Source: Tessaracoccus sp. MC1679
Lineage (GTDB): Bacteria > Actinomycetota > Actinomycetes > Propionibacteriales > Propionibacteriaceae
Reading direction: 5' to 3'
Length of the DNA stretch: 64,000 nucleotides
Assembly: GCF_014164775.1 (NCBI RefSeq)
Contig: NZ_JACJGB010000002.1
Location: forward strand, 124,001 to 188,000
In this document: positions 1-64,000 of the stretch, piece by piece
Layout of the letters: every line of letters begins with the position of its first letter
How positions within the stretch are numbered: position 1 is the first letter of the stretch
The notes under the pieces: model-generated
Seen by the model: only the letters and a program-made list of their open reading frames with translations
What the model was told of the DNA's origin: nothing
Database searches by the model: none
Translations under genes and position numbers: made by a program

Positions 1-409
1 GGTCGGTGTCGCGGCGGGTGACGCCCCTGGCCGAACGCCGCGCCCGGGCGGTCTCGAGGCCCTCGATCACCTCGCCGGCCCGGATCAGCACCCCGGTGGG
101 GGTGCCGTCCACGGCCACCACCACGTTGAAGCAGGTGTGCAGGCCCATGTGCCGGTACACGTAGGCGTGCTGCCCGGGCCCGAACATGGCGGCGTTACGT
201 GCGGAGGGGCCACGGAAGGCGTGCGACGCGGGGTCGAATCCTCCGCCGTAGGCCTCCACCTCGGTGATCCGCAGCGTGACGCGCGCGCCGTCGCGGTCGA
301 CGGTGAGGGTGCCGTTCAGGAGCGCCCTGGCCTTGGCCGCCACCTCGTAGAGCAACGCGACGGCCTCGGCGGGCAGCTCCGCGTAGGAGATCGACGGTGG
401 AACCAGCAT
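1..409 (-). CDS. mpg: DNA-3-methyladenine glycosylase (AAG/Mpg family), 3' part beyond the window edge
   Basis: Base-excision repair glycosylase that removes alkylated purines from DNA. The first 136 residues are present and the gene runs off position 1. Seen: a VEAYGG motif followed by a DPASHAFRGPSARNA stretch and a MFGPGQHAYVYRHMGLHTC stretch, the conserved N-terminal block of the AAG fold; the Glu of the VEAY motif is the family's catalytic residue. The ATG at 409 shares one base with the stop of the upstream aminotransferase gene (TGATG), so the two are translationally coupled. Family assignment is firm from these motifs; the C-terminus cannot be judged. Confidence 0.85.
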   Translation of the reverse strand, partial: MLVPPSISYAELPAEAVALLYEVAAKARALLNGTLTVDRDGARVTLRITEVEAYGGGFDPASHAFRGPSARNAAMFGPGQHAYVYRHMGLHTCFNVVVAVDGTPTGVLIRAGEVIEGLETARARRSARGVTRRDTD

Positions 410-1257
410 CACTCGCCGCGGGGGGTCAGCACCTCTGCCAGCCGGGCGCCGAGGGGAGAGTGCGGCATGGGCTCACCGTCGACGTGCGTGACCGGCGCGA
501 CAATGCGGCCGCTGGACAGCAGCCAGGCACCGCGGCAGCGCTCCAGGTCCGAGCGGGTGAGGGCGGCGACCTCGACGGTCAGTCCCGCACCCTCCGCCTT
601 GTCGAGGAGCTCGGCGATGGTGATGGAGCGCAGGATGCCGTGGAGCGGGGGCGTGACGAGGATCCCGTCGATGTCCAGCACCACGCTCGACGTGGGGCCC
701 TCCAGGAGTGAGCCCGACGGGGTGACGAAGATGACGTCGTCGGCGCCGTTGGCCTTCGCGTAGCGCTTCGCGGCCATGTTGATGCCGTAGGACAGCGACT
801 TCGCACCCGGCAGGAGCCAGGGCAGCGGGGCCACGTCGGCGCCCTCGAAACCGCGGTCCAGGATCAGCACCCGGACCCCCTCGGCGCGTTCGCGCTTCGT
901 GGTGGCGTCGAGCGGCGCAGCCATCACCCAGCCGTTGGGCTCGTCGAGGCCCTCGGGGCCGCGGGTCATGATCGTCCGCAGGACCGCCTCGGGATCCTCG
1001 TCCCAGTCCCAGGCCGCCAGGATCGCGGCGACGGCGCGGCGGTAGCCGGCCTCGTCGGGGGCGGGCAACTGGAGGATGCGGGCGGAGGTGGCCAGCCGGT
1101 CGAGGTGCTCGTCGAGGTGGTGCGCGCGGCCGAAGCTGGCCAGCATCGCGTCGAACACGCCGTCGCCTCGGACCACGCCCTGATCGTCTGCGCGGACGAT
1201 GGGTGTCGCGGGGTCCACGAGGGTGCCGTCGAGCAGGGCGAGCATGCGGATGGTCAT
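409..1257 (-). CDS. pabC: Class IV aminotransferase, probable aminodeoxychorismate lyase
   Basis: PLP enzyme of fold type IV, 282 residues, the usual length. It probably converts 4-amino-4-deoxychorismate to p-aminobenzoate for folate synthesis. Seen: the N-terminal DDQGVVRGDGVFDAM motif, the PLP lysine in GAKSLSYGINMAAKR, and the phosphate-binding segment near SGSLLEGPTSSV. Branched-chain or D-amino acid aminotransferases share this fold, so the substrate is inferred. It lies 10 bp downstream of purC and overlaps the start of the glycosylase gene, so it is the middle gene of a short folate/purine/repair operon. Confidence 0.75.
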   Translation of the reverse strand: MTIRMLALLDGTLVDPATPIVRADDQGVVRGDGVFDAMLASFGRAHHLDEHLDRLATSARILQLPAPDEAGYRRAVAAILAAWDWDEDPEAVLRTIMTRGPEGLDEPNGWVMAAPLDATTKRERAEGVRVLILDRGFEGADVAPLPWLLPGAKSLSYGINMAAKRYAKANGADDVIFVTPSGSLLEGPTSSVVLDIDGILVTPPLHGILRSITIAELLDKAEGAGLTVEVAALTRSDLERCRGAWLLSSGRIVAPVTHVDGEPMPHSPLGARLAEVLTPRGE

Positions 1258-1267
1258 GCGGCCGAGA

Positions 1268-2167
1268 TTACGCCTCAGTGGACCCGACGGGGGCGAAGCC
1301 GCGGCCGGTCAGGCGACGGTAGGCCTCGAGGTAGCGCTCACGAGTGGCCGCGACCACCTCGTCAGGCAACGGCGGGGGCGGGGTGTCCGTCGCCCTGTCC
1401 CAGCCGGAGTCCTTCGCCAGCCAGTCGCGCACGTACTGCTTGTCGAAGCTCGGCAGCGACTCCCCCGGCTTCCACGTCTCGGCGTCCCAGAACCGCGAGG
1501 AGTCCGGCGTCAGCACCTCGTCGGCCAACACCAGGGTGCCGTCGGCGCGGCGGCCGAACTCGAACTTGGTGTCGGCCAGGATGATCCCTCGCGCCGCCGC
1601 GATCTCCTGGGCGCGCGCGTAGATCCTCAGCGTCAGGTCCCTAAGCTCACCGGCCAGCTCCTCACCGTGGAGGGAGGCGATCGTGGCGAAGTCCACATTC
1701 TCGTCGTGCGCACCCAGCGGCGCCTTGATGGCCGGGGTGAAGATCGGCTCCGGCAGCTTGTCGCCGTCGCGCAGCCCCTCGGGCAGCGGCACGCCGCACA
1801 CCGTCCGCGACACCTGGTATTCGGCCCACCCGGATCCGGTGAGGTAGCCGCGGGCGACGCACTCCACCTCCACCATGTCCAGCGCCTCGACGAGCGTGGC
1901 CCGCCCCGCGACAGCAGCCGGCACGTCGGTGCTCACCACGTGGTTGTCGACGAGGTCCGCCAGCTGCGCGAACCACCAGAGGCTGAGCTGGGTGAGGATG
2001 GCCCCCTTGTCCGGGATGGGGCTGGCCAGCACGTGATCGAAGGCCGAGATGTTGTCTGTGGCCACCATCAGGATGCGCTCGGTGCCGCCGTCGTCGACGG
2101 TGTACAACTCGCGCACCTTGCCGGCGTGCCGCAGCGGAAGGTTGAGGACGTCCCCGAACTGACTCAC
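1268..2167 (-). CDS. purC: Phosphoribosylaminoimidazole-succinocarboxamide synthase
   Basis: SAICAR synthase of de novo purine synthesis: ligates aspartate to CAIR with ATP. 299 residues, normal for the long actinobacterial form. Seen: the N-terminal HAGKVRELY glycine/lysine ATP-binding motif, TDNISAFDHVL, and further on the VECVARGYLTGSGW and DTKFEFGR motifs of the family. First gene of a (-) strand unit with pabC. Its upstream gap (about 280 bp) is shared with the divergent arabinoside transport genes. Confidence 0.95.
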   Translation of the reverse strand: MSQFGDVLNLPLRHAGKVRELYTVDDGGTERILMVATDNISAFDHVLASPIPDKGAILTQLSLWWFAQLADLVDNHVVSTDVPAAVAGRATLVEALDMVEVECVARGYLTGSGWAEYQVSRTVCGVPLPEGLRDGDKLPEPIFTPAIKAPLGAHDENVDFATIASLHGEELAGELRDLTLRIYARAQEIAAARGIILADTKFEFGRRADGTLVLADEVLTPDSSRFWDAETWKPGESLPSFDKQYVRDWLAKDSGWDRATDTPPPPLPDEVVAATRERYLEAYRRLTGRGFAPVGSTEA

Positions 2168-2257
2168 GCGGCTGAGCCTAGTGGCTGCCTCGACGCCGGC
2201 GAAAGATCACGATACGGACCCAATCCCGGACCCCCCTTGACGCGGGTGCCGGTCGCG

Positions 2258-2272
2258 GTTTAGCGCTATTTC
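2258..2272. promoter_or_regulatory. Candidate LacI-type operator 1 for the arabinoside cassette
   Basis: The perfect 8-bp palindrome TAGCGCTA (2261-2268) with a central CG is a common shape for LacI-family operators in Actinobacteria. The surrounding bases (GTTTAGCGCTATTTC) match a second site 91 bp downstream at 10 of 15 positions. It lies about 190 bp upstream of the first permease start. No LacI-type regulator gene is in the window, so the binding protein is inferred. Confidence 0.4.
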
Positions 2273-2348
2273 ATCGATGTAAACCGGACGTGGCCGAGGT
2301 TGGTCAAACAGGCTCATCGGAGCGGGTCGGCACGGACGCCGAGCTCGT

Positions 2349-2363
2349 TTTCAACGCTATAAC
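2349..2363. promoter_or_regulatory. Candidate LacI-type operator 2 for the arabinoside cassette
   Basis: TTTCAACGCTATAAC shares the TTTNARCGCTAT core with the site at 2258-2272. It is less symmetrical and lies about 85 bp before the permease start codon, where a repressor would overlap the promoter or early leader. Paired sites of this kind suggest cooperative repression. Support is similarity between the two sites only. Confidence 0.3.
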
Positions 2364-2447
2364 AGGTGGCACGCCCATGTCGGCGTGCAAGAGGCGGAGG
2401 CTCGCTGTGATCCAGCGCACATACAGGTCAGGACGGGGGTCAGCTCA

Positions 2448-3345
2448 GTGAAGAGATGGCTCTACTCGCCCAAGGTGGCCCCTTACATCTTCGTGTTGCC
2501 GTTCGTCCTGACGCTGGCGATCTTCTGGGTGAGCCCGCTGATCAAGTCGTTCATCATGAGCACGCAGGACATCATCCCGGGCTCGGTGACCAACGTCGGC
2601 CTGGCCAACTTCGAGCGGCTGATCGGCGATCGCCTCTTCTACGTGGCCCTCGGCAACTCCATGAAGTACATGATCTTCACGCTTGTTCCTGCTCATCCCC
2701 ATCCCGCTGCTGCTGGCCGTGCTCATCAATTCCAAGCTCGGCACGGACAAGATGAAGGCCATCTTCAAGTCGGTGATGTTCATCCCGGCGCTCACCTCCG
2801 TCGTGATCGCGGGCATCGTCTTCCGCCTGATCTTCTCCGAGTCCCCCACCGCGCTGATGAACCAGGTGGTCGGAGCCTTCGGCGTCGATCCGGTGAAGTG
2901 GCTCAAGGGCAGCGAAACCGGCTTCCTGGCACTCCTCACCGTGGCGAGCTGGCGCTGGACTGGCGTCAACATCCTGTACTTCCTCGCCGGCCTGCAGGCC
3001 ATCCCCACCGACTACTACGAGGCCGCCTCACTGGACGGCGCGTCGGCATGGCAGAAGTTCTGGCACGTCACCGTTCCCCAGATGAAGCCCACCATCGTCT
3101 TCGTGATCACCATCAGCGTCTACGGCGGCCTGGCCATGTTCCTGGAGAGCTTCATGCTCTGGGGTGGCAACAACTCCCCGCAGAACATCGGCCTCACCAT
3201 CGTCGGCTACCTGTACCGGCAGGGCATCGAGAAGAACGACCTCGGTTACGCCTCGGCCGTGGGCGTGGTGCTGCTCATCATCGTGCTCGCCATCAACATC
3301 CCGCAGCTGATCGCCACCGGGACCTTCAAGAAGGAGGAGCGATGA
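2448..3345 (+). pseudogene. Sugar ABC transporter permease 1 (MalF/AraP type) with a one-base frameshift
   Basis: Inner-membrane permease of a carbohydrate ABC importer (CUT1 family). Starting at GTG 2448 after a GGACGGGGG ribosome site, the protein reads normally through MKYMIFT, then shifts. Removing one T at 2683-2684 (GCTTGTTCC to GCTGTTCC) restores MIFTLFLLIPIPLLLAVLI and the rest to 3345, including the EAA loop (YYEAASLDGASAWQKF) and the last membrane helix. Everything else is intact, so the change is either very recent or a sequencing error. Without correction, the upstream frame reads into permease 2 and gives a false 600-residue product. Stop and next start overlap (ATGA). Confidence 0.8.
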
Positions 3346-4286
3346 GCACCTCGTCGTCACAGGTGAAGCCGATCGACGCCAGGCTCACCAAAGAGAAGGC
3401 TTCGCGCATCGGCAAGAACGACCGCCAGATGAGCGACGAAGGCAAGGCGTTCCGCCGCCGTTCCCGCGGCGCCACGGCGCTGATGGTCCTGTTCTTCGTG
3501 GGCCTGGGGCTGCTGGTGCTCCTCCCGTTCTGGGCGATCTTCGTCGCCACCTTCCAGGACGGCAACATGATCGTCCGCTACGGACTCAACCTCGGGATCG
3601 ACTTCTCCACGGCCAGCTTCGACAACTGGGTGGCCCTGTTCACGGACTCCGGAAGCTACTTCCGGTGGTTCTTCAACAGCACACTGGTCACGCTTCTCCA
3701 GGTGGGCCTGACGCTGGCCATCAGCTCGTTCGTGGCCTACGGGTTCGCCATGTACGAGTTCCGGTTCAAGAGCGCTCTGTTCATCTCCGTGATCCTGCTC
3801 ATGTCGGTGCCGTTCGAGATGCTCATGCTCCCGCTCTACATCCAGATCAACGACATGCAGCTCCAGGACACCTACACCGCCGTGATCCTGCCGTTCCTGG
3901 CGCATGCCGTGACCATCATGTTCTTCCGGCAGTACCTGCGGGGCATCCCCAAGGAGATCGTCGAGGCGGGCCGGATCGACGGCGTCACCGAGATGGGCAT
4001 CTTCTTCCGGCTCGTGCTGCCGCTGACCAAGCCGGCCTTCGCCGCCATGGCCATCTTGAACGGCATGGGTAGCTGGAACAACTTCCTCTGGCCGCTGCTC
4101 GCTCTGCGCAGCCCGGACAAGTACACGTTGCCCATCGGCCTCAACACCTTGTTGACGCCGTACGGCAACAACTACGAACTCCTCATCGTCGGATCGTTCT
4201 TCTCCATGATCCCGATCTTCATCCTGTTCATCCTGTTCCAGCGGTTCTTCATTGAAGGCATGACCGCCGGCGCCATCAAGGGCTGA
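3342..4286 (+). CDS. Sugar ABC transporter permease 2 (MalG/AraQ type)
   Basis: Second membrane subunit of the CUT1 importer, 314 residues. Seen: a cytoplasmic N-terminus of about 45 residues, then six hydrophobic helices, and the EAA loop EIVEAGRIDGVTEMGIFF that docks the ATPase. ATG 3342 overlaps the permease 1 stop and follows a strong AAGGAGGAG site. No ATPase gene is present in the cassette. Importers of this class in Actinobacteria usually share a multitask MsmK/UgpC-type ATPase encoded elsewhere, which is what I infer here. Confidence 0.9.
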   Translation: MSTSSSQVKPIDARLTKEKASRIGKNDRQMSDEGKAFRRRSRGATALMVLFFVGLGLLVLLPFWAIFVATFQDGNMIVRYGLNLGIDFSTASFDNWVALFTDSGSYFRWFFNSTLVTLLQVGLTLAISSFVAYGFAMYEFRFKSALFISVILLMSVPFEMLMLPLYIQINDMQLQDTYTAVILPFLAHAVTIMFFRQYLRGIPKEIVEAGRIDGVTEMGIFFRLVLPLTKPAFAAMAILNGMGSWNNFLWPLLALRSPDKYTLPIGLNTLLTPYGNNYELLIVGSFFSMIPIFILFILFQRFFIEGMTAGAIKG

Positions 4287-4365
4287 CGCCCACTCCCCCC
4301 GTCCACCACAACTCAACATCCGACTCCCCAGCGCAGGTGCTGGAGGACAAGAAAGGTATCTGTCG

Positions 4366-5724
4366 ATGAAACTCAAGAAGTTTGCCACAGCGGCTCTTGC
4401 AGCGGGCATGGCCACCATGGCCCTCACCGCGTGCAACACCGCTACGCCCGACACGTCGGCCGAGTCGACCGCCGAGGGCTCCGTCATCACCCAGGAGGCC
4501 GTCGAGGGCGCCACCGAACTGGAGCTGTGGACGTTCGTGGAGCTGCACGCGCAGTTCTACACCGAGATGGCTGAGATCTGGAACGAGCAGAACCCCGACA
4601 AGCTCGTCCAGATCGCCGTCAACGTCCTGCCCTACGACGACATGCACAACAAGCTGCAGATCGCGCTCACCTCGGGCCAGGGCGCCCCGGACATCTCCGA
4701 CATCGAGGCCGGCAAGTTCCCGCAGTTCACGCAGGGCACCCCCGCGCTCATGGACCTCACCGAGGCCGCCGCACCGTACCGCGACAACATCGTCGAGGCC
4801 CGCCTCGACCTGTTCTCCAAGGACGACGCCCTCTACGGCCTGGACTTCCACGTGGGCGCCACCGTCGCGTTCTACAACACCGAGCTGCTCGAGGCCGCCG
4901 GGATCGACTACACGACGATCGTGACGTGGGACGACTACAAGGAGGCCGGCGTCGAGTACTTCGAGAAGACCGGCAAGTACCTGGGCACCGTCGACACCTC
5001 CGCGGCCTGGCAGGAGGGCCTCCTGCTGGCCCAGCTCGGCGGCGAGTACTTCACCGACGACGGCAAGGTCAACGTCAACAGCCCCGAGATGATCGAAGCG
5101 ATCACCATCCTCAAGGGTCTTCAGGACGCCAACGCCGCCGCCGTCCCCCCGGGCGGCCAGCCGGACACCGAAGAGGCCTTCGGCGCCTACAACAACGGTG
5201 ACTTCGCGGCTGCCGTGATGCCGTTCTGGTTCACCTCCCGCTACCTGGCCTACATGCCCGACTTCGCCGAGAAGATCGCCATCGCTCCCCCGCCCACCGT
5301 CGAGAACCCCGTCAACATCTCCGTCGGCGGCGGCGGCACCGGCACCGCGGTGATCAAGGACGGCGAGAACGCCGAACTGGCCGCCGAGTTCATCTCCTGG
5401 GCCAAGCTGGGCACCGAGGGCAACATCTCCACCTGGGAGCTGCTGGGCTTCGACCCGCTCAACACCGAGGTGTGGGCGGATCAGGAGATCACCCACAACC
5501 CGGAGAACAAGTTCGTCAAGTACTTCCAGAACAACCCGTTCGAGCCGCTCCTGGAGATCCAGGACAGCATCGGCCACCTGGAGTCCTTCACCAACGGCTC
5601 CATGCCTTCTGTGAACAACCTGCTCAACACCCAGACCCTCAACGACATCTTCGAAAACGATGTGCCGATCGAGGACGCGCTGAACCAGGCGCAGTCTGAC
5701 CTGCAGAACGAGCTCGGCGAGTAA
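4366..5724 (+). CDS. Extracellular sugar-binding lipoprotein of the arabinoside importer
   Basis: Family 1 solute-binding protein, 452 residues. A type II signal peptide ends in the lipobox LTAC, so the mature protein is lipid-anchored to the outer face of the membrane and delivers substrate to the two permeases just upstream. The body has the alternating alpha/beta pattern of the family, for example VNVLPYDDMHNKLQIAL near the N-lobe and GGGGTGTAVI in the C-lobe. The arabinofuranosidase that follows suggests arabino-oligosaccharides as ligand; the substrate is inferred from context. Confidence 0.88.
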   Translation: MKLKKFATAALAAGMATMALTACNTATPDTSAESTAEGSVITQEAVEGATELELWTFVELHAQFYTEMAEIWNEQNPDKLVQIAVNVLPYDDMHNKLQIALTSGQGAPDISDIEAGKFPQFTQGTPALMDLTEAAAPYRDNIVEARLDLFSKDDALYGLDFHVGATVAFYNTELLEAAGIDYTTIVTWDDYKEAGVEYFEKTGKYLGTVDTSAAWQEGLLLAQLGGEYFTDDGKVNVNSPEMIEAITILKGLQDANAAAVPPGGQPDTEEAFGAYNNGDFAAAVMPFWFTSRYLAYMPDFAEKIAIAPPPTVENPVNISVGGGGTGTAVIKDGENAELAAEFISWAKLGTEGNISTWELLGFDPLNTEVWADQEITHNPENKFVKYFQNNPFEPLLEIQDSIGHLESFTNGSMPSVNNLLNTQTLNDIFENDVPIEDALNQAQSDLQNELGE

Positions 5725-5745
5725 TCGTCGCTCTCCCATCCCTCT

Positions 5746-5795
5746 GAAACGGGGCGATCGGGCTTAGCCCGCGGGCTACCGGATCGCCCCGTTTC
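5746..5795 (+). terminator. Strong hairpin after the binding-protein gene
   Basis: Arms GAAACGGGGCGATC (5746-5759) and GATCGCCCCGTTTC (5782-5795) pair perfectly over 14 bp. The inner sequence holds a second 14-bp palindrome, TAGCCCGCGGGCTA. There is no U tract, as is common for actinobacterial terminators. Its place between the binding protein and abfA could make the binding protein and transporter more abundant than the enzyme, or protect the upstream mRNA from decay. Confidence 0.75.
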
Positions 5796-5854
5796 GCTGT
5801 GCCCCGCCGCGTGCAGGGCACCCCGAACCACACTCGTCTGAGGAAGACACTTTC

Positions 5855-7366
5855 ATGACATCTCACCGCATCAGCGTGGACCCGGACTTCGTCGTCGGCC
5901 CGGTCCGCCCCAGGACCTTCGGCTCCTTCGTGGAGCACCTCGGGCGCTGCGTCTACACCGGCATCTACGAACCCGGCCACCCCACCGCCGACGACCAGGG
6001 CTTCCGCCAGGATGTCCTCGAGCTGGTCCGCGAGCTCGGCGTCTCCACCGTGCGCTACCCCGGCGGCAACTTCGTCTCCGGGTACCGCTGGGAGGACGGC
6101 GTCGGCCCCGTCGACCAGCGCCCCGCCCGTCTGGACCTGGCCTGGCACTCCACCGAGCCCAACACCTTCGGCACCGACGAGTTCATGTCCTGGTGCGTCA
6201 AGGCCGACGTCGAGCCGATGATGGCCGTCAACCTCGGCACCCGCGGCATCCAGGAGTCGCTGGACATTCTCGAATACTGCAACGTTCCCGGCGGTTCGCA
6301 CTTCGCTGATCAGCGCCGCGGCAACGGCGCCGAGGACCCCTACCGCGTCAAGATGTGGTGCCTCGGCAACGAAATGGACGGCCCGTGGCAGATCGGCCAC
6401 AAGACCCCCCAGGAATACGGTCGCCTCGCCGCCGAGACCGCGCGCGCCATGCGGATGATCGATCCGGGCCTGGAGCTGGTGGCCTGCGGCTCATCCAACA
6501 CCGAGATGCCCACCTTCGGCGAGTGGGAGCGGGTGGTCCTGACGGAGACCTATGACGTGGTGGATATGGTCTCTGCCCACGTCTACTACTACGAGGACGA
6601 GGGCGACCTCGGTTCGTTCCTGGCCTCCGCCGTCAACATGGACAGCTTCATCGACGGCGTGGTCGCGACGGCGGACGCGGTGCGGACCGCGACGAAGCGC
6701 ACCAAGCGGATCAACATCTCGTTCGACGAGTGGAACGTCTGGTACCAGCAGCGCGTCGAGTCCAAGGTGTCCGAGGGCGACGACTGGCCGGTGGCTCCGC
6801 GTCTGCTGGAGGACCTCTACAACGTGGCCGACGCCGTCGTGGTGGGCAACCTGCTCATCTCGCTGCTGCGCCACACGGACCGGGTGCACTCCGCGTCGCT
6901 GGCGCAGCTGGTCAACGTGATCGCCCCGATCATGACCGAGCCCGGCGGCCCTGCATGGAAGCAGACCACCTTCCACCCGTTCGCGCTCACCTCGAGGTAC
7001 GCAAAGGGATCTGTGCTCAACGTTCAAGTCCGGAGCGAGACCTACGAGACGGCCAAGTACGGCGAGGTCGCCCAGATCGACGCGGTGGCCACGCACGACG
7101 CCGAGGCTGGAGAGGTCGCGGTGTTCGTGGTCAACCGAGGGATGGCGGGGACTGCACCCATCGAGGTCAACCTGAAGGCGTTCGGGGAGGCGCGACTCGT
7201 CGAGGCGGTCCAGCTGTCCAACCCGGATCACACCTGGGCGGCGTCGATGCAGGACTCGACGTCGGTCGAGCCCCAGTCGATCGACGGCGCCGCGATCGTC
7301 GACGGCGTCCTGAAGGCGGAGCTCCCTGCGGTCAGCTGGGCGATGTTCCGCATCGCGACCGCGTGA
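5855..7366 (+). CDS. abfA: Alpha-L-arabinofuranosidase, GH51
   Basis: Retaining glycosidase that releases terminal L-arabinofuranose from arabino-oligosaccharides. 503 residues, full length, with no signal peptide, so it acts in the cytoplasm on imported oligosaccharides. Seen: N-terminal FGSFVEHLGR and STVRYPGGNFVSGYRW motifs, acid/base Glu in WCLGNEMDGPWQ, and nucleophile Glu in FDEWNVWYQ, followed by the C-terminal beta-sandwich. ATG 5855 follows GAGGAAG. It is the last gene of the cassette. The uptake genes plus this enzyme form a complete import-then-cleave pathway apart from the missing ATPase. Confidence 0.93.
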   Translation: MTSHRISVDPDFVVGPVRPRTFGSFVEHLGRCVYTGIYEPGHPTADDQGFRQDVLELVRELGVSTVRYPGGNFVSGYRWEDGVGPVDQRPARLDLAWHSTEPNTFGTDEFMSWCVKADVEPMMAVNLGTRGIQESLDILEYCNVPGGSHFADQRRGNGAEDPYRVKMWCLGNEMDGPWQIGHKTPQEYGRLAAETARAMRMIDPGLELVACGSSNTEMPTFGEWERVVLTETYDVVDMVSAHVYYYEDEGDLGSFLASAVNMDSFIDGVVATADAVRTATKRTKRINISFDEWNVWYQQRVESKVSEGDDWPVAPRLLEDLYNVADAVVVGNLLISLLRHTDRVHSASLAQLVNVIAPIMTEPGGPAWKQTTFHPFALTSRYAKGSVLNVQVRSETYETAKYGEVAQIDAVATHDAEAGEVAVFVVNRGMAGTAPIEVNLKAFGEARLVEAVQLSNPDHTWAASMQDSTSVEPQSIDGAAIVDGVLKAELPAVSWAMFRIATA

Positions 7367-7394
7367 GCTGATATCGCCTCCCGCTCCCGGTGCC

Positions 7395-7652
7395 GGGAGA
7401 CATGACACGAGGCCCGTGCGGCCCTTGACCACACTCTGCTTCTCGACCGCAAGCCGGTCAGGGGCAGGGTAGTCGAGGCCGCACGGGCCTCGTCTCATGT
7501 CTCCCTGCACTGGTCCGGAGGTGGCGTGGCCGGCCCCGGGCTGGTGCCGACAGGGCGGCCTGGTGAAGGTCTGTCCAGGCGGGACGCCAGTTCGGTGACC
7601 CTCAAGCTGGGCACCCCGACGCAGAACGCCCTGCCGTCCCCCACCCTCGCGC
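7395..7652 (-). repeat. Structured convergent-junction repeat, copy 1
   Basis: One of five related intergenic elements in the window. In motif orientation (-), stem A is GGCAGGGCG/CGCCCTGTC (7635-7627 with 7557-7549, one G-U pair) around a 69-nt loop. Stem B has 29-nt arms (7505-7477 and 7423-7395) with one mismatch around a 53-nt loop. The stem A loop carries the shared block GGTGCCCA...GGTCACC...GGCGTCCCGCC. The opposite strand would have an A-C mismatch where this strand has G-U, a weak hint about the functional strand. It lies between the convergent abfA and cysN. Confidence 0.85.
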
Positions 7653-7682
7653 ACAACCCGCGTCGCGCGCCGGCCCGCTCGG

Positions 7683-7830
7683 CTGGCTGAGGCGCGAGGA
7701 GCGCAGCGACGACCCCACCGCTGGCTGAGGCGCGAGGAGCGCAGCGACGAGCCTCGAAGCCTAAGAAACGTGCGCTGACAAGGTCACCTTCCATAGGCTT
7801 CGAGGCCGCTGCGCGGCACCTCAGCCAACG
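7683..7830. repeat. Palindromic satellite repeats beside copy 1
   Basis: The 30-bp unit starting CTGGCTGAGGCGCGAGGAGC occurs twice in direct orientation (7683-7712 and 7721-7750). The second unit runs into CTCGAAGCCTA (7753-7763), which is mirrored by TAGGCTTCGAG (7793-7803) and then CCTCAGCCA. The whole of about 7722-7830 can therefore fold into one large imperfect hairpin. REP-like palindrome; no coding potential seen. Confidence 0.7.
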
Positions 7831-7874
7831 AGACATGAGCCACGAAGCCACCGACGGGGACAGCAGGGCGGTGG

Positions 7875-7969
7875 GTGGTGGGGGCCGGGGCAGGTTGGGT
7901 GGGCGTTGAGGACGGCGTCGCAGCGCGAAGCGCCGCCGCCGGCATCATGGGCGGCCCGGCCCCCACCAC
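7875..7969. repeat. GC-rich hairpin shared with the 52.5 kb junction
   Basis: Arms GTGGTGGGGGCCGGG (7875-7889) and CCCGGCCCCCACCAC (7955-7969) pair perfectly over 15 bp around a 65-nt loop. The segment is followed by GCCAACCCGACCAC. The same order of elements (GGCCGGG, GTTGAGG, C-rich arm, GCCAACCCGACCAC) recurs at 52480-52620, where the arms have become long G and C runs. The stretch 7367-8016 holds no gene. Confidence 0.6.
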
Positions 7970-8016
7970 ACGCCGCCAACCCGACCACGGCCAACCGGAG
8001 AACAGGAGAACAGGAG

Positions 8017-9309
8017 TCAGATGTCGGCGCCGGCGTAGCGGTCCGGAGCGTCCGCCATACCGGCGGCCAGGGTGGCGCCGTCGGCGTCGTCGATCAGCAG
8101 GAACGCGCCGCTCCTGCGCAACTCGTGGTAATCGTCGATGGGCAGGTCGTCGGCCAGCCGGACCCGGACCCGGCCGATGTCGTTGAGGCGCAGCTCCTGC
8201 GGGGCGCGGCGGTAGTCGACCGTGTCGATGTCGAGCAGGTCGATGATCTCCTCCACCATGGCCCGCACCGTGCGCGTGCCGGCGCGCAGCAGCACGCGGT
8301 CCCGCGGGCGGATCGGGCGCTCCGACAGCACGCACACCGTGCCACCGACCGAGCGCGTCACATACCCGCGACGCTCGGGCTCCGCGATGAGATCGCCCCG
8401 CGAGATGTCGATGTCGTCGGCCAACCGCAGGGTCACGGACTGCGGCGCGTGCGCCACCTCCAACTCCCGCACCGAGCCGTCGGCCTGCCCCAGGTCGATG
8501 CCGACGACGGTGGTGGTCCGTCCGCCGGGCAGCACGGCCACCTCGTCGCCCACCTTGACCACGCCGGCGGTGATCCGCCCCGCGTAGCCGCGGTAGTCGC
8601 GGTGCTCCCCCGATTGGGGGCGGATGACCACCTGGACGGGGAACCGAAGCGGCTGTTCCGAGGGATCGGTGCCGACGGGGACCGACTCCAGGTGTTCCAG
8701 GAGCGTGGGCCCGTCGTACCAGGCGGTGTGGGCCGAGCGGTCCACGACGTTGTCACCCAGCAGCGCCGAGAGGGGCACCGCCACCACGTCCTCGATGTCG
8801 AAGCGGGCGGCCAGTGCCCGCGCGTCGGCCACGATCTCGTCGTAGCGCTCCCGGCTCCACTCCACCAGGTCCATCTTGTTCACCGCCAGAGCCACGTGCC
8901 GCACGCCCAGAAGCCCGGTGACGGCGAGGTGTCGCCGGGTCTGCTCGACGACGCCGTAGCGGGCGTCGACGAGGATCAGCGCCAGCTCGGCGGTGGAGGC
9001 GCCGGTGACCATGTTGCGCGTGTACTGCACGTGGCCGGGGGTGTCCGCCAGCACGTAGGAGCGGTTGGCGGTGGAGAAGTAGCGGTAGGCCACGTCGATG
9101 GTGATGCCCTGTTCACGCTCGGCGCGCAGCCCGTCGGTGAGGAGCGCCAGGTCCGCGCCCTCGAGGCCGCGCTCCTTCGACACCCTCTCCACCGCGTCGA
9201 GCTGATCAGCGAGCACAGACTTGGTGTCGTAGAGGAGGCGCCCCACCAGGGTGGACTTGCCGTCGTCGACGGAACCCGCCGTCGCGAGCCGGAGGAGGTC
9301 GTGCGTCAT
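8017..9309 (-). CDS. cysN: Sulfate adenylyltransferase large subunit (GTPase)
   Basis: Regulatory GTPase subunit that couples GTP hydrolysis to APS formation by CysD. 430 residues, elongation-factor-like. Seen: P-loop GSVDDGKSTLVGRLL near the start, DTPGHVQYTRNM switch II, and NKMDLVEW (G4), then two beta-barrel domains. There is no APS kinase (CysC) fusion, and no cysC in the window, which fits direct reduction of APS by CysH. ATG 9309 overlaps the cysD stop (TGATG). Last gene of the sulfate assimilation operon. Confidence 0.95.
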   Translation of the reverse strand: MTHDLLRLATAGSVDDGKSTLVGRLLYDTKSVLADQLDAVERVSKERGLEGADLALLTDGLRAEREQGITIDVAYRYFSTANRSYVLADTPGHVQYTRNMVTGASTAELALILVDARYGVVEQTRRHLAVTGLLGVRHVALAVNKMDLVEWSRERYDEIVADARALAARFDIEDVVAVPLSALLGDNVVDRSAHTAWYDGPTLLEHLESVPVGTDPSEQPLRFPVQVVIRPQSGEHRDYRGYAGRITAGVVKVGDEVAVLPGGRTTTVVGIDLGQADGSVRELEVAHAPQSVTLRLADDIDISRGDLIAEPERRGYVTRSVGGTVCVLSERPIRPRDRVLLRAGTRTVRAMVEEIIDLLDIDTVDYRRAPQELRLNDIGRVRVRLADDLPIDDYHELRRSGAFLLIDDADGATLAAGMADAPDRYAGADI

Positions 9310-10220
9310 CAGAAATATCCCTGCTTCTTGCGGTCTTCCATGGCGGCCTCGGAGAGCCGGTCGTCGGCGCGGGTTGCGCCGCGCTCGGTGATACGCGAGG
9401 CAGCGACCTCGAGGATCACGCCCGCCACGTCGGCCGCGTCGGACTCGACGGCGCCCGTGCAGCTCATGTCGCCGACGGTGCGGTAGCGCACGATGCGGGT
9501 CTGGGTGGGCTCGCCCGGCTTCGGGCCGCCCCACTCCCCCGCGGTCAGCCACATGCCGTCGCGATTGAACACCTCACGCTCGTGCGCGTAGTACAGGCCG
9601 GGCAGCTCGATGCGCTCACGCTCGATGTAGCGCCACACGTCGAGTTCGGTCCAGTTGGACAGCGGGAAGACGCGCACGTGCTCGCCGGGCGAGTGCTTGC
9701 CGTTGTACAGCTCCCACAGCTCGGGGCGCTGCCTGCGGGGATCCCAGGCGCCGAAAGAGTCGCGCAGCGAGAACACCCGCTCCTTGGCGCGGGCCTTCTC
9801 CTCGTCGCGCCGCCCGCCGCCGAACACGGCGTCGAATCGGCCGGCCTCGATGGCGTCGAGCAGCGGGACGGTCTGAAGCGGGTTGCGGGTGCCGTCGGGG
9901 CGCTCGCGGAGGCGTCCGTCGTCGATGTAGTCCTGCACGGAGGCCACGTGGAGCCGGGCGCCGATCCGCGCGACGGTGTCGTCGCGGTAGGTCAGCACCT
10001 CGGGGAAGTTGTGGCCGGTGTCCACGTGGAGGAGCGCGAACGGCAGCGGCGCCGGGGCGAACGCCTTGAGCGCCAGGTGCAGCATGACGACAGAGTCCTT
10101 GCCGCCGCTGAACAGGATGACGGGGCGCTCGAACTCGCCCTCCACCTCCCGGAAGATGTGGATGGCCTCGGACTCCAGGTGGTCCAGGTGGTCCAGGGTG
10201 TATTCGGGGGGAAGTGTCAT
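9309..10220 (-). CDS. cysD: Sulfate adenylyltransferase small subunit
   Basis: Catalytic ATP sulfurylase subunit: sulfate plus ATP to adenosine 5'-phosphosulfate. 303 residues from ATG 10220, which overlaps the cysH stop (ATGA). An upstream ATG at 10235 is possible but would overlap cysH more. Seen: PP-loop FSGGKDSVVMLHLALKA, HVDTGHNFPE, GGGRRDEEKARAKER and NWTELDVWRYIERE motifs. Partner of CysN directly downstream. Confidence 0.95.
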   Translation of the reverse strand: MTLPPEYTLDHLDHLESEAIHIFREVEGEFERPVILFSGGKDSVVMLHLALKAFAPAPLPFALLHVDTGHNFPEVLTYRDDTVARIGARLHVASVQDYIDDGRLRERPDGTRNPLQTVPLLDAIEAGRFDAVFGGGRRDEEKARAKERVFSLRDSFGAWDPRRQRPELWELYNGKHSPGEHVRVFPLSNWTELDVWRYIERERIELPGLYYAHEREVFNRDGMWLTAGEWGGPKPGEPTQTRIVRYRTVGDMSCTGAVESDAADVAGVILEVAASRITERGATRADDRLSEAAMEDRKKQGYF

Positions 10221-10936
10221 GTGTGCAATCCGCATTCGGTCTTGTTCTTCCCGGCCCAGCGGCCGGCTCGGGGGTCTTCTCCGGGGGCGACGGGGCGCGT
10301 GCAGGGCGCGCAGCCGATCGACGCGTAGCCGCGCTCCCGCAGCGGGTTGAGGTGGACGTCCTCCTCGAAGGCGAACCGGTCCACGTCGTCGTCGTCCCAG
10401 GCCGCGATCGGGTTGAGCTTGACGATCCGCCGCTTCTCGTCGAAGCCCACCAGCGTGATGTCGGTGCGGGTGGGCGCGTCAACCCGCCGCATCCCCGTGA
10501 CCCAGGCCTTGTGACCGGCGATGGCGCGGTTGAGGGGCTCCACCTTGCGCATGGCGCAGCAGAGGTCTGGGTCGCGGTCGTGGAGCCGGGCTCCGTATTC
10601 GGCGTCCTGCTGGTTGACGCTCAGCACGGGCAGGATGGTGCGGATCTTGACGCGTTCGGCGTAGTGGTCGCGGGTTTCGAGGGTCTCGGCGAAGTGGTAG
10701 CCGGTGTCGAGGAAGAACACGTCAAGGCTGGGCGCCGACTGGGCGATCAGCTCCACCAGCACCTCGTCGCCCATCGACGACGCGACAGTGATGTCCGCGC
10801 CGAAGGTCTCCTCGGCCCACTGCAGGACCTCGCGGCTGAGCTTCACCTTGCCGAGGTGGCCCGCGTAGGCGGGGTCCGACTCGAGGGCGGTGAACCGCTC
10901 GTTGGCCTCGTCGGCGATGGCGTGCAGGTCATCCAT
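10217..10936 (-). CDS. cysH: Adenylylsulfate (APS) reductase, 4Fe-4S type
   Basis: Reduces APS to sulfite with thioredoxin. 239 residues. The cluster ligands that mark APS rather than PAPS reductases are present: a CC pair in DLCCAMRK and a CxxC in SIGCAPCTRP. The catalytic Cys near the C-terminus is in KTECGLH. The PP-loop region is represented by ASSMGDEVLVELI. It sits between the zinc-ribbon gene (8-nt overlap) and cysD (4-nt overlap). Confidence 0.93.
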   Translation of the reverse strand: MDDLHAIADEANERFTALESDPAYAGHLGKVKLSREVLQWAEETFGADITVASSMGDEVLVELIAQSAPSLDVFFLDTGYHFAETLETRDHYAERVKIRTILPVLSVNQQDAEYGARLHDRDPDLCCAMRKVEPLNRAIAGHKAWVTGMRRVDAPTRTDITLVGFDEKRRIVKLNPIAAWDDDDVDRFAFEEDVHLNPLRERGYASIGCAPCTRPVAPGEDPRAGRWAGKNKTECGLHT

Positions 10937-11111
10937 GGTGCTTGGCCTCCTCTTCGGCGATCCGGGCTGGGATGTGCTCGGCTGCCACCCGGTGCTGGGT
11001 GACGGAGAACACTCGGGCGCAGGCCAGGCAGTGCCAGGCCCCGGCGGGCTCCTCGACGGGGCGCAGGTCCTCCTCCGCGCAGAACGGGCAGTGGAAGATC
11101 ACCGCGCTCAT
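10929..11111 (-). CDS. Small zinc-ribbon-like protein of the sulfite reductase operon
   Basis: 60 residues with two cysteine knuckles, CPFC and CLAC, 20 residues apart, the spacing of a one-zinc ribbon. Function unknown. The ATG overlaps the sir stop by ATGA and its end overlaps cysH, so it must be translated with both. Small proteins of this shape occur in the same place in other actinobacterial sulfur operons (from memory). A role in iron-sulfur or siroheme handling is conceivable but only inferred from position. Confidence 0.75.
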   Translation of the reverse strand: MSAVIFHCPFCAEEDLRPVEEPAGAWHCLACARVFSVTQHRVAAEHIPARIAEEEAKHHG

Positions 11112-12775
11112 CGCAGGAGGTCCTCGTCGGCCCGGTGGGCCCACTGCGCGAAGGGCTCGTCGGCGTCGCGGTGGGCGAGGAACGTGCGTGCCAGGCGCTC
11201 GATGTAGTCCGGCAGGTCCGCGGCCGCCACCTTCAGTGCCCTGGTCTTGCGGGCCAACTGCGGGGTGGCGCCGAGTCCGCCGCCGAGGTGCACCTGGAAG
11301 AGCTCGACGAGGTTGCCGTCCGCGTCGGACTGCACCATGCCCTTGAGGCCCACGTCCGCCACCTGGGTGCGGGCGCAGGCGTTGGGGCAGCCGTTGACGT
11401 GGATGCTGAACGGCACGTCGAACTCCGGGAGCCGGGCCTCGAGTTCCTCGACGATGAGCCGGGCGCGCGCCTTCGTCTCCACGAGCGCCAGCTTGCAGTA
11501 CTCGATGCCGGTGCAGGCCATCACGCCGCGGCGGAACTCCGACGGCCGCGCGGGCAGGTCCTCGGCGTCGAGCGCCTCGACGAGAGCCTCGACGGCGTCG
11601 CCGGGCACGTCGAGGACGAGCAGCTTCTGGTGGGGGGTGAGCCGCACGCGGCCGGAGCCGTGCTGGGCGGCGAGGTCCGCGATGCGGGTGAGCCGGGTGC
11701 CCGAGACGCGGCCGGCGATGGGCGCGACGCCCACCCAGAACGTGCCGTCGGCCTGGGCGTTGACGCCCACATGGTCGCGGCGGAGGTGGGTGGCGTCCTG
11801 GGGTGGGCCGTCGAGAAGCTTGCGCCCCAGGTACTCGGTCTCGAGGATGTGGCGGAACTTCTCCGGCCCCCAGTCCGCCATGAGGAACTTGAGGCGGGCG
11901 CGGTTGCGGAGGCGGCGGTAGCCGTAGTCGCGGAAGATCGAGACCACGCCCTTCCACACCTCTGGGACCTCCTCCAGCGGCACCCAGGCGCCGAGGCGCT
12001 GCGCGAACATCGGGTTGGTGGAGAGCCCGCCGGCTGCCCATACGTCGAAGCCGGGGCCGTGTTCGGGGTGGACGACGCCGACGAAGGACACGTCGTTGGC
12101 CTCGTGCGCCACGTCGAGGTTGGGGCTGCCGGAGATGGCGGTCTTGAATTTGCGGGGCAGGTTGGAGAACTCGGGGGTGCCGATGTAGTTGTCCAGGATG
12201 GCGCGCACGGCGGGGGTGCCATCGACGATCTCGTTGGCGGCGATGCCCGCCACGGGCGAGCCGAGGATGACGCGGGGGGTGTCGCCGCAGGCCTCAGCGG
12301 TGGTCAGGCCCACCGCCTCGAGGCGGCGCCAGATTTCCGGCACGTCCTCCACGCGGATCCAGTGCAGCTGGATGTTCTCGCGGTCCGAGATGTCCGCGGT
12401 GTCGCGGGCGAACTCGGTGGAGATGGTGGCGACGACCCGCAGCTGCTCGTTGGTCAGGGACCCGCCGTCGGAACGCACGCGCATCATGAAGAACTCGTCG
12501 TCAAGGGCCTCGGGAGGCAGCGTGGCGGTCTTCCCGCCGTCGATTCCGGGCTTGCGCTGCGTGTAGAGGCCCCACCAGCGCATCCTTCCGCGCAGATCCT
12601 CTGGCGCGATGCTGGAGAAGCCCTCCTTGGAGTAGACCTCCTCGATGCGGGCGCGGACGTTGAGCCCGTCGTCGGCCTGCTTGAACACCTCGTTGGGGTT
12701 CAGCGGCGTCTTGTCGCCGTCGGCCCAGGCACCGGTGGCCTGGTTGCGCTTGGGGCGGGTTACCGCTTCGGTCAT
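11108..12775 (-). CDS. sir: Ferredoxin-dependent sulfite reductase
   Basis: Siroheme enzyme that reduces sulfite to sulfide with six electrons. 555 residues from ATG 12775, chosen because MTEAVTRPKRNQATG gives the normal family start after an AAGGAC site. Seen: two ferredoxin-like/siroheme half-domains and the 4Fe-4S/siroheme cysteines in MACTGIEYCKLA and HVNGCPNACARTQ. Nitrite reductases share these motifs; the cysH-cysD-cysN context decides for sulfite. First gene of the operon, preceded by a structured leader (12776-12860). Confidence 0.93.
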   Translation of the reverse strand: MTEAVTRPKRNQATGAWADGDKTPLNPNEVFKQADDGLNVRARIEEVYSKEGFSSIAPEDLRGRMRWWGLYTQRKPGIDGGKTATLPPEALDDEFFMMRVRSDGGSLTNEQLRVVATISTEFARDTADISDRENIQLHWIRVEDVPEIWRRLEAVGLTTAEACGDTPRVILGSPVAGIAANEIVDGTPAVRAILDNYIGTPEFSNLPRKFKTAISGSPNLDVAHEANDVSFVGVVHPEHGPGFDVWAAGGLSTNPMFAQRLGAWVPLEEVPEVWKGVVSIFRDYGYRRLRNRARLKFLMADWGPEKFRHILETEYLGRKLLDGPPQDATHLRRDHVGVNAQADGTFWVGVAPIAGRVSGTRLTRIADLAAQHGSGRVRLTPHQKLLVLDVPGDAVEALVEALDAEDLPARPSEFRRGVMACTGIEYCKLALVETKARARLIVEELEARLPEFDVPFSIHVNGCPNACARTQVADVGLKGMVQSDADGNLVELFQVHLGGGLGATPQLARKTRALKVAAADLPDYIERLARTFLAHRDADEPFAQWAHRADEDLLR

Positions 12776-12860
12776 CGTCGGTCCTTCGTCGGGGGCCTTG
12801 CTGAATCCCCCAACCCGACGATGGGGCCGGTCATTCCCGACGGCCAGCCGTGATCGCCAT
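12776..12860 (-). promoter_or_regulatory. Candidate attenuator leader with a 9-codon uORF upstream of sir
   Basis: On the (-) strand a short frame, ATG 12860 to TGA 12831 (MAITAGRRE), is followed by TCGTCGGG (12821-12814), which can pair with CCCGACGA (12793-12786). ATCGTCGG (12822-12815) can instead pair with CCGACGAT (12781-12774), which includes the sir start codon. Another CGTCGGG lies inside the uORF. Two mutually exclusive hairpins plus a uORF is the layout of translation-controlled attenuation. The uORF has no cysteine codons, so the signal is unclear. Confidence 0.35.
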
Positions 12861-12876
12861 GGGCGAACAGGATTTC

Positions 12877-13287
12877 TCAGGCCTCGGCGCCGTCGAGCGT
12901 TGTCACGGCCTGGGCGCTGCCCTCCACCTCGATGGGGATGGTGTTGATGGCGATGATGCCGAGAAACAAAGTCTCGTACGAGCCGCGCACCGTCACGTGG
13001 GCGCGGTTGCCGCCCTCGACCCTGGCCTCGGCGGACAGCCCCGCCGCGCGGGCGAAGCTGACCGCCTCCCTCCTGGCCGCGGCCACGTCGAGGGTGGCGC
13101 CGTCCGGGGTGATGCGGAGCTCGTGTGTCGCGGCTCTGGCCGCCTGGGACGCCACCGCCCTCGCCTCCTGCTCGGCGGCGGCGTGCCCGGCGAAGTCCAC
13201 CCCGAGGCCCACCATGAGGATGAAGGCGGGCAGCGACACCGAGGTCCACACCGACAGCGCGAGCCCTCGTTGGTCGCGGGTGGTCAT
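12877..13287 (-). CDS. TadE/TadG-like membrane-anchored protein
   Basis: 136 residues. One N-terminal membrane helix (about residues 9-30, SVWTSVSLPAFILMVGLGVD) is followed by an alpha-helical stretch rich in Ala and Glu and a small beta domain, the layout of pseudopilin-like TadE/G proteins of Flp pilus loci. No other tad gene is nearby, so it is probably a stand-alone envelope protein. Overlaps the upstream secreted-protein gene by ATGA. The gap to sir (about 100 bp) contains the sir leader. Confidence 0.6.
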   Translation of the reverse strand: MTTRDQRGLALSVWTSVSLPAFILMVGLGVDFAGHAAAEQEARAVASQAARAATHELRITPDGATLDVAAARREAVSFARAAGLSAEARVEGGNRAHVTVRGSYETLFLGIIAINTIPIEVEGSAQAVTTLDGAEA

Positions 13288-14270
13288 CGCACCGACACCG
13301 ACTGCAACTCACCGACGATGACGTCCGCGGAGCGACTCAGCTGCAGTGGGAGGGTGCCGGTGAAGCCGGCCGCGGACCAGTCCACCGACCAGGTGGAGGT
13401 CGCGGTGACGGTGTAGCGGCCGTCCTCGAGGTACACGTACCCGCAGTCGGGCGAGGCGACGTTCTTCCCGCCCTGGGTACGCGCGGAGGACCACGCGGTG
13501 CCGCGGCCGCAGGAGACCGTTTCGCCGTCGCCCATGTCCCACTGGACGCGGCTGGCGCCTGCGGTCAGGGTCACGGCGATGCCGGAGTCGGTCGCGGAGG
13601 CGGTGACCGGGCCCCACTGCTTGTCCGATGGGGAGTCGGCCCACAGCCAGGTCTCCCATCCGACGAAGCCGATCCGTTCGGTGGTGTCGCCGCGGGGCTG
13701 CATGCCGAGGTCGATGGCCTCGAGGCCGATGGATGCCAGGACCCGTCGGGCGGCGGCCTCGGCATCGGCCTGAGTCACTGGGTCTGGGGGCGCGGGTAGC
13801 CAGCGCGTGAAGACCATCCCGGGATCGCGCACCAGGGAGCCGTTCGGACGAATACAGGTATAGATGGCGCCCTCGCTGTTGGCCTCCCATGACGCGTCAG
13901 TCAGCGGTGGCTGCGGCTCCTTGATTCGGCACCAGCCTTGGGCCGCGCCGCTCCACGTCCCGTAGGCCGTCCGGCAGGCGATCTCCTCGCCGGCATACGA
14001 GCAAGTTCGCTCGCCGGCGGATACTGTGGTGGTGCCCACCCCGGCGCTGCCCTCACTGCGCGGCGGCTCTGCCTCTATGTAGCACTCACCCACACTGAAG
14101 TCGTTGGACAACTGGCACCCGACCCCAGGCGATGCGGCAGATTGCGGCGCAAACCCGACGCTCACAGCTGTGAACAGAGGAGCGGCAACTAATAGGCCTA
14201 AGACGAAGGCGACGAATCGGCGCCCGCCAAGCCCCTCCTGGCCAGTGGGACTCGGCTCTGCGATTAGCAC
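13284..14270 (-). CDS. Secreted or membrane-anchored protein of unknown function, PKD-like C-terminus
   Basis: 328 residues. A hydrophobic segment at about residues 18-42 is a signal peptide or anchor. The exported part has eight or more cysteines (for example GVGCQLSNDFSVGECYIEA), suggesting disulfides. The last 120 residues contain GASRVQWDMGDGETVSCG and DGRYTVTATSTW, which resemble a PKD fold (WDFGDG...Y.V..T). GTG 14270 overlaps the upstream lipoprotein stop. Often found next to a TadE-like gene in Actinobacteria; function not known. Confidence 0.6.
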   Translation of the reverse strand: MLIAEPSPTGQEGLGGRRFVAFVLGLLVAAPLFTAVSVGFAPQSAASPGVGCQLSNDFSVGECYIEAEPPRSEGSAGVGTTTVSAGERTCSYAGEEIACRTAYGTWSGAAQGWCRIKEPQPPLTDASWEANSEGAIYTCIRPNGSLVRDPGMVFTRWLPAPPDPVTQADAEAAARRVLASIGLEAIDLGMQPRGDTTERIGFVGWETWLWADSPSDKQWGPVTASATDSGIAVTLTAGASRVQWDMGDGETVSCGRGTAWSSARTQGGKNVASPDCGYVYLEDGRYTVTATSTWSVDWSAAGFTGTLPLQLSRSADVIVGELQSVSVR

Positions 14271-14860
14271 GCCTCCTCCTGGTTGCGTCGTTCAGCCAAC
14301 CTCCAGCGCCCATCCTTGCCCTGCTTCATCACCGCAGTCTCCGCGAGGCTTGGAAGTGACTGCACAGAAACAGTGCCGGTCTCGGAATCCTCGATGCGCA
14401 TGCGCGATCTGTCCACGCAGTACGTCATCTTGCTCGTCACCTCACCAGCACCCGCGGCGGCCGGCTCGGCAATGGCGATGTCGCGAAACTGCCAACCTCC
14501 GAGGAACGCAAGGTTGTCATCACGCAATTGGCCAATCGCATCCAGGATCACATTCTGAGCCTCACCGGTCGTGACCTGCTGAGTCTCAGTCAGATCAGTG
14601 AGCGATGGATCTCCGGCGAACTTCTCATAAACCCGCCAGTACTCCATCCAGGCCGCCCGAATCGCAGCCTGCTCAGCCGACTCCGTCGCGGGGGCCGGCG
14701 GGAACGACTCCACTGCGGTCGGGGACGGACTCGGCGACACCGAGGGACTCGCGGACGCCGTAGGCGACACGAACACCGACGGCGACGCCGTCGGGGCGAC
14801 GTCCGGGGTGCAGCCCACGGCGAGCGCCACGACAGCGAGGGGCACGAGAAGGTGACGCAT
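14264..14860 (-). CDS. Lipoprotein with a Ser/Pro/Thr-rich linker
   Basis: 198 residues. Signal peptide with lipobox AVGC, then a low-complexity Ser/Pro/Ala linker of about 40 residues that would span the cell wall, then a globular domain from about residue 60 (EQAAIRAAWMEYWRVYEKF). The domain resembles the mixed alpha/beta NTF2-like modules common in actinobacterial lipoproteins, but I could not identify it. It begins a three-gene envelope operon with the secreted protein and the TadE-like protein. Confidence 0.6.
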   Translation of the reverse strand: MRHLLVPLAVVALAVGCTPDVAPTASPSVFVSPTASASPSVSPSPSPTAVESFPPAPATESAEQAAIRAAWMEYWRVYEKFAGDPSLTDLTETQQVTTGEAQNVILDAIGQLRDDNLAFLGGWQFRDIAIAEPAAAGAGEVTSKMTYCVDRSRMRIEDSETGTVSVQSLPSLAETAVMKQGKDGRWRLAERRNQEEAC

Positions 14861-14948
14861 GGGCTCTCCGATCGAACAGGTCGGGGCCTATTCAACCAAG
14901 CAACCGGGTCATCTCCGCATCCGGTCCGTCAGCTGTGGATAACTCCGG

Positions 14949-16379
14949 TCAGAGCACGGCGCCCGGGCGGTACGCGGCCGCCTCCGGATCCGCCGCGACG
15001 ACCTCAGCCACGCGCGCCGCCACCCGCGACACCTGCGCCTGCGCCGTTCCCGCCAACTCCAGCGGGCTGACCACCAGCGCGCCGAGCTCGTCGCGGGTGA
15101 GCCCGAGGCGCTCGTCGCCGGCGAGTCGGTCGAGGAGGTCGTTGACCCGCGCTCCCTTGCGCAGGTCCAGCGCCACCGCGACGGCGTGCTCCTTGATCGC
15201 CTCGTGCGCGACCTCCCGGCCCACGCCCTTGCGGACGGCGGCCATCAGCACCTTCGTGGTGGTGAGGAACGGCAGGTAGCGGTCGAGCTCGGCCTCGATG
15301 ACGGCGGGGAAGGCGCCGAAGTCCGCCAGCACCGTGAGGAACGTCTCGAACAGGCCGTCGAGGGCGAAGAACGCGTCCGGCAGCGCGATCCTGCGCACCA
15401 CGGAGCAGGAGACGTCGCCCTCGTTCCACTGGTCGCCGGCGAGCTCCCCCACCATGGACACGTAGCCGCGGATGACGACGGCGAGGCCGTTGACGCGCTC
15501 GCAGGAGCGGGTGTTCATCTTGTGGGGCATGGCGGAGGAGCCCACCTGCCCCTCCTTGAACCCCTCGGTCACCAGCTCGAGGCCCGCCATCAGGCGGATG
15601 GTGGTGGCCACGTTCGACGGCGCCGCGGAGATCTGCGCCAGCGCGGTGACCGCGTCGTAGTCAAGCGAGCGCGGGTACACCTGCCCCGTCGAGGTGAGGA
15701 CGGCCCCGAAGCCGAGTTCGTCGGCGATCCGCTGCTCAAGCTCGGCCAGCTTGCCGGCTTCGCCACCGAGGAGGTCGAGCATGTCCTGGGCGGTGCCGAC
15801 GGGGCCCTTGATCCCGCGAGCGGGGTAGCGGGCGATGAGGTCGTCGAGGCGGGCGAGGCCCGTGAGCAGCTCGTCGGCCGCCGTCGCGAACCGCTTGCCG
15901 AGGGTGGTCAGCTGCGCGGCCACGTTGTGGGAGCGGCCCGTCAGCGGCTGATCGGCGTACTCGGTCGCCAGCCGGGCGAGTTGCGCCAGCGCCGCCACCA
16001 CGCGGATCCGGACTGCCCGCAGCGAGTCGAGCACCTGCAGCTGTTCGATGTTCTCGGTGAGGTCGCGAGACGTCATGCCCTTGTGGATGTGTTCGAACCC
16101 GGCAAGGTCGTTGAACTCCTCGATCCGGGCCTTCACGTCGTGGCGGGTGATGCGTTCGCGGGCGTTGATGGAGTCGAGGTCCACCTGGTCGATCACCCGC
16201 TCGTAGGCCGCGATCACCTCGTCGGCGTTCGCCCCGCCGAAGTCGACGCCGAGGTCGCGTTGTGCGCGCAGCACGGCGAGCCATAGCTTGCGCTCGGAGA
16301 CGATCTTGGCCTCGGGGGCCCAGATGTCGCGCATCTGCTGCGAGGCGTAGCGGGTGGCCAGGACGTTGGGGACGCTCAT
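14949..16379 (-). CDS. purB: Adenylosuccinate lyase
   Basis: Catalyses two fumarate-releasing steps of purine synthesis (SAICAR to AICAR, adenylosuccinate to AMP). 476 residues from ATG 16379 (MSVPNVLATRYASQQM); a longer frame upstream has no family match. Seen: TSRDLTEN, LTGRSHNVAAQLTTLG, and the signature loop GSSAMPHKMNTRSCERV, the actinobacterial variant of SSAMPxKxNP. Stands alone, divergent from the AbiEi/DUF559 gene. Confidence 0.95.
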   Translation of the reverse strand: MSVPNVLATRYASQQMRDIWAPEAKIVSERKLWLAVLRAQRDLGVDFGGANADEVIAAYERVIDQVDLDSINARERITRHDVKARIEEFNDLAGFEHIHKGMTSRDLTENIEQLQVLDSLRAVRIRVVAALAQLARLATEYADQPLTGRSHNVAAQLTTLGKRFATAADELLTGLARLDDLIARYPARGIKGPVGTAQDMLDLLGGEAGKLAELEQRIADELGFGAVLTSTGQVYPRSLDYDAVTALAQISAAPSNVATTIRLMAGLELVTEGFKEGQVGSSAMPHKMNTRSCERVNGLAVVIRGYVSMVGELAGDQWNEGDVSCSVVRRIALPDAFFALDGLFETFLTVLADFGAFPAVIEAELDRYLPFLTTTKVLMAAVRKGVGREVAHEAIKEHAVAVALDLRKGARVNDLLDRLAGDERLGLTRDELGALVVSPLELAGTAQAQVSRVAARVAEVVAADPEAAAYRPGAVL

Positions 16380-16478
16380 GGCACCACAGCCTAGGACTCC
16401 CCCTGTGGATACCGGAAAAGTCGGTGCCCAGCGCCCCACCATGGCGACGTGCCCAGCCAGCCATCACACAACCAGTGC

Positions 16479-16527
16479 GATTCCGGGGAGATAGAGCCCA
16501 GAGAGGGCCATCTCCCCGATTCCTCAC
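16479..16527. repeat. 5' hairpin of the pair bracketing the DUF559 gene
   Basis: CGGGGAGAT (16484-16492) pairs with ATCTCCCCG (16510-16518), with an inner GCCC/GGGC stem. The flanks GATTC and GATTCCTCAC match the downstream hairpin at 17339-17391 apart from a few bases. It lies 21 bases before the chosen start codon, in the leader or promoter of the gene. If a GTG at 16449 were the start, the hairpin would be inside the coding region. Confidence 0.65.
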
Positions 16528-16547
16528 TCCCAAGCCTCCCCGGGGTC

Positions 16548-17339
16548 ATGTCCCTGGCCCACCTCAGGACCCTGGGCTACGACTCGGCCCGGATCAGGGG
16601 CGAGCTGGATGACGGACGTCTGAGGAAGGTGTCGCGGGGCTGGTACGCGACTCCCCAGGCACATGCGTGGGAGTTGGAGGCGCTCGCCGCTCGCGCCCGG
16701 GTTGGCTGCTTGAGCGGGTGCCAACTGCATGGCCTCTGGACGCCCCAGGTAGCGGAGGCGCACTTCATCGTCGGCATGGGATCCGCCTCCCTGAGCTCGA
16801 CCTGGCATCGATCGCGCGGGGACTTGCCGAGGATCGCGCTCTATCCGCTGAGCGACTGCCTCGCCCAGGTGATCCGCCACCACAGTCCCGAGAAGGCCCT
16901 GATGGTCCTCGAGTCAGCCGTCCGCAAGGAACTACTGTCCACCGATGTCACAGACATCCTGATCCGCGAGGCTCCAGTCCACAAGCAGCGCACCTTGCAG
17001 TTCTTCGACGGCGATGCGGGGTCCGGCTCGGAAACGCGGGTCCGACTGTTCCTCCAGCAGCACCGTTTCTCCGTCCGTTCCCAGCAGCAGATCTCAGGAG
17101 TGGGAGCGGTGGATCTGCTCGTCGGGAGATCCCTGATCATCGAGTGCGACAGCGCCGCCCACCACACCGATCACAAGGAGGACCGACGACGGGACCTGGC
17201 GGCGCGCGAACTCGGATACTCGACGTTGCGGCTGAGCTACAGCCAGATCCATAGGACCTGGAGCAAGACCAGCGCCAAGTTGCTGCGCATCCTGCGGACG
17301 GGCGGGCACCTCACCCCTCCGTCGCCGGTACCTGAATAG
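16548..17339 (+). CDS. AbiEi-like N-domain / DUF559 Vsr-like nuclease protein
   Basis: 263 residues. The N-terminus (YDSARIRGELDDGRLRKVSR then GWYATP) is the winged-helix found in AbiEi antitoxins. The C-terminus is a PD-(D/E)XK module: SGSETRVRLF, then VDLLVGRSLIIECDS with the D-x9-E-x-D spacing, then AHHTDHKEDRRRD and a terminal beta-alpha unit. The nuclease residues look intact. Proteins with this layout are widespread orphans in Actinobacteria and have no settled role; no toxin gene is adjacent. The start is uncertain: GTG 16449 would add 33 residues. The gene is flanked by two related hairpins. Confidence 0.8.
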   Translation: MSLAHLRTLGYDSARIRGELDDGRLRKVSRGWYATPQAHAWELEALAARARVGCLSGCQLHGLWTPQVAEAHFIVGMGSASLSSTWHRSRGDLPRIALYPLSDCLAQVIRHHSPEKALMVLESAVRKELLSTDVTDILIREAPVHKQRTLQFFDGDAGSGSETRVRLFLQQHRFSVRSQQQISGVGAVDLLVGRSLIIECDSAAHHTDHKEDRRRDLAARELGYSTLRLSYSQIHRTWSKTSAKLLRILRTGGHLTPPSPVPE

Positions 17340-17391
17340 TGAGGATCCGGGGAGATAGCTCCCGTAGACGGCTATCTCCCCGGATCCTCAC
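17339..17391. terminator. 3' hairpin of the pair bracketing the DUF559 gene
   Basis: A perfect 21-bp inverted repeat: GTGAGGATCCGGGGAGATAG plus C (17339-17359) and its complement (17371-17391), around an 11-nt loop. It begins at the last base of the stop codon, so it can act as a terminator. Its core GGGGAGATAG...ATCTCCCCG is the same as the hairpin before the gene, which an ordinary terminator would not be. Confidence 0.75.
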
Positions 17392-17445
17392 CATCTGAGA
17401 AGCCCGACGACAGGGCGGGCCCCGGGAAAGCCGAAAGATAAGCAC

Positions 17446-17698
17446 GGGGGTGGGGGACGGCAGGGCGGCTGCGCAGTGATGCCCAACCCGGCGATCACCA
17501 GGCTGGCGTCCCGCCTGAGCAGACTGTCGCCAGGGCCGCCCTGCCGGGGCCCGCCCAGGGCCGAGCACGCCACCGACGAACCAGTGCGGGGAGACCTGAG
17601 ACGAGGCCCGGGCGGCCTCAACTACCCGACCACTGACAGTCGGGCAGCCGACGAGTCGACGGTGGGCGAGGGCCGCACGGGCCTCGTGTCAGGGCTCC
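17446..17698 (+). repeat. Structured convergent-junction repeat, copy 2
   Basis: Stem A GGCAGGGCGGC/GCCGCCCTGCC (17459-17469 with 17535-17545) around a 65-nt loop. Stem B 17590-17617 with 17671-17698 around a 53-nt loop, three mismatches in 28. Where copy 1 has ACATGA/TCATGT in stem B, this copy has ACCTGA/TCAGGG, a paired change at the middle position. Lies between the convergent DUF559 gene and ychJ. The rest of 17392-17779 holds no gene; 17715-17760 carries a REP-like palindrome (GGCGCTCCGCGCC). Confidence 0.85.
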
Positions 17699-17779
17699 TT
17701 GCACCTGCGCCGGCTCCAGTGGCTTCGACGCAGCGGCGCTCCGCGCCGCAGCTGGCTCACCCAACGGAACTGCCTCGTG

Positions 17780-18145
17780 TCAGGGGTCGGGGAAGGCACC
17801 GTCGACGTACATCCACCGTCCCGCCCGGCGCGCGAACCGGGAGCGTTCCCGCAGCGCACCGTCGCGATGCGCTGCCTCGAACTCCACCACGCCCGCCTCG
17901 TCGCCCGGCCCACCGTCGACCACGTCCAGGACCGTCAGCCCCGTCCACTCGACGCCGTGCGCACGAACCGATCCCGGGCGCGTGCTCGGGTGCCAGGTGC
18001 GCCACAGGTAGTCGCCGTCGCCGACCACGAACGCGCTGTACCGCGACCGCATCAGCTCCTCAGCGGTCGCCGCCTGGCGCTCGCCTGCCAGAAGCGGCCC
18101 GCAGCACGTCCCCCAGGAGGCCCCACCGCAGAGGCACGCGCTCAC
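17780..18145 (-). CDS. ychJ: YchJ family (UPF0225) SEC-C motif protein
   Basis: 121 residues, usual length. An N-terminal SEC-C type zinc motif (CLCG...CCGP) is followed by the NTF2-like YchJ domain with ELMRSRYSAFVVGDGDYL and TWHPSTRP, both family hallmarks. Biochemical function is unknown. ATG 18145 overlaps the MaoC-like gene stop by ATGA, so it rides at the end of the fatty-acid operon; this may be a chance pairing rather than a functional one. Confidence 0.85.
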   Translation of the reverse strand: MSACLCGGASWGTCCGPLLAGERQAATAEELMRSRYSAFVVGDGDYLWRTWHPSTRPGSVRAHGVEWTGLTVLDVVDGGPGDEAGVVEFEAAHRDGALRERSRFARRAGRWMYVDGAFPDP

Positions 18146-18996
18146 GTCAGCTCACCCACGAGGTGGGGCTTGCCTTCCCGGTTGACGACAGCGAACCTCC
18201 AGCCCGCCTCGTCGCGCGCCGCGGCGAACCGCACCTTTCCCGGCAACAGGATGGGCTTGGCGAACTGGACCCGCACCGTGTACGCCTCCGGCAGCCCGCC
18301 ACCCAACGCCGCGACAGCGCGGGCGTGGGTCCACATCCCGTGGATGATCGGCCTCGGGAAGCCGAACAGCCGGGCGGTCAACGGGTTGAGGTGGATGGGG
18401 TTCGAGTCGCCCGAGACCGCCGCGTAGCGACGCCCCTGGTCCGCGCCCAGCCGCCACTCCTGCGACGGCGCCACCGACGGCGCATGCAGCCGCACCGGCG
18501 ACGGCGCCTCCCCCGCCACCTTGGCCCCCGACGCCAGGTACACCGAAACTCCCCGCCACACCAGCTCATCTGCGGCGTGGATCTCGCCCACCATGTCGAA
18601 GGTGGCCCCCTTGGCGTGGGGCTGGAGATTCTCCGCCCGCACCAGGATCCGCAGCGGCTCGTCGACGGTGACCCGACGGTGCAGCATCATCTCGTTGGTC
18701 ACGTGCACCAGCCCGGCCAGCGGGAAGGGGAAGTCGTCTGCCGCCATGGCCTCCATCTGCAGCGGGAACGTCAGCACGTGCAGCCAGGTGGCGGGCATCG
18801 CGTCGCGCAAAGCGAAGCCGGTCTCGGCGCAGTAGGCCGCCAGCCGCGACACCTCAACCCAGTGCTCCAACACCAGGTAGCTGCGATCCGGCAGGGACGA
18901 CACCTCCCCCGGCTTCTTCAGCATCCCCAGCGCGGCCTTCGCCAGCACGCCCGACGGCTCCGGCAGCGCCGGAAGCACCCGCACGTCGCGCGCCAT
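18142..18996 (-). CDS. MaoC-like 3-hydroxyacyl thioester dehydratase (HtdX-like)
   Basis: 284 residues, double hot-dog layout. The C-terminal half has the hydratase-2 motif around YAAVSGDSNPIHLNPLTARL, with the catalytic Asp/His in D-x-NPIH, followed by GFPRPIIHGMW. It would dehydrate 3-hydroxyacyl-CoA or -ACP to the enoyl product. ATG 18996 overlaps the FabG stop (TGATG). The pairing with a long FabG resembles the mycobacterial HtdX-FabG4 unit (known family context), which supports a role in acyl-CoA chain processing. Confidence 0.85.
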   Translation of the reverse strand: MARDVRVLPALPEPSGVLAKAALGMLKKPGEVSSLPDRSYLVLEHWVEVSRLAAYCAETGFALRDAMPATWLHVLTFPLQMEAMAADDFPFPLAGLVHVTNEMMLHRRVTVDEPLRILVRAENLQPHAKGATFDMVGEIHAADELVWRGVSVYLASGAKVAGEAPSPVRLHAPSVAPSQEWRLGADQGRRYAAVSGDSNPIHLNPLTARLFGFPRPIIHGMWTHARAVAALGGGLPEAYTVRVQFAKPILLPGKVRFAAARDEAGWRFAVVNREGKPHLVGELT

Positions 18997-20384
18997 CAGG
19001 CGCCCACCAGGTTCTGCCCGCACACCCGGATGACCTGCCCGTCGACCCCGCCGGAGGCCGGCCCGCACAGGTAGGCCAGCGTCTCGGCCACGTCGACGGG
19101 GTTGCCACCCTGCGTGAGCGAGTTCGAGCGCCGGAAGATCTCGCGCTGCACGAACGGGATGGCGGCCGTCATCTCGGTCTGGATGAACCCGGGCGCGACG
19201 GCGTTGACGGTGATCGGCCGGTCCGCCAGCTCGTCGCGCATCGCCCAGACCAGGCCCATGACGCCGGCCTTGGAGGCGGCGTAGTTGGTCTGTCCCTTGT
19301 TGCCCGCCACGCCCGAGGTGGACGCGATGCCGACGATCCGGGCCGCCTCGTCCAGCCCACCGGGCACGTCGTGGGTGAGCAGGTAGTCGTTGATCCGCAT
19401 CTCCGCGGCGAGGTTCACGTCGAGCACCGAGGACCACCGCTGCTCGTCGAGGTTGGCGAGCAGCTTGTCGCGGGTGATGCCCGCGTTGTGCACGATGGCC
19501 CAGATCCGGGCGGACTCCCCGTGCACGTGAGCCACGTGGGCCGCGATCCTGGCCCCGGCATCCGCCAGGGTGATGTCGAGCTGCAGCGCCGAGCCGCCGA
19601 TCCCGTTGGCGACCTTGGCCAGCGCGTCCCCGGCAGCGGGGATGTCGACGGCGACCACCGTCGCCCCATCACGGGCGAAGGTGCGCGCGATGGCGGCACC
19701 GATCCCCCGGGCCGCCCCCGTGACCACCACGATCCGCCCCTCGAACGGGCGCGCCGTCAGCTCATGCGGGTCCTTCGACGGCCCCACCCGCCACGTCTGC
19801 CCGCTCACGAAGGCCGAGCGGCCCTCCAGCAGGAAGGACAGCGTGGAGGCGAGGTCCGCGGCGGAGGTGCCGGTGCGGACGAACACCAGGTTCGACGTGG
19901 CGCCGCCCCGCAACTCCTTGGCCACCGTGCGGTTGATCCCGTCGATGCCCTGGGCCACGGCCTTGGCCTCCAGGCCGGTCACGTCGCGGGCGTCGGTGGC
20001 CAGGATGATCACGCGGCCGGAGCCCTCCAGGGAGCGCATCGCCGGACGCAGCACCTGGCGGAGGCCCTCCAACTGGGGGATCTCGCGCACGCCGGTGGCG
20101 TCCACCACGACGGCGCCGGGGCGCACCGGGTAGCGCGGCGGTACGTCGCGACCCTTCTCGTCCTTCGTCCGCGTCTCCGGGACGTCGAGCATCGCCTCGC
20201 CGGGGACGACGCCCAGCTGGGCCAGCGTCGACGCGGCCAGGCCCCCACCGTCGAGCTCGCCCAGCACCACTGGCCCCGACGGCATCACACGCCCGCGGCG
20301 GAGCACCGGCGGGTCGGCCAGGCCGGCCTTCCGGGCCACGAACTTCCCAGCGGGGGTTGCATACAACTTCTCCAGCACGTCCAT
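18996..20384 (-). CDS. High-molecular-weight 3-oxoacyl-ACP/CoA reductase (FabG4-like)
   Basis: 462 residues, two Rossmann-like halves. The N-terminal 200 residues are a degenerate SDR-like domain without a glycine-rich NAD site. The C-terminal half is a complete SDR: VVVTGAARGIGAAIARTFA, HNAGITRD, catalytic Ser in IASTSGVAGN, and YAASKAGVMGLV. It reduces 3-oxoacyl thioesters. ATG 20384 was chosen because MDVLEKLYATPAGKFVARKAG is a conserved start, one base after the thiolase stop. Middle gene of thiolase-FabG-MaoC-YchJ. Confidence 0.9.
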   Translation of the reverse strand: MDVLEKLYATPAGKFVARKAGLADPPVLRRGRVMPSGPVVLGELDGGGLAASTLAQLGVVPGEAMLDVPETRTKDEKGRDVPPRYPVRPGAVVVDATGVREIPQLEGLRQVLRPAMRSLEGSGRVIILATDARDVTGLEAKAVAQGIDGINRTVAKELRGGATSNLVFVRTGTSAADLASTLSFLLEGRSAFVSGQTWRVGPSKDPHELTARPFEGRIVVVTGAARGIGAAIARTFARDGATVVAVDIPAAGDALAKVANGIGGSALQLDITLADAGARIAAHVAHVHGESARIWAIVHNAGITRDKLLANLDEQRWSSVLDVNLAAEMRINDYLLTHDVPGGLDEAARIVGIASTSGVAGNKGQTNYAASKAGVMGLVWAMRDELADRPITVNAVAPGFIQTEMTAAIPFVQREIFRRSNSLTQGGNPVDVAETLAYLCGPASGGVDGQVIRVCGQNLVGA

Positions 20385-20385
20385 C

Positions 20386-21627
20386 TCACGCCTCCAGGAT
20401 CGCGACGACGCCCTGGCCGCCGGCCGCGCAGATCGACACCAGTCCACGGGAGCCCGGGCCCCGCTCGTGCAACATCTTCGCCAACGACGCGACGATTCTG
20501 CCGCCGGTGGCCGCGAAGGGGTGACCCGCAGCCAGCGACGACCCCTTCACGTTGAGCTTCGAGCGGTCGACGGTGCCCACGCCGTTGGCCTCCAGCGCCG
20601 TGATCGTGGCCAGGACCGTGGAGGCGAACGCCTCGTGGATCTCCAGGAAGTCGAAGTCCGCCAGGGTCAGGCCGTTGCGCTCGAGGAGCTTCGGGATGGC
20701 GCGCGTCGGCGCCAGGAGGAGGTCCTCCTTGCCCGTCGTGTAGTCCGCGGCGGCCACCTGCGCGTCCACCACCCTGGCCCAGACGGGCCAGCCGCGGCCG
20801 CGCGCGAACTCCTCCTCCGCAACGAGCACCAGGGCGGCGCCGTCGGTGAGGGCCGTGGAGTTGCCGGCGGTCATAGTCGCCTCGTCACCCTTGCCGAAGA
20901 CGGTGCGCAGCTTCCCGAGCGCCTCTTGAGTGGTGTCGGGTCGAAGGATGCCGTCGCGCGACACCTTCAGGTACGGCGTCACCAGGTCGTCGAAGAACCC
21001 CTCGTCCCACGCGGCGGCCAGGTTCCGGTGCGAGGCCAGGGCGAGGTCGTCCTGGTCCTCGCGCGTCACGCCCCACTTCGCGGTGGTCAGCGCCTGGGAC
21101 TCGCCCATGCTCAGGCCGGTGCGCGGCTCGACGACGGCGGGCGGCACGGGAGCCAGGTCCGCGGGACGGATCCGCGCCAGCGCGGCGAGCTTGTCCGGCA
21201 GGGACCTGGCCCGCGACAGCGCCAGCATCGCCTTGCGCATCCCCTCGGAGGTGACCAGCGGAGCGTCGGAGGCCGAGTCCACGCCGCCCGCGATGGCCAC
21301 GTCCACCTGGCCCAGCCGGATCTTGTTCGAGGCGTAGACCACGGCCTCCAGGCCGGTGCCGCAGGCCTGCTGCAGGTCGCACGCGGGCGTGTGAGGCGAG
21401 AGCGCGGAGCCGAGCACCGCCTCGCGGGTGAGGTTGAAGTCACGCGTGTGCTTGAGCACCGCCCCTGCGACCACCTCGCCGACCTCCTGGCCCGCCAATC
21501 CGAAGCGGGCCACGAGACCATCCAGGGCCGCGGTGAGCAGATCCTGGGACGAGGCCTCCGCGTACTTGCCGCCGGCCTTGACGAAGGGGGTGCGGTTGCC
21601 GCCCACCACCACTGCGGTGCGTGTCAT
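20386..21627 (-). CDS. Acetyl-CoA acetyltransferase (thiolase, FadI-like)
   Basis: 413 residues. Cleaves or forms 3-ketoacyl-CoA. Seen: nucleophile Cys in LQQACGTGLEAV, EIHEAFAST, the catalytic His in GHPFAATGGR, and the second Cys in SICAAGGQG. Long-chain thiolases of the FadI type share the spacing. First gene of the operon; its promoter faces the TetR gene across a 75-bp gap with two inverted repeats, so it is likely repressed by that TetR protein. Together with the divergent acyl-CoA oxidase it makes a near-complete beta-oxidation set. Confidence 0.92.
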   Translation of the reverse strand: MTRTAVVVGGNRTPFVKAGGKYAEASSQDLLTAALDGLVARFGLAGQEVGEVVAGAVLKHTRDFNLTREAVLGSALSPHTPACDLQQACGTGLEAVVYASNKIRLGQVDVAIAGGVDSASDAPLVTSEGMRKAMLALSRARSLPDKLAALARIRPADLAPVPPAVVEPRTGLSMGESQALTTAKWGVTREDQDDLALASHRNLAAAWDEGFFDDLVTPYLKVSRDGILRPDTTQEALGKLRTVFGKGDEATMTAGNSTALTDGAALVLVAEEEFARGRGWPVWARVVDAQVAAADYTTGKEDLLLAPTRAIPKLLERNGLTLADFDFLEIHEAFASTVLATITALEANGVGTVDRSKLNVKGSSLAAGHPFAATGGRIVASLAKMLHERGPGSRGLVSICAAGGQGVVAILEA

Positions 21628-21647
21628 CGACGTTGATCCTCTCGCTG

Positions 21648-21662
21648 GGGTATTCGATACCC
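21648..21662. promoter_or_regulatory. Candidate TetR operator 1
   Basis: GGGTAT-TCG-ATACCC, a perfect inverted repeat with 6-bp arms in the divergent gap, 20 bp before the thiolase start. Right place and shape for autoregulation plus control of the thiolase operon; binding is inferred. Confidence 0.5.
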
Positions 21663-21677
21663 ACAGTAGCAGATACG

Positions 21678-21696
21678 CAGAGTTTCAGGTACTCTG
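21678..21696. promoter_or_regulatory. Candidate TetR operator 2
   Basis: CAGAGT and ACTCTG arms (21678-21683 and 21691-21696) with a 7-nt centre, ending 6 bp before the TetR start codon. The sequence differs from operator 1, so at most one may be the true TetR site, or the second may bind a different factor. Confidence 0.35.
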
Positions 21697-21702
21697 AGTT
21701 GC

Positions 21703-22365
21703 ATGAAGATCGCCGACGATCCCCCGACGGTGGCCGCGCCCCCCCAACCGGACGGCCGCGCCTCACGCTGGGACGAGCACAACAGCCTCCGCCGTCGGGC
21801 GCTGGTCGAGGACGCCGTGCGCGCCATCCGCGAGCACGGGCCCTTGGTGGGCATGGACGAGATCGCCGCGTTCAGCAGGACGTCCAAGACGGTCCTCTAC
21901 CGTCACTTCGGCGACAAGGCGGGCCTGTACCGCGCCGTCGTCGAGTCCGTGCACGAGTTCATCCTGCGCAAGCTGCCGCTTGAGGACGCCGCGACCTTCG
22001 AACCCCGCGACCTCGTGCGTACCCTCGCCGACGCCTACCTCGCCGTCGTCGAGCGGGACCGCAACCTGTATCTGTTCGTCTCCACCAGGCCCGCCGGGGA
22101 GTCGCCGGTCGACGATCCGGTCCTCGGCATCACCACACGCATCGGCAACGAGGTGGCCGCCGCCTTCCGCTCCTGGCTGAGGCGCCAGGGCCTCGACGAG
22201 GAGCCCGCCAACACGTGGGGCCACGGCGCGGTGGGCTTCATCTGGGCGGTCGCCGACCGCTGGATCATCACCAATCTCCGACGGCCCCGCGCAGAGGTCG
22301 TCGACTACATCGACCAACTGTTCGCCCCGGCGTTCGCCGCTCAAACCAAGGAGCTGACCCCATGA
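21703..22365 (+). CDS. TetR family transcriptional regulator of fatty-acid genes
   Basis: 220 residues. The N-terminal helix-turn-helix lies in residues about 30-75 (GMDEIAAFSRTSKTVLYRHF then GDKAGLY), followed by an all-helical ligand domain. The stop overlaps the acyl-CoA oxidase start by ATGA, so regulator and oxidase are co-transcribed. It is divergent from the thiolase operon. It probably senses an acyl-CoA and represses both directions; ligand inferred from neighbours. Confidence 0.85.
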   Translation: MKIADDPPTVAAPPQPDGRASRWDEHNSLRRRALVEDAVRAIREHGPLVGMDEIAAFSRTSKTVLYRHFGDKAGLYRAVVESVHEFILRKLPLEDAATFEPRDLVRTLADAYLAVVERDRNLYLFVSTRPAGESPVDDPVLGITTRIGNEVAAAFRSWLRRQGLDEEPANTWGHGAVGFIWAVADRWIITNLRRPRAEVVDYIDQLFAPAFAAQTKELTP

Positions 22366-24353
22366 CACTGACCGCCACCCGAGACACCCGACCCACCACC
22401 TCCGCCGGCCCGGCCGCCCACGGCACCACCATCTCCCCCACCGGCGAGGCCCTGCGCCGCGCCCTCGACGGGCCCTTCCACGCGCTGAAGCAGCGATGGC
22501 GCGACGAGGTGAGCCCCGACGACGTGGTCCGCGACACCGCCCTCACCGTCGACGAGGCCCGGGACTGGACGCTGGACCGCGTGGTGAAGCTCGCCCAGCG
22601 CAACTTCGTCACCGCGGGCTTCCCCATCGCCCAGGGCGGCACGGGCACCGCGGCCGAGTCCGTGGCCAACTTCGAGATGGTGGCTATGGGCGACCTGTCA
22701 CTCACCATCAAGACCGGCGTGCAGCACGGCCTGTTCGGCGGCGCCATCACCAACCTCGGCACGCAGTACCACCACGAGACGTTCCTGCCCGGCGCCATCA
22801 GCACCGAGCTGCTCGGCTGCTTCGCCATGACGGAGTTGGGCCACGGGTCAGATGTGCAGTCCATCGAGACCACCATCACGTGGCTGCCCGAGACGGCCGA
22901 GTTCGAGGTCCATTCGCCCACGCCATCGGCCACCAAGGCCTACATCGGCAACGCAGCCCGGGACGGACGGATGGCCGCCGTCTTCGGGCAGTTGATGGTC
23001 GACGGCGAGCACCAGGGCGTGCATGTGGTGCTGGTGCCCATCCGCGACGAGGCGGGCAACGACCTGCCGGGCGTCACCACCGGGGACCACGGCCACAAGG
23101 GCGGCCTCCTGGGCATCGACAACGGCACCATCGCCTTCGATCACGTCCGCGTGCCGCGGCTGATGCTGCTGGACCGCTACGGGGGCGTCGACGACGAGGG
23201 CCACTACCAGTCGCCCATCGAGAGCAAGAACGCGCGATTCTTCACCATGCTCGGCACGCTGGTCCGCGGCCGGATCTGCGTCGGCGGTGGGGCCGCCTCG
23301 GCTGCCCGCAAGGCGCTGAGCATCGCGGTGCGCTACGGGGACGAGCGCCGGCAGTTCCGCCGCCCGGGTCTCGGGGAGGAGATCCTGCTGCTGGACTACC
23401 TCACCCACCAACGCCGGCTCCTGCCCCATGTGGCACGGGCGTACGCCTACGGATTCGCACAGAACGAGCTCGCGCTTCAGCTGCAGCGCGTCATGGATGT
23501 GGGAAGCTCGGACCAGCGGGCCTCGCGCGAGCTCGAGACGCGCGCCGCCGGCATGAAGGCGCTGCTCACGCGTTGGGCGTTGGACTCCATGCAGGAGGCC
23601 CGCGAGGCCTGCGGGGGCGCCGGCTACATGTCGGACAACGGCATCACGATGGCCCGCCAGGACGCCGACGTGTTCGCCACCTTCGAGGGCGACAACACCG
23701 TGCTGCTCCAGCTGGTCGCCAAGGCGCTGCTGCTGGAGTACAAGTCCACGTGGGGCGACATGGACCTGCGCGGCACCGCGCAGAAGACGGCGGCCATGAT
23801 CGGGCAGACCGTCCTGGAGCGCACGACGGCGCGCTCCCTCATCGACCGACTCGTGGCCATCGCCGACCGCAAGCCGGACTCGGAACGGATGCGCGCCCGC
23901 GGGTGGCACGTGCAGATGTTCGAGTTCCGCGAGAAGCACACCGTCGAGGGCCTCGCCCGGCGGATGCGGGCCGCGAGCAAGCTGCCGGACGCGCAGCAGC
24001 CGGCCGCGCTGAACGCGTGCCAGACGCACATGCTCGAAGCCGCGAAGGCGCACGTGGACCGCATTGTGCTCGAGGCCTTCATCGAGGGGATCGAGCAGTG
24101 CGACGACGACTACGTCACGGCGATGCTGGTGAAGGTCTGCGACCTCTACGCGCTGGCCACCATCGAGTCCAACCGCGCCTGGTACCTGGAGCACGAGGCC
24201 TTCGACCCGCGCCGCAGCAAGGCGATCACGGCCACCGTCGACGACCTGTGCGGCGAGCTGAGGCCGAGGGCGCGTGAGTTGGCCGAGGGCCTGGGCGTGC
24301 CGGAGTCGTGGCTGAAGCACCCGCGGGAGGCGGTGCCGCCGCTGCTCCCCTGA
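22362..24353 (+). CDS. Acyl-CoA oxidase/dehydrogenase family protein
   Basis: 663 residues, the length of acyl-CoA oxidases rather than of simple dehydrogenases (about 380). Seen: FAMTELGHGSDVQSIET (FAD/substrate site), RYGDERRQFRRPG, ACGGAGYMSDNGITMARQDA and TFEGDNTVLLQLVAKALL, followed by a C-terminal ACOX-type helical domain. It would introduce the trans-2 double bond into acyl-CoA. ATG 22362 overlaps the TetR stop. With thiolase, FabG-like and MaoC-like genes it completes a fatty-acyl chain degradation set. It ends 12 bp from the convergent lipoprotein gene. Confidence 0.88.
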   Translation: MTLTATRDTRPTTSAGPAAHGTTISPTGEALRRALDGPFHALKQRWRDEVSPDDVVRDTALTVDEARDWTLDRVVKLAQRNFVTAGFPIAQGGTGTAAESVANFEMVAMGDLSLTIKTGVQHGLFGGAITNLGTQYHHETFLPGAISTELLGCFAMTELGHGSDVQSIETTITWLPETAEFEVHSPTPSATKAYIGNAARDGRMAAVFGQLMVDGEHQGVHVVLVPIRDEAGNDLPGVTTGDHGHKGGLLGIDNGTIAFDHVRVPRLMLLDRYGGVDDEGHYQSPIESKNARFFTMLGTLVRGRICVGGGAASAARKALSIAVRYGDERRQFRRPGLGEEILLLDYLTHQRRLLPHVARAYAYGFAQNELALQLQRVMDVGSSDQRASRELETRAAGMKALLTRWALDSMQEAREACGGAGYMSDNGITMARQDADVFATFEGDNTVLLQLVAKALLLEYKSTWGDMDLRGTAQKTAAMIGQTVLERTTARSLIDRLVAIADRKPDSERMRARGWHVQMFEFREKHTVEGLARRMRAASKLPDAQQPAALNACQTHMLEAAKAHVDRIVLEAFIEGIEQCDDDYVTAMLVKVCDLYALATIESNRAWYLEHEAFDPRRSKAITATVDDLCGELRPRARELAEGLGVPESWLKHPREAVPPLLP

Positions 24354-24365
24354 CCGCTCCTCCCG

Positions 24366-25979
24366 CTACTGGTACGACACGAAGTTGGGTCGCGGCTCCA
24401 CGTCCTCCATCGTCTCCTGGGGCGTCATCGTCGGGGAGTCCTCGTCGATGAAGTTCTTCCACCCCAGCCAGACGTTGGCCGGCAGGCCCTCCTTGAGGTT
24501 GCGCCAGGTCGCCTGCTTGAGCGGCGGGTTGCCGTGCCCGTCGGCGTGGACGAGGTACTGTAGCTCGTCGCGGGTGGTGTCGAGCCGCTCGCGGCCGACG
24601 ATCATCCGCTGCTGGAACTGGTGCAGGATCACCACCTTCGGGGGCAGGTTGTTGGCCGCCACCAGGTCCGCCAACCAGGCTCCGGTGGCGTTGACCTCGT
24701 CCACCTCCACCTGGCCGATGATGGTCATGTGGCGCTGGCCGGGCTTCAGCCGCCACTCGGGATCGATCGCGAGACCGACGGTGGGCCGCTTCAGCAGCTC
24801 CTCGTAGCGCTTGGCCTGGGTCAGGAAGTCGGTGTGCCCGGGCTGGAGGTCCAGCACGCAGTAGATGCCCGCCGCCTCGGCCGCCTCGATGTAGGGCAGT
24901 AGCTGCTCGGCCGGGGTCTCGTAGGAATAGTCACCGTCGGGGCCGGCCGACGCGCTGGCCACGGTCGTGATGATCTCGAACGCGCCGATGACCGGGACGT
25001 CACTGAAGGCCTGATACTGGGCGGCCAACTCCTTCACCCGGGCGACGGACTGTTCCGGCCCCTGCTCGCCCAGCACCCCGAGGGTGCCGCCGGACGGGTG
25101 CCCATAGAGGGCCACCATCATCCGTCCCGGGAACGGCGCGACTCCACCGCCCGGCAGTTCCGGAAGCGTGCGGGCGGCCTCCACCCGCGCGGCGAAACGG
25201 GCGGAGTCGCCGAACGCGCCGACGCCGAGGACGGCTCCGGTGGCCCCCTTGACCAGCGCCACCGACTCGGCCGTGGCGCGCGGATCCGTGAAGGGCACCT
25301 CGGTGAGGGCGATGCCGGCTGCCGCCAGGATCGCGGCCGTGGCGGCGGAGACGGACTCGCCCCTGGGTCGCAGCGCGGCGGCGGTCGCGGGGGCGGTCTC
25401 GGCGGGGAGTCCCTCCACCTGCAGCTCGGCGGGATCGGCCGGGCCGTCGACGACCTCGCGGTCCCCGAGGTCCAGCCCTGCGGCCGGGTAGGCGATCACG
25501 GTGCGGGTCTGGAGGCGGTTGAGCTCGGCAGCGAGCTCGGGCCCGGCGATCAGCAGGGGGAGGCCGAGCGCGGCCGCGGTGGCGGAGGCCGCCGCGACGT
25601 CCCCACCGGCAGCGGGCGTCGGAGACGTGGCCGCGCTGGGAGAGGCGCTGTTCGACGGCGAGGCGCCAGCCGACGGCGAGGCCGGAGCGCTCGGCGTTGG
25701 CGGGGCCGGCTGAACGACGACCACGGCGGTTGCCTCGGCCAGCACCAGCCGGCTCACGGCCAGGGCGCCCTCGTCGTCTGAGGGCAGCACCCCCGACGCG
25801 AGGCCGGTGTTGACCGCAACGCGGTGGCCGATCGTCGACGGCGATGCTTCAGCCGACGGGCCCTGCGTGCCTCCGGAGGAGCTGGAGCCCGATCCGTCGC
25901 TTGGCGAACCGCTGCAGCCGGAGGCGGCGGCCACCGCTGTCGCGGCGAGTCCGAGGAGGGCAATTCGGCGAGTGATCAT
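24366..25979 (-). CDS. Large lipoprotein with possible cell-wall-binding-like and TIM-barrel-like halves
   Basis: 537 residues from ATG 25979. Signal peptide with twin Arg (MITRRIALLG) and lipobox AASGC. A Ser/Gly/Pro-rich linker is followed by a domain with ATAAALGLPLLIAGPELAAEL, resembling cell wall-binding repeat 2 modules, and then an alpha/beta domain (PVIGAFEIITTVASA, YCVLDLQPGHTDF, VGLAIDPEWRL) that looks like a TIM-barrel glycosidase-like fold without a recognised catalytic pair. Function unknown; probably acts at the envelope. Contains a second Ser/Pro-rich insert near residue 100. Confidence 0.65.
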   Translation of the reverse strand: MITRRIALLGLAATAVAAASGCSGSPSDGSGSSSSGGTQGPSAEASPSTIGHRVAVNTGLASGVLPSDDEGALAVSRLVLAEATAVVVVQPAPPTPSAPASPSAGASPSNSASPSAATSPTPAAGGDVAAASATAAALGLPLLIAGPELAAELNRLQTRTVIAYPAAGLDLGDREVVDGPADPAELQVEGLPAETAPATAAALRPRGESVSAATAAILAAAGIALTEVPFTDPRATAESVALVKGATGAVLGVGAFGDSARFAARVEAARTLPELPGGGVAPFPGRMMVALYGHPSGGTLGVLGEQGPEQSVARVKELAAQYQAFSDVPVIGAFEIITTVASASAGPDGDYSYETPAEQLLPYIEAAEAAGIYCVLDLQPGHTDFLTQAKRYEELLKRPTVGLAIDPEWRLKPGQRHMTIIGQVEVDEVNATGAWLADLVAANNLPPKVVILHQFQQRMIVGRERLDTTRDELQYLVHADGHGNPPLKQATWRNLKEGLPANVWLGWKNFIDEDSPTMTPQETMEDVEPRPNFVSYQ

Positions 25980-26032
25980 CCCAAAAGCCTGCCATCTCGC
26001 GCCGCGACCCCGAAATCCCGCCACGGGTGGCC

Positions 26033-27259
26033 TCAGTGCGGGATCCCGATGTCGGTGCGGTGGAAGCCGTCCGCATAGTCCACGCGCGAGAGGAGCCCGT
26101 ACGCGCGCTCACGTGCCTCATCCACGCTCGCGCCGCGACCCACCGTGCCCAGCACGCGTCCGCCTGCGGACACGAGCCTCCGCCCGTCCAGGCGGGTGCC
26201 GGCATGCAGCACGTAGGCGTCGTCATCGTCGTCCGGCAGCACGATCGCCCCACCCGTGGCTGGAGTACCGGGGTAGCCCGCCGCCGCCGACACCACCACG
26301 ACAGCCGCGCCCTCGCGCCACGCCAGCCCACCGACGGTGTCCAGCTCCCCGCGGGCCGCGGCCTGAAGCACCCCTGCCAGCGGGGTCTCGAGCAGCGCGA
26401 GCACGGCCTGGGTCTCCGGGTCTCCGAAGCGGACGTTGAACTCCACCACCCGAAGGCCCCTCGACGTGAGCGCCAGCCCGGCATAGAGCAGCCCGATGAA
26501 CGGGGTGCCCCGTCGGCGCATCTCAGCCAGCGTGGGGGCGATGACCTCGGCCATGATCTGGTCTGTCAGCCCGGGATCCGCCCAGGTCAGCGGCGAATAC
26601 GCGCCCATGCCGCCGGTGTTGGGTCCCGCGTCGCCGTCGCCGACCCGCTTGTAGTCCTGCGCGGGCAGCAACGGGAGCGCACGCTCGCCGTCGCAGATCG
26701 CGAACAGGCTCACCTCCGGACCGTCCAGGTAGTCCTCGATGACCACCCGGCCGCAGGTCGCGGCGTGCGCAAGGGCCGCCTCGCGATCGTCGGTGACCAC
26801 CACGCCCTTGCCGGCGGCGAGGGCGTCGTTCTTGACCACGTAGGGGGCGCCGAACTCGTCCAGCGCCGCCGCCGCCTGCTCCGGCGTCTCACAGAGGCGT
26901 GAATCCGCGGTGGGCACCAAGGCCGCCCGCATGACCTCCTTGGCGAACGCCTTGGACCCCTCGAGCACGGCGGCCTCGCGGCCGGGCCCGAACGCGTCGA
27001 TGCCGGCCTCACGCAGGGCGTCGGCCACCCCCTCCACCAGCGGCGCCTCCGGACCGATGACCACCAGATCGACACCCAGCCGCTGCGCCGCCTCCACCAC
27101 GACGGCCGGCGACGACGGGTCCAGGGAGTGCAGCGTGGCGATGCGCCCGATCCCCGGGTTCCCCGGGGCCGCGTGCAGCTCGGTGACGGACGGGTCGGCG
27201 GCGAGCGCGCGGGCGAGGGCGTGCTCGCGACCCCCGGAGCCAAGGAGAAGAATCTTCAC
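26033..27259 (-). CDS. purD: Phosphoribosylamine-glycine ligase
   Basis: GAR synthetase, ATP-grasp enzyme of purine synthesis, 408 residues. Seen: MKILLLGSGGREHAL start, VIGPEAPLVEGVADAL, PYVVKNDALAAGKGVVV, GPNTGGMGAYSP, and VEFNVRFGDPETQ metal and ATP-binding motifs. Lies downstream of purA with about 30 bp between, same strand, so purA-purD are likely co-transcribed. Confidence 0.96.
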   Translation of the reverse strand: MKILLLGSGGREHALARALAADPSVTELHAAPGNPGIGRIATLHSLDPSSPAVVVEAAQRLGVDLVVIGPEAPLVEGVADALREAGIDAFGPGREAAVLEGSKAFAKEVMRAALVPTADSRLCETPEQAAAALDEFGAPYVVKNDALAAGKGVVVTDDREAALAHAATCGRVVIEDYLDGPEVSLFAICDGERALPLLPAQDYKRVGDGDAGPNTGGMGAYSPLTWADPGLTDQIMAEVIAPTLAEMRRRGTPFIGLLYAGLALTSRGLRVVEFNVRFGDPETQAVLALLETPLAGVLQAAARGELDTVGGLAWREGAAVVVVSAAAGYPGTPATGGAIVLPDDDDDAYVLHAGTRLDGRRLVSAGGRVLGTVGRGASVDEARERAYGLLSRVDYADGFHRTDIGIPH

Positions 27260-27290
27260 CCGCGTCAGCCTAGTGGTCCGCTCCCGGACT

Positions 27291-28685
<1,395 letters not shown>

Positions 28686-29102
28686 TCAGGCGGAGTGCTG
28701 CTCCACCCAGCGCTCGAGCTGCTGCGCCGGCAACGCGCCCACCTGCCGCGCCACTTCCTTCCCGTCGCGCATCAGCACCAGCGTGGGGATGCTCATCGCC
28801 TCGAACCGGGCCTGCAGAGCGCGGTTGTGATCCACATTGATCTTGACCACCTTGAGCCGTCCGGCCTTGGCCTTCGCGAGGCGCTCAAGGACGGGCGATA
28901 CCATGCGGCACGGCCCGCACCACGGCGCCCACAGGTCCACCACGACGGGGACCCGGGTGGCCACCACTCCATCGAAATCCGCGTCGGTGGCGTCGACGAG
29001 CCACGGCAGGTCGGCCTTGCACTTGGCGCATCGCGGCAGGCCGGTGGCGGCGGCGGGGACCCTGTTGCGTGCGCCGCACGCGACGCAGGTGGAGATGCTC
29101 AT
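28686..29102 (-). CDS. trxC: Thioredoxin 2-type protein with N-terminal zinc ribbon
   Basis: 138 residues from ATG 29102. Two CxxC pairs in the first 35 residues (CVACG and CAKC) form the zinc finger typical of thioredoxin 2. The thioredoxin fold follows with active site WAPWCGPCRM and the cis-Pro in SIPTLVL. Disulfide reductase in the cytoplasm; the zinc centre may tune its response to oxidation (known for E. coli Trx2). Divergent from dhaK. Confidence 0.9.
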   Translation of the reverse strand: MSISTCVACGARNRVPAAATGLPRCAKCKADLPWLVDATDADFDGVVATRVPVVVDLWAPWCGPCRMVSPVLERLAKAKAGRLKVVKINVDHNRALQARFEAMSIPTLVLMRDGKEVARQVGALPAQQLERWVEQHSA

Positions 29103-29271
29103 GACTCCATGGTCCACCCTCCCCCGAAATGTGGGATGACAGGGCATGAGATCGGCGCACATCGGTGGCCCCGGGCTTGGAGGAAACTGCACGAAAGGTC
29201 AGGGCCCTTGCCTACGATCGCTGTGGGAATCAGGATCGATGGATACCCGCAACGACGCAGGAGGTAGGACC

Positions 29272-30263
<992 letters not shown>

Positions 30264-30267
<4 letters not shown>

Positions 30268-30899
30268 GCGCACAACACCTGACCCTGGACCTGCTCGCCG
30301 ACTGGCTGCGCCGCTACGCGCAGATCGTCGACGAGAACAAGACCTTCCTCACGGACCTCGACTCGGCCATCGGTGACGCGGACCACGGCGCCAACATGGC
30401 CCGGGGTACCGCGGCGGTGGTGACCCACCTCGATGCGGCCACCACTGTCGACGGCCTGCTCAAGAAGGCGGGCATGACGCTGGTCAGCACGGTCGGCGGC
30501 ACCGCCGGCCCGCTGTACGGCACCCTGCTGATGAAGATGGGGATGGCCACCGGGTCCGTGATGGAGCTCTCGCCACAGGAGTTCGCGAAGGCCTTCCGGG
30601 CCGGGCTCGAGGGGCTGATCGCCCGCGGCAAGACGGAGCTGGGCGACAAGACGATGGTGGATTCGCTGGCCCCGGCCATCGACGCCTTCGACGCGGCCCT
30701 GGCCGACGGAGCGGATCTGCACGACGCCGTCGCGGCGGCCGCGCAGTCCGCCGCCGTGGGCCGTGACGCCACCACCCCCATGGTGGCAAAGAAGGGACGC
30801 GCGAGCTACCTCGGCGAGCGGTCCGCGGGTCACCAGGATCCGGGGGCCACCTCGTCGGCGTACCTGTTCGACGCCTTGGCGGACGTGATCGGCGCCTGA
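30264..30899 (+). CDS. dhaL: Dihydroxyacetone kinase subunit L (ADP-binding)
   Basis: 211 residues from GTG 30264, which overlaps the dhaK stop (GTGA). DhaL holds ADP permanently and passes phosphate from DhaM to dihydroxyacetone. Seen: Mg-ADP site DLDSAIGDADHGANMARG, GTAGPLYG, and DAVAAAAQSAAVGRDATTPM. The stop shares bases with the dhaM start. Confidence 0.95.
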
Positions 30900-31612
30900 T
30901 GGCGGTGGGCATCGTGGTGGTCTCGCACAGCCGCGCGCTGGCCGAGGCCGCCGTCGAGCTGGCCATGCAGATGGTCCACGAGGAGCCCCCTCCCGTGGCC
31001 ATCGCGGCCGGCATGCCCGACGGCGGGCTGGGTACGGACGCCGCGGCGGTCGCGGAGGCGATCGCGGAGGTGGACCGGGGCGACGGCGTGGTGATCTTCG
31101 TCGACATGGGCTCAGCGATCATGAGCGCCGAGATGGGCGTGGAGTTCGCGGGCGTCGAGAACGTGCGCGTCCTCTCCGCCCCCTTCGTGGAGGGTCTCAC
31201 GGCTGGTGTGGTGCGCGCCGTGGGTGGAGCGTCGATCGACGATGTCGCGGCAGAGGCCGAGTCGGCGCTCGCCCCGAAGCTGTCCGCGCTGGGGAACGCT
31301 CCTGCGGCACCATCCGTGCCACCCGTGGTCGCGGCGGACGGCGACGCCACCGGGACGGCTGTCCTGGTCAACGAGACCGGCCTGCACGCGAGGCCTGCGG
31401 CGCTCTTCGTGGCCGAGGCAAGGAAGTTCGACGCAGATGTCCGCATCTGCAACGGGGACGTCGGCCCCGTGAAGGCGGGCAGCAGCATCGGCCTGGCCAC
31501 CCTCAACGCCCGCAAGGGAGACACCCTGAGCCTCACGGCCACAGGCCCGCAGGCGCAGGACGCCGTCGACGCGCTGGTGGCGTTCATCTCGGCCGGGTTC
31601 GGCGAGAATTGA
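30899..31612 (+). CDS. dhaM: DhaM phosphotransferase with fused HPr domain
   Basis: 237 residues. Residues 1-130 are an EIIA-mannose-like domain with phospho-His10 in VVVSHSRALAE. After an Ala/Pro linker (about 131-150), residues 152-237 are an HPr domain with phospho-His163 in GLHARPAALF. There is no enzyme I domain, unlike the enterobacterial DhaM, so phosphate must come from enzyme I encoded elsewhere. The intramolecular HPr bypasses free HPr. Overlaps dhaL by TGATG. Good match to the actinobacterial two-domain form. Confidence 0.93.
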   Translation: MAVGIVVVSHSRALAEAAVELAMQMVHEEPPPVAIAAGMPDGGLGTDAAAVAEAIAEVDRGDGVVIFVDMGSAIMSAEMGVEFAGVENVRVLSAPFVEGLTAGVVRAVGGASIDDVAAEAESALAPKLSALGNAPAAPSVPPVVAADGDATGTAVLVNETGLHARPAALFVAEARKFDADVRICNGDVGPVKAGSSIGLATLNARKGDTLSLTATGPQAQDAVDALVAFISAGFGEN

Positions 31613-31635
31613 GGCCCGCTCGCTAGGCTGACGCC

Positions 31636-32082
31636 ATGAGCGAGACGCACCCCAACCTGATGGCCTCGAACGTCGTCGTGTTGCTGCCGGACGACCCTGC
31701 TCTCGCGGCGATCTCCGAGCACGGCAAGGAGCGCTTCCTGGAGGTCGTGGCGCAGCACCCCACCTCCTCGTTGTGCTGGGCGCTCCTCGCCGAGACCTGC
31801 CTCGCCGAGGAGGGACTGGGAAGCTCCCTGGCCGCCTACGCCTACGCCCGCACCGGCTACCACCGCGGGCTTGACACGCTGCGGCGCAACGGCTGGAAGG
31901 GCTCAGGCCAGGTGCCGTGGGAGCACGAAGCCAACCGCGGCTTCCTGCGGGCGCTGTGGGCGCTGAGTGTCGCGGCGGGGCGGATCGGCGAGCACGAGGA
32001 GCAGGAGCGCTGCGCGCAGTTCCTCCGGGACTCCTCCGAGACCGCCTACCAGGTCCTCGCTCAGCCCGAGCAATCCGATTGA
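31636..32082 (+). CDS. DUF3151 family protein
   Basis: 148 residues. A small helical protein with the conserved core TSSLCWALLAETCL, AYAYARTGYHRGLDTLRRNG and VPWEHEANRGFLRALWAL. The family is restricted to Actinobacteria and has no known function. It follows dhaM by 23 bp and might be read through from it, but has its own spacing before typA (about 135 bp). Confidence 0.85.
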   Translation: MSETHPNLMASNVVVLLPDDPALAAISEHGKERFLEVVAQHPTSSLCWALLAETCLAEEGLGSSLAAYAYARTGYHRGLDTLRRNGWKGSGQVPWEHEANRGFLRALWALSVAAGRIGEHEEQERCAQFLRDSSETAYQVLAQPEQSD

Positions 32083-32216
32083 CTGAGCCTCCCGCGCTCC
32101 GCCGACCCCATCGGCACTCGATCCGGCGTCTAGTCGAGGTTCACGGTTCGTGGCGCCAGGCTCCCGCCGCGTAGACTCTCCCGCGGCCCCCACCGTCGAT
32201 CCCCCGGAGATGCCAC

Positions 32217-34079
32217 ATGCCCACACGCGAAGACCTGCGCAACGTCGCCATCGTCGCCCACGTCGACCACGGTAAGACGACGCTTGTCGACGCCATGTTG
32301 TGGCAGTCCGGAGCCTTCCGCGAGGGATCCGATGTCAACAACCGCGTCATGGACTCGATGGACCTGGAGCGCGAGAAGGGCATCACCATCCTCGCGAAGA
32401 ACACCGGCGTGCGGCACATCCGCCCCGACGGCTCCGGGGTCACGATCAACATCATCGACACCCCCGGCCACGCCGACTTCGGCGGCGAGGTGGAGCGCGG
32501 GCTTGAGATGGTCGACGGCGTGGTCCTGCTGATCGACGCGTCCGAGGGTCCGCTCCCCCAGACCCGCTTCGTGCTGCGCAAGGCGCTGGCCAAGAACCTG
32601 CCGATCGTCGTGGTGGTCAACAAGGTGGACCGTAGCGACGCGCGCATCTCCGCCGTCGTCGAGGAGACCTACGACCTCTTCATGGACCTCATCGACGACG
32701 ACGCGGCCCACGTGCTCGACTTCCCCATCGTCTACGCCTCCGCGAAGGCCGGCCGCGCCTCGCTGACGCAGCCCGAGGACGGCGGCATGCCGGACAGCCC
32801 CAACCTCGAGCCGCTGTTCGACACCCTGATGGAGCACATCCCCGCCCCCGTCTACGAGGAGGGCGCGGTCCTCCAGGCGCACGTCACCAACCTCGACGCC
32901 TCCCCCTACCTCGGCCGCCTTGCCCTGTGCCGCATCATCGCCGGCGAAATGAAGCGCGGGCAGCTGGTGTCGTGGTGCAAGACCGACGGGACCATCTCCA
33001 CGGTGAAGCTCACCGAGATGTTCATGACGCAGGCACTGGATCGCGTGCAGGCGGATCTGGCGGGCCCCGGCGACATCGTCGCCATCGCGGGCATCCCGCA
33101 GATCATGATCGGCGAGACACTCTCGGACCCCGAGAACCCGAAGCCCCTGCCGCTCATCCACGTCGACGAGCCGTCGATCTCCATGACCATCGGCATCAAC
33201 ACCTCACCGCTGGCGGGCCAGTCCGGCAAGAACCTCACCGCCCGCCTGCTGAAGGCGCGCCTGGAGCAGGAGCTGGTCGGCAACGTGTCGATCAAGGTCA
33301 ACACCACCGAGCGCCCGGACACCTGGGAGGTGCAGGGTCGCGGCGAGCTGCAGCTGGCCATCCTGGTGGAGATGATGCGCCGGGAGAGCTTCGAGCTCAC
33401 CGTCGGCAAGCCGCAGGTGGTCACGAAGCTGGTCGACGGCAAGGTCCATGAGCCCATCGAGCGCCTCACCGTCGACATCCCCGAGGACTTCGTCGGGGTG
33501 GTCACGCAGCTCATGGGGCTCCGCCGCGGCCGCATGGAGATGATGGTCAACCACGGCACCGGCTGGGTCCGGCTTGAGTTCATCGTCCCTGCCCGCGGCC
33601 TCATCGGCTTCCGCACGGAGTTCCTCACCGAGACGCGCGGCACCGGCATCATGAACCACGTGGGCGAGGGCTTCGAGCCCTGGGCCGGAGACTTCCGCAC
33701 CCGCCCCACCGGCTCGCTGGTGGCGGACCGGACGGGCGTGACCACGTCCTACGCCCTGTTCAACCTGCAGGAGCGCGGCACCTTGTTCGTCCCTCCGGGC
33801 GCCGAGGTGTACGAGGGCATGATCGTCGGCGAGAACCCCCGGGCCGAGGACATGGACGTCAACCCCACGAAGGAGAAGAAGCTCACCAACGTGCGCTCCT
33901 CCACGGGCGACGAGCTGGAGCGGCTGATCCCGGCCAAGAACATGTCCATGGAGCAGGCGCTGGAATTCTGCGCGGGCGACGAGTGTCTCGAGGTCACCCC
34001 GGCGATGGTGCGCATCCGCAAGGTGTCGCTCAACGCCAACGATCGGGCCAAGGAGCGCAAGGGGCACAAGAAGCCCTGA
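32217..34079 (+). CDS. typA: Translational GTPase TypA/BipA
   Basis: 620 residues. Ribosome-associated GTPase involved in assembly and stress translation. Seen: G1 AHVDHGKTTLVDAMLW, G2 region EREKGITI, G3 IDTPGHADFGGEVERGL, and G4 NKVDRSDARI, followed by EF-G-like domains and the BipA-specific C-terminus (RVRSSTG-like VRSSTGDELERLIPAKNMSM). Monocistronic by spacing; the next feature is the PadR operator 7 bp beyond its stop. Confidence 0.96.
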   Translation: MPTREDLRNVAIVAHVDHGKTTLVDAMLWQSGAFREGSDVNNRVMDSMDLEREKGITILAKNTGVRHIRPDGSGVTINIIDTPGHADFGGEVERGLEMVDGVVLLIDASEGPLPQTRFVLRKALAKNLPIVVVVNKVDRSDARISAVVEETYDLFMDLIDDDAAHVLDFPIVYASAKAGRASLTQPEDGGMPDSPNLEPLFDTLMEHIPAPVYEEGAVLQAHVTNLDASPYLGRLALCRIIAGEMKRGQLVSWCKTDGTISTVKLTEMFMTQALDRVQADLAGPGDIVAIAGIPQIMIGETLSDPENPKPLPLIHVDEPSISMTIGINTSPLAGQSGKNLTARLLKARLEQELVGNVSIKVNTTERPDTWEVQGRGELQLAILVEMMRRESFELTVGKPQVVTKLVDGKVHEPIERLTVDIPEDFVGVVTQLMGLRRGRMEMMVNHGTGWVRLEFIVPARGLIGFRTEFLTETRGTGIMNHVGEGFEPWAGDFRTRPTGSLVADRTGVTTSYALFNLQERGTLFVPPGAEVYEGMIVGENPRAEDMDVNPTKEKKLTNVRSSTGDELERLIPAKNMSMEQALEFCAGDECLEVTPAMVRIRKVSLNANDRAKERKGHKKP

Positions 34080-34085
34080 CTCTTT

Positions 34086-34130
34086 CACGATAGTTCGCGA
34101 TATATCTTTGACATATCGCGAGCTATCGTG
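34086..34130. promoter_or_regulatory. PadR-type operator: 18-bp inverted repeat
   Basis: Arms CACGATAGTTCGCGATAT (34086-34103) and ATATCGCGAGCTATCGTG (34113-34130) match at 17 of 18 pairs around a 9-nt centre. TTGACA (34108-34113) within it is a good -35 for the regulator gene that starts at 34185. ATATCGCGAT cores are typical of PadR-family autoregulatory sites. It lies directly upstream of the PadR gene, so autorepression is the simplest reading. Confidence 0.75.
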
Positions 34131-34184
34131 CATCCTGGAACACGTACGGGGCATTCAGCCCCCACTGTCCAGAAGGAGTTCGCG

Positions 34185-34901
34185 ATGGACTACGCGATGC
34201 ATCACCCCTGGGGCGGCCGAGGCGCCGCCCTGCACCAGATCTTCGGCGCCCTGCTCAACGAAAGCAGCACGCCCGAGGAACCCACCGACGATCGGCGCGG
34301 CGAGCGCCGCGGTCGCGGTCACCGCCACGGAGGCCCTAGCCGCGGCAGGATGGGCGGGCACGGCCCGTCCGGCGGCGGCCCGTTCGGCCCCGGCGGCTTC
34401 GGACCCACACCCTTCGGCCCCGGCGGCTTCGGCACCGGCCCGTTCGGTGGCCGACGTGGAGGCCGCGCCCGTCGCGGCGACGTCCGCAACGCCGCCCTGC
34501 TGCTGATCGCCGAACAGCCGCGCAACGGCTACCAGATCATCCAGGAGCTCGACAACCGCAGCGGCGGGCGCTGGAAGCCGAGCCCCGGCGCCATCTATCC
34601 GGCGCTCAACCAACTGGAGGACGAGGGGCTCATCCGCCTCATCGCCTCCGAGGCGGGGAAGGCCTATGAGATCACCGACGCCGGCCGCGCCGAGGCCGAG
34701 GCCACCGAACGGCCCACCCCGTGGGAGCAGGACGACGACGCGGCCGCACATCCCGCGGCCGGGCTGGCACAGGCCTATGGTCAGGCCTGGTCCGCCGTCG
34801 GGACGATCGCCCAGAGCGGCAACGAGGACCTCATCGGTCAGGCGACGGCCGAGGTCGAGGACCTGAAGAGGCGTCTCTACCAGCTGCTCGCCGAGAGCTG
34901 A
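34185..34901 (+). CDS. PadR family regulator with a Gly/Phe/Pro-rich N-terminal region
   Basis: 238 residues. Residues about 60-95 form repeats of the type FGPGGFGP and are followed by RRGGRARRGD. The winged helix lies after that: RNAALLLIAEQPRNGYQIIQ and PGAIYPALNQLEDEGLIRL, then AGKAYEITDAGRAEA. The C-terminus is a helical dimerisation region. ATG follows AGAAGGAG. The low-complexity Gly-Phe region before the DNA-binding domain recurs in related actinobacterial PadR proteins. Targets unknown apart from its own promoter. The last 25 bases overlap the convergent HD gene. Confidence 0.88.
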   Translation: MDYAMHHPWGGRGAALHQIFGALLNESSTPEEPTDDRRGERRGRGHRHGGPSRGRMGGHGPSGGGPFGPGGFGPTPFGPGGFGTGPFGGRRGGRARRGDVRNAALLLIAEQPRNGYQIIQELDNRSGGRWKPSPGAIYPALNQLEDEGLIRLIASEAGKAYEITDAGRAEAEATERPTPWEQDDDAAAHPAAGLAQAYGQAWSAVGTIAQSGNEDLIGQATAEVEDLKRRLYQLLAES

Positions 34902-35455
34902 TCCAGCTCTCGCCGGAGGTTGTACCGGGCCTGGTGCTCCCAGAGCGCCAGGCCCTTCGGCGTGTGGAAGACCGATCCGCGGCTCAGCATCCGCTCGATG
35001 AAGCGTCGCCGACGCTCGACCCATTCGGCCGGCCCCAGGTCGGGGAGCTCGGCCCGGATCGCCGCGACATTGACGCAGTACCGCTCCCACGGGAGCCTCA
35101 GTCTGTGCAGGTCTGCGTCGGCCATCCGTCCACCGGCCTCGTCGTCGGGGTGAGGCGCGTGATCGACGGTGACCAGGATCAACCCGCACACCTCGTCGAC
35201 CTCCGCGGCCGGCAGACCGCGGAGGAGGCCCCGCGCCAGCGCGACGGAGGCGAGTTCGTCGTCCGGGCTGGCGTTGTGGTGGACCGCGTCGTGGAACCAG
35301 AAGGCGACTCTCTCCAGCCTGCCCGCCTGCAGCAGATCCAGCGCGGCCAGCCCGTCGCGCAGGTGGGCCTGGGAGTGATAGCGACGATGCGGCTCTGCCC
35401 ACCTGTCGAGGAGCTCTGCCACCACATGTTCCGGGAGCAGGCCCCCGGCGCTCAC
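34877..35455 (-). CDS. HD superfamily metal-dependent phosphohydrolase
   Basis: 192 residues from GTG 35455, which overlaps the stop of the upstream membrane-protein gene by GTGA (GTG 35458 is equally possible). Seen: RRYHSQAHL, then the HD metal motif in VAFWFHDAVHH, then LILVTVDHAPHPDD. This family acts on an unknown nucleotide-like substrate. The C-terminus overlaps the PadR gene. Pairing with the membrane protein suggests a shared role but nothing specific. Confidence 0.8.
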   Translation of the reverse strand: MSAGGLLPEHVVAELLDRWAEPHRRYHSQAHLRDGLAALDLLQAGRLERVAFWFHDAVHHNASPDDELASVALARGLLRGLPAAEVDEVCGLILVTVDHAPHPDDEAGGRMADADLHRLRLPWERYCVNVAAIRAELPDLGPAEWVERRRRFIERMLSRGSVFHTPKGLALWEHQARYNLRRELDQLSASSW

Positions 35456-35880
35456 CACGCCCGGACGGCGAAGTAGGCGACGCCGGCCCAGAGCCCTGCC
35501 CACAGCATGCTGGCGAAGGTCCCGATGATGAACAACTCGCCCTTGCGCGAGGTCCCCGAGTCCGACGCCGTGGCCAGGTCCGCGTACCGCCCCAGACCCT
35601 TGACCGCCAGCACCATGGCGATCCCGGCAGGAAAGCCCGCCACGATGCACGCGTAGACCGCCACCCGCTCCAGCATGCCGATCCACCGGCCGCCCGGAAG
35701 CTCCTTCTGGGCCGCCTCCAGGCCGAGGCTGGCCCGGGTCTGCGCCACCTCCACCTCCGACGACGGGAGGGACGCCTTGTCGATCCGTCTCAGTAGGGCA
35801 CGCACGACGGGGTTGCCGAGGGCGGCGACGAGGCCCGCGAGCAGCACGATCGCGGCCTTCAGTACCAGCCCCCAGTCCAT
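35452..35880 (-). CDS. Small membrane protein, SatD-associated type
   Basis: 142 residues from ATG 35880. Hydrophobic segments near residues 4-22, 72-92 and 118-140, with a charged loop after the first (SLPSSEVEVAQTRASLGLEA). The conserved GGRWIGMLERVAVYACIVAG and GELFIIGTFASMLWAGL blocks are familiar from proteins encoded beside SatD genes in Actinobacteria (from memory). Function unknown. Here it is divergent from satD with an 85-bp shared promoter region. Confidence 0.7.
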   Translation of the reverse strand: MDWGLVLKAAIVLLAGLVAALGNPVVRALLRRIDKASLPSSEVEVAQTRASLGLEAAQKELPGGRWIGMLERVAVYACIVAGFPAGIAMVLAVKGLGRYADLATASDSGTSRKGELFIIGTFASMLWAGLWAGVAYFAVRAW

Positions 35881-35965
35881 GCCGGAAACGCTACACGGCC
35901 GCCCCGACACTCCCGCGGGATAAGGTTTGTCCTTCACCCGGAAGCTATGAAGTTATTCTCTACAT

Positions 35966-36604
35966 ATGAAGACTACGAAGGTGCTGCCCGTTGTGGCTCT
36001 GCTCGTCGACATCGTGGCGTCGCGCACCGCGCAGAGAGACGCCCTGCATGCGGACGTGCTCCGGGCGGTCGCGGGCGTCAACGCCGCCGTCGAACCGCTG
36101 CACGAACTTCGCCCCACCGTCGGCGATGAACTCCAGGGGGTATACCCCTCCCTCGGCGCCGCCTTGACTGCCGGCTTCTCGCTCAGGCTCGCGCTCGCCC
36201 CCCGGTGGGACGCACGCTGCGGACTCGGGGGTGGCCAGGTGGTCGTCGTCGACGAGGCTCGCGGGATCCAGGACGGTTCCGCCTGGTGGCAGGCACGCGA
36301 GGCGATCGACTGGGTCAAGGGACAGGCGGCCAAACCGGGATACGAGGCGGTGCGCACGGCGGTGCGTGACGAGCGGGCCACGGCAACCCCCTCCGCCGAC
36401 GCCGTGTCGCGGCTGATCGACGCCCATCTCGGCCGGCTGCGGCCGGGGGCGCTCTCCACCCTCCGGGGCATGCTCGACGGCCTGGACAACGCCGAGATCG
36501 CCGGTCGCGAGGGGATCAGCGAGTCGGCCAATTCGCAGCGCGTGCGCAACAACGACCTGCGCCCGCTGATGGATGCCATCCTCGCCCTCGGCCGGCTCCC
36601 CTGA
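35966..36604 (+). CDS. satD: SatD family protein
   Basis: 212 residues. The N-terminal half has the family pattern: ALLVDIVASRTAQRDALHAD, then PTVGDELQGVYP. The C-terminal 50 residues (PGALSTLRGMLDGLDNAEIA then GREGISESANSQRV) look like a sigma region 4/LuxR-like helix-turn-helix. SatD proteins are linked to acid and envelope stress in streptococci; the molecular function is not known. The promoter region contains repeated ATGAAG boxes (ATG 35947 and 35966). Confidence 0.75.
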   Translation: MKTTKVLPVVALLVDIVASRTAQRDALHADVLRAVAGVNAAVEPLHELRPTVGDELQGVYPSLGAALTAGFSLRLALAPRWDARCGLGGGQVVVVDEARGIQDGSAWWQAREAIDWVKGQAAKPGYEAVRTAVRDERATATPSADAVSRLIDAHLGRLRPGALSTLRGMLDGLDNAEIAGREGISESANSQRVRNNDLRPLMDAILALGRLP

Positions 36605-36722
36605 CCCGTCCCTGGGCGCGAGAGTTGGGGACGGCAGGGCGGCCAGGCTCGGTCCCTGAGGGTCCCGCGTCGCGAAGCGACCGTGGGAGTCTCGAAGGGT
36701 CAAAAACCCGCGGCCAAACGCA

Positions 36723-36978
36723 AGGGTGAGGGACGGCAGGGCGGCACTGCGCAGCGGTGCCCAACCCGACGATCACCCAACAGGCATCCCGCTCAGGCAG
36801 ACCCGACCCCAACGCCGCCCTGCCGGCCCACACCCTGGACCAGGCAACGCCGCAGACAGGACGAGTGCGGGGAGACGGGAGACGATGCCCGGGCGGCCTC
36901 AACAACCCGACCACCGACCCGGCTGGACGAAACATCGAGACCATGGACAACGGCCGCCCGGGCATCGACTCACGGCTC
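36723..36978 (+). repeat. Structured convergent-junction repeat, copy 3
   Basis: Stem A GGCAGGGCGGC/GCCGCCCTGCC (36735-36745 with 36814-36824), 68-nt loop. Stem B 36872-36898 with 36952-36978, 53-nt loop. Stem B has GATGCCCGGGC against GCCCGGGCATC where copy 1 has GAGGCCCGTGC against GCACGGGCCTC, so both arms changed together. Copy 3 is very similar to copy 5 over about 370 bp including the tail to 37060. A fragment (GGGGACGGCAGGGCGGCC, about 36627-36644) precedes it. Sits between convergent satD and ppk2. Confidence 0.87.
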
Positions 36979-37038
36979 ACCGCACCCGCCCACAAGAACT
37001 GCGTCAAGGTGGTAGTCACAACCCTTCGAGACGGGCCA

Positions 37039-37134
37039 CGCCGCTTCGCGGGCGGCCCTCCTCAGGGAGCGGAAGTAGACCGGCCACGCCGCTTCGCGGG
37101 CGGCCCTCCTCAGGGAGCGAAAGGGCGACCTTCC
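37039..37134 (+). repeat. 47-48 bp palindromic tandem repeat, two units
   Basis: Units begin CGCCGCTTCGCGGGCGGCCC at 37039 and 37087 and run through CTCCTCAGGGAGCG; a degenerate third follows (37137-37152). The same unit, with TCCGC for TTCGC, is repeated four and a half times at 57507-57707 beside copy 5. No coding potential; the rest of 36605-37176 holds only repeat copy 3 and its fragment. Confidence 0.8.
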
Positions 37135-37176
37135 ACCCGCGCTGCGGGCGGTCCAGCTCGGCTCAGGGACCGACCG

Positions 37177-38571
37177 TCAGTCCGCGGAGGGCGGCACCAG
37201 CTCGGAGAGGAGGGCACGCACGCGGGCGTCGATGTCGTCGCGGACCAAAGTCATGCGCTCCTCGCCCTCGATCCCGCGTAGGGACGGCTCGTCCGTCAGC
37301 CACGTCTCGATCGTGCCGCGCATGCCCTCGACGGGCTCCACCACCGCCTCGCCGCCGACGAGCACCACCCTGTCGACGCTGCGGAGAATCTCGGGGTCGA
37401 TCGCCTTCGGCTGCTCACCGTCGAACGTGGCACCCACCTGCTCGACGCTCGCTCGCGATTCCTCGTTGAGCGTCGCGGCGGGCTTGGTGCCGGCCGAGTA
37501 CACGTCGACGGCGTCACCCGCGTGCAGCCTGGCGAGGGCGGCGGCCATCTGGCTCTTGCCGCCGTTCTTCACGCAGACGAACAGGACGCTCGGCTTGGTG
37601 GAGGCCTGCTCAGGGTCCGTGGTGGATCCGCGGGTCGCATCGAGGCGGACTGCGGCGTCCTCGGCGGACTCCTCATCCGCCTTCATCCACTTCTTGCGGC
37701 CCCGCTGCACGATCAGCGGGTCCGTGGGCCTGATCGCCGACGGATCCTTGCCCTCGTAGTCGTGCAGGTCCAGGAACAGGCGCATCGCGTTGAGCCGGGC
37801 GCGCTTCTTGTCGTTGGACTTGATCCGGTACCAGGGGGCGATCTCGGTATCGGTGTGCTTGAGCATCGCCGTCTTCGCAGCGGTGTAGTCCTCCCAGCGG
37901 CCCAGCGACTCCAGGTCCATCGGTGAGAGTTTCCACTGCCGGACGGGGTCGATCTGGCGGATCGCGAACCGCGTGCGCTGTTCGCGTTGCGCCACCGAGA
38001 ACCACAGCTTCGTCACGGTGATACCAGATTCGATCAGCATCTGCTCGAACAGGGGGGCCTGCCGGATGAAGCTCTCGTACTCCTCATCGGTGCAGAATCC
38101 CATCACCCGCTCGACCCCCGCCCGGTTGTACCAGGAGCGGTCGAAGAGGACGATCTCGCCCGCCGTCGGGAGGTGCTGCACGTAGCGCTGGAAGTACCAC
38201 TGGCCCTTCTCCCGCTCCGTGGGCGCGGCGAGCGCGACGACGCGCGCGCTACGAGGATTGAGGTGCTCGGTGAAGCGCTTGATGGCACCTCCCTTGCCTG
38301 CAGCGTCGCGCCCCTCGAAGATGATGATGTGCTTGGTGCCCGCATCCTGGGCGGCGTACTGGAACTTGAGCAGTTCGATCTGCAGCTCCCGCTTCTCCGC
38401 TTCGTACGAGTCCCGGTCCAGGAGCTCGTCGTAGGGGTGGCGATCCCGCCAGGTCTCCACCGCGTTGCCGAGCGGGTCGATCAGATACGGGTCCTCGCCG
38501 TGGACATCGGCGACTGCGTAGCCCTCGGAGCGCAGATGGTCGATGTATTCGCGGAGATTCTGTTGGCTCAT
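37177..38571 (-). CDS. Polyphosphate kinase 2 fused to an arsenate reductase-like (ArsC) domain
   Basis: 464 residues. Residues about 40-300 are a complete PPK2: Walker [14 protein letters not shown], lid motif [16 protein letters not shown] and the [18 protein letters not shown] segment; it moves phosphate between polyphosphate and nucleotides. After a polar linker (301-325), residues 326-464 are a low-molecular-weight phosphatase/ArsC fold: [18 protein letters not shown] with Cys333 and, at the usual Arg place, Lys339, then HSAGTKP-like [16 protein letters not shown] and [10 protein letters not shown]. The C-terminal half matches the arsenate-mycothiol transferases of corynebacteria (from memory). 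The fusion is continuous with no stop. Confidence 0.88.
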
Positions 38572-38653
38572 GGGAGTAGTTCACCACCTTCGGGTGAACG
38601 CGAGTTGAACGGGCTCAAACCGCGACGAGCCGTGTCGCGCTCACCCACACCCG

Positions 38654-38947
38654 ATGAGCACGCTCGTGGCGAACAGCACTGCGGATGGCGGCCCGGGCAT
38701 GGCCGGATTTGTCGTCATCTTCCACTCCCTGGACACCGGCACCTGCGCGATCAGCGTGGTGGCCTCGGACTTCCGCTCGGACTTCGGAGGCGCCTACGGG
38801 GTCACCTACACCGACGGTCCCATCCGCGGCCTCCTGGCGCGCTCCGTCGTCGTCATCGACGGCGAGGGAACGGTGATCTACACCGAGCAGGTGTCCGAGA
38901 CCTCACACGAGCGAGACTATGACGCCGCCCTGGCCGCCCTCAACTGA
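38654..38947 (+). pseudogene. tpx: Remnant of a thiol peroxidase (tpx) with internal deletion
   Basis: 97 residues in frame. HSLDTGTCAISVV matches the peroxidatic-Cys region of Tpx (FPSLDTGTCATSV). It jumps at once to ASDFRSDFGGAYGV and then continues to the normal end, GLLARSVVVIDGEGTVIYTE. About 35 residues that hold the resolving Cys (RFC) are missing, and so is most of the N-terminal strand region. The reading frame survives, so a short protein may be made, but it cannot be a normal two-Cys peroxidase. The last 8 bases overlap the acyltransferase gene. Confidence 0.75.
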
Positions 38948-40313
38948 TCCGGTCCACCAACTCCCCGGGGACCTCCGCCTCCGGGGAGTTGTCCGCCCGT
39001 CGGACCCCGAGTCCGCGCAGCGGCTTGAGGAGGTCGTCTGGGCTGCGCGCCACCCCCACCGGTCGGGACGCCCGCACCATGGTCCAGGTCCCGGCCCAGA
39101 TCGCCACCACCCCGAGGATCGCCCCCGGGTAGGCCGGGTGGAGGACCGTGCCGTGGCGCCACACCAGCATCGCGCCGGCGATCATCAGCACGTAGCTCAG
39201 CAGCGCGAGGTAGCGGTCCTGTGAGGTGCCGAGCGGCGGGATCAGCCGGTACTCCACGAGCCCGATGAGCGGCACCAGGACCAGGATCAGGACCACGCCG
39301 ACCGCCAGCACTGTGGTCTGGGCCAGGAGCACCGGCGCCGCCATCGGCAGTGCCGTGGCCAGCAGTAGTAGCGCGGCTGCACCGATGAGCAGACACGGCA
39401 CGTGCCACAGGTAGACCGTCATCATGAGCGCACTCAGCCTGGCGAGCCGCGCCTCGGCCCGCGGTGCGAGGTCGGCGAACACCCGTGACCGCTCCACGAG
39501 CCCGAGACCTGCCACCTGGGCAACTCCCAACAGCGCCATCGCCAACGTGGGGGGAAGGTGGTTGGCCCGGGGGGCGTTGCCGAAGCCGACCGCCGAGGCC
39601 GGGTAGCCGAAGAAGGCGATCAGGAGCACGATCGCGCCGGCCGCGGCCAGCAGGAGTGCCCAGGTGCGGCGCGCCGGGCCCTCCCTGAACCAGCCACGCT
39701 GGTACCCGATGCCCAGCTGATGGCAGAGCGGCCACACGAGGAACATGTTGATCTGACCGATGTCGTTGCGGCCGAACCCGATCCATGCGCGGTCCACCAC
39801 GATGATGCCCAGCAGCATCACGACGATCACCCACGCCCCGAACCGGTCGTGGAGCATCACCATGAACGGCGCGAACAGGACGATCACGAGGTAGACGGAG
39901 ATGAACCACAGGAGGAACATCAGGGAGCGGCTGAGCTCCGCGGCCAGCGCCCGATAGCCCACCCAGGCGGCCCCGGTGGCGATCACCGCAAACACCGTCA
40001 CGAAGACAGTCAGCCCTCCGGTGAGCCGACGGCCCCGGTTGGCGAGATAGTGCGAGAACCCGGTGCCCCGCCGTCGCATCTTGTCCACGATGATCGCGTT
40101 GGCGAAGCCGCCGCAGGCGAAGAAGAGCGGCATGGACATCAGCAGCCACGACAGCCCCCACACCCAGATGGGCGGCGCCCACAGCTCCGCCTGCAGAGCG
40201 CCGTCGGGCCCCACTGAGGCCTGGAAGATGAGTCCGTGGAAAACGACGACGACGAACACGGAGAGAGCGCGCGCGACGTCGATCGTGGTGTTACGCGCCG
40301 GCTCGTTGTGCAC
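38940..40313 (-). CDS. Acyltransferase 3 family membrane protein
   Basis: 457 residues with ten or eleven hydrophobic helices. Seen: the N-terminal IDVARALSVFVVVVFHG, with the conserved His of the family, and a MPLFFACGGFANA segment. Family members O-acylate sugars or peptidoglycan at the membrane; substrate unknown. The GTG at 40313 is the only in-frame start after the ygfZ stop and has no good ribosome site; a longer start inside ygfZ is possible. A helix-rich C-terminus ends in a charged tail. Confidence 0.8.
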   Translation of the reverse strand: MHNEPARNTTIDVARALSVFVVVVFHGLIFQASVGPDGALQAELWAPPIWVWGLSWLLMSMPLFFACGGFANAIIVDKMRRRGTGFSHYLANRGRRLTGGLTVFVTVFAVIATGAAWVGYRALAAELSRSLMFLLWFISVYLVIVLFAPFMVMLHDRFGAWVIVVMLLGIIVVDRAWIGFGRNDIGQINMFLVWPLCHQLGIGYQRGWFREGPARRTWALLLAAAGAIVLLIAFFGYPASAVGFGNAPRANHLPPTLAMALLGVAQVAGLGLVERSRVFADLAPRAEARLARLSALMMTVYLWHVPCLLIGAAALLLLATALPMAAPVLLAQTTVLAVGVVLILVLVPLIGLVEYRLIPPLGTSQDRYLALLSYVLMIAGAMLVWRHGTVLHPAYPGAILGVVAIWAGTWTMVRASRPVGVARSPDDLLKPLRGLGVRRADNSPEAEVPGELVDRIS

Positions 40314-40347
40314 AGGAGAATGATGCCAGCTGGCGAGCGACTCTCCC

Positions 40348-41277
40348 TTATCCCAGGACGGGGCGCACGTGCAGGCCCACGTCGGGGTCCACCAGTGCCT
40401 CCTGCGCGGCCGGGATCCCGTCCGCCAGCAGCTCCGCGTCAACGGCGAGCGACCGTTTCACCAAGGCGAGCGCGATGGGGCCGAGCTGGTGATGGCGGGC
40501 CGAGGAGCCCACCACACCCACCACCCGGCCGGCCAGCTCGACAGGTGCGCCCCACTCCGGCAGCGCGGACATCGTCCCGTCGAGGTGCAGCAGCACCAGG
40601 CGTCGAGGGGGCCTGCCCAGGGTGTGAACCCGGGCCACGGTCTCCTGGCCTCGATAGCACCCCTTGTTCAGGTGCGTACCCACCAGCCCGATCTCGTTGG
40701 GGATGGTCTTGTAGTCGGTGTCGATGAAGATCCGGGGGACGCCGGCGGCGATGCGCATGGCCTCGAGCGCCCAGGTGCCGACGGTGCCGGCGAGCTCAGC
40801 CTCCGCAGGGAGGAACACCTCGAGCCCGCCCAACTCGGAATCGCGCCTCCGCCACGCCCCGTCCAGGGGCACGCGATGCCCCACCCAGGCCAGGCGCAGG
40901 TCCGGGCGGGAGGCCACCTCCACGCGCATCGAGAAGCGCATCTTCTCCAGGAAGGCGATCAACTCGGCGGCCCGTCCCGGTTCGGTCCAGGCGAGGAACG
41001 AGGCCCCGTCGTCGACGCCGTGCAGGACGTGCTCGATGTGCCCTGTGGGTGACAGGATCAGCGCCGTCGTGGCCTCGCCGGGAGCCAGCGCACTCAGGTG
41101 TTGGGTGGTCAGGGAATGCAGCCACCCGAGCCTGTCCGGCCCGCTGATCTCCAGGATCTCGCGGTTATGGAGGTCCACGACCCCCTCCCCAGCCTCCAGG
41201 GCCCGCGCCTCGGCGACCGGGTTGCCGAAGTGCCAGGCGAGGCCGGCGTCCACACCGGACTCGAGCATCACGGGCAT
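40348..41277 (-). CDS. ygfZ: Folate-binding protein YgfZ
   Basis: 309 residues, GcvT-like fold. Assists assembly or repair of certain 4Fe-4S enzymes using tetrahydrofolate. The signature [14 protein letters not shown] with the conserved Cys is present near residue 220, preceded by [12 protein letters not shown]. Start 41277 is one base from the end of the nitrobindin gene. Same-strand group: small membrane protein, nitrobindin, ygfZ, acyltransferase. Confidence 0.92.
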
Positions 41278-41278
41278 C

Positions 41279-41782
41279 TCAGGTCCGCTTCAGTCTGGCC
41301 CACATGTGGGGACGCAACTCGTGCTCGGTGGTGGCTCGATCCAGCGCGTACATCAGGTCACCCTCCACCTTGCCGTAGAGACGCTGGCCCGCGGAGTGCG
41401 TGACGGTGGCCGACTCCGTGCGGACCACGGCGTCGGTCATCAGGTCGATGCGGGTGACCTGGATCTTGCCGACGAGCACCTCGGTCCAGCCGTCTGCGCT
41501 GGTCAGCACCACCTCAAGGGAGGCGTCCTTCTTGGGGCGCCAGAAGCCGGTCTCCATGCTCATCGGCACCTGATCGGCCCCCTCGCTGCCGAGGAGGAAG
41601 GTCTGGGACGCGTAGTACAGGTACTCGCCGCCGTTGTGGTTGAACTCGATGCGCTGCTCGAACTCGAACCCGTTCCCGTCGTGGTCCGTGCCGTTGCCGG
41701 TGCCCTCCCACCGGCCCACCAACCAGCCCAACGCCGTCAGGGCGGGGTTGAGGCCCTCAGGCACCTCGATGTCAATGTTCAC
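41279..41782 (-). CDS. FABP-like heme protein (nitrobindin family)
   Basis: 167 residues, ten-stranded beta-barrel family. [13 protein letters not shown] is the GxWxGxG motif of nitrobindins. The proximal His is in [11 protein letters not shown] near the C-terminus. The family binds ferric heme and scavenges peroxynitrite or nitric oxide. Typical next to ygfZ and dtd in Actinobacteria. Start overlaps the small membrane-protein stop (ATGA). Confidence 0.88.
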
Positions 41783-41901
41783 GACTCATCTCCTCGCAGC
41801 TGTCTCCACAGCCCTCGCAGGGTCACGCCCAGCGCGATGAGCGCACCGGCGCCCAGCGCGACGGTGGCGACAATCAGCACCCACACCAGGACCGCGGCCA
41901 T
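41779..41901 (-). CDS. 40-residue single-helix membrane protein
   Basis: Very short gene: ATG 41901 to TGA 41779. One membrane helix ([20 protein letters not shown]) followed by a basic tail, [11 protein letters not shown]. It overlaps the nitrobindin start by ATGA, which argues for real translation. Its start is 34 bp from the divergent dtd start. Function unknown. Confidence 0.6.
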
Positions 41902-41935
41902 GCGGGCCAGTATACGAACCGGCCACAATGGGGCC

Positions 41936-42373
41936 ATGCGCGTGGTGGTGACGAAGGTACTCGAGGCGTCCGTCGAGGTGGGCGACGAGGTGGTCGCGCG
42001 GCTGGACCGGCCCGGCCTGCTGGTGCTGGCCGGTGTCGGGCACGGAGATGCCGACGCCGACGCGGCGGCCCTCGCGCGCAAACTGTGGGGCCTGCGGATC
42101 CTCGACGACGAGGCCTCCGCCAGCGACACCGGGGCCCCCTTCCTCGTGGTCAGCCAGTTCACCCTCTACGCCTCCACCCGCAAGGGGCGCCGTCCCTCCT
42201 GGAGCGGGGCCGCGCCCGGCCAGGTGAGCGAGCCCCTCGTCGAGGAGTTGTGCCGGCAGCTGGAGCTGCTGGGGGCGACAGTGTCGCGGGGACGCTTCGG
42301 CGCCCACATGCGCGTCTCCTCGGTCAACGACGGCCCGGTGACGATCCTGATCGACACGCACGACTGGGCCTGA
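41936..42373 (+). CDS. dtd: D-aminoacyl-tRNA deacylase
   Basis: 145 residues, normal. Removes D-amino acids from mischarged tRNA. Seen: the [20 protein letters not shown] motif and the C-terminal [12 protein letters not shown] with the cross-subunit Gly-cisPro motif. ATG 41936. Convergent with the discoidin-like gene with only 3 bp between, and no repeat element there. Confidence 0.95.
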
Positions 42374-42376
42374 GGG

Positions 42377-43141
42377 TCAGGCTGGGCCGAGGAAGTCCAA
42401 GGCGCTGATGGACACAGCGTCCATGGACACGCTGGTGCCTCCGGGGGCGGTGGACTCGAGGATGGTCAGCGTCACCCTGTCTGTGTCCGTCTCCGGGAAA
42501 CGCACCTCCTGCGGGGTTCGATCGTTGGCCGCCAGACCCTGCTCGAAGAACGAGCCGTCAGCGAATGTCCACCGGATGGTGAGGATCCGGCGTTCGGCCA
42601 GGTAACGGTCCGTCCAGACGGTGTTCCCATTGACGACCCGTAGCCCGACGAGGGTGCGGACCCCGGGAAAGCGCACCGTGACGCTCTGCTCGGCGCCGTC
42701 GCCGCGACACCGCCAGATCGTCTCGCCGTTGTTGTCCACCAGCGCCAGCGGGGCGTCGCGGCTGCCGCCCTCGACGCAGCGCCCTTCGGCCGCGATGGCC
42801 TGGACCGCCGTGACGGCGCCGTCGTACGGGGCGAGAACATCCGGCGACGCGGAGGGAGAGGGCATCGCGGAGACGGAGAGCGAAGGGGCGGGTTCCGGAC
42901 GCGGCTGCTCGTCCGGGGGGAAGACCCAGAGCCGCCCGACGGTGAAGGAGGCCCCCACCACCACCACCCCCAAGGTGGCGACGGCGCGAGCCGTCCAGCC
43001 GACGCGGATGTCTGCGAGCGCGACGGCCTTCGCGGCTGCCCTGTCCGGGAGCGGGCGGTCGCTGTCACCAGCGCGCACGTCGTCGGATTCAGCGGCTGGC
43101 CGGAAGTACTCATCAGGAACCCGCTGCCCCATGGCGGCCAT
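42377..43141 (-). CDS. Membrane-anchored protein with a discoidin-like C-terminal domain
   Basis: 254 residues. A cytoplasmic N-terminus of about 50 residues, one membrane helix (VATLGVVVVGASFTVG) and a Pro/Ser linker lead to a domain with DNNGETIWRCRGDG, TLVGLRVVNG, RILTIRWTFADG and VTLTILESTAPGG. This is the beta-sandwich pattern of discoidin/NADase-type glycan-binding modules. Probably senses or binds a wall polymer. ATG 43141 or 43132 could be the start. Divergent from glnR. Confidence 0.65.
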   Translation of the reverse strand: MAAMGQRVPDEYFRPAAESDDVRAGDSDRPLPDRAAAKAVALADIRVGWTARAVATLGVVVVGASFTVGRLWVFPPDEQPRPEPAPSLSVSAMPSPSASPDVLAPYDGAVTAVQAIAAEGRCVEGGSRDAPLALVDNNGETIWRCRGDGAEQSVTVRFPGVRTLVGLRVVNGNTVWTDRYLAERRILTIRWTFADGSFFEQGLAANDRTPQEVRFPETDTDRVTLTILESTAPGGTSVSMDAVSISALDFLGPA

Positions 43142-43222
43142 GCTACAAGTCGTCGCGGATAACGCCGGGAGTCCCGCGGCGTTACGATGAGCCAGTCACT
43201 CGACCGGAAGGAGGTCTCCCGC

Positions 43223-43876
43223 GTGAGCAATATTCTCTTCGTCTCGGAAGGGGAACCCCCGGTGGAGCTGACCCTGCTGAGCCATCACGTGACACAGGTC
43301 ACCTCCGCCGCCCAGGCGTTGGTGGAGGCGGAGGCGGTGGCGGTGGTGATGGTCGACGGCCGCACGGATCTCGCAGGGGCGCGCTCAGCCTGCCAGACCC
43401 TGGCCAAGAGCGGCGGCACACCCGTCCTCCTGCTCGTGGCCACCTCCGGGTTGGCGGTCCTGTCGCCGGACTGGGGCTTCAGCGACTTCGTCGCGGCGGG
43501 CGGCGAGCCCGCGGAGCTGGACGCCCGCCTCCGCATCCTGGCCAAGGCCAACGTCGATCCCGATGTGCTGACCGCCGGCCCCATCCGCGTCGATGGCGCG
43601 GCCTATTCGGCCAGCCTCGACGGCGCCCCCCTGGACCTCACCTACACCGAGTTCGAGCTGCTGCGCTACCTGATGCAGCACCCCGGGCGGGTACTGTCGC
43701 GGGAAACCCTGGTCAGCCAGGTCTGGGGCTACGACTACTACGGCGGGACCCGTACGGTGGACGTCCACGTGCGCCGTCTCCGGGCCAAGCTCGGCCAATA
43801 CGACTACTACATCGGCACCGTACGCAACGTGGGCTACCGGTTCGCCAGCTCGAGGGAGGGACACCGTGCTGATTAG
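43223..43876 (+). CDS. glnR: GlnR-type orphan response regulator
   Basis: 217 residues from GTG 43223 after GGAAGGAGG. The receiver domain is atypical: the strand that carries the phospho-Asp in normal regulators reads VVMVDGRTDLAGARS, as in GlnR, which works without a partner kinase. The OmpR-type winged helix follows with TYTEFELLRYLMQHPGRVLS and WGYDYYGGTRTVDVHVRRLR. GlnR controls nitrogen assimilation genes in Actinobacteria. It overlaps mshD by 11 bases. Confidence 0.78.
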   Translation: MSNILFVSEGEPPVELTLLSHHVTQVTSAAQALVEAEAVAVVMVDGRTDLAGARSACQTLAKSGGTPVLLLVATSGLAVLSPDWGFSDFVAAGGEPAELDARLRILAKANVDPDVLTAGPIRVDGAAYSASLDGAPLDLTYTEFELLRYLMQHPGRVLSRETLVSQVWGYDYYGGTRTVDVHVRRLRAKLGQYDYYIGTVRNVGYRFASSREGHRAD

Positions 43877-44723
43877 CCTCAACACGTTGACGCCGACGAT
43901 GCAGGACGCGCTGAGGCGCCTCGTCGCCGCCATCACCGAGCACGACGGCATCTCACCCCTCAACGAGTCCGGCTCGATGGGCATCGACGGCACCCGCGAG
44001 GCAGACTTCTTCTTCATGGGATCGCGCTCGGACCCCCACGGGTTCGTGGTGTGTGACGAGCGCGACGGCACGCTGCTCCTGGGCGTGCATCCCGCCCACC
44101 GCTCGGAGGGGGTGGGCGCCGCGCTGTTGACGGAGGCGCTCCGGGCCCACCCGGACTCCGCCGTGTGGGCGTTCGGCACTCTGCCCGGCGGTGACGCACT
44201 GGCGAGGCGCCTCGGGTTGACACCGGTTCGCACGCTGCTGCGCATGGAGCGCCCCCTCCGCAGCGACGAACCGGGGGGGCAACTCCCCGAGGGCTACCGC
44301 ATCGTCACCTACACCCCGGATCGGGCCGCAGCGCTGCTGGCGCTCAACGCACGGGCTTTCGCGCACCATCCGGAGCAGGGCCGGCTCACGGCGAAGGAGT
44401 TCGACGACCTGACCCGCCAGCCCTGGTTCGACGCCGCTGGATTCTTCGTCCTGTTGCACGGCGACGACGTGGTGGGCCTGCACTGGACCAAGCGGCACGG
44501 CGACGCCTTGGGTGAGGTCTACCTCATCGCCGTCGACAAGGCCCACGAAGGCAAGGGGTTGGGGCGCGCCCTGCTGGCACACGGCCTCGCGCACCTGGCC
44601 GCAGCGGGTGACCGCACCGTCCAGCTCTACGTGGAGGGCGATCAGGACAGGGTGGTCCGGATGTACCAGAATGCTGGCTTCCGGATCGCCCAGACCGACA
44701 CCAGCTACCGCCTCGAGAGGTGA
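43866..44723 (+). CDS. mshD: Mycothiol synthase
   Basis: 285 residues, two GNAT domains in tandem. Last step of mycothiol synthesis: acetyl-CoA plus Cys-GlcN-Ins. The acetyl-CoA loop of the C-terminal domain is VDKAHEGKGLGRALL; the N-terminal domain has VHPAHRSEGVGAALL. GTG start at 43866 overlaps glnR. With mtr (54865-56271) and the ArsC-like domain on PPK2 it shows that the cell uses mycothiol as its main thiol. Confidence 0.92.
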   Translation: MLISLNTLTPTMQDALRRLVAAITEHDGISPLNESGSMGIDGTREADFFFMGSRSDPHGFVVCDERDGTLLLGVHPAHRSEGVGAALLTEALRAHPDSAVWAFGTLPGGDALARRLGLTPVRTLLRMERPLRSDEPGGQLPEGYRIVTYTPDRAAALLALNARAFAHHPEQGRLTAKEFDDLTRQPWFDAAGFFVLLHGDDVVGLHWTKRHGDALGEVYLIAVDKAHEGKGLGRALLAHGLAHLAAAGDRTVQLYVEGDQDRVVRMYQNAGFRIAQTDTSYRLER

Positions 44724-44729
44724 GGGACA

Positions 44730-46808
44730 TTGAGTGAGACCCCGCTACCCACGGACCGCTACCTAGATCGCGAGATCTCCTGGCTTCAGTTCAACGACCG
44801 CGTCCTGGATCTCGCCCGGGACCGGGACCGCATCCCGCTGATCGAGCGGGCCAAGTTCCTGGCCATCTTCTCCTCCAACCTGGATGAGTTCTTCATGGTC
44901 CGCATCGCGGGCCTGAAGCGTCGCATCGCCGCCGGCGTCGCCGTCCCCACCGTCACCGGCAAGATGCCGGGCGAGTTGCACTCCGAGCTGCTGGGCAAGG
45001 TGGCCGACCTGGTGGTGGAGCAGTCGCGCGTCTTCCAGGAGGTGATCCGGCCCGAGTTGGCCGCCGAGGGCATCCAGATCCTCCGGTGGGATCAGCTGAC
45101 GGCCTCCGAGAAGGACAAGATGCGCGCCCTGTTCGCGGAGCGCATCTTTCCGGTCCTCACCCCGCTGGCCGTGGATCCGTCGCATCCGTTCCCCTACATC
45201 TCGGGGCTGTCGATCAACCTGGCGGTCCTGCTGAAGAACCCACAGACCGGTGGGCGGCAGTTCGCGCGGGTCAAGGTGCCGCCGGTGCTGTCGAGGCTGG
45301 TCAAGTTGGCCGAGGGCCGCTTCCTGCCGCTGGAGGAGATCATCTCCCGTCACCTGGGGCAGCTGTTCACCGGCATGCAGGTGATCTCGCACACCACATT
45401 CCGGGTGACCCGCAACGAGGACATCGAGGTGGAGGAGGATGACGCGGAGAATCTCCTCTTCGCGCTGGAGAAGGAACTCCTCCGCAGCAAGGTGGGCCGC
45501 CCGCCTGTGCGCCTCGAGGTGGAAGAGGGCATCGACGAGCACATGCTGGCGATGCTGATGGCCGAGCTGGACGTCCACGACAACGAGGTGTTCCGGCTCT
45601 CGGCCCCGCTGGACCTCACTGGCCTGTTCTCGCTGGCGGACTCGCAGCGCGAGGACCTGAAGTACCCCAACTTCCTGCCCATCACGCACCCTGATCTCGC
45701 GGAGGTGGAGAGCGCCAGCCCCGCGGACATGTTCAAGTCGCTCAAACTGCGCGACGTGCTGGTCCAGCACCCCTACGACTCGTTCGCCACGTCTGTGCAG
45801 CGCTTCATCGAGCAGTCGGCGGCGGATCCTGCCGTGCTGGCCATCAAGCAGACCCTGTACCGGACCTCAGGCGACTCTCCCATCGTCGACGCCCTCATCG
45901 AGGCCGCCCAGGCCGGGAAGCAGGTGCTCGCCGTCGTCGAGATCAAGGCCCGCTTCGACGAGCAGGCCAATATCGGCTGGGCCCGCAAGCTCGAGAAGTC
46001 GGGGGTGCATGTCGTCTACGGCATGCTGGGCCTGAAGACACATTGCAAGCTCTCCCTGGTGGTGCGCGAGGAGTCCGACGGGCTGCGCCGGTATGCCCAC
46101 ATCGGCACCGGGAACTACAACCCGAAGACCGCGCGACAGTACGAGGACATGGGACTGCTGACGTCCAACCCCGTCATCAGCGACGACGTGGCCCGGCTCT
46201 TCAACCACCTCTCCGGCATGACGCAGGAGACCAACTACCGCCGTCTGCTGGTGGCGCCCCACGGCATCCGCCAGGGGCTGCTCGCCTACGTCGACGGGGA
46301 GATCGCCAACCACCTCGCCGGCAAGGTCTCCGGCATCAAGATCAAGGTCAACTCGTTGGTCGACGAGGCTCTCATCGACGCTCTGTACCGCGCCTCTCAG
46401 ATCGGCGTTCCCGTGGATATCTGGGTGCGGGGCATCTGTACCATTCGCCCGGGTGTCCCCGGCCTGAGCGACAACATCCGCGTCCGCTCCATCCTCGGCC
46501 GGTTCCTGGAGCACTCGCGGGTGCTGTGGTTTGCGGGGGGTGGCAGACCGATCGTCGGCATCGGGTCCGCGGACATGATGCACCGCAACCTGGACCGCCG
46601 GGTGGAAGCGATCGTCGGCATCAGCAACCCGGCCCACGTGAAGCAGGTGGAGGACCTCTTCGAGATGGCGTTCGCGGACAGCACCGTCCACTGGGAGCTG
46701 ACCGACGCAACCTGGACGGCGCACACCACTGACGACGCGGGTACCCCGCTCCTGGACCTCCAGGAGTGGCTCATCCAGCAGACAGCGGCCCGACGCTCCT
46801 CGCGATGA
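44730..46808 (+). CDS. ppk1: Polyphosphate kinase 1
   Basis: 692 residues from TTG 44730 after GAGGTGAGG. Makes long-chain polyphosphate from ATP. Seen: N-terminal [16 protein letters not shown] and [12 protein letters not shown], the phospho-His in [13 protein letters not shown], and the second catalytic His segment [17 protein letters not shown]. The stop overlaps the mutT1 start (ATGA). Upstream of the Pst operon. A TTG start may limit synthesis. Confidence 0.95.
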
Positions 46809-47677
46809 CCAAGAGAGCCAAGATCCGGGCCGCCGGAGCCGTCGTCCTGCGCGGCTCCGGCGATGACTCCGAAGTCCTGCTGATCCACCGCCCCCGCTAC
46901 GACGACTGGTCGCTGCCGAAGGGCAAGGGCGAGGCCGACGAGTTGGCGCCGCAGACGGCAGTGCGGGAGGTCTTTGAGGAGACCGGAGTGGTGATCCGGC
47001 TGGGCCTACGGCTGCCGACGATCCGATACCAGCTCCAGAAGGGGCCCAAGTCCGTCGAGTACTGGCGCGCCGAGGTGCTGGAGGAGATGCCACGCGAACC
47101 CGATGCCGAGGTGGACAGGGTGCGTTGGTTCCGGATCGACAAGGCGATGCGGCGGCTCACCTACGCCGACGAGCGCAGGGTCCTCTCGGCCGCCCTCCTC
47201 ACGCAGCGCACCACCCCGCTCCTCCTGGTCAGGCACGCCAAGGCCATGCTTCGCAAGGATTGGACAGGCCCGGACCAGGAGCGACGGTTGGCCGGTCGCG
47301 GCAGGCGCCAGGCGAAGGAACTCGCCCAGCTGTTCTCGGCGTACGGCATCGAGAGCCTGGTGTCGTCGTCCTCGACGCGCTGCGTGGACACGTTGAGGCC
47401 CTACGCGGATCAGCGTGGCCTCACCATCGAGACCCTCGATGTGCTGACCGAGGAGAAGGGCACCGTGCACCCGGACGAGGTCACCTCCTACACTCGTGAG
47501 CTGTTCCGGACCTTTGAGGTGCCCACCGCGCTGTGCGGGCACCGGCCGGTCCTCCCGGCGATGTTCAGCGGCGTGGATCTCTCGCCGCGGCCAATGGTGG
47601 TCGCGGAGGTGGTCGTGGTGCACCGCGACGACGCCGGCGACAAGGTGGCCGTCGAGATCCACAAGCCCACCGCTTGA
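46805..47677 (+). CDS. mutT1: Nudix hydrolase fused to a histidine phosphatase domain (MutT1-like)
   Basis: 290 residues. The N-terminal Nudix box is intact (G-x5-E-x7-REV-x-EETGV; residues [10 protein letters not shown] then [13 protein letters not shown]). The C-terminal half has LLLVRHAKA, the RHxKx variant of the phosphatase motif, and [11 protein letters not shown]. Mycobacterial MutT1 of this layout converts 8-oxo-dGTP and related dinucleotides. Overlaps ppk1. Confidence 0.9.
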
Positions 47678-47742
47678 CGGCATCCCGCGACCCCCCCCCA
47701 ATTACCCGATCGTGGGGTTCGCCGCGTGAGAACTCGACCACC

Positions 47743-47764
47743 GTTCATCTTCTGTTAACCGAAC
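47743..47764 (+). promoter_or_regulatory. Pho box upstream of pstS
   Basis: Two direct 11-nt repeats GTTCATCTTCT and GTTAACCGAAC start at 47743 and 47754. This is the GTTCACC-like direct-repeat pattern bound by PhoP in Actinobacteria. It lies about 115 bp before the pstS start, consistent with activation of pstSCAB under phosphate limitation. The regulator itself is not in the window. Confidence 0.65.
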
Positions 47765-47878
47765 TGGACTCATCGCGTTACTTCGATTCTTTACCGTCCG
47801 ATGCAGGAACGAACCGAAACACATCGAGTTCCGGGGCCGCACGCAAGCCCCACCCCCCTCTCGGAAGGCACTCCCCGA

Positions 47879-48976
47879 ATGAAGATTCGTCTGACCGCTG
47901 CTCTCGGCCTCTCTGCCGCGCTCCTCCTGTCGGCCTGCGCGGCCAACGAGGGCACCACCACGCCGGACACCACTGATTCCGCCACCGCCGATTCCTCGGC
48001 CGTCTCCACCCTCGAGGGCACCCTCGCCGGCAAGGGCTCCTCCGCCATGAACTCCGCGCAGACCACCTGGATCGCGAAGTTCCAGGACGCCAACCCGGGC
48101 ATGACCGTCAACTACGCGCCCGACGGTTCCGGCGCCGGCCGCGAGGCCTTCATGGGCGCAGGCGTGGACTTCGCCGGCTCTGACCGCGCCTTCACCCTTG
48201 AGGAGAACGTGGCCGGCGCCTCGTCGCTGTGCGCCGATGACTCCATCGCCTACAACCTCCCGATCTACGTCTCACCCATCGCTGTGATCTTCAACCTCGA
48301 GGGTGTCACTGAGCTCAACCTCAACCCCGACACGCTGGCCGGCATCTTCAACGGCTCCATCACCAAGTGGAATGACCCGGGCATCGTCGCCACCAACGAG
48401 GGCGTCGAGCTCCCGGACATGGACATCACCCCCGTGCACCGCTCGGATGACTCGGGCACCACCGAGAACTTCACCGACTACCTCAACAAGACCGCCCCCT
48501 CCGTGTGGACCAACGAGGCCGACGGCGAGTGGACCTACGAGGGCGGCGAGGCCGCCAAGGGCACCTCCGGCGTCGTCGCAGCCGTCACCGGCGGCACCGG
48601 CACCATCGGCTACGCCGACTCCTCGCAGGCCGGGGAGCTCGCCGTCGCCAAGATCGGTGACGACAACTTCTACGGCCCCACCGCTGAGGACGCCGCCGCC
48701 GCGGTGGACGTCTCCCCGATGGAGGAGGGTCGCGAGGCCAACGACCTCGCGATCAACCTCGACCGCAGCGCCGAGGGCTACGGCATCGTGCTGGTCGCCT
48801 ACGGCATGGCGTGCGCGGAGTACGCGGATCCGGCCAAGGCCGAACTGGTGAAGGCGTACCTCGGGTACGTCGCCTCCGAGCAGGGCCAGCTCGACGCGGC
48901 CGAGGGTGCGGGCTCCGCTCCCCTGGCCCCCGCCCTGCGCGACAAGGTGCTTGCCGCCATCGACTCGATCAAGTGA
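47879..48976 (+). CDS. pstS: Phosphate-binding lipoprotein PstS
   Basis: 365 residues from ATG 47879. Lipobox LLSACA after the signal peptide. Seen: GKGSSAMNSAQTTWIAKFQ, DGSGAGREAFMGAGVDFAGS and VHRSDDSGTTENFTDYLNK phosphate-site loops. Captures phosphate outside the membrane for the PstCAB importer. A terminator-like hairpin follows, which would make PstS more abundant than the membrane subunits. Confidence 0.95.
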   Translation: MKIRLTAALGLSAALLLSACAANEGTTTPDTTDSATADSSAVSTLEGTLAGKGSSAMNSAQTTWIAKFQDANPGMTVNYAPDGSGAGREAFMGAGVDFAGSDRAFTLEENVAGASSLCADDSIAYNLPIYVSPIAVIFNLEGVTELNLNPDTLAGIFNGSITKWNDPGIVATNEGVELPDMDITPVHRSDDSGTTENFTDYLNKTAPSVWTNEADGEWTYEGGEAAKGTSGVVAAVTGGTGTIGYADSSQAGELAVAKIGDDNFYGPTAEDAAAAVDVSPMEEGREANDLAINLDRSAEGYGIVLVAYGMACAEYADPAKAELVKAYLGYVASEQGQLDAAEGAGSAPLAPALRDKVLAAIDSIK

Positions 48977-48999
48977 TCGTAGGATCCCAGTAATCCCAG

Positions 49000-49033
49000 G
49001 AGTCGCGCCTCTCGTTTGCGGGAGGCGCGACTC
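49000..49033 (+). terminator. Attenuating hairpin between pstS and pstC
   Basis: GAGTCGCGCCTC (49000-49011) pairs perfectly with GAGGCGCGACTC (49022-49033), 12 bp around a 10-nt loop, followed by TTAG. It lies within a 107-bp gap that is otherwise empty. Partial termination or 3'-end protection of pstS mRNA is the expected effect. Confidence 0.7.
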
Positions 49034-49083
49034 TTAGGGCTCAGGGCAGCCGCCCGGCCCCATCGGTCAACAGCAGGAGAACC

Positions 49084-50088
49084 ATGTCGACGACGGACGC
49101 GGAGGCGCCCACCACGCCGCAGAAGGACTCGCTCCCCCACCGGGAGGACGAGAGTCACGCCCTCCACCACAGCAGCAAGCGATTCGGGGACAAGCTCTAC
49201 AAGGCGATCTCCACCGGATCCGGCACCCTGATCCTCGTGATCCTCGCCGCCGTCGCCACGTTCCTCGTCGGGTTGTCGATCCCGGCGCTGACCGCAGACG
49301 CCGAGGACCTGCAGTACGGCGAGTTCTGGAGCTACGCGCTCCCCTTCGCTTTCGGCACCGTCTGGGCCGCCTCGCTGGCGATGGTGTTCGCTGTTCCCGT
49401 GGCGATCGGGATCGCGCTGTTCATCAGCCACTACGCCCCACGGAGGCTCGCAGCCGGTCTCGGCTACATCATCGACCTGTTGGCAGCAGTGCCGTCGGTG
49501 GTCTTCGGCCTGTGGGGCATCAACACCCTGGCCCCGCTGATGCGCCCCATGTACGTATGGCTGGCGGACAATTTGGGACCGCTTCCCGTCTTCGGCTGGT
49601 TCTTCTCCGGTCCGGTCTCCGGCACGGGTCGCACCGTTCTGACGGCTGCCGTCGTGCTGGCAGTCATGGTGCTGCCCATCATCACGGCCATCTCACGCGA
49701 GGTGTTCCTGCAGACCCCGCGGCTTCACGAGGAGGCGTCACTCGCCCTGGGCGCCACCCGCTGGGAGATGATCCGCCAGGCGGTGATCCCGTTCGGGACG
49801 CCCGGAATCGTCTCTGCGTGCATGCTCGGGCTCGGTCGCGCCCTCGGCGAGACGATGGCTATCGCCATGGTGCTCTCGCCCGCGGCGATCATCCACTTCC
49901 AGATGCTGACCTCCAGCAACCCCAACACCATCGCGGGCAACATCGCGCTCGCCTTCCCAGAGGCCTTCGGCCTGGGCATCAACCAGCTGATCGCGACAGG
50001 CCTCGTGCTGTTCGTCATCACCCTGGCCGTGAACATGACGGCGCGCTGGGTCCTGTCCCTGCGCAAGGAATTCTCGGGAGCCAACTGA
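49084..50088 (+). CDS. pstC: Phosphate ABC transporter permease PstC
   Basis: 334 residues, six membrane helices after a cytoplasmic N-terminus of about 45 residues. Seen: the VPSVVFGLWGINTLAPL segment and the EAA-like loop LHEEASLALGATRWEMIRQ. Forms the channel with PstA. Stop overlaps the pstA start (TGATG). Confidence 0.95.
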   Translation: MSTTDAEAPTTPQKDSLPHREDESHALHHSSKRFGDKLYKAISTGSGTLILVILAAVATFLVGLSIPALTADAEDLQYGEFWSYALPFAFGTVWAASLAMVFAVPVAIGIALFISHYAPRRLAAGLGYIIDLLAAVPSVVFGLWGINTLAPLMRPMYVWLADNLGPLPVFGWFFSGPVSGTGRTVLTAAVVLAVMVLPIITAISREVFLQTPRLHEEASLALGATRWEMIRQAVIPFGTPGIVSACMLGLGRALGETMAIAMVLSPAAIIHFQMLTSSNPNTIAGNIALAFPEAFGLGINQLIATGLVLFVITLAVNMTARWVLSLRKEFSGAN

Positions 50089-51152
50089 TGAGCGCCACCA
50101 CATTGACCACGCGCACCAGCGAGTTGACCGCCGGCCAGCTGCCCCGCTTCACCACGCCCGCGATGCTCGTCGTCGCCTTCGCGGTCACGTCGGCGGTCCT
50201 GGCCCTCTTCAGCGCCGCGGGCATCGGCAGCGTCCTGATCATCGGCGTACTCGTCTTCCTGGTCGCCATGTTCGCGCTGTCCTGGTCGGTCGAGGGCATG
50301 CGCAAGGCCAAGGACCGCAACGCGCGCCACATCGTCACCGGCGCCTTCCTGATCGCCCTGTTCCCCCTGGTCTCCCTGATCTGGCAGACAGTGGCCAAGG
50401 GCCTCGAGCGGATGGACATCAACTTCTTCACCTACTCGATGCGCAGCGTCATCGGTGAAGGCGGCGGGGCTGTGCACGCCATCTGGGGCACGCTGATCGT
50501 CACCGGCATCGCCAGCCTGATCTCCGTTCCGATCGGGCTGTTCACAGCCATCTACCTCGTCGAGTACAGCGCAGGCAGCAAGCTGGCCTCGGCGATCCGT
50601 TTCTTCGTCGACGTGATGACCGGCATCCCGTCGATCGTCGCGGGGCTGTTCGCCTACACCGTCTTCAGCCTGATCTTCGGGCCTGGCACCAACAACGGCG
50701 TCTCCGGAGCGGTAGCCCTGTCGGTGTTGATGATCCCGACCGTGGTGCGCTCCACGGAAGAGATGCTGAGGTTGGTGCCCAACGAGCTGCGCGAGGCCTC
50801 GTACGCGCTGGGGGTGCCGAAGTGGCGCACCATCGCCAAGGTGGTGCTTCCCACCGCCCTGGCCGGCATCGTCACAGGCGTGGTGCTGTCCGTCGCACGC
50901 GTCATCGGCGAGACCGCCCCGCTGCTGGTCACCGCCGGCATCACGGCGTCGATGAACGTCAACCCGTTCTCCAACCCGATGGCCACGCTGCCCGTGTTCG
51001 TGTACTACCAGTACGTGACCCCCGGCATCCCCCAGGATCCCTTCTACGCCCGCGCCTGGGCAGGGGCCCTCACCCTCATTCTCATCGTCATGGGCCTCAA
51101 CGCGATCGGTCGACTCATCGCGTGGAAATTCGCCCCCAAGTCCGGCCGCTGA
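50088..51152 (+). CDS. pstA: Phosphate ABC transporter permease PstA
   Basis: 354 residues, longer than enterobacterial PstA because of two extra N-terminal membrane segments (about residues 20-60 and 80-100). Seen: TGIPSIVAGLFAYTVF, LREASYALGVPKWRTIAKVV (EAA loop) and RVIGETAPLLVTAG. Partner of PstC; pstB follows 18 bp later. Confidence 0.95.
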   Translation: MSATTLTTRTSELTAGQLPRFTTPAMLVVAFAVTSAVLALFSAAGIGSVLIIGVLVFLVAMFALSWSVEGMRKAKDRNARHIVTGAFLIALFPLVSLIWQTVAKGLERMDINFFTYSMRSVIGEGGGAVHAIWGTLIVTGIASLISVPIGLFTAIYLVEYSAGSKLASAIRFFVDVMTGIPSIVAGLFAYTVFSLIFGPGTNNGVSGAVALSVLMIPTVVRSTEEMLRLVPNELREASYALGVPKWRTIAKVVLPTALAGIVTGVVLSVARVIGETAPLLVTAGITASMNVNPFSNPMATLPVFVYYQYVTPGIPQDPFYARAWAGALTLILIVMGLNAIGRLIAWKFAPKSGR

Positions 51153-51170
51153 TCAGGAAGACGCAGGAAA

Positions 51171-51950
51171 ATGTCCAAGCGAATTGAGCTCAAGGATCTC
51201 GACATCTACTACGGCAAGTTCCACGCCGTGAAGTCGGTCAGCATGACCATCGAGCCGCGCGCCGTGACGGCCTTCATCGGCTCGTCCGGGTGTGGCAAAT
51301 CCACGGTGCTGCGGTCCATCAACCGCATGCACGAGGTGATCGACGGCGCCTACGTCGACGGCCAGGTGCTGCTCGACGGGGTGGACCTGTACGACAAGTC
51401 GGTGGATCCGGTGCGCGTGCGCCGCCACATCGGCATGGTTTTCCAGCGCCCGAACCCCTTCCCCACCATGTCGATCAAGGAAAACATCCTGGCCGGCGTG
51501 CGACTCAACAACGACAGGATGAGCAAGTCGGAGTCCGATGACCTGGTGGAGCAGTCCCTGAAGGGGGCCAACCTCTGGAACGAGGTGAAGGACCGCCTGG
51601 ACAAGCCGGGATCCGGCCTCTCCGGCGGGCAGCAGCAGCGCCTCTGCATCGCCCGCGCGATCGCGGTGTCGCCGGATGTGCTGCTGATGGACGAGCCCTG
51701 CTCCGCCCTCGACCCCATCTCGACGCTGGCCATCGAGGACCTGATCAAGGAGTTGAAGGAGACGTACACCGTCGTGATCGTCACCCACAACATGCAGCAG
51801 GCCGCGCGCGTCTCGGACCAGACGGCGTTCTTCAACCTCAAGGCGCACGGGCAGCCGGGCGAGCTGATCGAGTACGGGCCCACCGAGAAGATCTTCCACA
51901 ACCCGGATCAGAAGTCCACTGAGGATTACATCACCGGCCGCTTCGGCTGA
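51171..51950 (+). CDS. pstB: Phosphate ABC transporter ATPase PstB
   Basis: 259 residues. Walker [15 protein letters not shown]-loop [17 protein letters not shown], signature [16 protein letters not shown], Walker [14 protein letters not shown] and the switch His in VTHNMQQA are all intact. Energises PstCA. Last gene of the operon. No phoU is present downstream; repeat copy 4 follows. Confidence 0.97.
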
Positions 51951-52028
51951 TCCCCTACCGCTCCGCCCACAGGTGTGAGCGTCGTGACGTTCCGCTGTCC
52001 TAGCCCCATGGTCGGGGGCCGCGTGTGC

Positions 52029-52300
52029 GGGGATCCGGGATCCGATGCCCGGACGGCCCGTGGTGGTCGAGTGAGTAGGGTCTCCGCGACTGACGAGGTG
52101 GTCGGGGCCTGCGGCGCTTCTGAGGGCCGCCCGGGCATCGGATCCCGGTTCCCCGCAGACTCCTTCTGTGGCGTGGCCGGGTCCGGGCGCCACTGGTCGG
52201 GGCGGCCTTGGGTCGGGATGGTCCTGGGCGGCATGCCAGCTGGGTGATCCTCGAGTTGGGCACCGCTGCGCAGTGCCGCCCCGACCACCGTCCCCCTGAC
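52029..52300 (-). repeat. Structured convergent-junction repeat, copy 4 (most divergent)
   Basis: In motif orientation (-): stem A GGTCGGGGCGGC/GCCGCCCCGACC (52286-52275 with 52206-52195), loop 68 nt. Stem B arms of about 30 nt (52154-52124 and 52058-52029) with one mismatch and one G-U, loop about 65 nt. Stem A has TCGGGGC against GCCCCGA where other copies have CAGGGC against GCCCTG, a clear set of compensating changes. The loop block GCGGTGCCCAACTCGAGGAT matches the others. Between convergent pstB and the sucrase-like gene. Confidence 0.87.
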
Positions 52301-52484
52301 GCAGAGGGCAACGCGCGCTCGCTGAGCTTCCGCGCTTCATCGTGGGGTCGATGGCGCCGATCGCCGATTTGAGATCCAGCGAAGGGCTGGCCACGCGAAG
52401 CGCCGACGAAGGCTTCGACGCGGTCGGCGGCGCTCCGCGCCCGACCCGCTCACCCACGGGCACGCGAGGTGTGCGCCAGGCGGC

Positions 52485-52590
52485 GGGGGGGGGGGGGCGG
52501 GGCCGGGTGGGGGGGGGGGGGTTGAGGGGCCCCCCCCCCGCGCCCCCCCCCCCCCCCCCCACCGGCCCCCCCCCCCCCCCCCCCCCCCCC
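52485..52590. repeat. Poly-G / poly-C tract
   Basis: G runs of 13 (52485-52497 and 52509-52521) are followed by C runs of 10 (52530-52539), 18 (52543-52560) and 25 (52566-52590). The G and C arms could fold into a hairpin or G-quadruplex. The GTTGAGG between them and the GCCAACCCGACCAC after them align with the 7875-7990 hairpin, so this looks like the same module with collapsed arms. Run lengths may be unreliable. The rest of 51951-52728 holds no gene. Confidence 0.7.
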
Positions 52591-52728
52591 GCCAACCCGA
52601 CCACGACAGGCGACTCCGGCCAACCCGACCACGACACCCGACCACCGGCCAACCCGGCCCCACCACAGGCCCGCCGAACCGGGGCACGGCCACCGAACCC
52701 GACCACACGCCGGGCCTGCAGGTTGGGG

Positions 52729-53613
52729 CTAGTCCTGGACCGGCTCGACGGACCAGTACGTCATCGGCTCCGACTCCTTGCCGCAGCTCAGCGGCGCCTC
52801 GTCGCCCATGTCGATCCGCGACACCCGCACGATGACGCGACGCTCACCGTGGCGCACCTCCACCGCGTCTCCCTCAATCCGGCTGCCGAGGTCCTGAGAG
52901 CGAGCCGCTCCGAACCGGGCCAGCGCCCACGCCTCCGCCGCCTGCCGTTCCGGGGGCAGGTGGCTGCGTCCCCTGTCGCGGCGCTCACCGCCGGGCCAGA
53001 GCAGCCCGACGCCCGCGTCCCGGTACGCCGCGAGGGCCTCCCCCGCGACCATCCTCCCGAGCACCTGCCCCGTCGGCAGGAGGAGTGCGGTGGGCGCGAA
53101 CCGGTGACCCCCCAGGTGGGAGCACTCCCACAACGACTCCACTCCCAGCTCCCCTTCGAGTTCCTCGAGGATGGGGCGGCCCTCCAGCGCGCAGCACCGG
53201 TCCCGCTTGGCGTGCGTGCACACGAGCAGCACCGGCTCAGCGACGGTGTCCTGTGGCGATGGCATGCCCGCCTGCCGCCAGCTGTCCAGCCACTCGACGA
53301 GTCCCTTGGCATCGCCCACCTCGAACCGCGTGAGCCAGCCCTCCTCGTCGAATCCTCCGGAGACGAGGACCGTGAGGGGGTCGTCGCCGACGGTGTTGCG
53401 CGCTGCCTGGCGGATCAGCAGCAGGCGGCCGCCCATCTCTTCGATCAGCCGCTCGAGCCGCGCCCCCACCGCCGGGTCAAGCGCTCGGGCGCTGGTGGCG
53501 GCCTTGGCGCCCCAGGGGCCGGGTGCCTCGAGGCAGACCCAGAAGTCCGCGCGGGCCGCGGTGCCCCAGGCGGGGAGACCGGCGGCGGACCACAGCACGG
53601 AGCAGCGCGACAT
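52729..53613 (-). CDS. Sucrase/ferredoxin-like family protein
   Basis: 294 residues, thioredoxin-like ferredoxin fold. The cluster-binding part is seen in LLVCTHAKRDRCCALEGRPI and WECSHLGGHRFAPTALLLPT, which together give four Cys/His ligands. A short beta-rich tail ends with CGKESEPM. The family is named for one report and its reaction is unknown; a 2Fe-2S redox role is probable. 36 bp downstream of the GH3 gene, same strand. Confidence 0.85.
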   Translation of the reverse strand: MSRCSVLWSAAGLPAWGTAARADFWVCLEAPGPWGAKAATSARALDPAVGARLERLIEEMGGRLLLIRQAARNTVGDDPLTVLVSGGFDEEGWLTRFEVGDAKGLVEWLDSWRQAGMPSPQDTVAEPVLLVCTHAKRDRCCALEGRPILEELEGELGVESLWECSHLGGHRFAPTALLLPTGQVLGRMVAGEALAAYRDAGVGLLWPGGERRDRGRSHLPPERQAAEAWALARFGAARSQDLGSRIEGDAVEVRHGERRVIVRVSRIDMGDEAPLSCGKESEPMTYWSVEPVQD

Positions 53614-53649
53614 GACCGTCAGCCTAGCCGTCGACGACGGGCGGGACGG

Positions 53650-54864
53650 TCAGCCGCAGTCGACGAGCCCCACTGAGGCCTTGAGCCGCAGGACCCGTTC
53701 GGCGGAGTCCAGCACGCGTTCACTGAAGTCCTCGTCTGTGGCCTCCCTGGCCGCGGTGGCGTCGATCATGGCGCTCATCAGGGTGGGATCGGCGTTGATG
53801 ACGAGGTCACCGCCGGCGTCGAGGAAGCGCACCGCCCGGTCTGCCGGCGTGACCCCCGCCACGGATCGGGCGGCGCCGAGATCATCGGCGATGACCACGC
53901 CGTCGAAGCCCAGGTCGGAGCGCAACAGCTCCGAGATGATCACCTGGCTGAAGACGCCCTCCACGCCGGGGTCGAGCTGGGTGAACACCGCGGAGGAGAT
54001 CATCACGGAGCTCGCGCCCGCCTCGATGCCCGCACGGAACGGCTCCAAGGAGGGGTGGTCGGCGGTGATGTCGTCGTCCGTGGCGGCGCCGAAGTCCGTG
54101 TTGGTGACCACCTCACCCAAACCGGGGAAGTGTTTGAGGGAGGTGGCGATTCCAGCCTCCCCCATCCCCTCGACGAACTCGACGACGGAGCGCGAGACCG
54201 TCGGTGCATCGTTGCCGTAGTTGCGAGACAGGAGCCCGATCGGCTCGTTGCTGCGCTGCTTGTCCGCCGGGACGACGTCTGCCACGGGCGCGAGGTTGTA
54301 GTGGACGCCTGCGATGCTCAACTGATCCCCCCACAGGCTGCTGGCGGCCCTCAGCTCGCCCTCGCTGAGCTCGCCCTGATCCGTGGCGGCCGGTATCGCA
54401 TCGAACCCTTGGCCCCGGAGCCGTTGCACCTGTCCGCCCTCCTGGTCGACGGCGATCATCAGCGGGAGCTCGGCGGTGCCGAGGCTGCCCAGCTCTGCGG
54501 TCAAGGCGCGGATCCCGTCGACACCAGAAGTGGTGTTCCCCAGCAGCACCACTGACCCCACCCGGCCCAGCGAAATGGCGGAGCGGGTGGTCTGGTCCAG
54601 GCCGCCGGTCGAGACGCCCACCATGAAGAGCTGGCCCACCCTGGTGGGCCCGTCGAGGCCCTCGGCGATGCTGCGGCAGCTGGTGAGCGTGGGTGTGGGT
54701 TCAGGGGTGGGGGGCGGGGGCGACGCCTCTGTGGCCTGGGATGCGGCCGCCGGGGAGGCCTGGGTGGTTGTCATCGACGGCGGCAGCGTGGGGCCGGGTG
54801 CGCAACCGGCGGCGGCGAGAGCCGCCGCGCAGACCAGCGACAGCCGCAGAGATGGGGCCGGCAT
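53650..54864 (-). CDS. GH3 beta-N-acetylhexosaminidase-like lipoprotein (NagZ-like)
   Basis: 404 residues. Lipobox AAGC, then a Thr/Pro-rich linker (residues 22-60), then a GH3 TIM-barrel: AVDQEGGQVQRL, SLKHFPGLGEVV and the nucleophile Asp in GVVIADDLGAARSV. The NagZ catalytic loop KHFPGHGxxxxDSH is here KHFPGLGEVVTNTDF, without the catalytic His, as in many actinobacterial secreted members. Probably trims cell-wall muropeptides or other GlcNAc glycans outside the membrane. The start codon directly follows the mtr stop. Confidence 0.85.
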   Translation of the reverse strand: MPAPSLRLSLVCAAALAAAGCAPGPTLPPSMTTTQASPAAASQATEASPPPPTPEPTPTLTSCRSIAEGLDGPTRVGQLFMVGVSTGGLDQTTRSAISLGRVGSVVLLGNTTSGVDGIRALTAELGSLGTAELPLMIAVDQEGGQVQRLRGQGFDAIPAATDQGELSEGELRAASSLWGDQLSIAGVHYNLAPVADVVPADKQRSNEPIGLLSRNYGNDAPTVSRSVVEFVEGMGEAGIATSLKHFPGLGEVVTNTDFGAATDDDITADHPSLEPFRAGIEAGASSVMISSAVFTQLDPGVEGVFSQVIISELLRSDLGFDGVVIADDLGAARSVAGVTPADRAVRFLDAGGDLVINADPTLMSAMIDATAAREATDEDFSERVLDSAERVLRLKASVGLVDCG

Positions 54865-56271
54865 TCAGCGGTCCAGGTAGATGGGGTGGTGCGAGTCCAC
54901 CAGACCCAGCAGCGCGTTCTCAACCACCTCGGGCAGCGCAGGATGGATCCAGTACTGTCCCCGCGACATCTGGGTCACCGGTAGCCCGAAGCTCATGGCC
55001 TGGATGAGGGGCTGGAGCAGTGTCGGCGCCTGGGGGCCGAGGATGTGCGCGCCGAGGAGGTGCCAGGTGTGGGGGTCCGCAAGAAGCTTCACGAAGTGGC
55101 CCTCGTCCTCCATGGCCCAGCCGTAGGCCACGTCCGCGTATCGCTGGCGCGCCACCACGAAGGGCACGCCCCATGCCTTCAGCTGCTCCTCCGTGGCGCC
55201 CACGCTGGCGATCTGGGGGTCGCTGAACACGGCGTGCGGCACGTAGCGGTGGTCGGTCTCGACGAGGTTGTCGGGGTGCAGGAGGTTGTGCTGGACGGTG
55301 CGCATCTCGGCGTTGGCGACGTGCTTGAGCAGGTAGTCCGACGATGCGTCACCCATCGCCCAGACGCCTCGCACGTTGGTGCGCTGCTGGGCGTCGACCT
55401 GAATCTGTCCATCCGCCCTGACGTTGATGCCGGCCGCGGCCAGGTCCAGCGCGTCCGCATTGCGCACCCGCCCGACGGCCAGCAGGAGTGCGTCTGCGAA
55501 GTACTCGTACTCGACGCCGTTGCGGTCCTTGGTGATCACAGTCATGGCCCCGTGACCGGCGGCCTCCAGGGAGCTGAGCTGCTGGTTGAGGCGCACATGC
55601 ACCCGCCGCGACAGCTGGGCGGCGAAGTGTTCCGCCACTTCCCTGTCGTGATGGCGCAGCAGGACGTCCGAGCGGTTGATGAGGGTGACGTCTGTGCCGA
55701 GCGCTGAGAAGATGTGCGCGAATTCTGCCGCGATGTAGCCGCCGCCCACGATCACGAGGCGACGTGGCCGTTCGTCGATCCGCATGATGGTGTCCGACGT
55801 GTGGACCAGCCCCGCGACGTCATCGAGGCCAGGCACGTCGACGGTTCGCGGTCGTGATCCGGTGGCGATGACGATGTGGTCCGCGCTGATCCGGTCCTCT
55901 CCCACCTGCAGGGTCTGCGGTCCGACGAACCGGGCCTCGCCGTGGAAGACCGTGACGTTGCCGGAGCGCTCACGCCACTGCAGCCCACCGGCCGAGATGG
56001 GGTCGATGCGCCCGAAGATGCGGTCGCGGATGGCCTTCCAATCCGAGCCGCGGTACTGGAGATCGACGCCGAGGCGCCGTGCGTCGGAGGGCGCGGCGGC
56101 GTGGTCCGCCGGCAGCACGAACATCTTGGTGGGGATGCAGCCGCGATTCAGGCAGGTGCCTCCAAAAGTCTCGTCACGCTCGATCAATGCCACGTTCCAG
56201 GTGGCGAAGCGCTCGTCGATCAGCGAGTTCCCTGAGCCTGAACCGATGACCACCAGATCAAAATGCTGCAT
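54865..56271 (-). CDS. mtr: Mycothione reductase
   Basis: 468 residues, flavoprotein disulfide reductase. NADPH-dependent reduction of mycothiol disulfide. Seen: FAD site DLVVIGSGSGNSLIDERF, redox pair in GGTCLNRGCIPTKM, NADPH site VIVGGGYIAAEFAHIF, and the C-terminal catalytic His in IHPALPEVVENALLG. The DLVVIGSGSGNS start is specific to Mtr rather than to lipoamide dehydrogenase. Upstream of the GH3 gene; divergent from an SDR gene with 89 bp between. Confidence 0.93.
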   Translation of the reverse strand: MQHFDLVVIGSGSGNSLIDERFATWNVALIERDETFGGTCLNRGCIPTKMFVLPADHAAAPSDARRLGVDLQYRGSDWKAIRDRIFGRIDPISAGGLQWRERSGNVTVFHGEARFVGPQTLQVGEDRISADHIVIATGSRPRTVDVPGLDDVAGLVHTSDTIMRIDERPRRLVIVGGGYIAAEFAHIFSALGTDVTLINRSDVLLRHHDREVAEHFAAQLSRRVHVRLNQQLSSLEAAGHGAMTVITKDRNGVEYEYFADALLLAVGRVRNADALDLAAAGINVRADGQIQVDAQQRTNVRGVWAMGDASSDYLLKHVANAEMRTVQHNLLHPDNLVETDHRYVPHAVFSDPQIASVGATEEQLKAWGVPFVVARQRYADVAYGWAMEDEGHFVKLLADPHTWHLLGAHILGPQAPTLLQPLIQAMSFGLPVTQMSRGQYWIHPALPEVVENALLGLVDSHHPIYLDR

Positions 56272-56360
56272 GGCGCCATTGTTCCATGGACGGGCCGTGG
56301 AGCAGTGGGTGCCGCCGCGCGCCGGGGTGGGGGTCGATCCCGGCCCGTAAGCTGGGGGCC

Positions 56361-57122
56361 ATGAGCAGATCCTGGGCAGTGGTCACCGGTGCGTCGAGCG
56401 GTCTCGGGGTGGGGTACGCCGAGAGGTTGGCGGCCGAAGGCAACAACGTCCTTCTGGTGGCACGCCGACGTGACCTGCTCGAATCCGTGGCCTCCTCCAT
56501 CCGGGCCACTTCGGGGGTGGCGGCGGAGATCTGGCCGGCGGATCTGACGGATCGGGATGAGCGCGCCAAGCTCGCGGCGCGGATGGCAGAGCTGGACGTG
56601 AGCCATCTGGTCAACAACGCAGGCTTCGGGACCATGGGCCACTTCAAGGACGCCTCCCCGGATCGGGTCAGCGACGAGATGGAACTCAACATGGTGGCTC
56701 TGACTGAGCTGACCAGGTCCGTTCTCCCCCACATGGTGGCGCGCGGCGCCGGGGCGATCATCAATGTGGCCTCCACCGCGGCCTTCCAGCCCATCCCCAC
56801 CATGGCTGTGTACGCCGCCTCGAAGGCCTATGTGATGCGGTTCACGATCGCGCTCTGGGAGGAGCTGTACTCGACGGGGGTCCGCGCCATCGTGATCTGC
56901 CCCGGCCCCACGGACACCGAGTTCTTCGCCAACGCCGGCGACGACGGGGTCATGCGGCGTCGCCGGACCATCTCCCAGGTGGTGGAGACCACCTTTGCTG
57001 GGTTGCGTGCGCATCGGCCTTTGGTGGTCGACGGGCCACAGAACGCGGCGATGGCGTTGGCCACCCGTCTGGTCCCGGTGCATCTCCAGGCGCGGTTCGC
57101 GCGGATGGTGGCCACCAGCTGA
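56361..57122 (+). CDS. Short-chain dehydrogenase/reductase
   Basis: 253 residues. Classical SDR: cofactor loop VVTGASSGLGVGYAERLA with ARRRDLL after strand 2 (favours NADP), LVNNAGFGTMG, catalytic Ser in INVASTAAFQP and YxxxK in YAASKAYVM. Similar to the DltE/YbbO-like subgroup; substrate unknown. ATG 56361. No partner gene; followed by repeat copy 5. Confidence 0.88.
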   Translation: MSRSWAVVTGASSGLGVGYAERLAAEGNNVLLVARRRDLLESVASSIRATSGVAAEIWPADLTDRDERAKLAARMAELDVSHLVNNAGFGTMGHFKDASPDRVSDEMELNMVALTELTRSVLPHMVARGAGAIINVASTAAFQPIPTMAVYAASKAYVMRFTIALWEELYSTGVRAIVICPGPTDTEFFANAGDDGVMRRRRTISQVVETTFAGLRAHRPLVVDGPQNAAMALATRLVPVHLQARFARMVATS

Positions 57123-57192
57123 ACGGCTGGTCATCGGTGAGCCCCACCTGGGGGCTGCCTGTCCGAGCCAAGTGATCCCGTCGAGACAGCAA

Positions 57193-57446
57193 GGGTGGGG
57201 GACGGCAGGGCGGCACTGCGCAGCGGTGCCCAACCCGACGACCACCCAACCGGCATCCCGCCCAAGCAGACCCGGCCCCAACGCCGCCCTGCCGGCCCGC
57301 ACCCGGGACAAGGCAACGCCACATGAGGACCGAGTGCGGGGAGACGGGAGGCGATGCCCGGGCGGCCTCACCACCCGACCACCGACCCGGCTGACCGGAA
57401 CATCGAGACCATGGACAACGGCCGCCCGGGCATCGACTCCCGGCTC
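57193..57446 (+). repeat. Structured convergent-junction repeat, copy 5
   Basis: Stem A GGCAGGGCGGC/GCCGCCCTGCC (57204-57214 with 57283-57293), 68-nt loop. Stem B 57341-57367 with 57420-57446, 52-nt loop, two mismatches in 27. Nearly identical to copy 3 and both are followed by the same tail (CAAGAACTGCGTCAAGGTGG) and the same tandem units, so one of the two junctions was copied recently. Between the convergent SDR and sigma-GerMN genes. Confidence 0.87.
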
Positions 57447-57506
57447 ACCGCACCCGACCACAAGAACTGCGTCAAGGTGGCAGTCACGACCCTTCGAGAC
57501 GGTCCA

Positions 57507-57707
57507 CGCCGCTCCGCGGGCGGCCCTCCTCAGGGAGCGAAAGGGGACGGTCCTCGCCGCTCCGCGGGCGGCCCTCCTCAGGGAGCGAAACAGACAGGGC
57601 ACGCCGCTCCGCGGGCGGCCCTCCTCAGGGAGCGAAACAGACGGTCCACGCCGCTCCGCGGGCGGCCCCCCTCAGGGAGCGAAGGGACGGGCGGCCCTCC
57701 TCAGGGG
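57507..57707 (+). repeat. 47-48 bp palindromic tandem array, four units and a part
   Basis: Units beginning CGCCGCTCCGCGGGCGGCCC start at 57507, 57555, 57602 and 57649 and end in CTCAGGGAGCGAA; a truncated fifth lies at 57689-57707. CGCTCC and GGAGCG within each unit form a small hairpin. Separators of 10-14 bp are partly alike (ACGGTCC, ACAGACAG). It is not CRISPR: the separators are too short and not unique. Nothing else is seen in 57123-57726. Confidence 0.85.
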
Positions 57708-57726
57708 ACGATGGGCTCGGGCCGCG

Positions 57727-59181
57727 CTAGCGAACGCGGATGGACTTGTTCTCCGAGGAAACCGTCGGAGGGGTACCGCCCCGCACGCTGGCGCTCAGAT
57801 CGTAGTCGCCCGGCTGCAGCTGAAGGCTGACCGACCACACCCGCCAGCCGTCGGAGTTCACGCCGGTCGAGGTCTGAGCGGAGGTCTCGGCCACGACCCG
57901 GTCGGTGTCGATGTCCGTGATGCGGACCACCGGGACTCCCCAGCCGGGCTTGACGGTGCCGACGATCACCACCGGTCCGGGCGCGAGCCGGGCGGCGTTC
58001 TTCGGTGAGGTGATCCACAGCGACGGCATCGGGCCGAGTCCCGTGCGGGTGAAGCCGGCCTCGCTGATGAGCTCGGCGGGGGGCGGTCCGCCGTCAGAGA
58101 GGAACTGGACCCTCAGCTCGGGGTCCCCCATGATCTCCGAGGCCGTGTACACGACCTGGTTGCGGGCCCTGGCCGTGAGTTCCGGGGAGGTCAGGTCCGC
58201 GAACGCATCGCCGGAGAGATCCACGATGAGCGTCTCCCCGGACATCTCGGTGCCGATGAGCTGGCCGGGACCCCAGGCGGACTCGTAGTCGGGATCGAGC
58301 GGCGCGAGGGTCAGGAGCGCCGTGAGCGCACCCTCCACCAGGTTGGGGCTGGCTGGAAGATCCCGGAGCTCCTGGAACAGCTTCCCGTCCTGGCGGTCCA
58401 CGTAGTAGAGCGGAACGCCGCGGACCTGCGCCGGCAGCGACGCGGCGGCCGCCGCCGTCGGGGACACTGTGGGGGCCGGGGAGCCGGCCTCGGTGGTGGC
58501 TGCGGTGGGGCGCGTCAGCGCCGCCAGCCCCAGGCCCGACAGCACGGCCACCATCGTGATCAGCGCCACCACCTTCGGGCCGAGGCCCGAGGTGCGCAGC
58601 GAGGTCAGGTTCAGCAGCTCACCCTCGAGGGTGTCGGTTCCGGGCGCCTGGACGAGGCGGGCGGCTGACCGGAGTGCGGCCGTGACCTCCTGGGACAGCG
58701 ACTCGAGCACTCCGGGGAAGGTTCCCGGCGCAGGGTCGCCCACGCGGGCCCGCAGCGTCTCCAAAGCCACCTCAAGCCGCTGGTTGCACCCATTCACCGA
58801 CATCCGCATGATTCCGGCCAGCTCGGGGCCGAAGACGGACAGGTAGTGGCTGACGATGAGGAGCTCGGCCATCCGCGGGGGCATCGCCGAGATGGCGCGG
58901 AGGACCTCCTGTTGCCTGGCCTCCGCGACGTCTGGAAGCTGGATGGGCGCCTGCGCGGGCCGGACGGCGTGGGCAAGGTGGACCACGTGCTCGTGCAGGA
59001 ACTCGACGCGCTCCACCGGATCGATGAGCCGGTGACCCCGCCGGTGGAGGGCCAGCAGAGCACTGCGCACGATCCGCCCGGACTGTTCTTCGGCGTCGAG
59101 GAGCACGACGAGACGGTGCAGGGTGGCCCCCTGCTCCTCGTACACCCGGACGAGCCAGTCCAGGTCCTCCTCAGACGCCAC
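57727..59181 (-). CDS. Sigma-like domain / TM / GerMN / Gmad2 protein
   Basis: 484 residues from GTG 59181. Residues 1-145 are all helical and resemble ECF sigma regions 2 and 4 (PPRMAELLIVSHYLSVFGPE then LAGIMRMSVNGCNQRLEVAL, like the region 4 helix-turn-helix). One membrane helix lies at about 203-223. Outside, after an Ala/Pro/Thr linker, are a GerMN domain (about 255-375; ESAWGPGQLIGTEM, TLIVDLSGDAFADL) and a Gmad2 immunoglobulin-like domain (about 385-484; GPVVIVGTVKPGWGVP). A cytoplasmic transcription-factor-like part joined to an outside sensor suggests signalling, which is inference. It follows ccsB by 3 bp. Confidence 0.72.
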   Translation of the reverse strand: MASEEDLDWLVRVYEEQGATLHRLVVLLDAEEQSGRIVRSALLALHRRGHRLIDPVERVEFLHEHVVHLAHAVRPAQAPIQLPDVAEARQQEVLRAISAMPPRMAELLIVSHYLSVFGPELAGIMRMSVNGCNQRLEVALETLRARVGDPAPGTFPGVLESLSQEVTAALRSAARLVQAPGTDTLEGELLNLTSLRTSGLGPKVVALITMVAVLSGLGLAALTRPTAATTEAGSPAPTVSPTAAAAASLPAQVRGVPLYYVDRQDGKLFQELRDLPASPNLVEGALTALLTLAPLDPDYESAWGPGQLIGTEMSGETLIVDLSGDAFADLTSPELTARARNQVVYTASEIMGDPELRVQFLSDGGPPPAELISEAGFTRTGLGPMPSLWITSPKNAARLAPGPVVIVGTVKPGWGVPVVRITDIDTDRVVAETSAQTSTGVNSDGWRVWSVSLQLQPGDYDLSASVRGGTPPTVSSENKSIRVR

Positions 59182-59184
59182 GGC

Positions 59185-60096
59185 TCAGATGCCCGCGTAC
59201 GAGTGGAGGCCACTGAACAGGAGGTTGACCCCGATGAAGTTGAACCAGAAGGTGACCAGCCCGAGGAGCGCGATGATGGCGACGGGGCGGCCTCGCCACC
59301 CGGCCGTCGCGCGCGCATGCAGGTAGGCGACGTAGACGATCCAGGTGATGAAGGACCACGTCTCCTTGGGGTCCCAGTTCCAGAACCGTCCCCACGCGTA
59401 CTGCGCCCAGATGGCGCCCGCGGCGATGGTGAACGTCCACAACGGCACGGCGAAGGCGTGCAGTCGGTAGGAGATCAGGTCCAGCTTCTGGGCGGTGGGC
59501 ACCTTGGCGAGGTAGCCGTTGATCACGGTCCCCCGGGCGGCGGCCCGCCGCTCCGCTGCGTCTCGGACGAGGAAGAGAGCGGACGCGACGGCTCCCACGT
59601 TGAACGCCGCGCCGGAGATGGCTGCAGCCACGATGTGGATGACGAACCACACGCTGTGCAGCGCGGGCACCAGCGGCGACACCTCGACGTAGAACTGGGT
59701 CACGGCCAGGCCGAGGCCGACCGTGAAGAGCAGGGTGAGCCCGAGCCCGAGCCAGCGCATGCCGAAACGGGCGACGCAGAACAGGTAGATGATCACCGCG
59801 AACGCGAGGGCGGAGGTGACGAACTCGTACATGTTGCCCCACGGTGGGCGCTCCGCGGCGACACCGCGCAGGACCACCGCGCCCACGTGCAGCAGGGCTG
59901 AGATCACTGTGGCTGCTACCGCCAACCGCCCCCACAGGTCCACCCTCGTGCGTTGGGTGTCCTCAGAACCATCGGCTGGCCTGGCGGGTGCGAGCCCTCG
60001 GGCCGACGCCCACTCCAGCGCATGGAGGGCGAAGGCGAGGAGGTACCCGACGGCCGCGTAGACCATCGCGGTGTAGGACCATTCGGACAACGTCAC
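59185..60096 (-). CDS. ccsB: Cytochrome c biogenesis protein CcsB (ResC)
   Basis: 303 residues, eight hydrophobic helices. Carries heme across the membrane with ResB and attaches it to apocytochrome c. The heme-handling WxWD motif is in WGRFWNWDPKETWSFITW, with conserved His residues in FVIHIVAAAIS and near the C-terminus. GTG 60096 overlaps the resB stop (GTGA). Part of the tlpA-ccdA-resB-ccsB block. Confidence 0.95.
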   Translation of the reverse strand: MTLSEWSYTAMVYAAVGYLLAFALHALEWASARGLAPARPADGSEDTQRTRVDLWGRLAVAATVISALLHVGAVVLRGVAAERPPWGNMYEFVTSALAFAVIIYLFCVARFGMRWLGLGLTLLFTVGLGLAVTQFYVEVSPLVPALHSVWFVIHIVAAAISGAAFNVGAVASALFLVRDAAERRAAARGTVINGYLAKVPTAQKLDLISYRLHAFAVPLWTFTIAAGAIWAQYAWGRFWNWDPKETWSFITWIVYVAYLHARATAGWRGRPVAIIALLGLVTFWFNFIGVNLLFSGLHSYAGI

Positions 60097-61655
60097 GTCT
60101 CGGGTCCCTCCTTCATCTGCTGGCTGGGCGCGCCCCCATTGTGCACACGATCTGTCACGGAGGCCAACACGCCGGCCACCTCGTCGTCGAGTCCGCTGGC
60201 CGCGTCCGCGCGGTCCAGGCCACCTGCGAGCGCCTCGCCGTCGACGATTCTGACGAACAGGCGACGGGGCCGGACGATGAGCGACACCGACAGGCCTGCC
60301 ACCCCCACGATCAGCGAGATGAGCGTCATGGTGTTGCCTGGTGTCTGGCTGACCTGCAGCTTCACCCAGCGGTCCCAGCCGTCGAAACTGATGGATCCCA
60401 GCCCCTCCGGCAGCGCGAATCCGGCGCCCGGCAGCATCCTGGCCCGCAGCACCTCTCCGTCGTCTCCCTGCACGGGGGCGAGGCCGGTGGTGGTCAATGT
60501 GTAGACGCTCTCGGGAACACCGGTCTCCTCCGCGGGGGGCCCGGACCAGGCGTTGAGGTAGACCTCCGGGCTGAGCGCGTCGGGGAAGACCGAGTGGGGG
60601 CCGGTCTCGTCCAGCACGGCCGTCGGGAAGAAGAAGGCCTCGAACGCCAACCGCTGAGGGCGGGCGTCGGGCACCTTGATTACGCCCACCGACGCGAAGT
60701 TGCCGTCCTGGGGCAGGAAGACCACCGGGCCGCTGAAGGCCACGTCCCCGTTGCCGTCGGTGACCGTGAAGGCGGGTGCGTAGCCGTGTCCGATCAGGTT
60801 GACCTGCGTCCCACCGCTGGTGATGAGCGGCTCGTTGACTGTCAGCAGCGCGTCGCGGGCGCCGGAGGAATCCTCCAGCACCACGTCCGCGTCGAACTGA
60901 CGGGCCGCCCCCCGCTGCACCTCACCGGTCTCGAAGGCGACGCGGAACTGCTCGATGCCGACCGAGAAGGGCTCCAGCCCGTCGGTGTCCACCAGGGAGC
61001 CGGAGGTGAAGTCGTCGTACTGGGTGATGACGTTGGCGAAGGCGCGGCCTTCGACCACGACGACGGTGCCGTGGAATCCCCACAGGTTGGACCAGGCCAT
61101 GCCGATCAGCATCGCCACCAGGGATATGTGGAAGATGAGGTTGCCGGCCTCGCGGATGTAGCCGCGTTCGGCCGACAGCCCGTCATCGAAGCGCCGGACC
61201 CGGTACCGCTTGGACCGCAACCACTGTTCCCCGGCGTCGAGCGCCTGAGCGGTGGGTGCCTCGAGGGTGCCACGGCCGGTGGCGGGAAGCCTCTCGATCC
61301 GCGCGGGCAGCGACGGCGGCGGCTTGCGCACAGCGTCCAGGTACTTGCTGATCCGCGGGAGGATGCACCCGATCAGCGAGACGAAGAGAAGCAGATAGAC
61401 GGCTGAGAAGGCAGGCGAGGTGTAGACGTCGTAGAACCCCAATGGCTCGAAGATCGAGTCCCAGAACGGGTTGGCGCGCTTGAAGTCCAGCACTGAGATG
61501 GGGGAGGCGCTCTGTTGGGGGATCATGGAGCCCGGGATGGCGGCCAGGGCCAGCAGGAAGAGCATCATGAGGGCGGTCCGCATCGAGGTCAACTGCCCCC
61601 AAGCCCACCTCACCAGCTCCACCGGGCCCAGCGCCTTGCGCGACCCCTCAGTCAC
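60093..61655 (-). CDS. resB: Cytochrome c biogenesis protein ResB
   Basis: 520 residues. The GTG 61655 start overlaps the ccdA stop (GTGA); ATG 61682 would overlap ccdA by 31 bases. Three membrane helices near the N-terminus (LTSMRTALMMLFLLALAAIP, AVYLLLFVSLIGCILPRI and NLIFHISLVAMLIGMAWSNL), a large outside domain, and a fourth helix near the C-terminus. Works with CcsB in system II cytochrome c maturation. Confidence 0.93.
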   Translation of the reverse strand: MTEGSRKALGPVELVRWAWGQLTSMRTALMMLFLLALAAIPGSMIPQQSASPISVLDFKRANPFWDSIFEPLGFYDVYTSPAFSAVYLLLFVSLIGCILPRISKYLDAVRKPPPSLPARIERLPATGRGTLEAPTAQALDAGEQWLRSKRYRVRRFDDGLSAERGYIREAGNLIFHISLVAMLIGMAWSNLWGFHGTVVVVEGRAFANVITQYDDFTSGSLVDTDGLEPFSVGIEQFRVAFETGEVQRGAARQFDADVVLEDSSGARDALLTVNEPLITSGGTQVNLIGHGYAPAFTVTDGNGDVAFSGPVVFLPQDGNFASVGVIKVPDARPQRLAFEAFFFPTAVLDETGPHSVFPDALSPEVYLNAWSGPPAEETGVPESVYTLTTTGLAPVQGDDGEVLRARMLPGAGFALPEGLGSISFDGWDRWVKLQVSQTPGNTMTLISLIVGVAGLSVSLIVRPRRLFVRIVDGEALAGGLDRADAASGLDDEVAGVLASVTDRVHNGGAPSQQMKEGPET

Positions 61656-62407
61656 AGGATGGTTCCGAAGCTCGAAGCCCATTGGCGCAGCACCGCGATG
61701 AGCGCGTCCCACCAACCCACCACCATGGCGAGACCCACCACCATCATCGCGACGCCGCCCAACCGCTGCAGCAGCTGCCCGTGGCGCTTCATCCACTCGA
61801 AGCGGGGCGCCAGCGCGGTGAACGCGACGGCGAAGGCGAGGAAGGGGATGCCCAGGCCAAGCGCATATGCGAAGGCCAGGATCCCGCCTCTGGCCGCAGA
61901 CCCCTCGTTGAGGGCCAGGGTCAACACCACCGAGAGCGCGGGGCCGATGCACGGCGTCCAGCCCAACCCGAAGACCATCCCCAGGAGGGGCGATGCCCAC
62001 ACCCCGAACCTGGGCGCCACGCTCGGGCGCCATCCGCTGGGGACCGGTAGCCAGCCCGCGAACCCCGCGCCGAGCACCATGATGATCACGCCGAGCGCCA
62101 CCGTGATGGCCCTGGCGTTGGTCAGCAGGGCGGCCCCGACGCCCCCGATGAGAGCACCGGTGAGGACGAAGACAATTGAGAAACCCAGAATGAAGCCGAG
62201 TGTTCCACCCACGAGGAGCCGCTTGGATGCGGTTCCTCCCGTGATTTGGGCCGAGCCCAGGCCTGAGGCGTAGGACAGGTAGCCGGGGAGCAGCGGCAGC
62301 ACGCAGGGGGACGCGAACGACACCAGCCCGGCCAGCATCGCCACCGGGATGGCCACCAGCATGGACGACGTCAGGGCAGTCCCCGCCCAGGACTCGAGGA
62401 GGATCAC
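61652..62407 (-). CDS. ccdA: Thiol-disulfide transporter CcdA
   Basis: 251 residues, six helices. Moves reducing equivalents from cytoplasmic thioredoxin to the outside. The two catalytic cysteines are in SFASPCVLPLLPGYLS and GLGWTPCIGPALSV. Its likely client is the TlpA/ResA-type lipoprotein encoded just upstream (overlap of 4 bases), which then keeps apocytochrome cysteines reduced. Confidence 0.95.
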   Translation of the reverse strand: MILLESWAGTALTSSMLVAIPVAMLAGLVSFASPCVLPLLPGYLSYASGLGSAQITGGTASKRLLVGGTLGFILGFSIVFVLTGALIGGVGAALLTNARAITVALGVIIMVLGAGFAGWLPVPSGWRPSVAPRFGVWASPLLGMVFGLGWTPCIGPALSVVLTLALNEGSAARGGILAFAYALGLGIPFLAFAVAFTALAPRFEWMKRHGQLLQRLGGVAMMVVGLAMVVGWWDALIAVLRQWASSFGTIL

Positions 62408-62955
62408 CCGCCGGCCTCCACATCGGCGACGATACCCGTGAGCGTGGTGGCGTCCACCTCACCCAGCACCCGGGCCGCGACACGCCCCTCGGAGTCGATG
62501 ACCACGGTGCTGGGGATGGCCTTGGGAGGCAGCTGCCCGAATCCGAGCAGCAGTTCACCGTCCGGATCGAAGATGCTGGGGTAGGTGAGGCCGAAAGCCC
62601 GTTCGAAGGCCTGCGCCGGGGCCACATCGAGGTCACGGGTGTTGAGGCCGATGAAGGAGACGTCCTCGCCCAACTCCCGTGCGGCCTCCACCAGCTCGGG
62701 CGCCTCGGCCCGGCACGGGGCGCACCAGGACCCCCACACGTTGACCACGATGATCTTCCCGGTGTGGTCCGCCGTCGAGACCTCAGTCCCGTCAAGGGCC
62801 GTCCCGGCGAGTGTGGGCGCCGGTTGGCGCGCCTCTGCGGGCACGATCGTGACCGTGCCGTCGCCGCCCTCGAAGCCGACTCCGTCAGAGGATCCCTGCG
62901 CGCCACAGCCCGCCAGGAGCACGGTGGCGGCCCCTGCGACGAGGAGAAGCCTCAC
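62404..62955 (-). CDS. tlpA: TlpA/ResA-like thioredoxin lipoprotein
   Basis: 183 residues from GTG 62955, which overlaps the stop of the upstream phosphatase gene (GTGA). Lipobox LLAGC. Thioredoxin fold with WGSWCAPCRAEAPEL and cis-Pro in KAIPSTVVID. Outside, membrane-anchored; reduces apocytochrome c cysteines before heme attachment. Confidence 0.93.
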   Translation of the reverse strand: MRLLLVAGAATVLLAGCGAQGSSDGVGFEGGDGTVTIVPAEARQPAPTLAGTALDGTEVSTADHTGKIIVVNVWGSWCAPCRAEAPELVEAARELGEDVSFIGLNTRDLDVAPAQAFERAFGLTYPSIFDPDGELLLGFGQLPPKAIPSTVVIDSEGRVAARVLGEVDATTLTGIVADVEAGG

Positions 62956-63614
62956 GTGCCGACCTTGAACCGCCGACCACGCACGGCGGGCAGGAGGTGC
63001 GCGACAGGCTCGGCGTAGTCCACCGCCGTCACGACGCCGTCGCGGAGCGTGAAGCTGGTCACGGAGCACAGGGTGCACTGCCGGCGGCGCGGGTCGTGGA
63101 CCAACGGCCGGCCCTCCGCGTCGCTGCGGGCGATCCAGATGGGCAGCTGGTGGCTCACCACGAGCGCCTGCCCACCGGGGCCGGCGGCGAGGGCGGCATC
63201 GGAGATGGCGGCCCTCATCCGGGCGACGACCTGCGTGTACGGCTCGCCCCAGCTGGGCTGCAGCGGGTTGCGCATGTGCCAGAACATCCTGGGGTCCCGA
63301 AGTGCGCGGTTCCCCTTGCCGAACACCATGCCCTCGAACTTGTTGTCTGCCTCGATCACCCGCTCGTCTGTGGTGACGTCCAGCGCGGGAAAGAGTGCGG
63401 CGGTGGGAGCCATGGTCTCCTGCGCACGCTGGAGGGGCGAACAGCGCAGATGGGTCAAGGGCACGTCTCGCCAGTGTTGCGCCATCCGGGCCGCCATCCG
63501 TTGCCCGAGCTCTGAGAGCCCGAAGCCAGGGAGGCGCCCGTAGAGGACGGCGCCGGGATTCTCCACCTGTCCGTGCCGCATGACGTGCACGATCGTTGCG
63601 TCTGCCACGCCCAT
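62952..63614 (-). CDS. Histidine phosphatase family protein (phosphoglycerate mutase-like)
   Basis: 220 residues from ATG 63614. Seen: the RHG motif in VHVMRHGQVENPG, LTHLRCSPLQRAQETMAPTA and the second His in LVVSHQLPIWIAR. Broad family of phosphomonoesterases; substrate unknown. Usual neighbour of the cytochrome c maturation genes in Actinobacteria, between hemD and tlpA. The stop overlaps tlpA. Confidence 0.88.
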   Translation of the reverse strand: MGVADATIVHVMRHGQVENPGAVLYGRLPGFGLSELGQRMAARMAQHWRDVPLTHLRCSPLQRAQETMAPTAALFPALDVTTDERVIEADNKFEGMVFGKGNRALRDPRMFWHMRNPLQPSWGEPYTQVVARMRAAISDAALAAGPGGQALVVSHQLPIWIARSDAEGRPLVHDPRRRQCTLCSVTSFTLRDGVVTAVDYAEPVAHLLPAVRGRRFKVGT

Positions 63615-63618
63615 CACC

Positions 63619-64000
63619 CTAGTCTGCCGGGGCAACTACCTTGCGCCGCTTGCGGCGCTTGCGCTGCGAGGGCTTGCTGACCGGGAGACCGGCCGCCAGC
63701 TGATCCGCGCGCCTGCGGTCCGCGAAGCGGGCAAGCGCCTCAGCCAGTGATTCGAAGGTGGGCGCGTCTGCGATCACGTCCACGCGGAGCCCGTGCATCT
63801 CGCAGGCCGCGGCGGTGGCGGGGCCGATCGCCGCCACCACCGTGGCCGGGTGCGGCTTGCCGGCGATGCCGATCATGTTGCGCACGGCCGTGGCGGAGGT
63901 GAAGACGACGGCGTCGTACATGCCCGTCTTGATGTCGTCGCGGACCTCAGGCGGCGGCGGGGCGGCCCGGACCGTGCGATAGGCGGTGACCTCCTCCACC
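63619..64000 (-). CDS. hemD: Uroporphyrinogen-III synthase domain, C-terminal part
   Basis: 127 residues; the gene continues beyond the window. Seen: YDAVVFTSATAVRNM, ATVVAAIGPATAAACEMHGL and PTFESLAEALARF, the C-terminal lobe of HemD. It closes hydroxymethylbilane to uroporphyrinogen III for heme and siroheme. A basic tail (KPSQRKRRKRRK) follows. In related genomes HemD is often fused to a methyltransferase; this cannot be seen here. Heme synthesis beside cytochrome c maturation is a sensible pairing. Confidence 0.85.
   Translation of the reverse strand, partial: VEEVTAYRTVRAAPPPPEVRDDIKTGMYDAVVFTSATAVRNMIGIAGKPHPATVVAAIGPATAAACEMHGLRVDVIADAPTFESLAEALARFADRRRADQLAAGLPVSKPSQRKRRKRRKVVAPAD

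What the first reader, a model, noticed from the sequence alone, without database searches (positions are those of the whole stretch)
7395..57446. Five copies of an undescribed structured element with compensating stem changes
Elements at 7395-7652(-), 17446-17698(+), 36723-36978(+), 52029-52300(-) and 57193-57446(+) share one plan: stem A of 9-12 bp with a 65-69 nt loop, a 40-47 nt spacer, and stem B of 27-31 nt arms with a 52-65 nt loop. Both arms change together between copies: stem A CAGGGC/GCCCTG becomes TCGGGGC/GCCCCGA in copy 4; stem B GAGGCCCGTGC/GCACGGGCCTC becomes GATGCCCGGGC/GCCCGGGCATC in copies 3 and 5; ATG/CAT becomes CTG/CAG in copy 2. Loop lengths are tightly kept, and the stem A loop holds a conserved block (GGTGCCCAACCCGACGATCACC-like, bases 5' to GGC-TCCCGCC). 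G-U pairs in copies 1 and 4 fall on the same motif strand. This is what a selected RNA (or DNA cruciform) looks like, and I recognise no known family.
Basis: seen in the sequence. Interest (0 to 1): 0.88.

Follow-up and report, generated by a model that had tools for sequence, protein, structure and literature searches.

The report
Mobile double-hairpin repeat of Tessaracoccus
The five look-alike structures are copies of a short, non-coding, self-spreading DNA repeat that folds into two hairpins and settles between genes that run towards each other; in one related species nearly every copy found sits beside a gene for a poorly understood DNA-cutting protein that may be what spreads it.

Summary
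But they are not five copies of an RNA gene. They belong to a dispersed repeat family of about 270 bp: at least 61 copies in this Tessaracoccus genome, at least 15 each in a MAG relative and in T. lapidicaptus, one in a fourth genome, none full-length found in the other 35 genus genomes searched. No Rfam match. Covariation holds on 59 copies, with 20 tree-mapped double changes at 13 pairs. G-U exceeds A-C mispairing on one strand, so that strand folds as RNA or single-stranded DNA. Three of five sites are empty in relatives, so the family has moved. Copies lie mostly downstream of genes: 44 convergent, 39 tandem, 3 divergent. No Y1 (RAYT/IS200) transposase was found in four genomes. In T. lapidicaptus, 14 of 15 full copies flank all 11 genes of one DUF222-HNH nuclease clade, always hairpin A towards the gene. 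Best reading: a REPIN-like non-autonomous mobile repeat, probably spread through DUF222-HNH activity. That mechanism is inferred. Against it: gene and element distances do not correlate, and related DUF222 copies elsewhere lack the element.

The parts
7384..7651 (-). element copy c1 (subfamily shared with relative G019)
   Evidence: between alpha-L-arabinofuranosidase-type gene (+) and GTPase gene (-), convergent; orthologous gap not resolved
17443..17710 (+). element copy c2 (same subfamily as c1)
   Evidence: between DUF559 gene (+) and YchJ-like gene (-), convergent; absent in G022 at the orthologous gap (72 vs 751 bp)
36719..36991 (+). element copy c3 (expanded G000 subfamily)
   Evidence: between SatD-like (+) and PPK2 (-) genes; absent in G019 (10 vs 578 bp) and G022 (25 vs 606 bp)
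52019..52301 (-). element copy c4 (divergent subfamily, longer stem B loop)
   Evidence: between ABC transporter (+) and sucrase/ferredoxin-like (-) genes; G019 has a copy in opposite orientation in the orthologous gap, G022 has 10 bp and no element
57188..57459 (+). element copy c5 (expanded G000 subfamily), reference copy
   Evidence: between short-chain dehydrogenase (+) and Germane-domain (-) genes; absent in G019 (21 vs 612 bp)
57203..57214 (+). c5 stem A, 5' arm (alignment columns 17-28)
57226..57261 (+). c5 conserved block in the loop of hairpin A with inner hairpin (columns 40-75, 90% mean identity over 59 copies)
57283..57294 (+). c5 stem A, 3' arm (columns 99-110)
57334..57367 (+). 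c5 stem B, 5' arm (columns 153-187)
57420..57453 (+). c5 stem B, 3' arm (columns 255-288)
57497..57683 (+). tandem array of short REP-like units (47 bp x 4) on the B side of c5
36653..36697 (-). inverted REP-like unit on the A side of c3
37024..37169 (+). REP-like units on the B side of c3
36618..36644 (+). left-end-like fragment beside c3, probably of an older element copy

Best explanation
The five elements are copies of a non-coding, REPIN/MITE-like mobile repeat of about 270 bp made of two palindromes, hairpin A (inner end) and hairpin B (outer end). Shown: multi-copy, structured on one strand, absent from orthologous positions, concentrated downstream of genes; and in T. lapidicaptus flanking one clade of DUF222-HNH nuclease genes with A towards the gene in all 14 cases. 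Inferred: the DUF222-HNH nuclease cuts at or near these repeats, or recognises the folded strand, and new copies arise when the break is repaired from another copy (homing-like copying). The nuclease gene plus its flanking repeats would be the autonomous form, and solo copies such as the five here the non-autonomous form. Concentration between convergent genes would follow because insertions elsewhere damage genes or promoters.
For: At least 61 copies in the genome; 15 copies above 179 bits in G019, 15 full in G022, one in G023 (capped scoring, so lower bounds). Covariation against shuffles and slides; 20 tree-mapped double changes at 13 pairs, on one tree from unpaired columns only; GC-to-GU 30 vs GC-to-AC 11 while unpaired columns show C-to-T 134 vs G-to-A 191. 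Empty orthologous gaps at c2, c3 and c5; G000 and G019 carry copies in opposite orientation in the c4 gap, and c4's sister in the element tree is yet another G019 copy. Context of 91 copies: 44 convergent, 39 tandem, 3 divergent, 5 with one neighbour unseen; convergent vs divergent gene pairs in G000 loci p = 6e-7. G022: all 11 DUF222-HNH genes of the clade and 14 of 15 full copies are neighbours, 9 on the 3' side and 5 on the 5' side, none oriented A-away. Over 91 copies, DUF222 matches within 2.5 kb: 19 on the A side, 0 on the B side. All 10 inverted pairs with at most about 2.0 kb between copies have A ends inward (from the lists). No Y1 transposase in 4 genomes, controls positive in 5 of 14. 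A REP-element-REP block stands in place of 543 bp of a distant DUF222/HNH-like gene.
Against: Within T. lapidicaptus the distances between gene copies and between their 3' elements do not correlate (n = 9, r = -0.26, p = 0.87), and the two elements of one unit are no more alike (0.13, 0.13, 0.11) than elements of different units (mean 0.13), so gene and element were not simply copied together, or conversion has scrambled them. G061, G028, G030 and G031 have related multi-copy DUF222-HNH genes but no element was found there, so it is not a required part of the nuclease gene's own mobility. In G000 only 4 of 59 and in G019 only 1 of 15 examined copies have a DUF222 match on the A side, and two of four clade members in G000 have no element seen beside them. 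No target-site duplication or excised form was seen. Palindrome conversion could maintain part of the pairing without selection. Part of the G-U excess (AU-to-GU 16 vs AU-to-AC 6) could be mutational, since A-to-G (210) exceeds T-to-C (46) in unpaired columns.
Confidence: 0.5

Rival explanations
1. It is a MITE or the long terminal inverted repeat of an ordinary DNA transposon whose DDE transposase was not found; the DUF222-HNH genes are themselves passengers in the same repeat-rich gaps.
For: Outward inverted pairs, 10 of 10; similar motifs GGTGnGGGGA at both outer ends; gene and element distances not correlated; DUF222 genes elsewhere lack it.
Against: No other gene was called between the inverted pairs (genes were not searched systematically for transposases). 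Neither a clean target duplication nor a transposase-bearing version was found; the whole genomes were not available as files, so this was not exhaustive.
Confidence: 0.25
2. It is a host-serving bidirectional terminator or insulator kept between convergent genes, spread by recombination and selection.
For: All five window copies lie between convergent genes with a Pfam domain in both neighbours; 44 convergent vs 3 divergent overall; GC-rich hairpins.
Against: Orthologous convergent gaps in relatives have 10-72 bp and no element. At the c4 gap G019 keeps a separate terminator-like inverted repeat, seen by eye, beside its copy. No T-run follows the stems. 39 copies lie between tandem genes with about random orientation.
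Confidence: 0.1
3. It is a genuine small-RNA family with its own function, or an RNA partner of the nuclease comparable in role to an OMEGA RNA.
For: Strand-specific pairing, a conserved loop block in hairpin A (90% identity), A-G mismatches kept in both stems, closeness to HNH nuclease genes in G022.
Against: Variable side (9 on the 3' side, 5 on the 5' side) and therefore variable strand relative to the gene; one guide-like RNA per nuclease is not the pattern in G000 (at least 61 copies, 2 clade genes with a copy beside them). No transcript data.
Confidence: 0.1
4. It is a REPIN of a RAYT, or an IS200/IS605 derivative moved by a Y1 transposase.
For: Architecture: paired palindromes, strand-specific folding, extragenic location.
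Against: No PF01797 match in the assemblies G000, G019, G022 or G023, while the same search rang in 5 of 14 control genomes. Orientation is mixed along single contigs.
Confidence: 0.02

Closest known systems
REPINs with RAYT (REP-associated tyrosine transposase); PMC3116915, passages read
   Same: Non-autonomous extragenic palindromic repeats predicted to fold in ssDNA or mRNA, dispersed at high copy, with clusters of the cognate repeat beside a transposase gene.
   Different: Length about 270 bp with two long hairpins; the neighbouring gene is DUF222-HNH and multi-copy, not a single-copy Y1 transposase, which was not found.
REP13E12 / 13E12 repeat family (DUF222-HNH repeats of mycobacteria; PMC10589994, passages read)
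   Same: Repeated DUF222 (PF02720) plus HNH (PF01844/PF13391) genes.
   Different: No structured flanking repeat of this kind is mentioned in the passages seen; in G000 the repeat outnumbers the gene (at least 61 copies to 4 matches of the clade).
MITEs (recalled)
   Same: Short, non-coding, palindromic, multi-copy, between genes, absent from orthologous sites.
   Different: No parental transposon with the same ends and no target duplication found; one insertion goes with a 543 bp deletion.
BIME/REP, ERIC and similar bacterial interspersed palindromic repeats (recalled)
   Same: Extragenic, 3' of genes.
   Different: Sequence relationship not tested beyond Rfam, where nothing matched.

Membership tests
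REPIN/RAYT | Repeat is extragenic, palindromic and high copy | tested here: met
REPIN/RAYT | Genome encodes a Y1 (TnpA-REP) transposase | tested here: not met
   0 of 4 assemblies, controls positive in 5 of 14
REPIN/RAYT | Cognate repeats flank the mobilising gene | tested here: inconclusive
   met for DUF222-HNH in G022 (14 of 15 full copies), but that gene is not a RAYT and its mobilising role is untested
MITE | Terminal inverted repeats shared with an autonomous transposon | tested here: inconclusive
   outward inverted pairs and similar end motifs; no autonomous transposon with a known transposase found, search not exhaustive
MITE | Target-site duplication | tested here: inconclusive
   flanks inspected by eye and one within-gene insertion: no clean duplication; no close strain available for exact empty sites
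MITE | Insertion polymorphism between related genomes | tested here: met
   c2, c3, c5
Any Rfam RNA family | Match to a curated covariance model | tested here: not met
   gathering, whole window: 0; E up to 1 on c5: 0
Intrinsic (rho-independent) terminator | GC hairpin followed by a T-run | tested here: not met
   alignment of 59 copies shows no T-run after either stem
DUF222-HNH (13E12-type) mobile unit | Carries a DUF222-HNH gene | tested here: not met
   no DUF222 match within 2.5 kb of the five window copies; 14 of 15 G022 copies flank one
Structural RNA / structured nucleic acid | Compensatory change beyond chance and phylogeny | tested here: met

The most novel reading that the evidence does not exclude
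DUF222-HNH nucleases, an actinobacterial family of unknown function, would be the mobilisers of palindromic interspersed repeats: a REPIN-like system that uses an HNH nuclease and break repair instead of a Y1 transposase, in which the single-stranded fold of a 270 nt double hairpin is the recognised form.
Probability: 0.3. Interest if true: 0.8.

Novelty: new variant of a known kind. Interest (0 to 1): 0.55.

Why it matters
If the link holds, it gives a testable role to DUF222-HNH genes (REP13E12 type), which are multi-copy in several Tessaracoccus genomes and, as I recall, in many other Actinobacteria, and whose Pfam entry still reads 'domain of unknown function'. It would also show that REPIN-like parasites can be paired with a nuclease other than a Y1 transposase. 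Even without the mechanism, the family is a clear case of a structured mobile repeat filling the gaps between convergent genes.

Tried and rejected
Rejected: Rfam family. Presence in phages or plasmids (distant mode: no match). Y1/RAYT mobiliser. PDB relative of the nuclease (one protein: none), NCBIfam and PADLOC families (two proteins: none). Protein-coding origin: deletions against the consensus are mostly 1-2 nt (22 of 1 nt, 5 of 2 nt, 1 of 11 nt) and no frame is open end to end in more than 39 of 59 copies, in a GC-rich sequence where open frames are common. Orientation with neighbouring genes (16 same, 23 opposite). Simple co-transposition of gene and element in T. lapidicaptus (no correlation). 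The inner gaps of six short inverted pairs as deletion derivatives of the gene unit: one 57 bp match in one gap, and no match to the five T. lapidicaptus DUF222 proteins in any; one gap (L177) holds a fragment with a sub-threshold DUF222 match (14.9 bits, cut-off 24.4).

Literature: searches listed no paper that I could recognise as describing this repeat or a DUF222-repeat association; two papers were read in passages only (PMC10589994; PMC3116915), all others seen only as search listings.

Weak points: genes were called with my own codon-usage script; one weak gene beside c2 fell below the stricter cut-off, so c2 counts as tandem there although Pfam supports both of its convergent neighbours. 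The context baseline uses loci fetched around elements, and the 91 copies include one fragment (G008). Genome searches scored a capped number of candidates (50 per genome, 150), so copy numbers are lower bounds and absences are provisional; some assemblies are incomplete. One same-strand fragment lies directly beside a full copy (C16:116026) and is not counted among the pairs. The profile was built from 52 machine-picked reading frames; it missed the weak DUF222 genes near L192, L177 and L233 that Pfam or BLAST suggest. The gene of L192 itself has no Pfam match up to E = 0.1, and its HNH-like end aligns to the T. lapidicaptus nuclease only at E = 0.003. One of the 11 G022 genes (L237) is frameshifted near its start. 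A2 holds 59 of the copies then in hand (32 from G000, 27 from relatives), chosen as full-length and non-identical. Of the 39 genome contigs stretches with the loop pattern, 27 hold a profile hit, all in T. lapidicaptus, T. coleopterorum or the MAG JAPUEL01; the 12 without one were dropped as probable chance. In one search, 13 of 60 relatives had DNA matches; outside G000, G019 and G022 these were pieces of 27-113 bp.
Full report
WHAT WAS CHECKED. The five stretches align over their whole length. Hairpin A has a main stem of 12 nt arms, with a lower helix and an inner hairpin; hairpin B has arms of about 34 nt with a few internal mismatches. A covariance model built from 59 copies places the five copies as listed in 'parts' and lists no others in the window.

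SIZE AND RANGE OF THE FAMILY. The model finds 61 copies in the window's own genome (3.57 Mb, counting matches of 97.8 bits or more; three of them are only 129-163 bp long). The other 52 of the 113 rows are weaker; nearly all are the opposite strand of hairpin B at the same places. Only 150 of 6430 candidates were scored, so 61 is a lower bound. In 39 genomes of the genus, 8 have any match at E <= 0.001 (50 candidates scored each). Matches over the whole model in separate places occur in four: G000, G019 (15 above 179 bits, plus three shorter or divergent ones), G022 (15, plus one partial) and G023 (1). The remaining four have fragments or hairpin-B-like matches. Contig lengths identify G022 with Tessaracoccus lapidicaptus IPBSL-7, G019 with the MAG JAPUEL01 and G008 with T. 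coleopterorum. A scan of the genome-contig collection for the loop block gave 39 stretches; 27 carry the element by profile search, all from those three organisms (the window's own genome may be left out of that collection). No match was found in phage or plasmid collections or in Rfam.

IS THE PAIRING REAL? On 59 copies, 49 consensus pairs are formed in 96.7% of cells; 99 cells are changed on both sides, against 30.5 +/- 5.4 in shuffles and at most 16 in slid controls. Because copies are related, I mapped changes by parsimony on one tree built only from unpaired columns: 20 double compensating changes at 13 pairs. On the motif strand G-C pairs decay to G-U 30 times and to A-C 11 times (p = 0.004 against equal odds), while in unpaired columns C-to-T (134) is rarer than G-to-A (191), so this excess is not explained by that mutation bias. 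For A-U pairs (16 against 6) a mutational cause is possible. A-G mismatches inside both stems are kept in 49 and 47 of 59 copies, which argues against simple copying of one arm onto the other. I conclude that one strand is selected to fold, as RNA or as single-stranded DNA; the data cannot choose between these.

IT MOVES. At c3 the orthologous convergent gap is 10 bp in G019 and 25 bp in G022 against 578 and 606 bp here; at c5 it is 21 against 612 bp in G019; at c2, 72 against 751 bp in G022; none of these fetched relatives has a profile hit there. At c4 the relative G019 has a copy in the same gap but in the opposite orientation, G022 has 10 bp, and c4's sister in the element tree is a different G019 copy (support 0.951). 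c1 could not be settled. The inserted DNA in G000 at c3 and c5 includes short REP-like units as well; in the G000 loci, all 26 gene gaps with the strict REP pattern also hold the element (loci were chosen around elements). In one locus a REP-element-REP block stands where 543 bp of coding sequence are missing, relative to an open copy of the same gene elsewhere in the genome; this fits break repair better than clean cut-and-paste, though the deletion could be a separate event.

WHERE IT SITS. All five window copies lie between convergent genes, with a Pfam domain in both neighbours. Over 91 copies in fetched loci: 44 convergent, 39 tandem, 3 divergent, 5 with one neighbour not seen. Among adjacent gene pairs of the G000 loci, 26 of 60 convergent, 23 of 224 tandem and 2 of 52 divergent gaps hold a copy (p = 6e-7 convergent against divergent). 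This is expected for an insertion that is tolerated only where no promoter or gene is hit; it is also what a terminator would show, but relatives do without it and orientation in tandem gaps is about random.

THE NUCLEASE LINK. All 10 inverted pairs with at most about 2.0 kb between copies (6 in G000, 1 in G019, 3 in G022; lists) have hairpin A ends facing inward. In G022 the three such pairs each enclose one gene with DUF222 and HNH domains. All 11 genes of this clade found in G022 have at least one full copy within 364 bp, and 14 of the 15 full copies are such neighbours: 9 on the 3' side, 5 on the 5' side, never with hairpin A pointing away. Three further, weaker DUF222 matches in G022 have no copy beside them. 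Two of the four clade members in G000 also have flanking copies; the other two do not, one of them cut by a contig start. Across 91 copies, DUF222 matches within 2.5 kb occur on the A side of 19 and on the B side of none (several of these copies share a gene, so the 19 are not independent). No Y1 transposase was found in four genomes.

LIMITS OF THAT LINK. Gene distances and 3'-element distances in G022 do not correlate (r = -0.26, n = 9), and paired elements of one unit are not closer to each other than to others. DUF222-HNH genes fetched from G061 (5), G028 (6), G030 (6) and G031 (7 loci) are multi-copy without this element; what those copies share beyond the matched gene is at most about 0.17 kb on each side (some G030 loci end at contig ends). 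So the element is an add-on of one lineage, and whether the nuclease moves it, or both collect in the same repeat islands, is open. I put the nuclease-driven reading at 0.5 and an unseen transposase at 0.25.

COMPARISON. It works most like a REPIN (PMC3116915, passages read): non-autonomous, extragenic, paired palindromes, with clusters next to a DNA-cutting enzyme's gene. It is not a REPIN of a RAYT by the tested criterion of a Y1 transposase. DUF222-HNH repeats are known from mycobacteria as REP13E12 (PMC10589994, passages read), but in eight literature searches I saw no description of an accompanying structured repeat; most subscription papers are outside that library.

Noticed in passing
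window 52485-52590: Homopolymer G and C runs (up to 25 C) in the c4 gap: either an assembly or sequencing artefact or an unusual G-rich stretch.
   Followed up: no
window 7666-7833 and 7851-7989: The c1 gap holds two further repeat families, one abundant in G019 and one abundant in G023: convergent gaps act as repeat dumps.
   Followed up: no
L177 4865-5320 against L192 (G000 C9 and C11): A REP-element-REP block stands in place of 543 bp inside a distant DUF222/HNH-like gene of which an open copy exists elsewhere in the genome.
   Followed up: partly
window 36618-36644: A left-end-like fragment lies just upstream of the c3 copy; similar end fragments sit beside other copies (C9:581103, C9:617033, C16:116031).
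   Followed up: partly
G031, G061, G028, G030 (L313-L330, L337-L342): Multi-copy DUF222-HNH genes without long flanking repeats; copies share roughly 80-110 bp upstream in G061, G028 and G030: apparently a small mobile gene in its own right.
   Followed up: partly
window as a whole: Five copies in 64 kb against at least 61 in 3.57 Mb: the window is several-fold denser than the genome average.
   Followed up: no
G003:C1:566429-566547 (L249): A hairpin-B-only relative in a genome in which no full element was found, possibly a single-palindrome ancestor or remnant.
   Followed up: no
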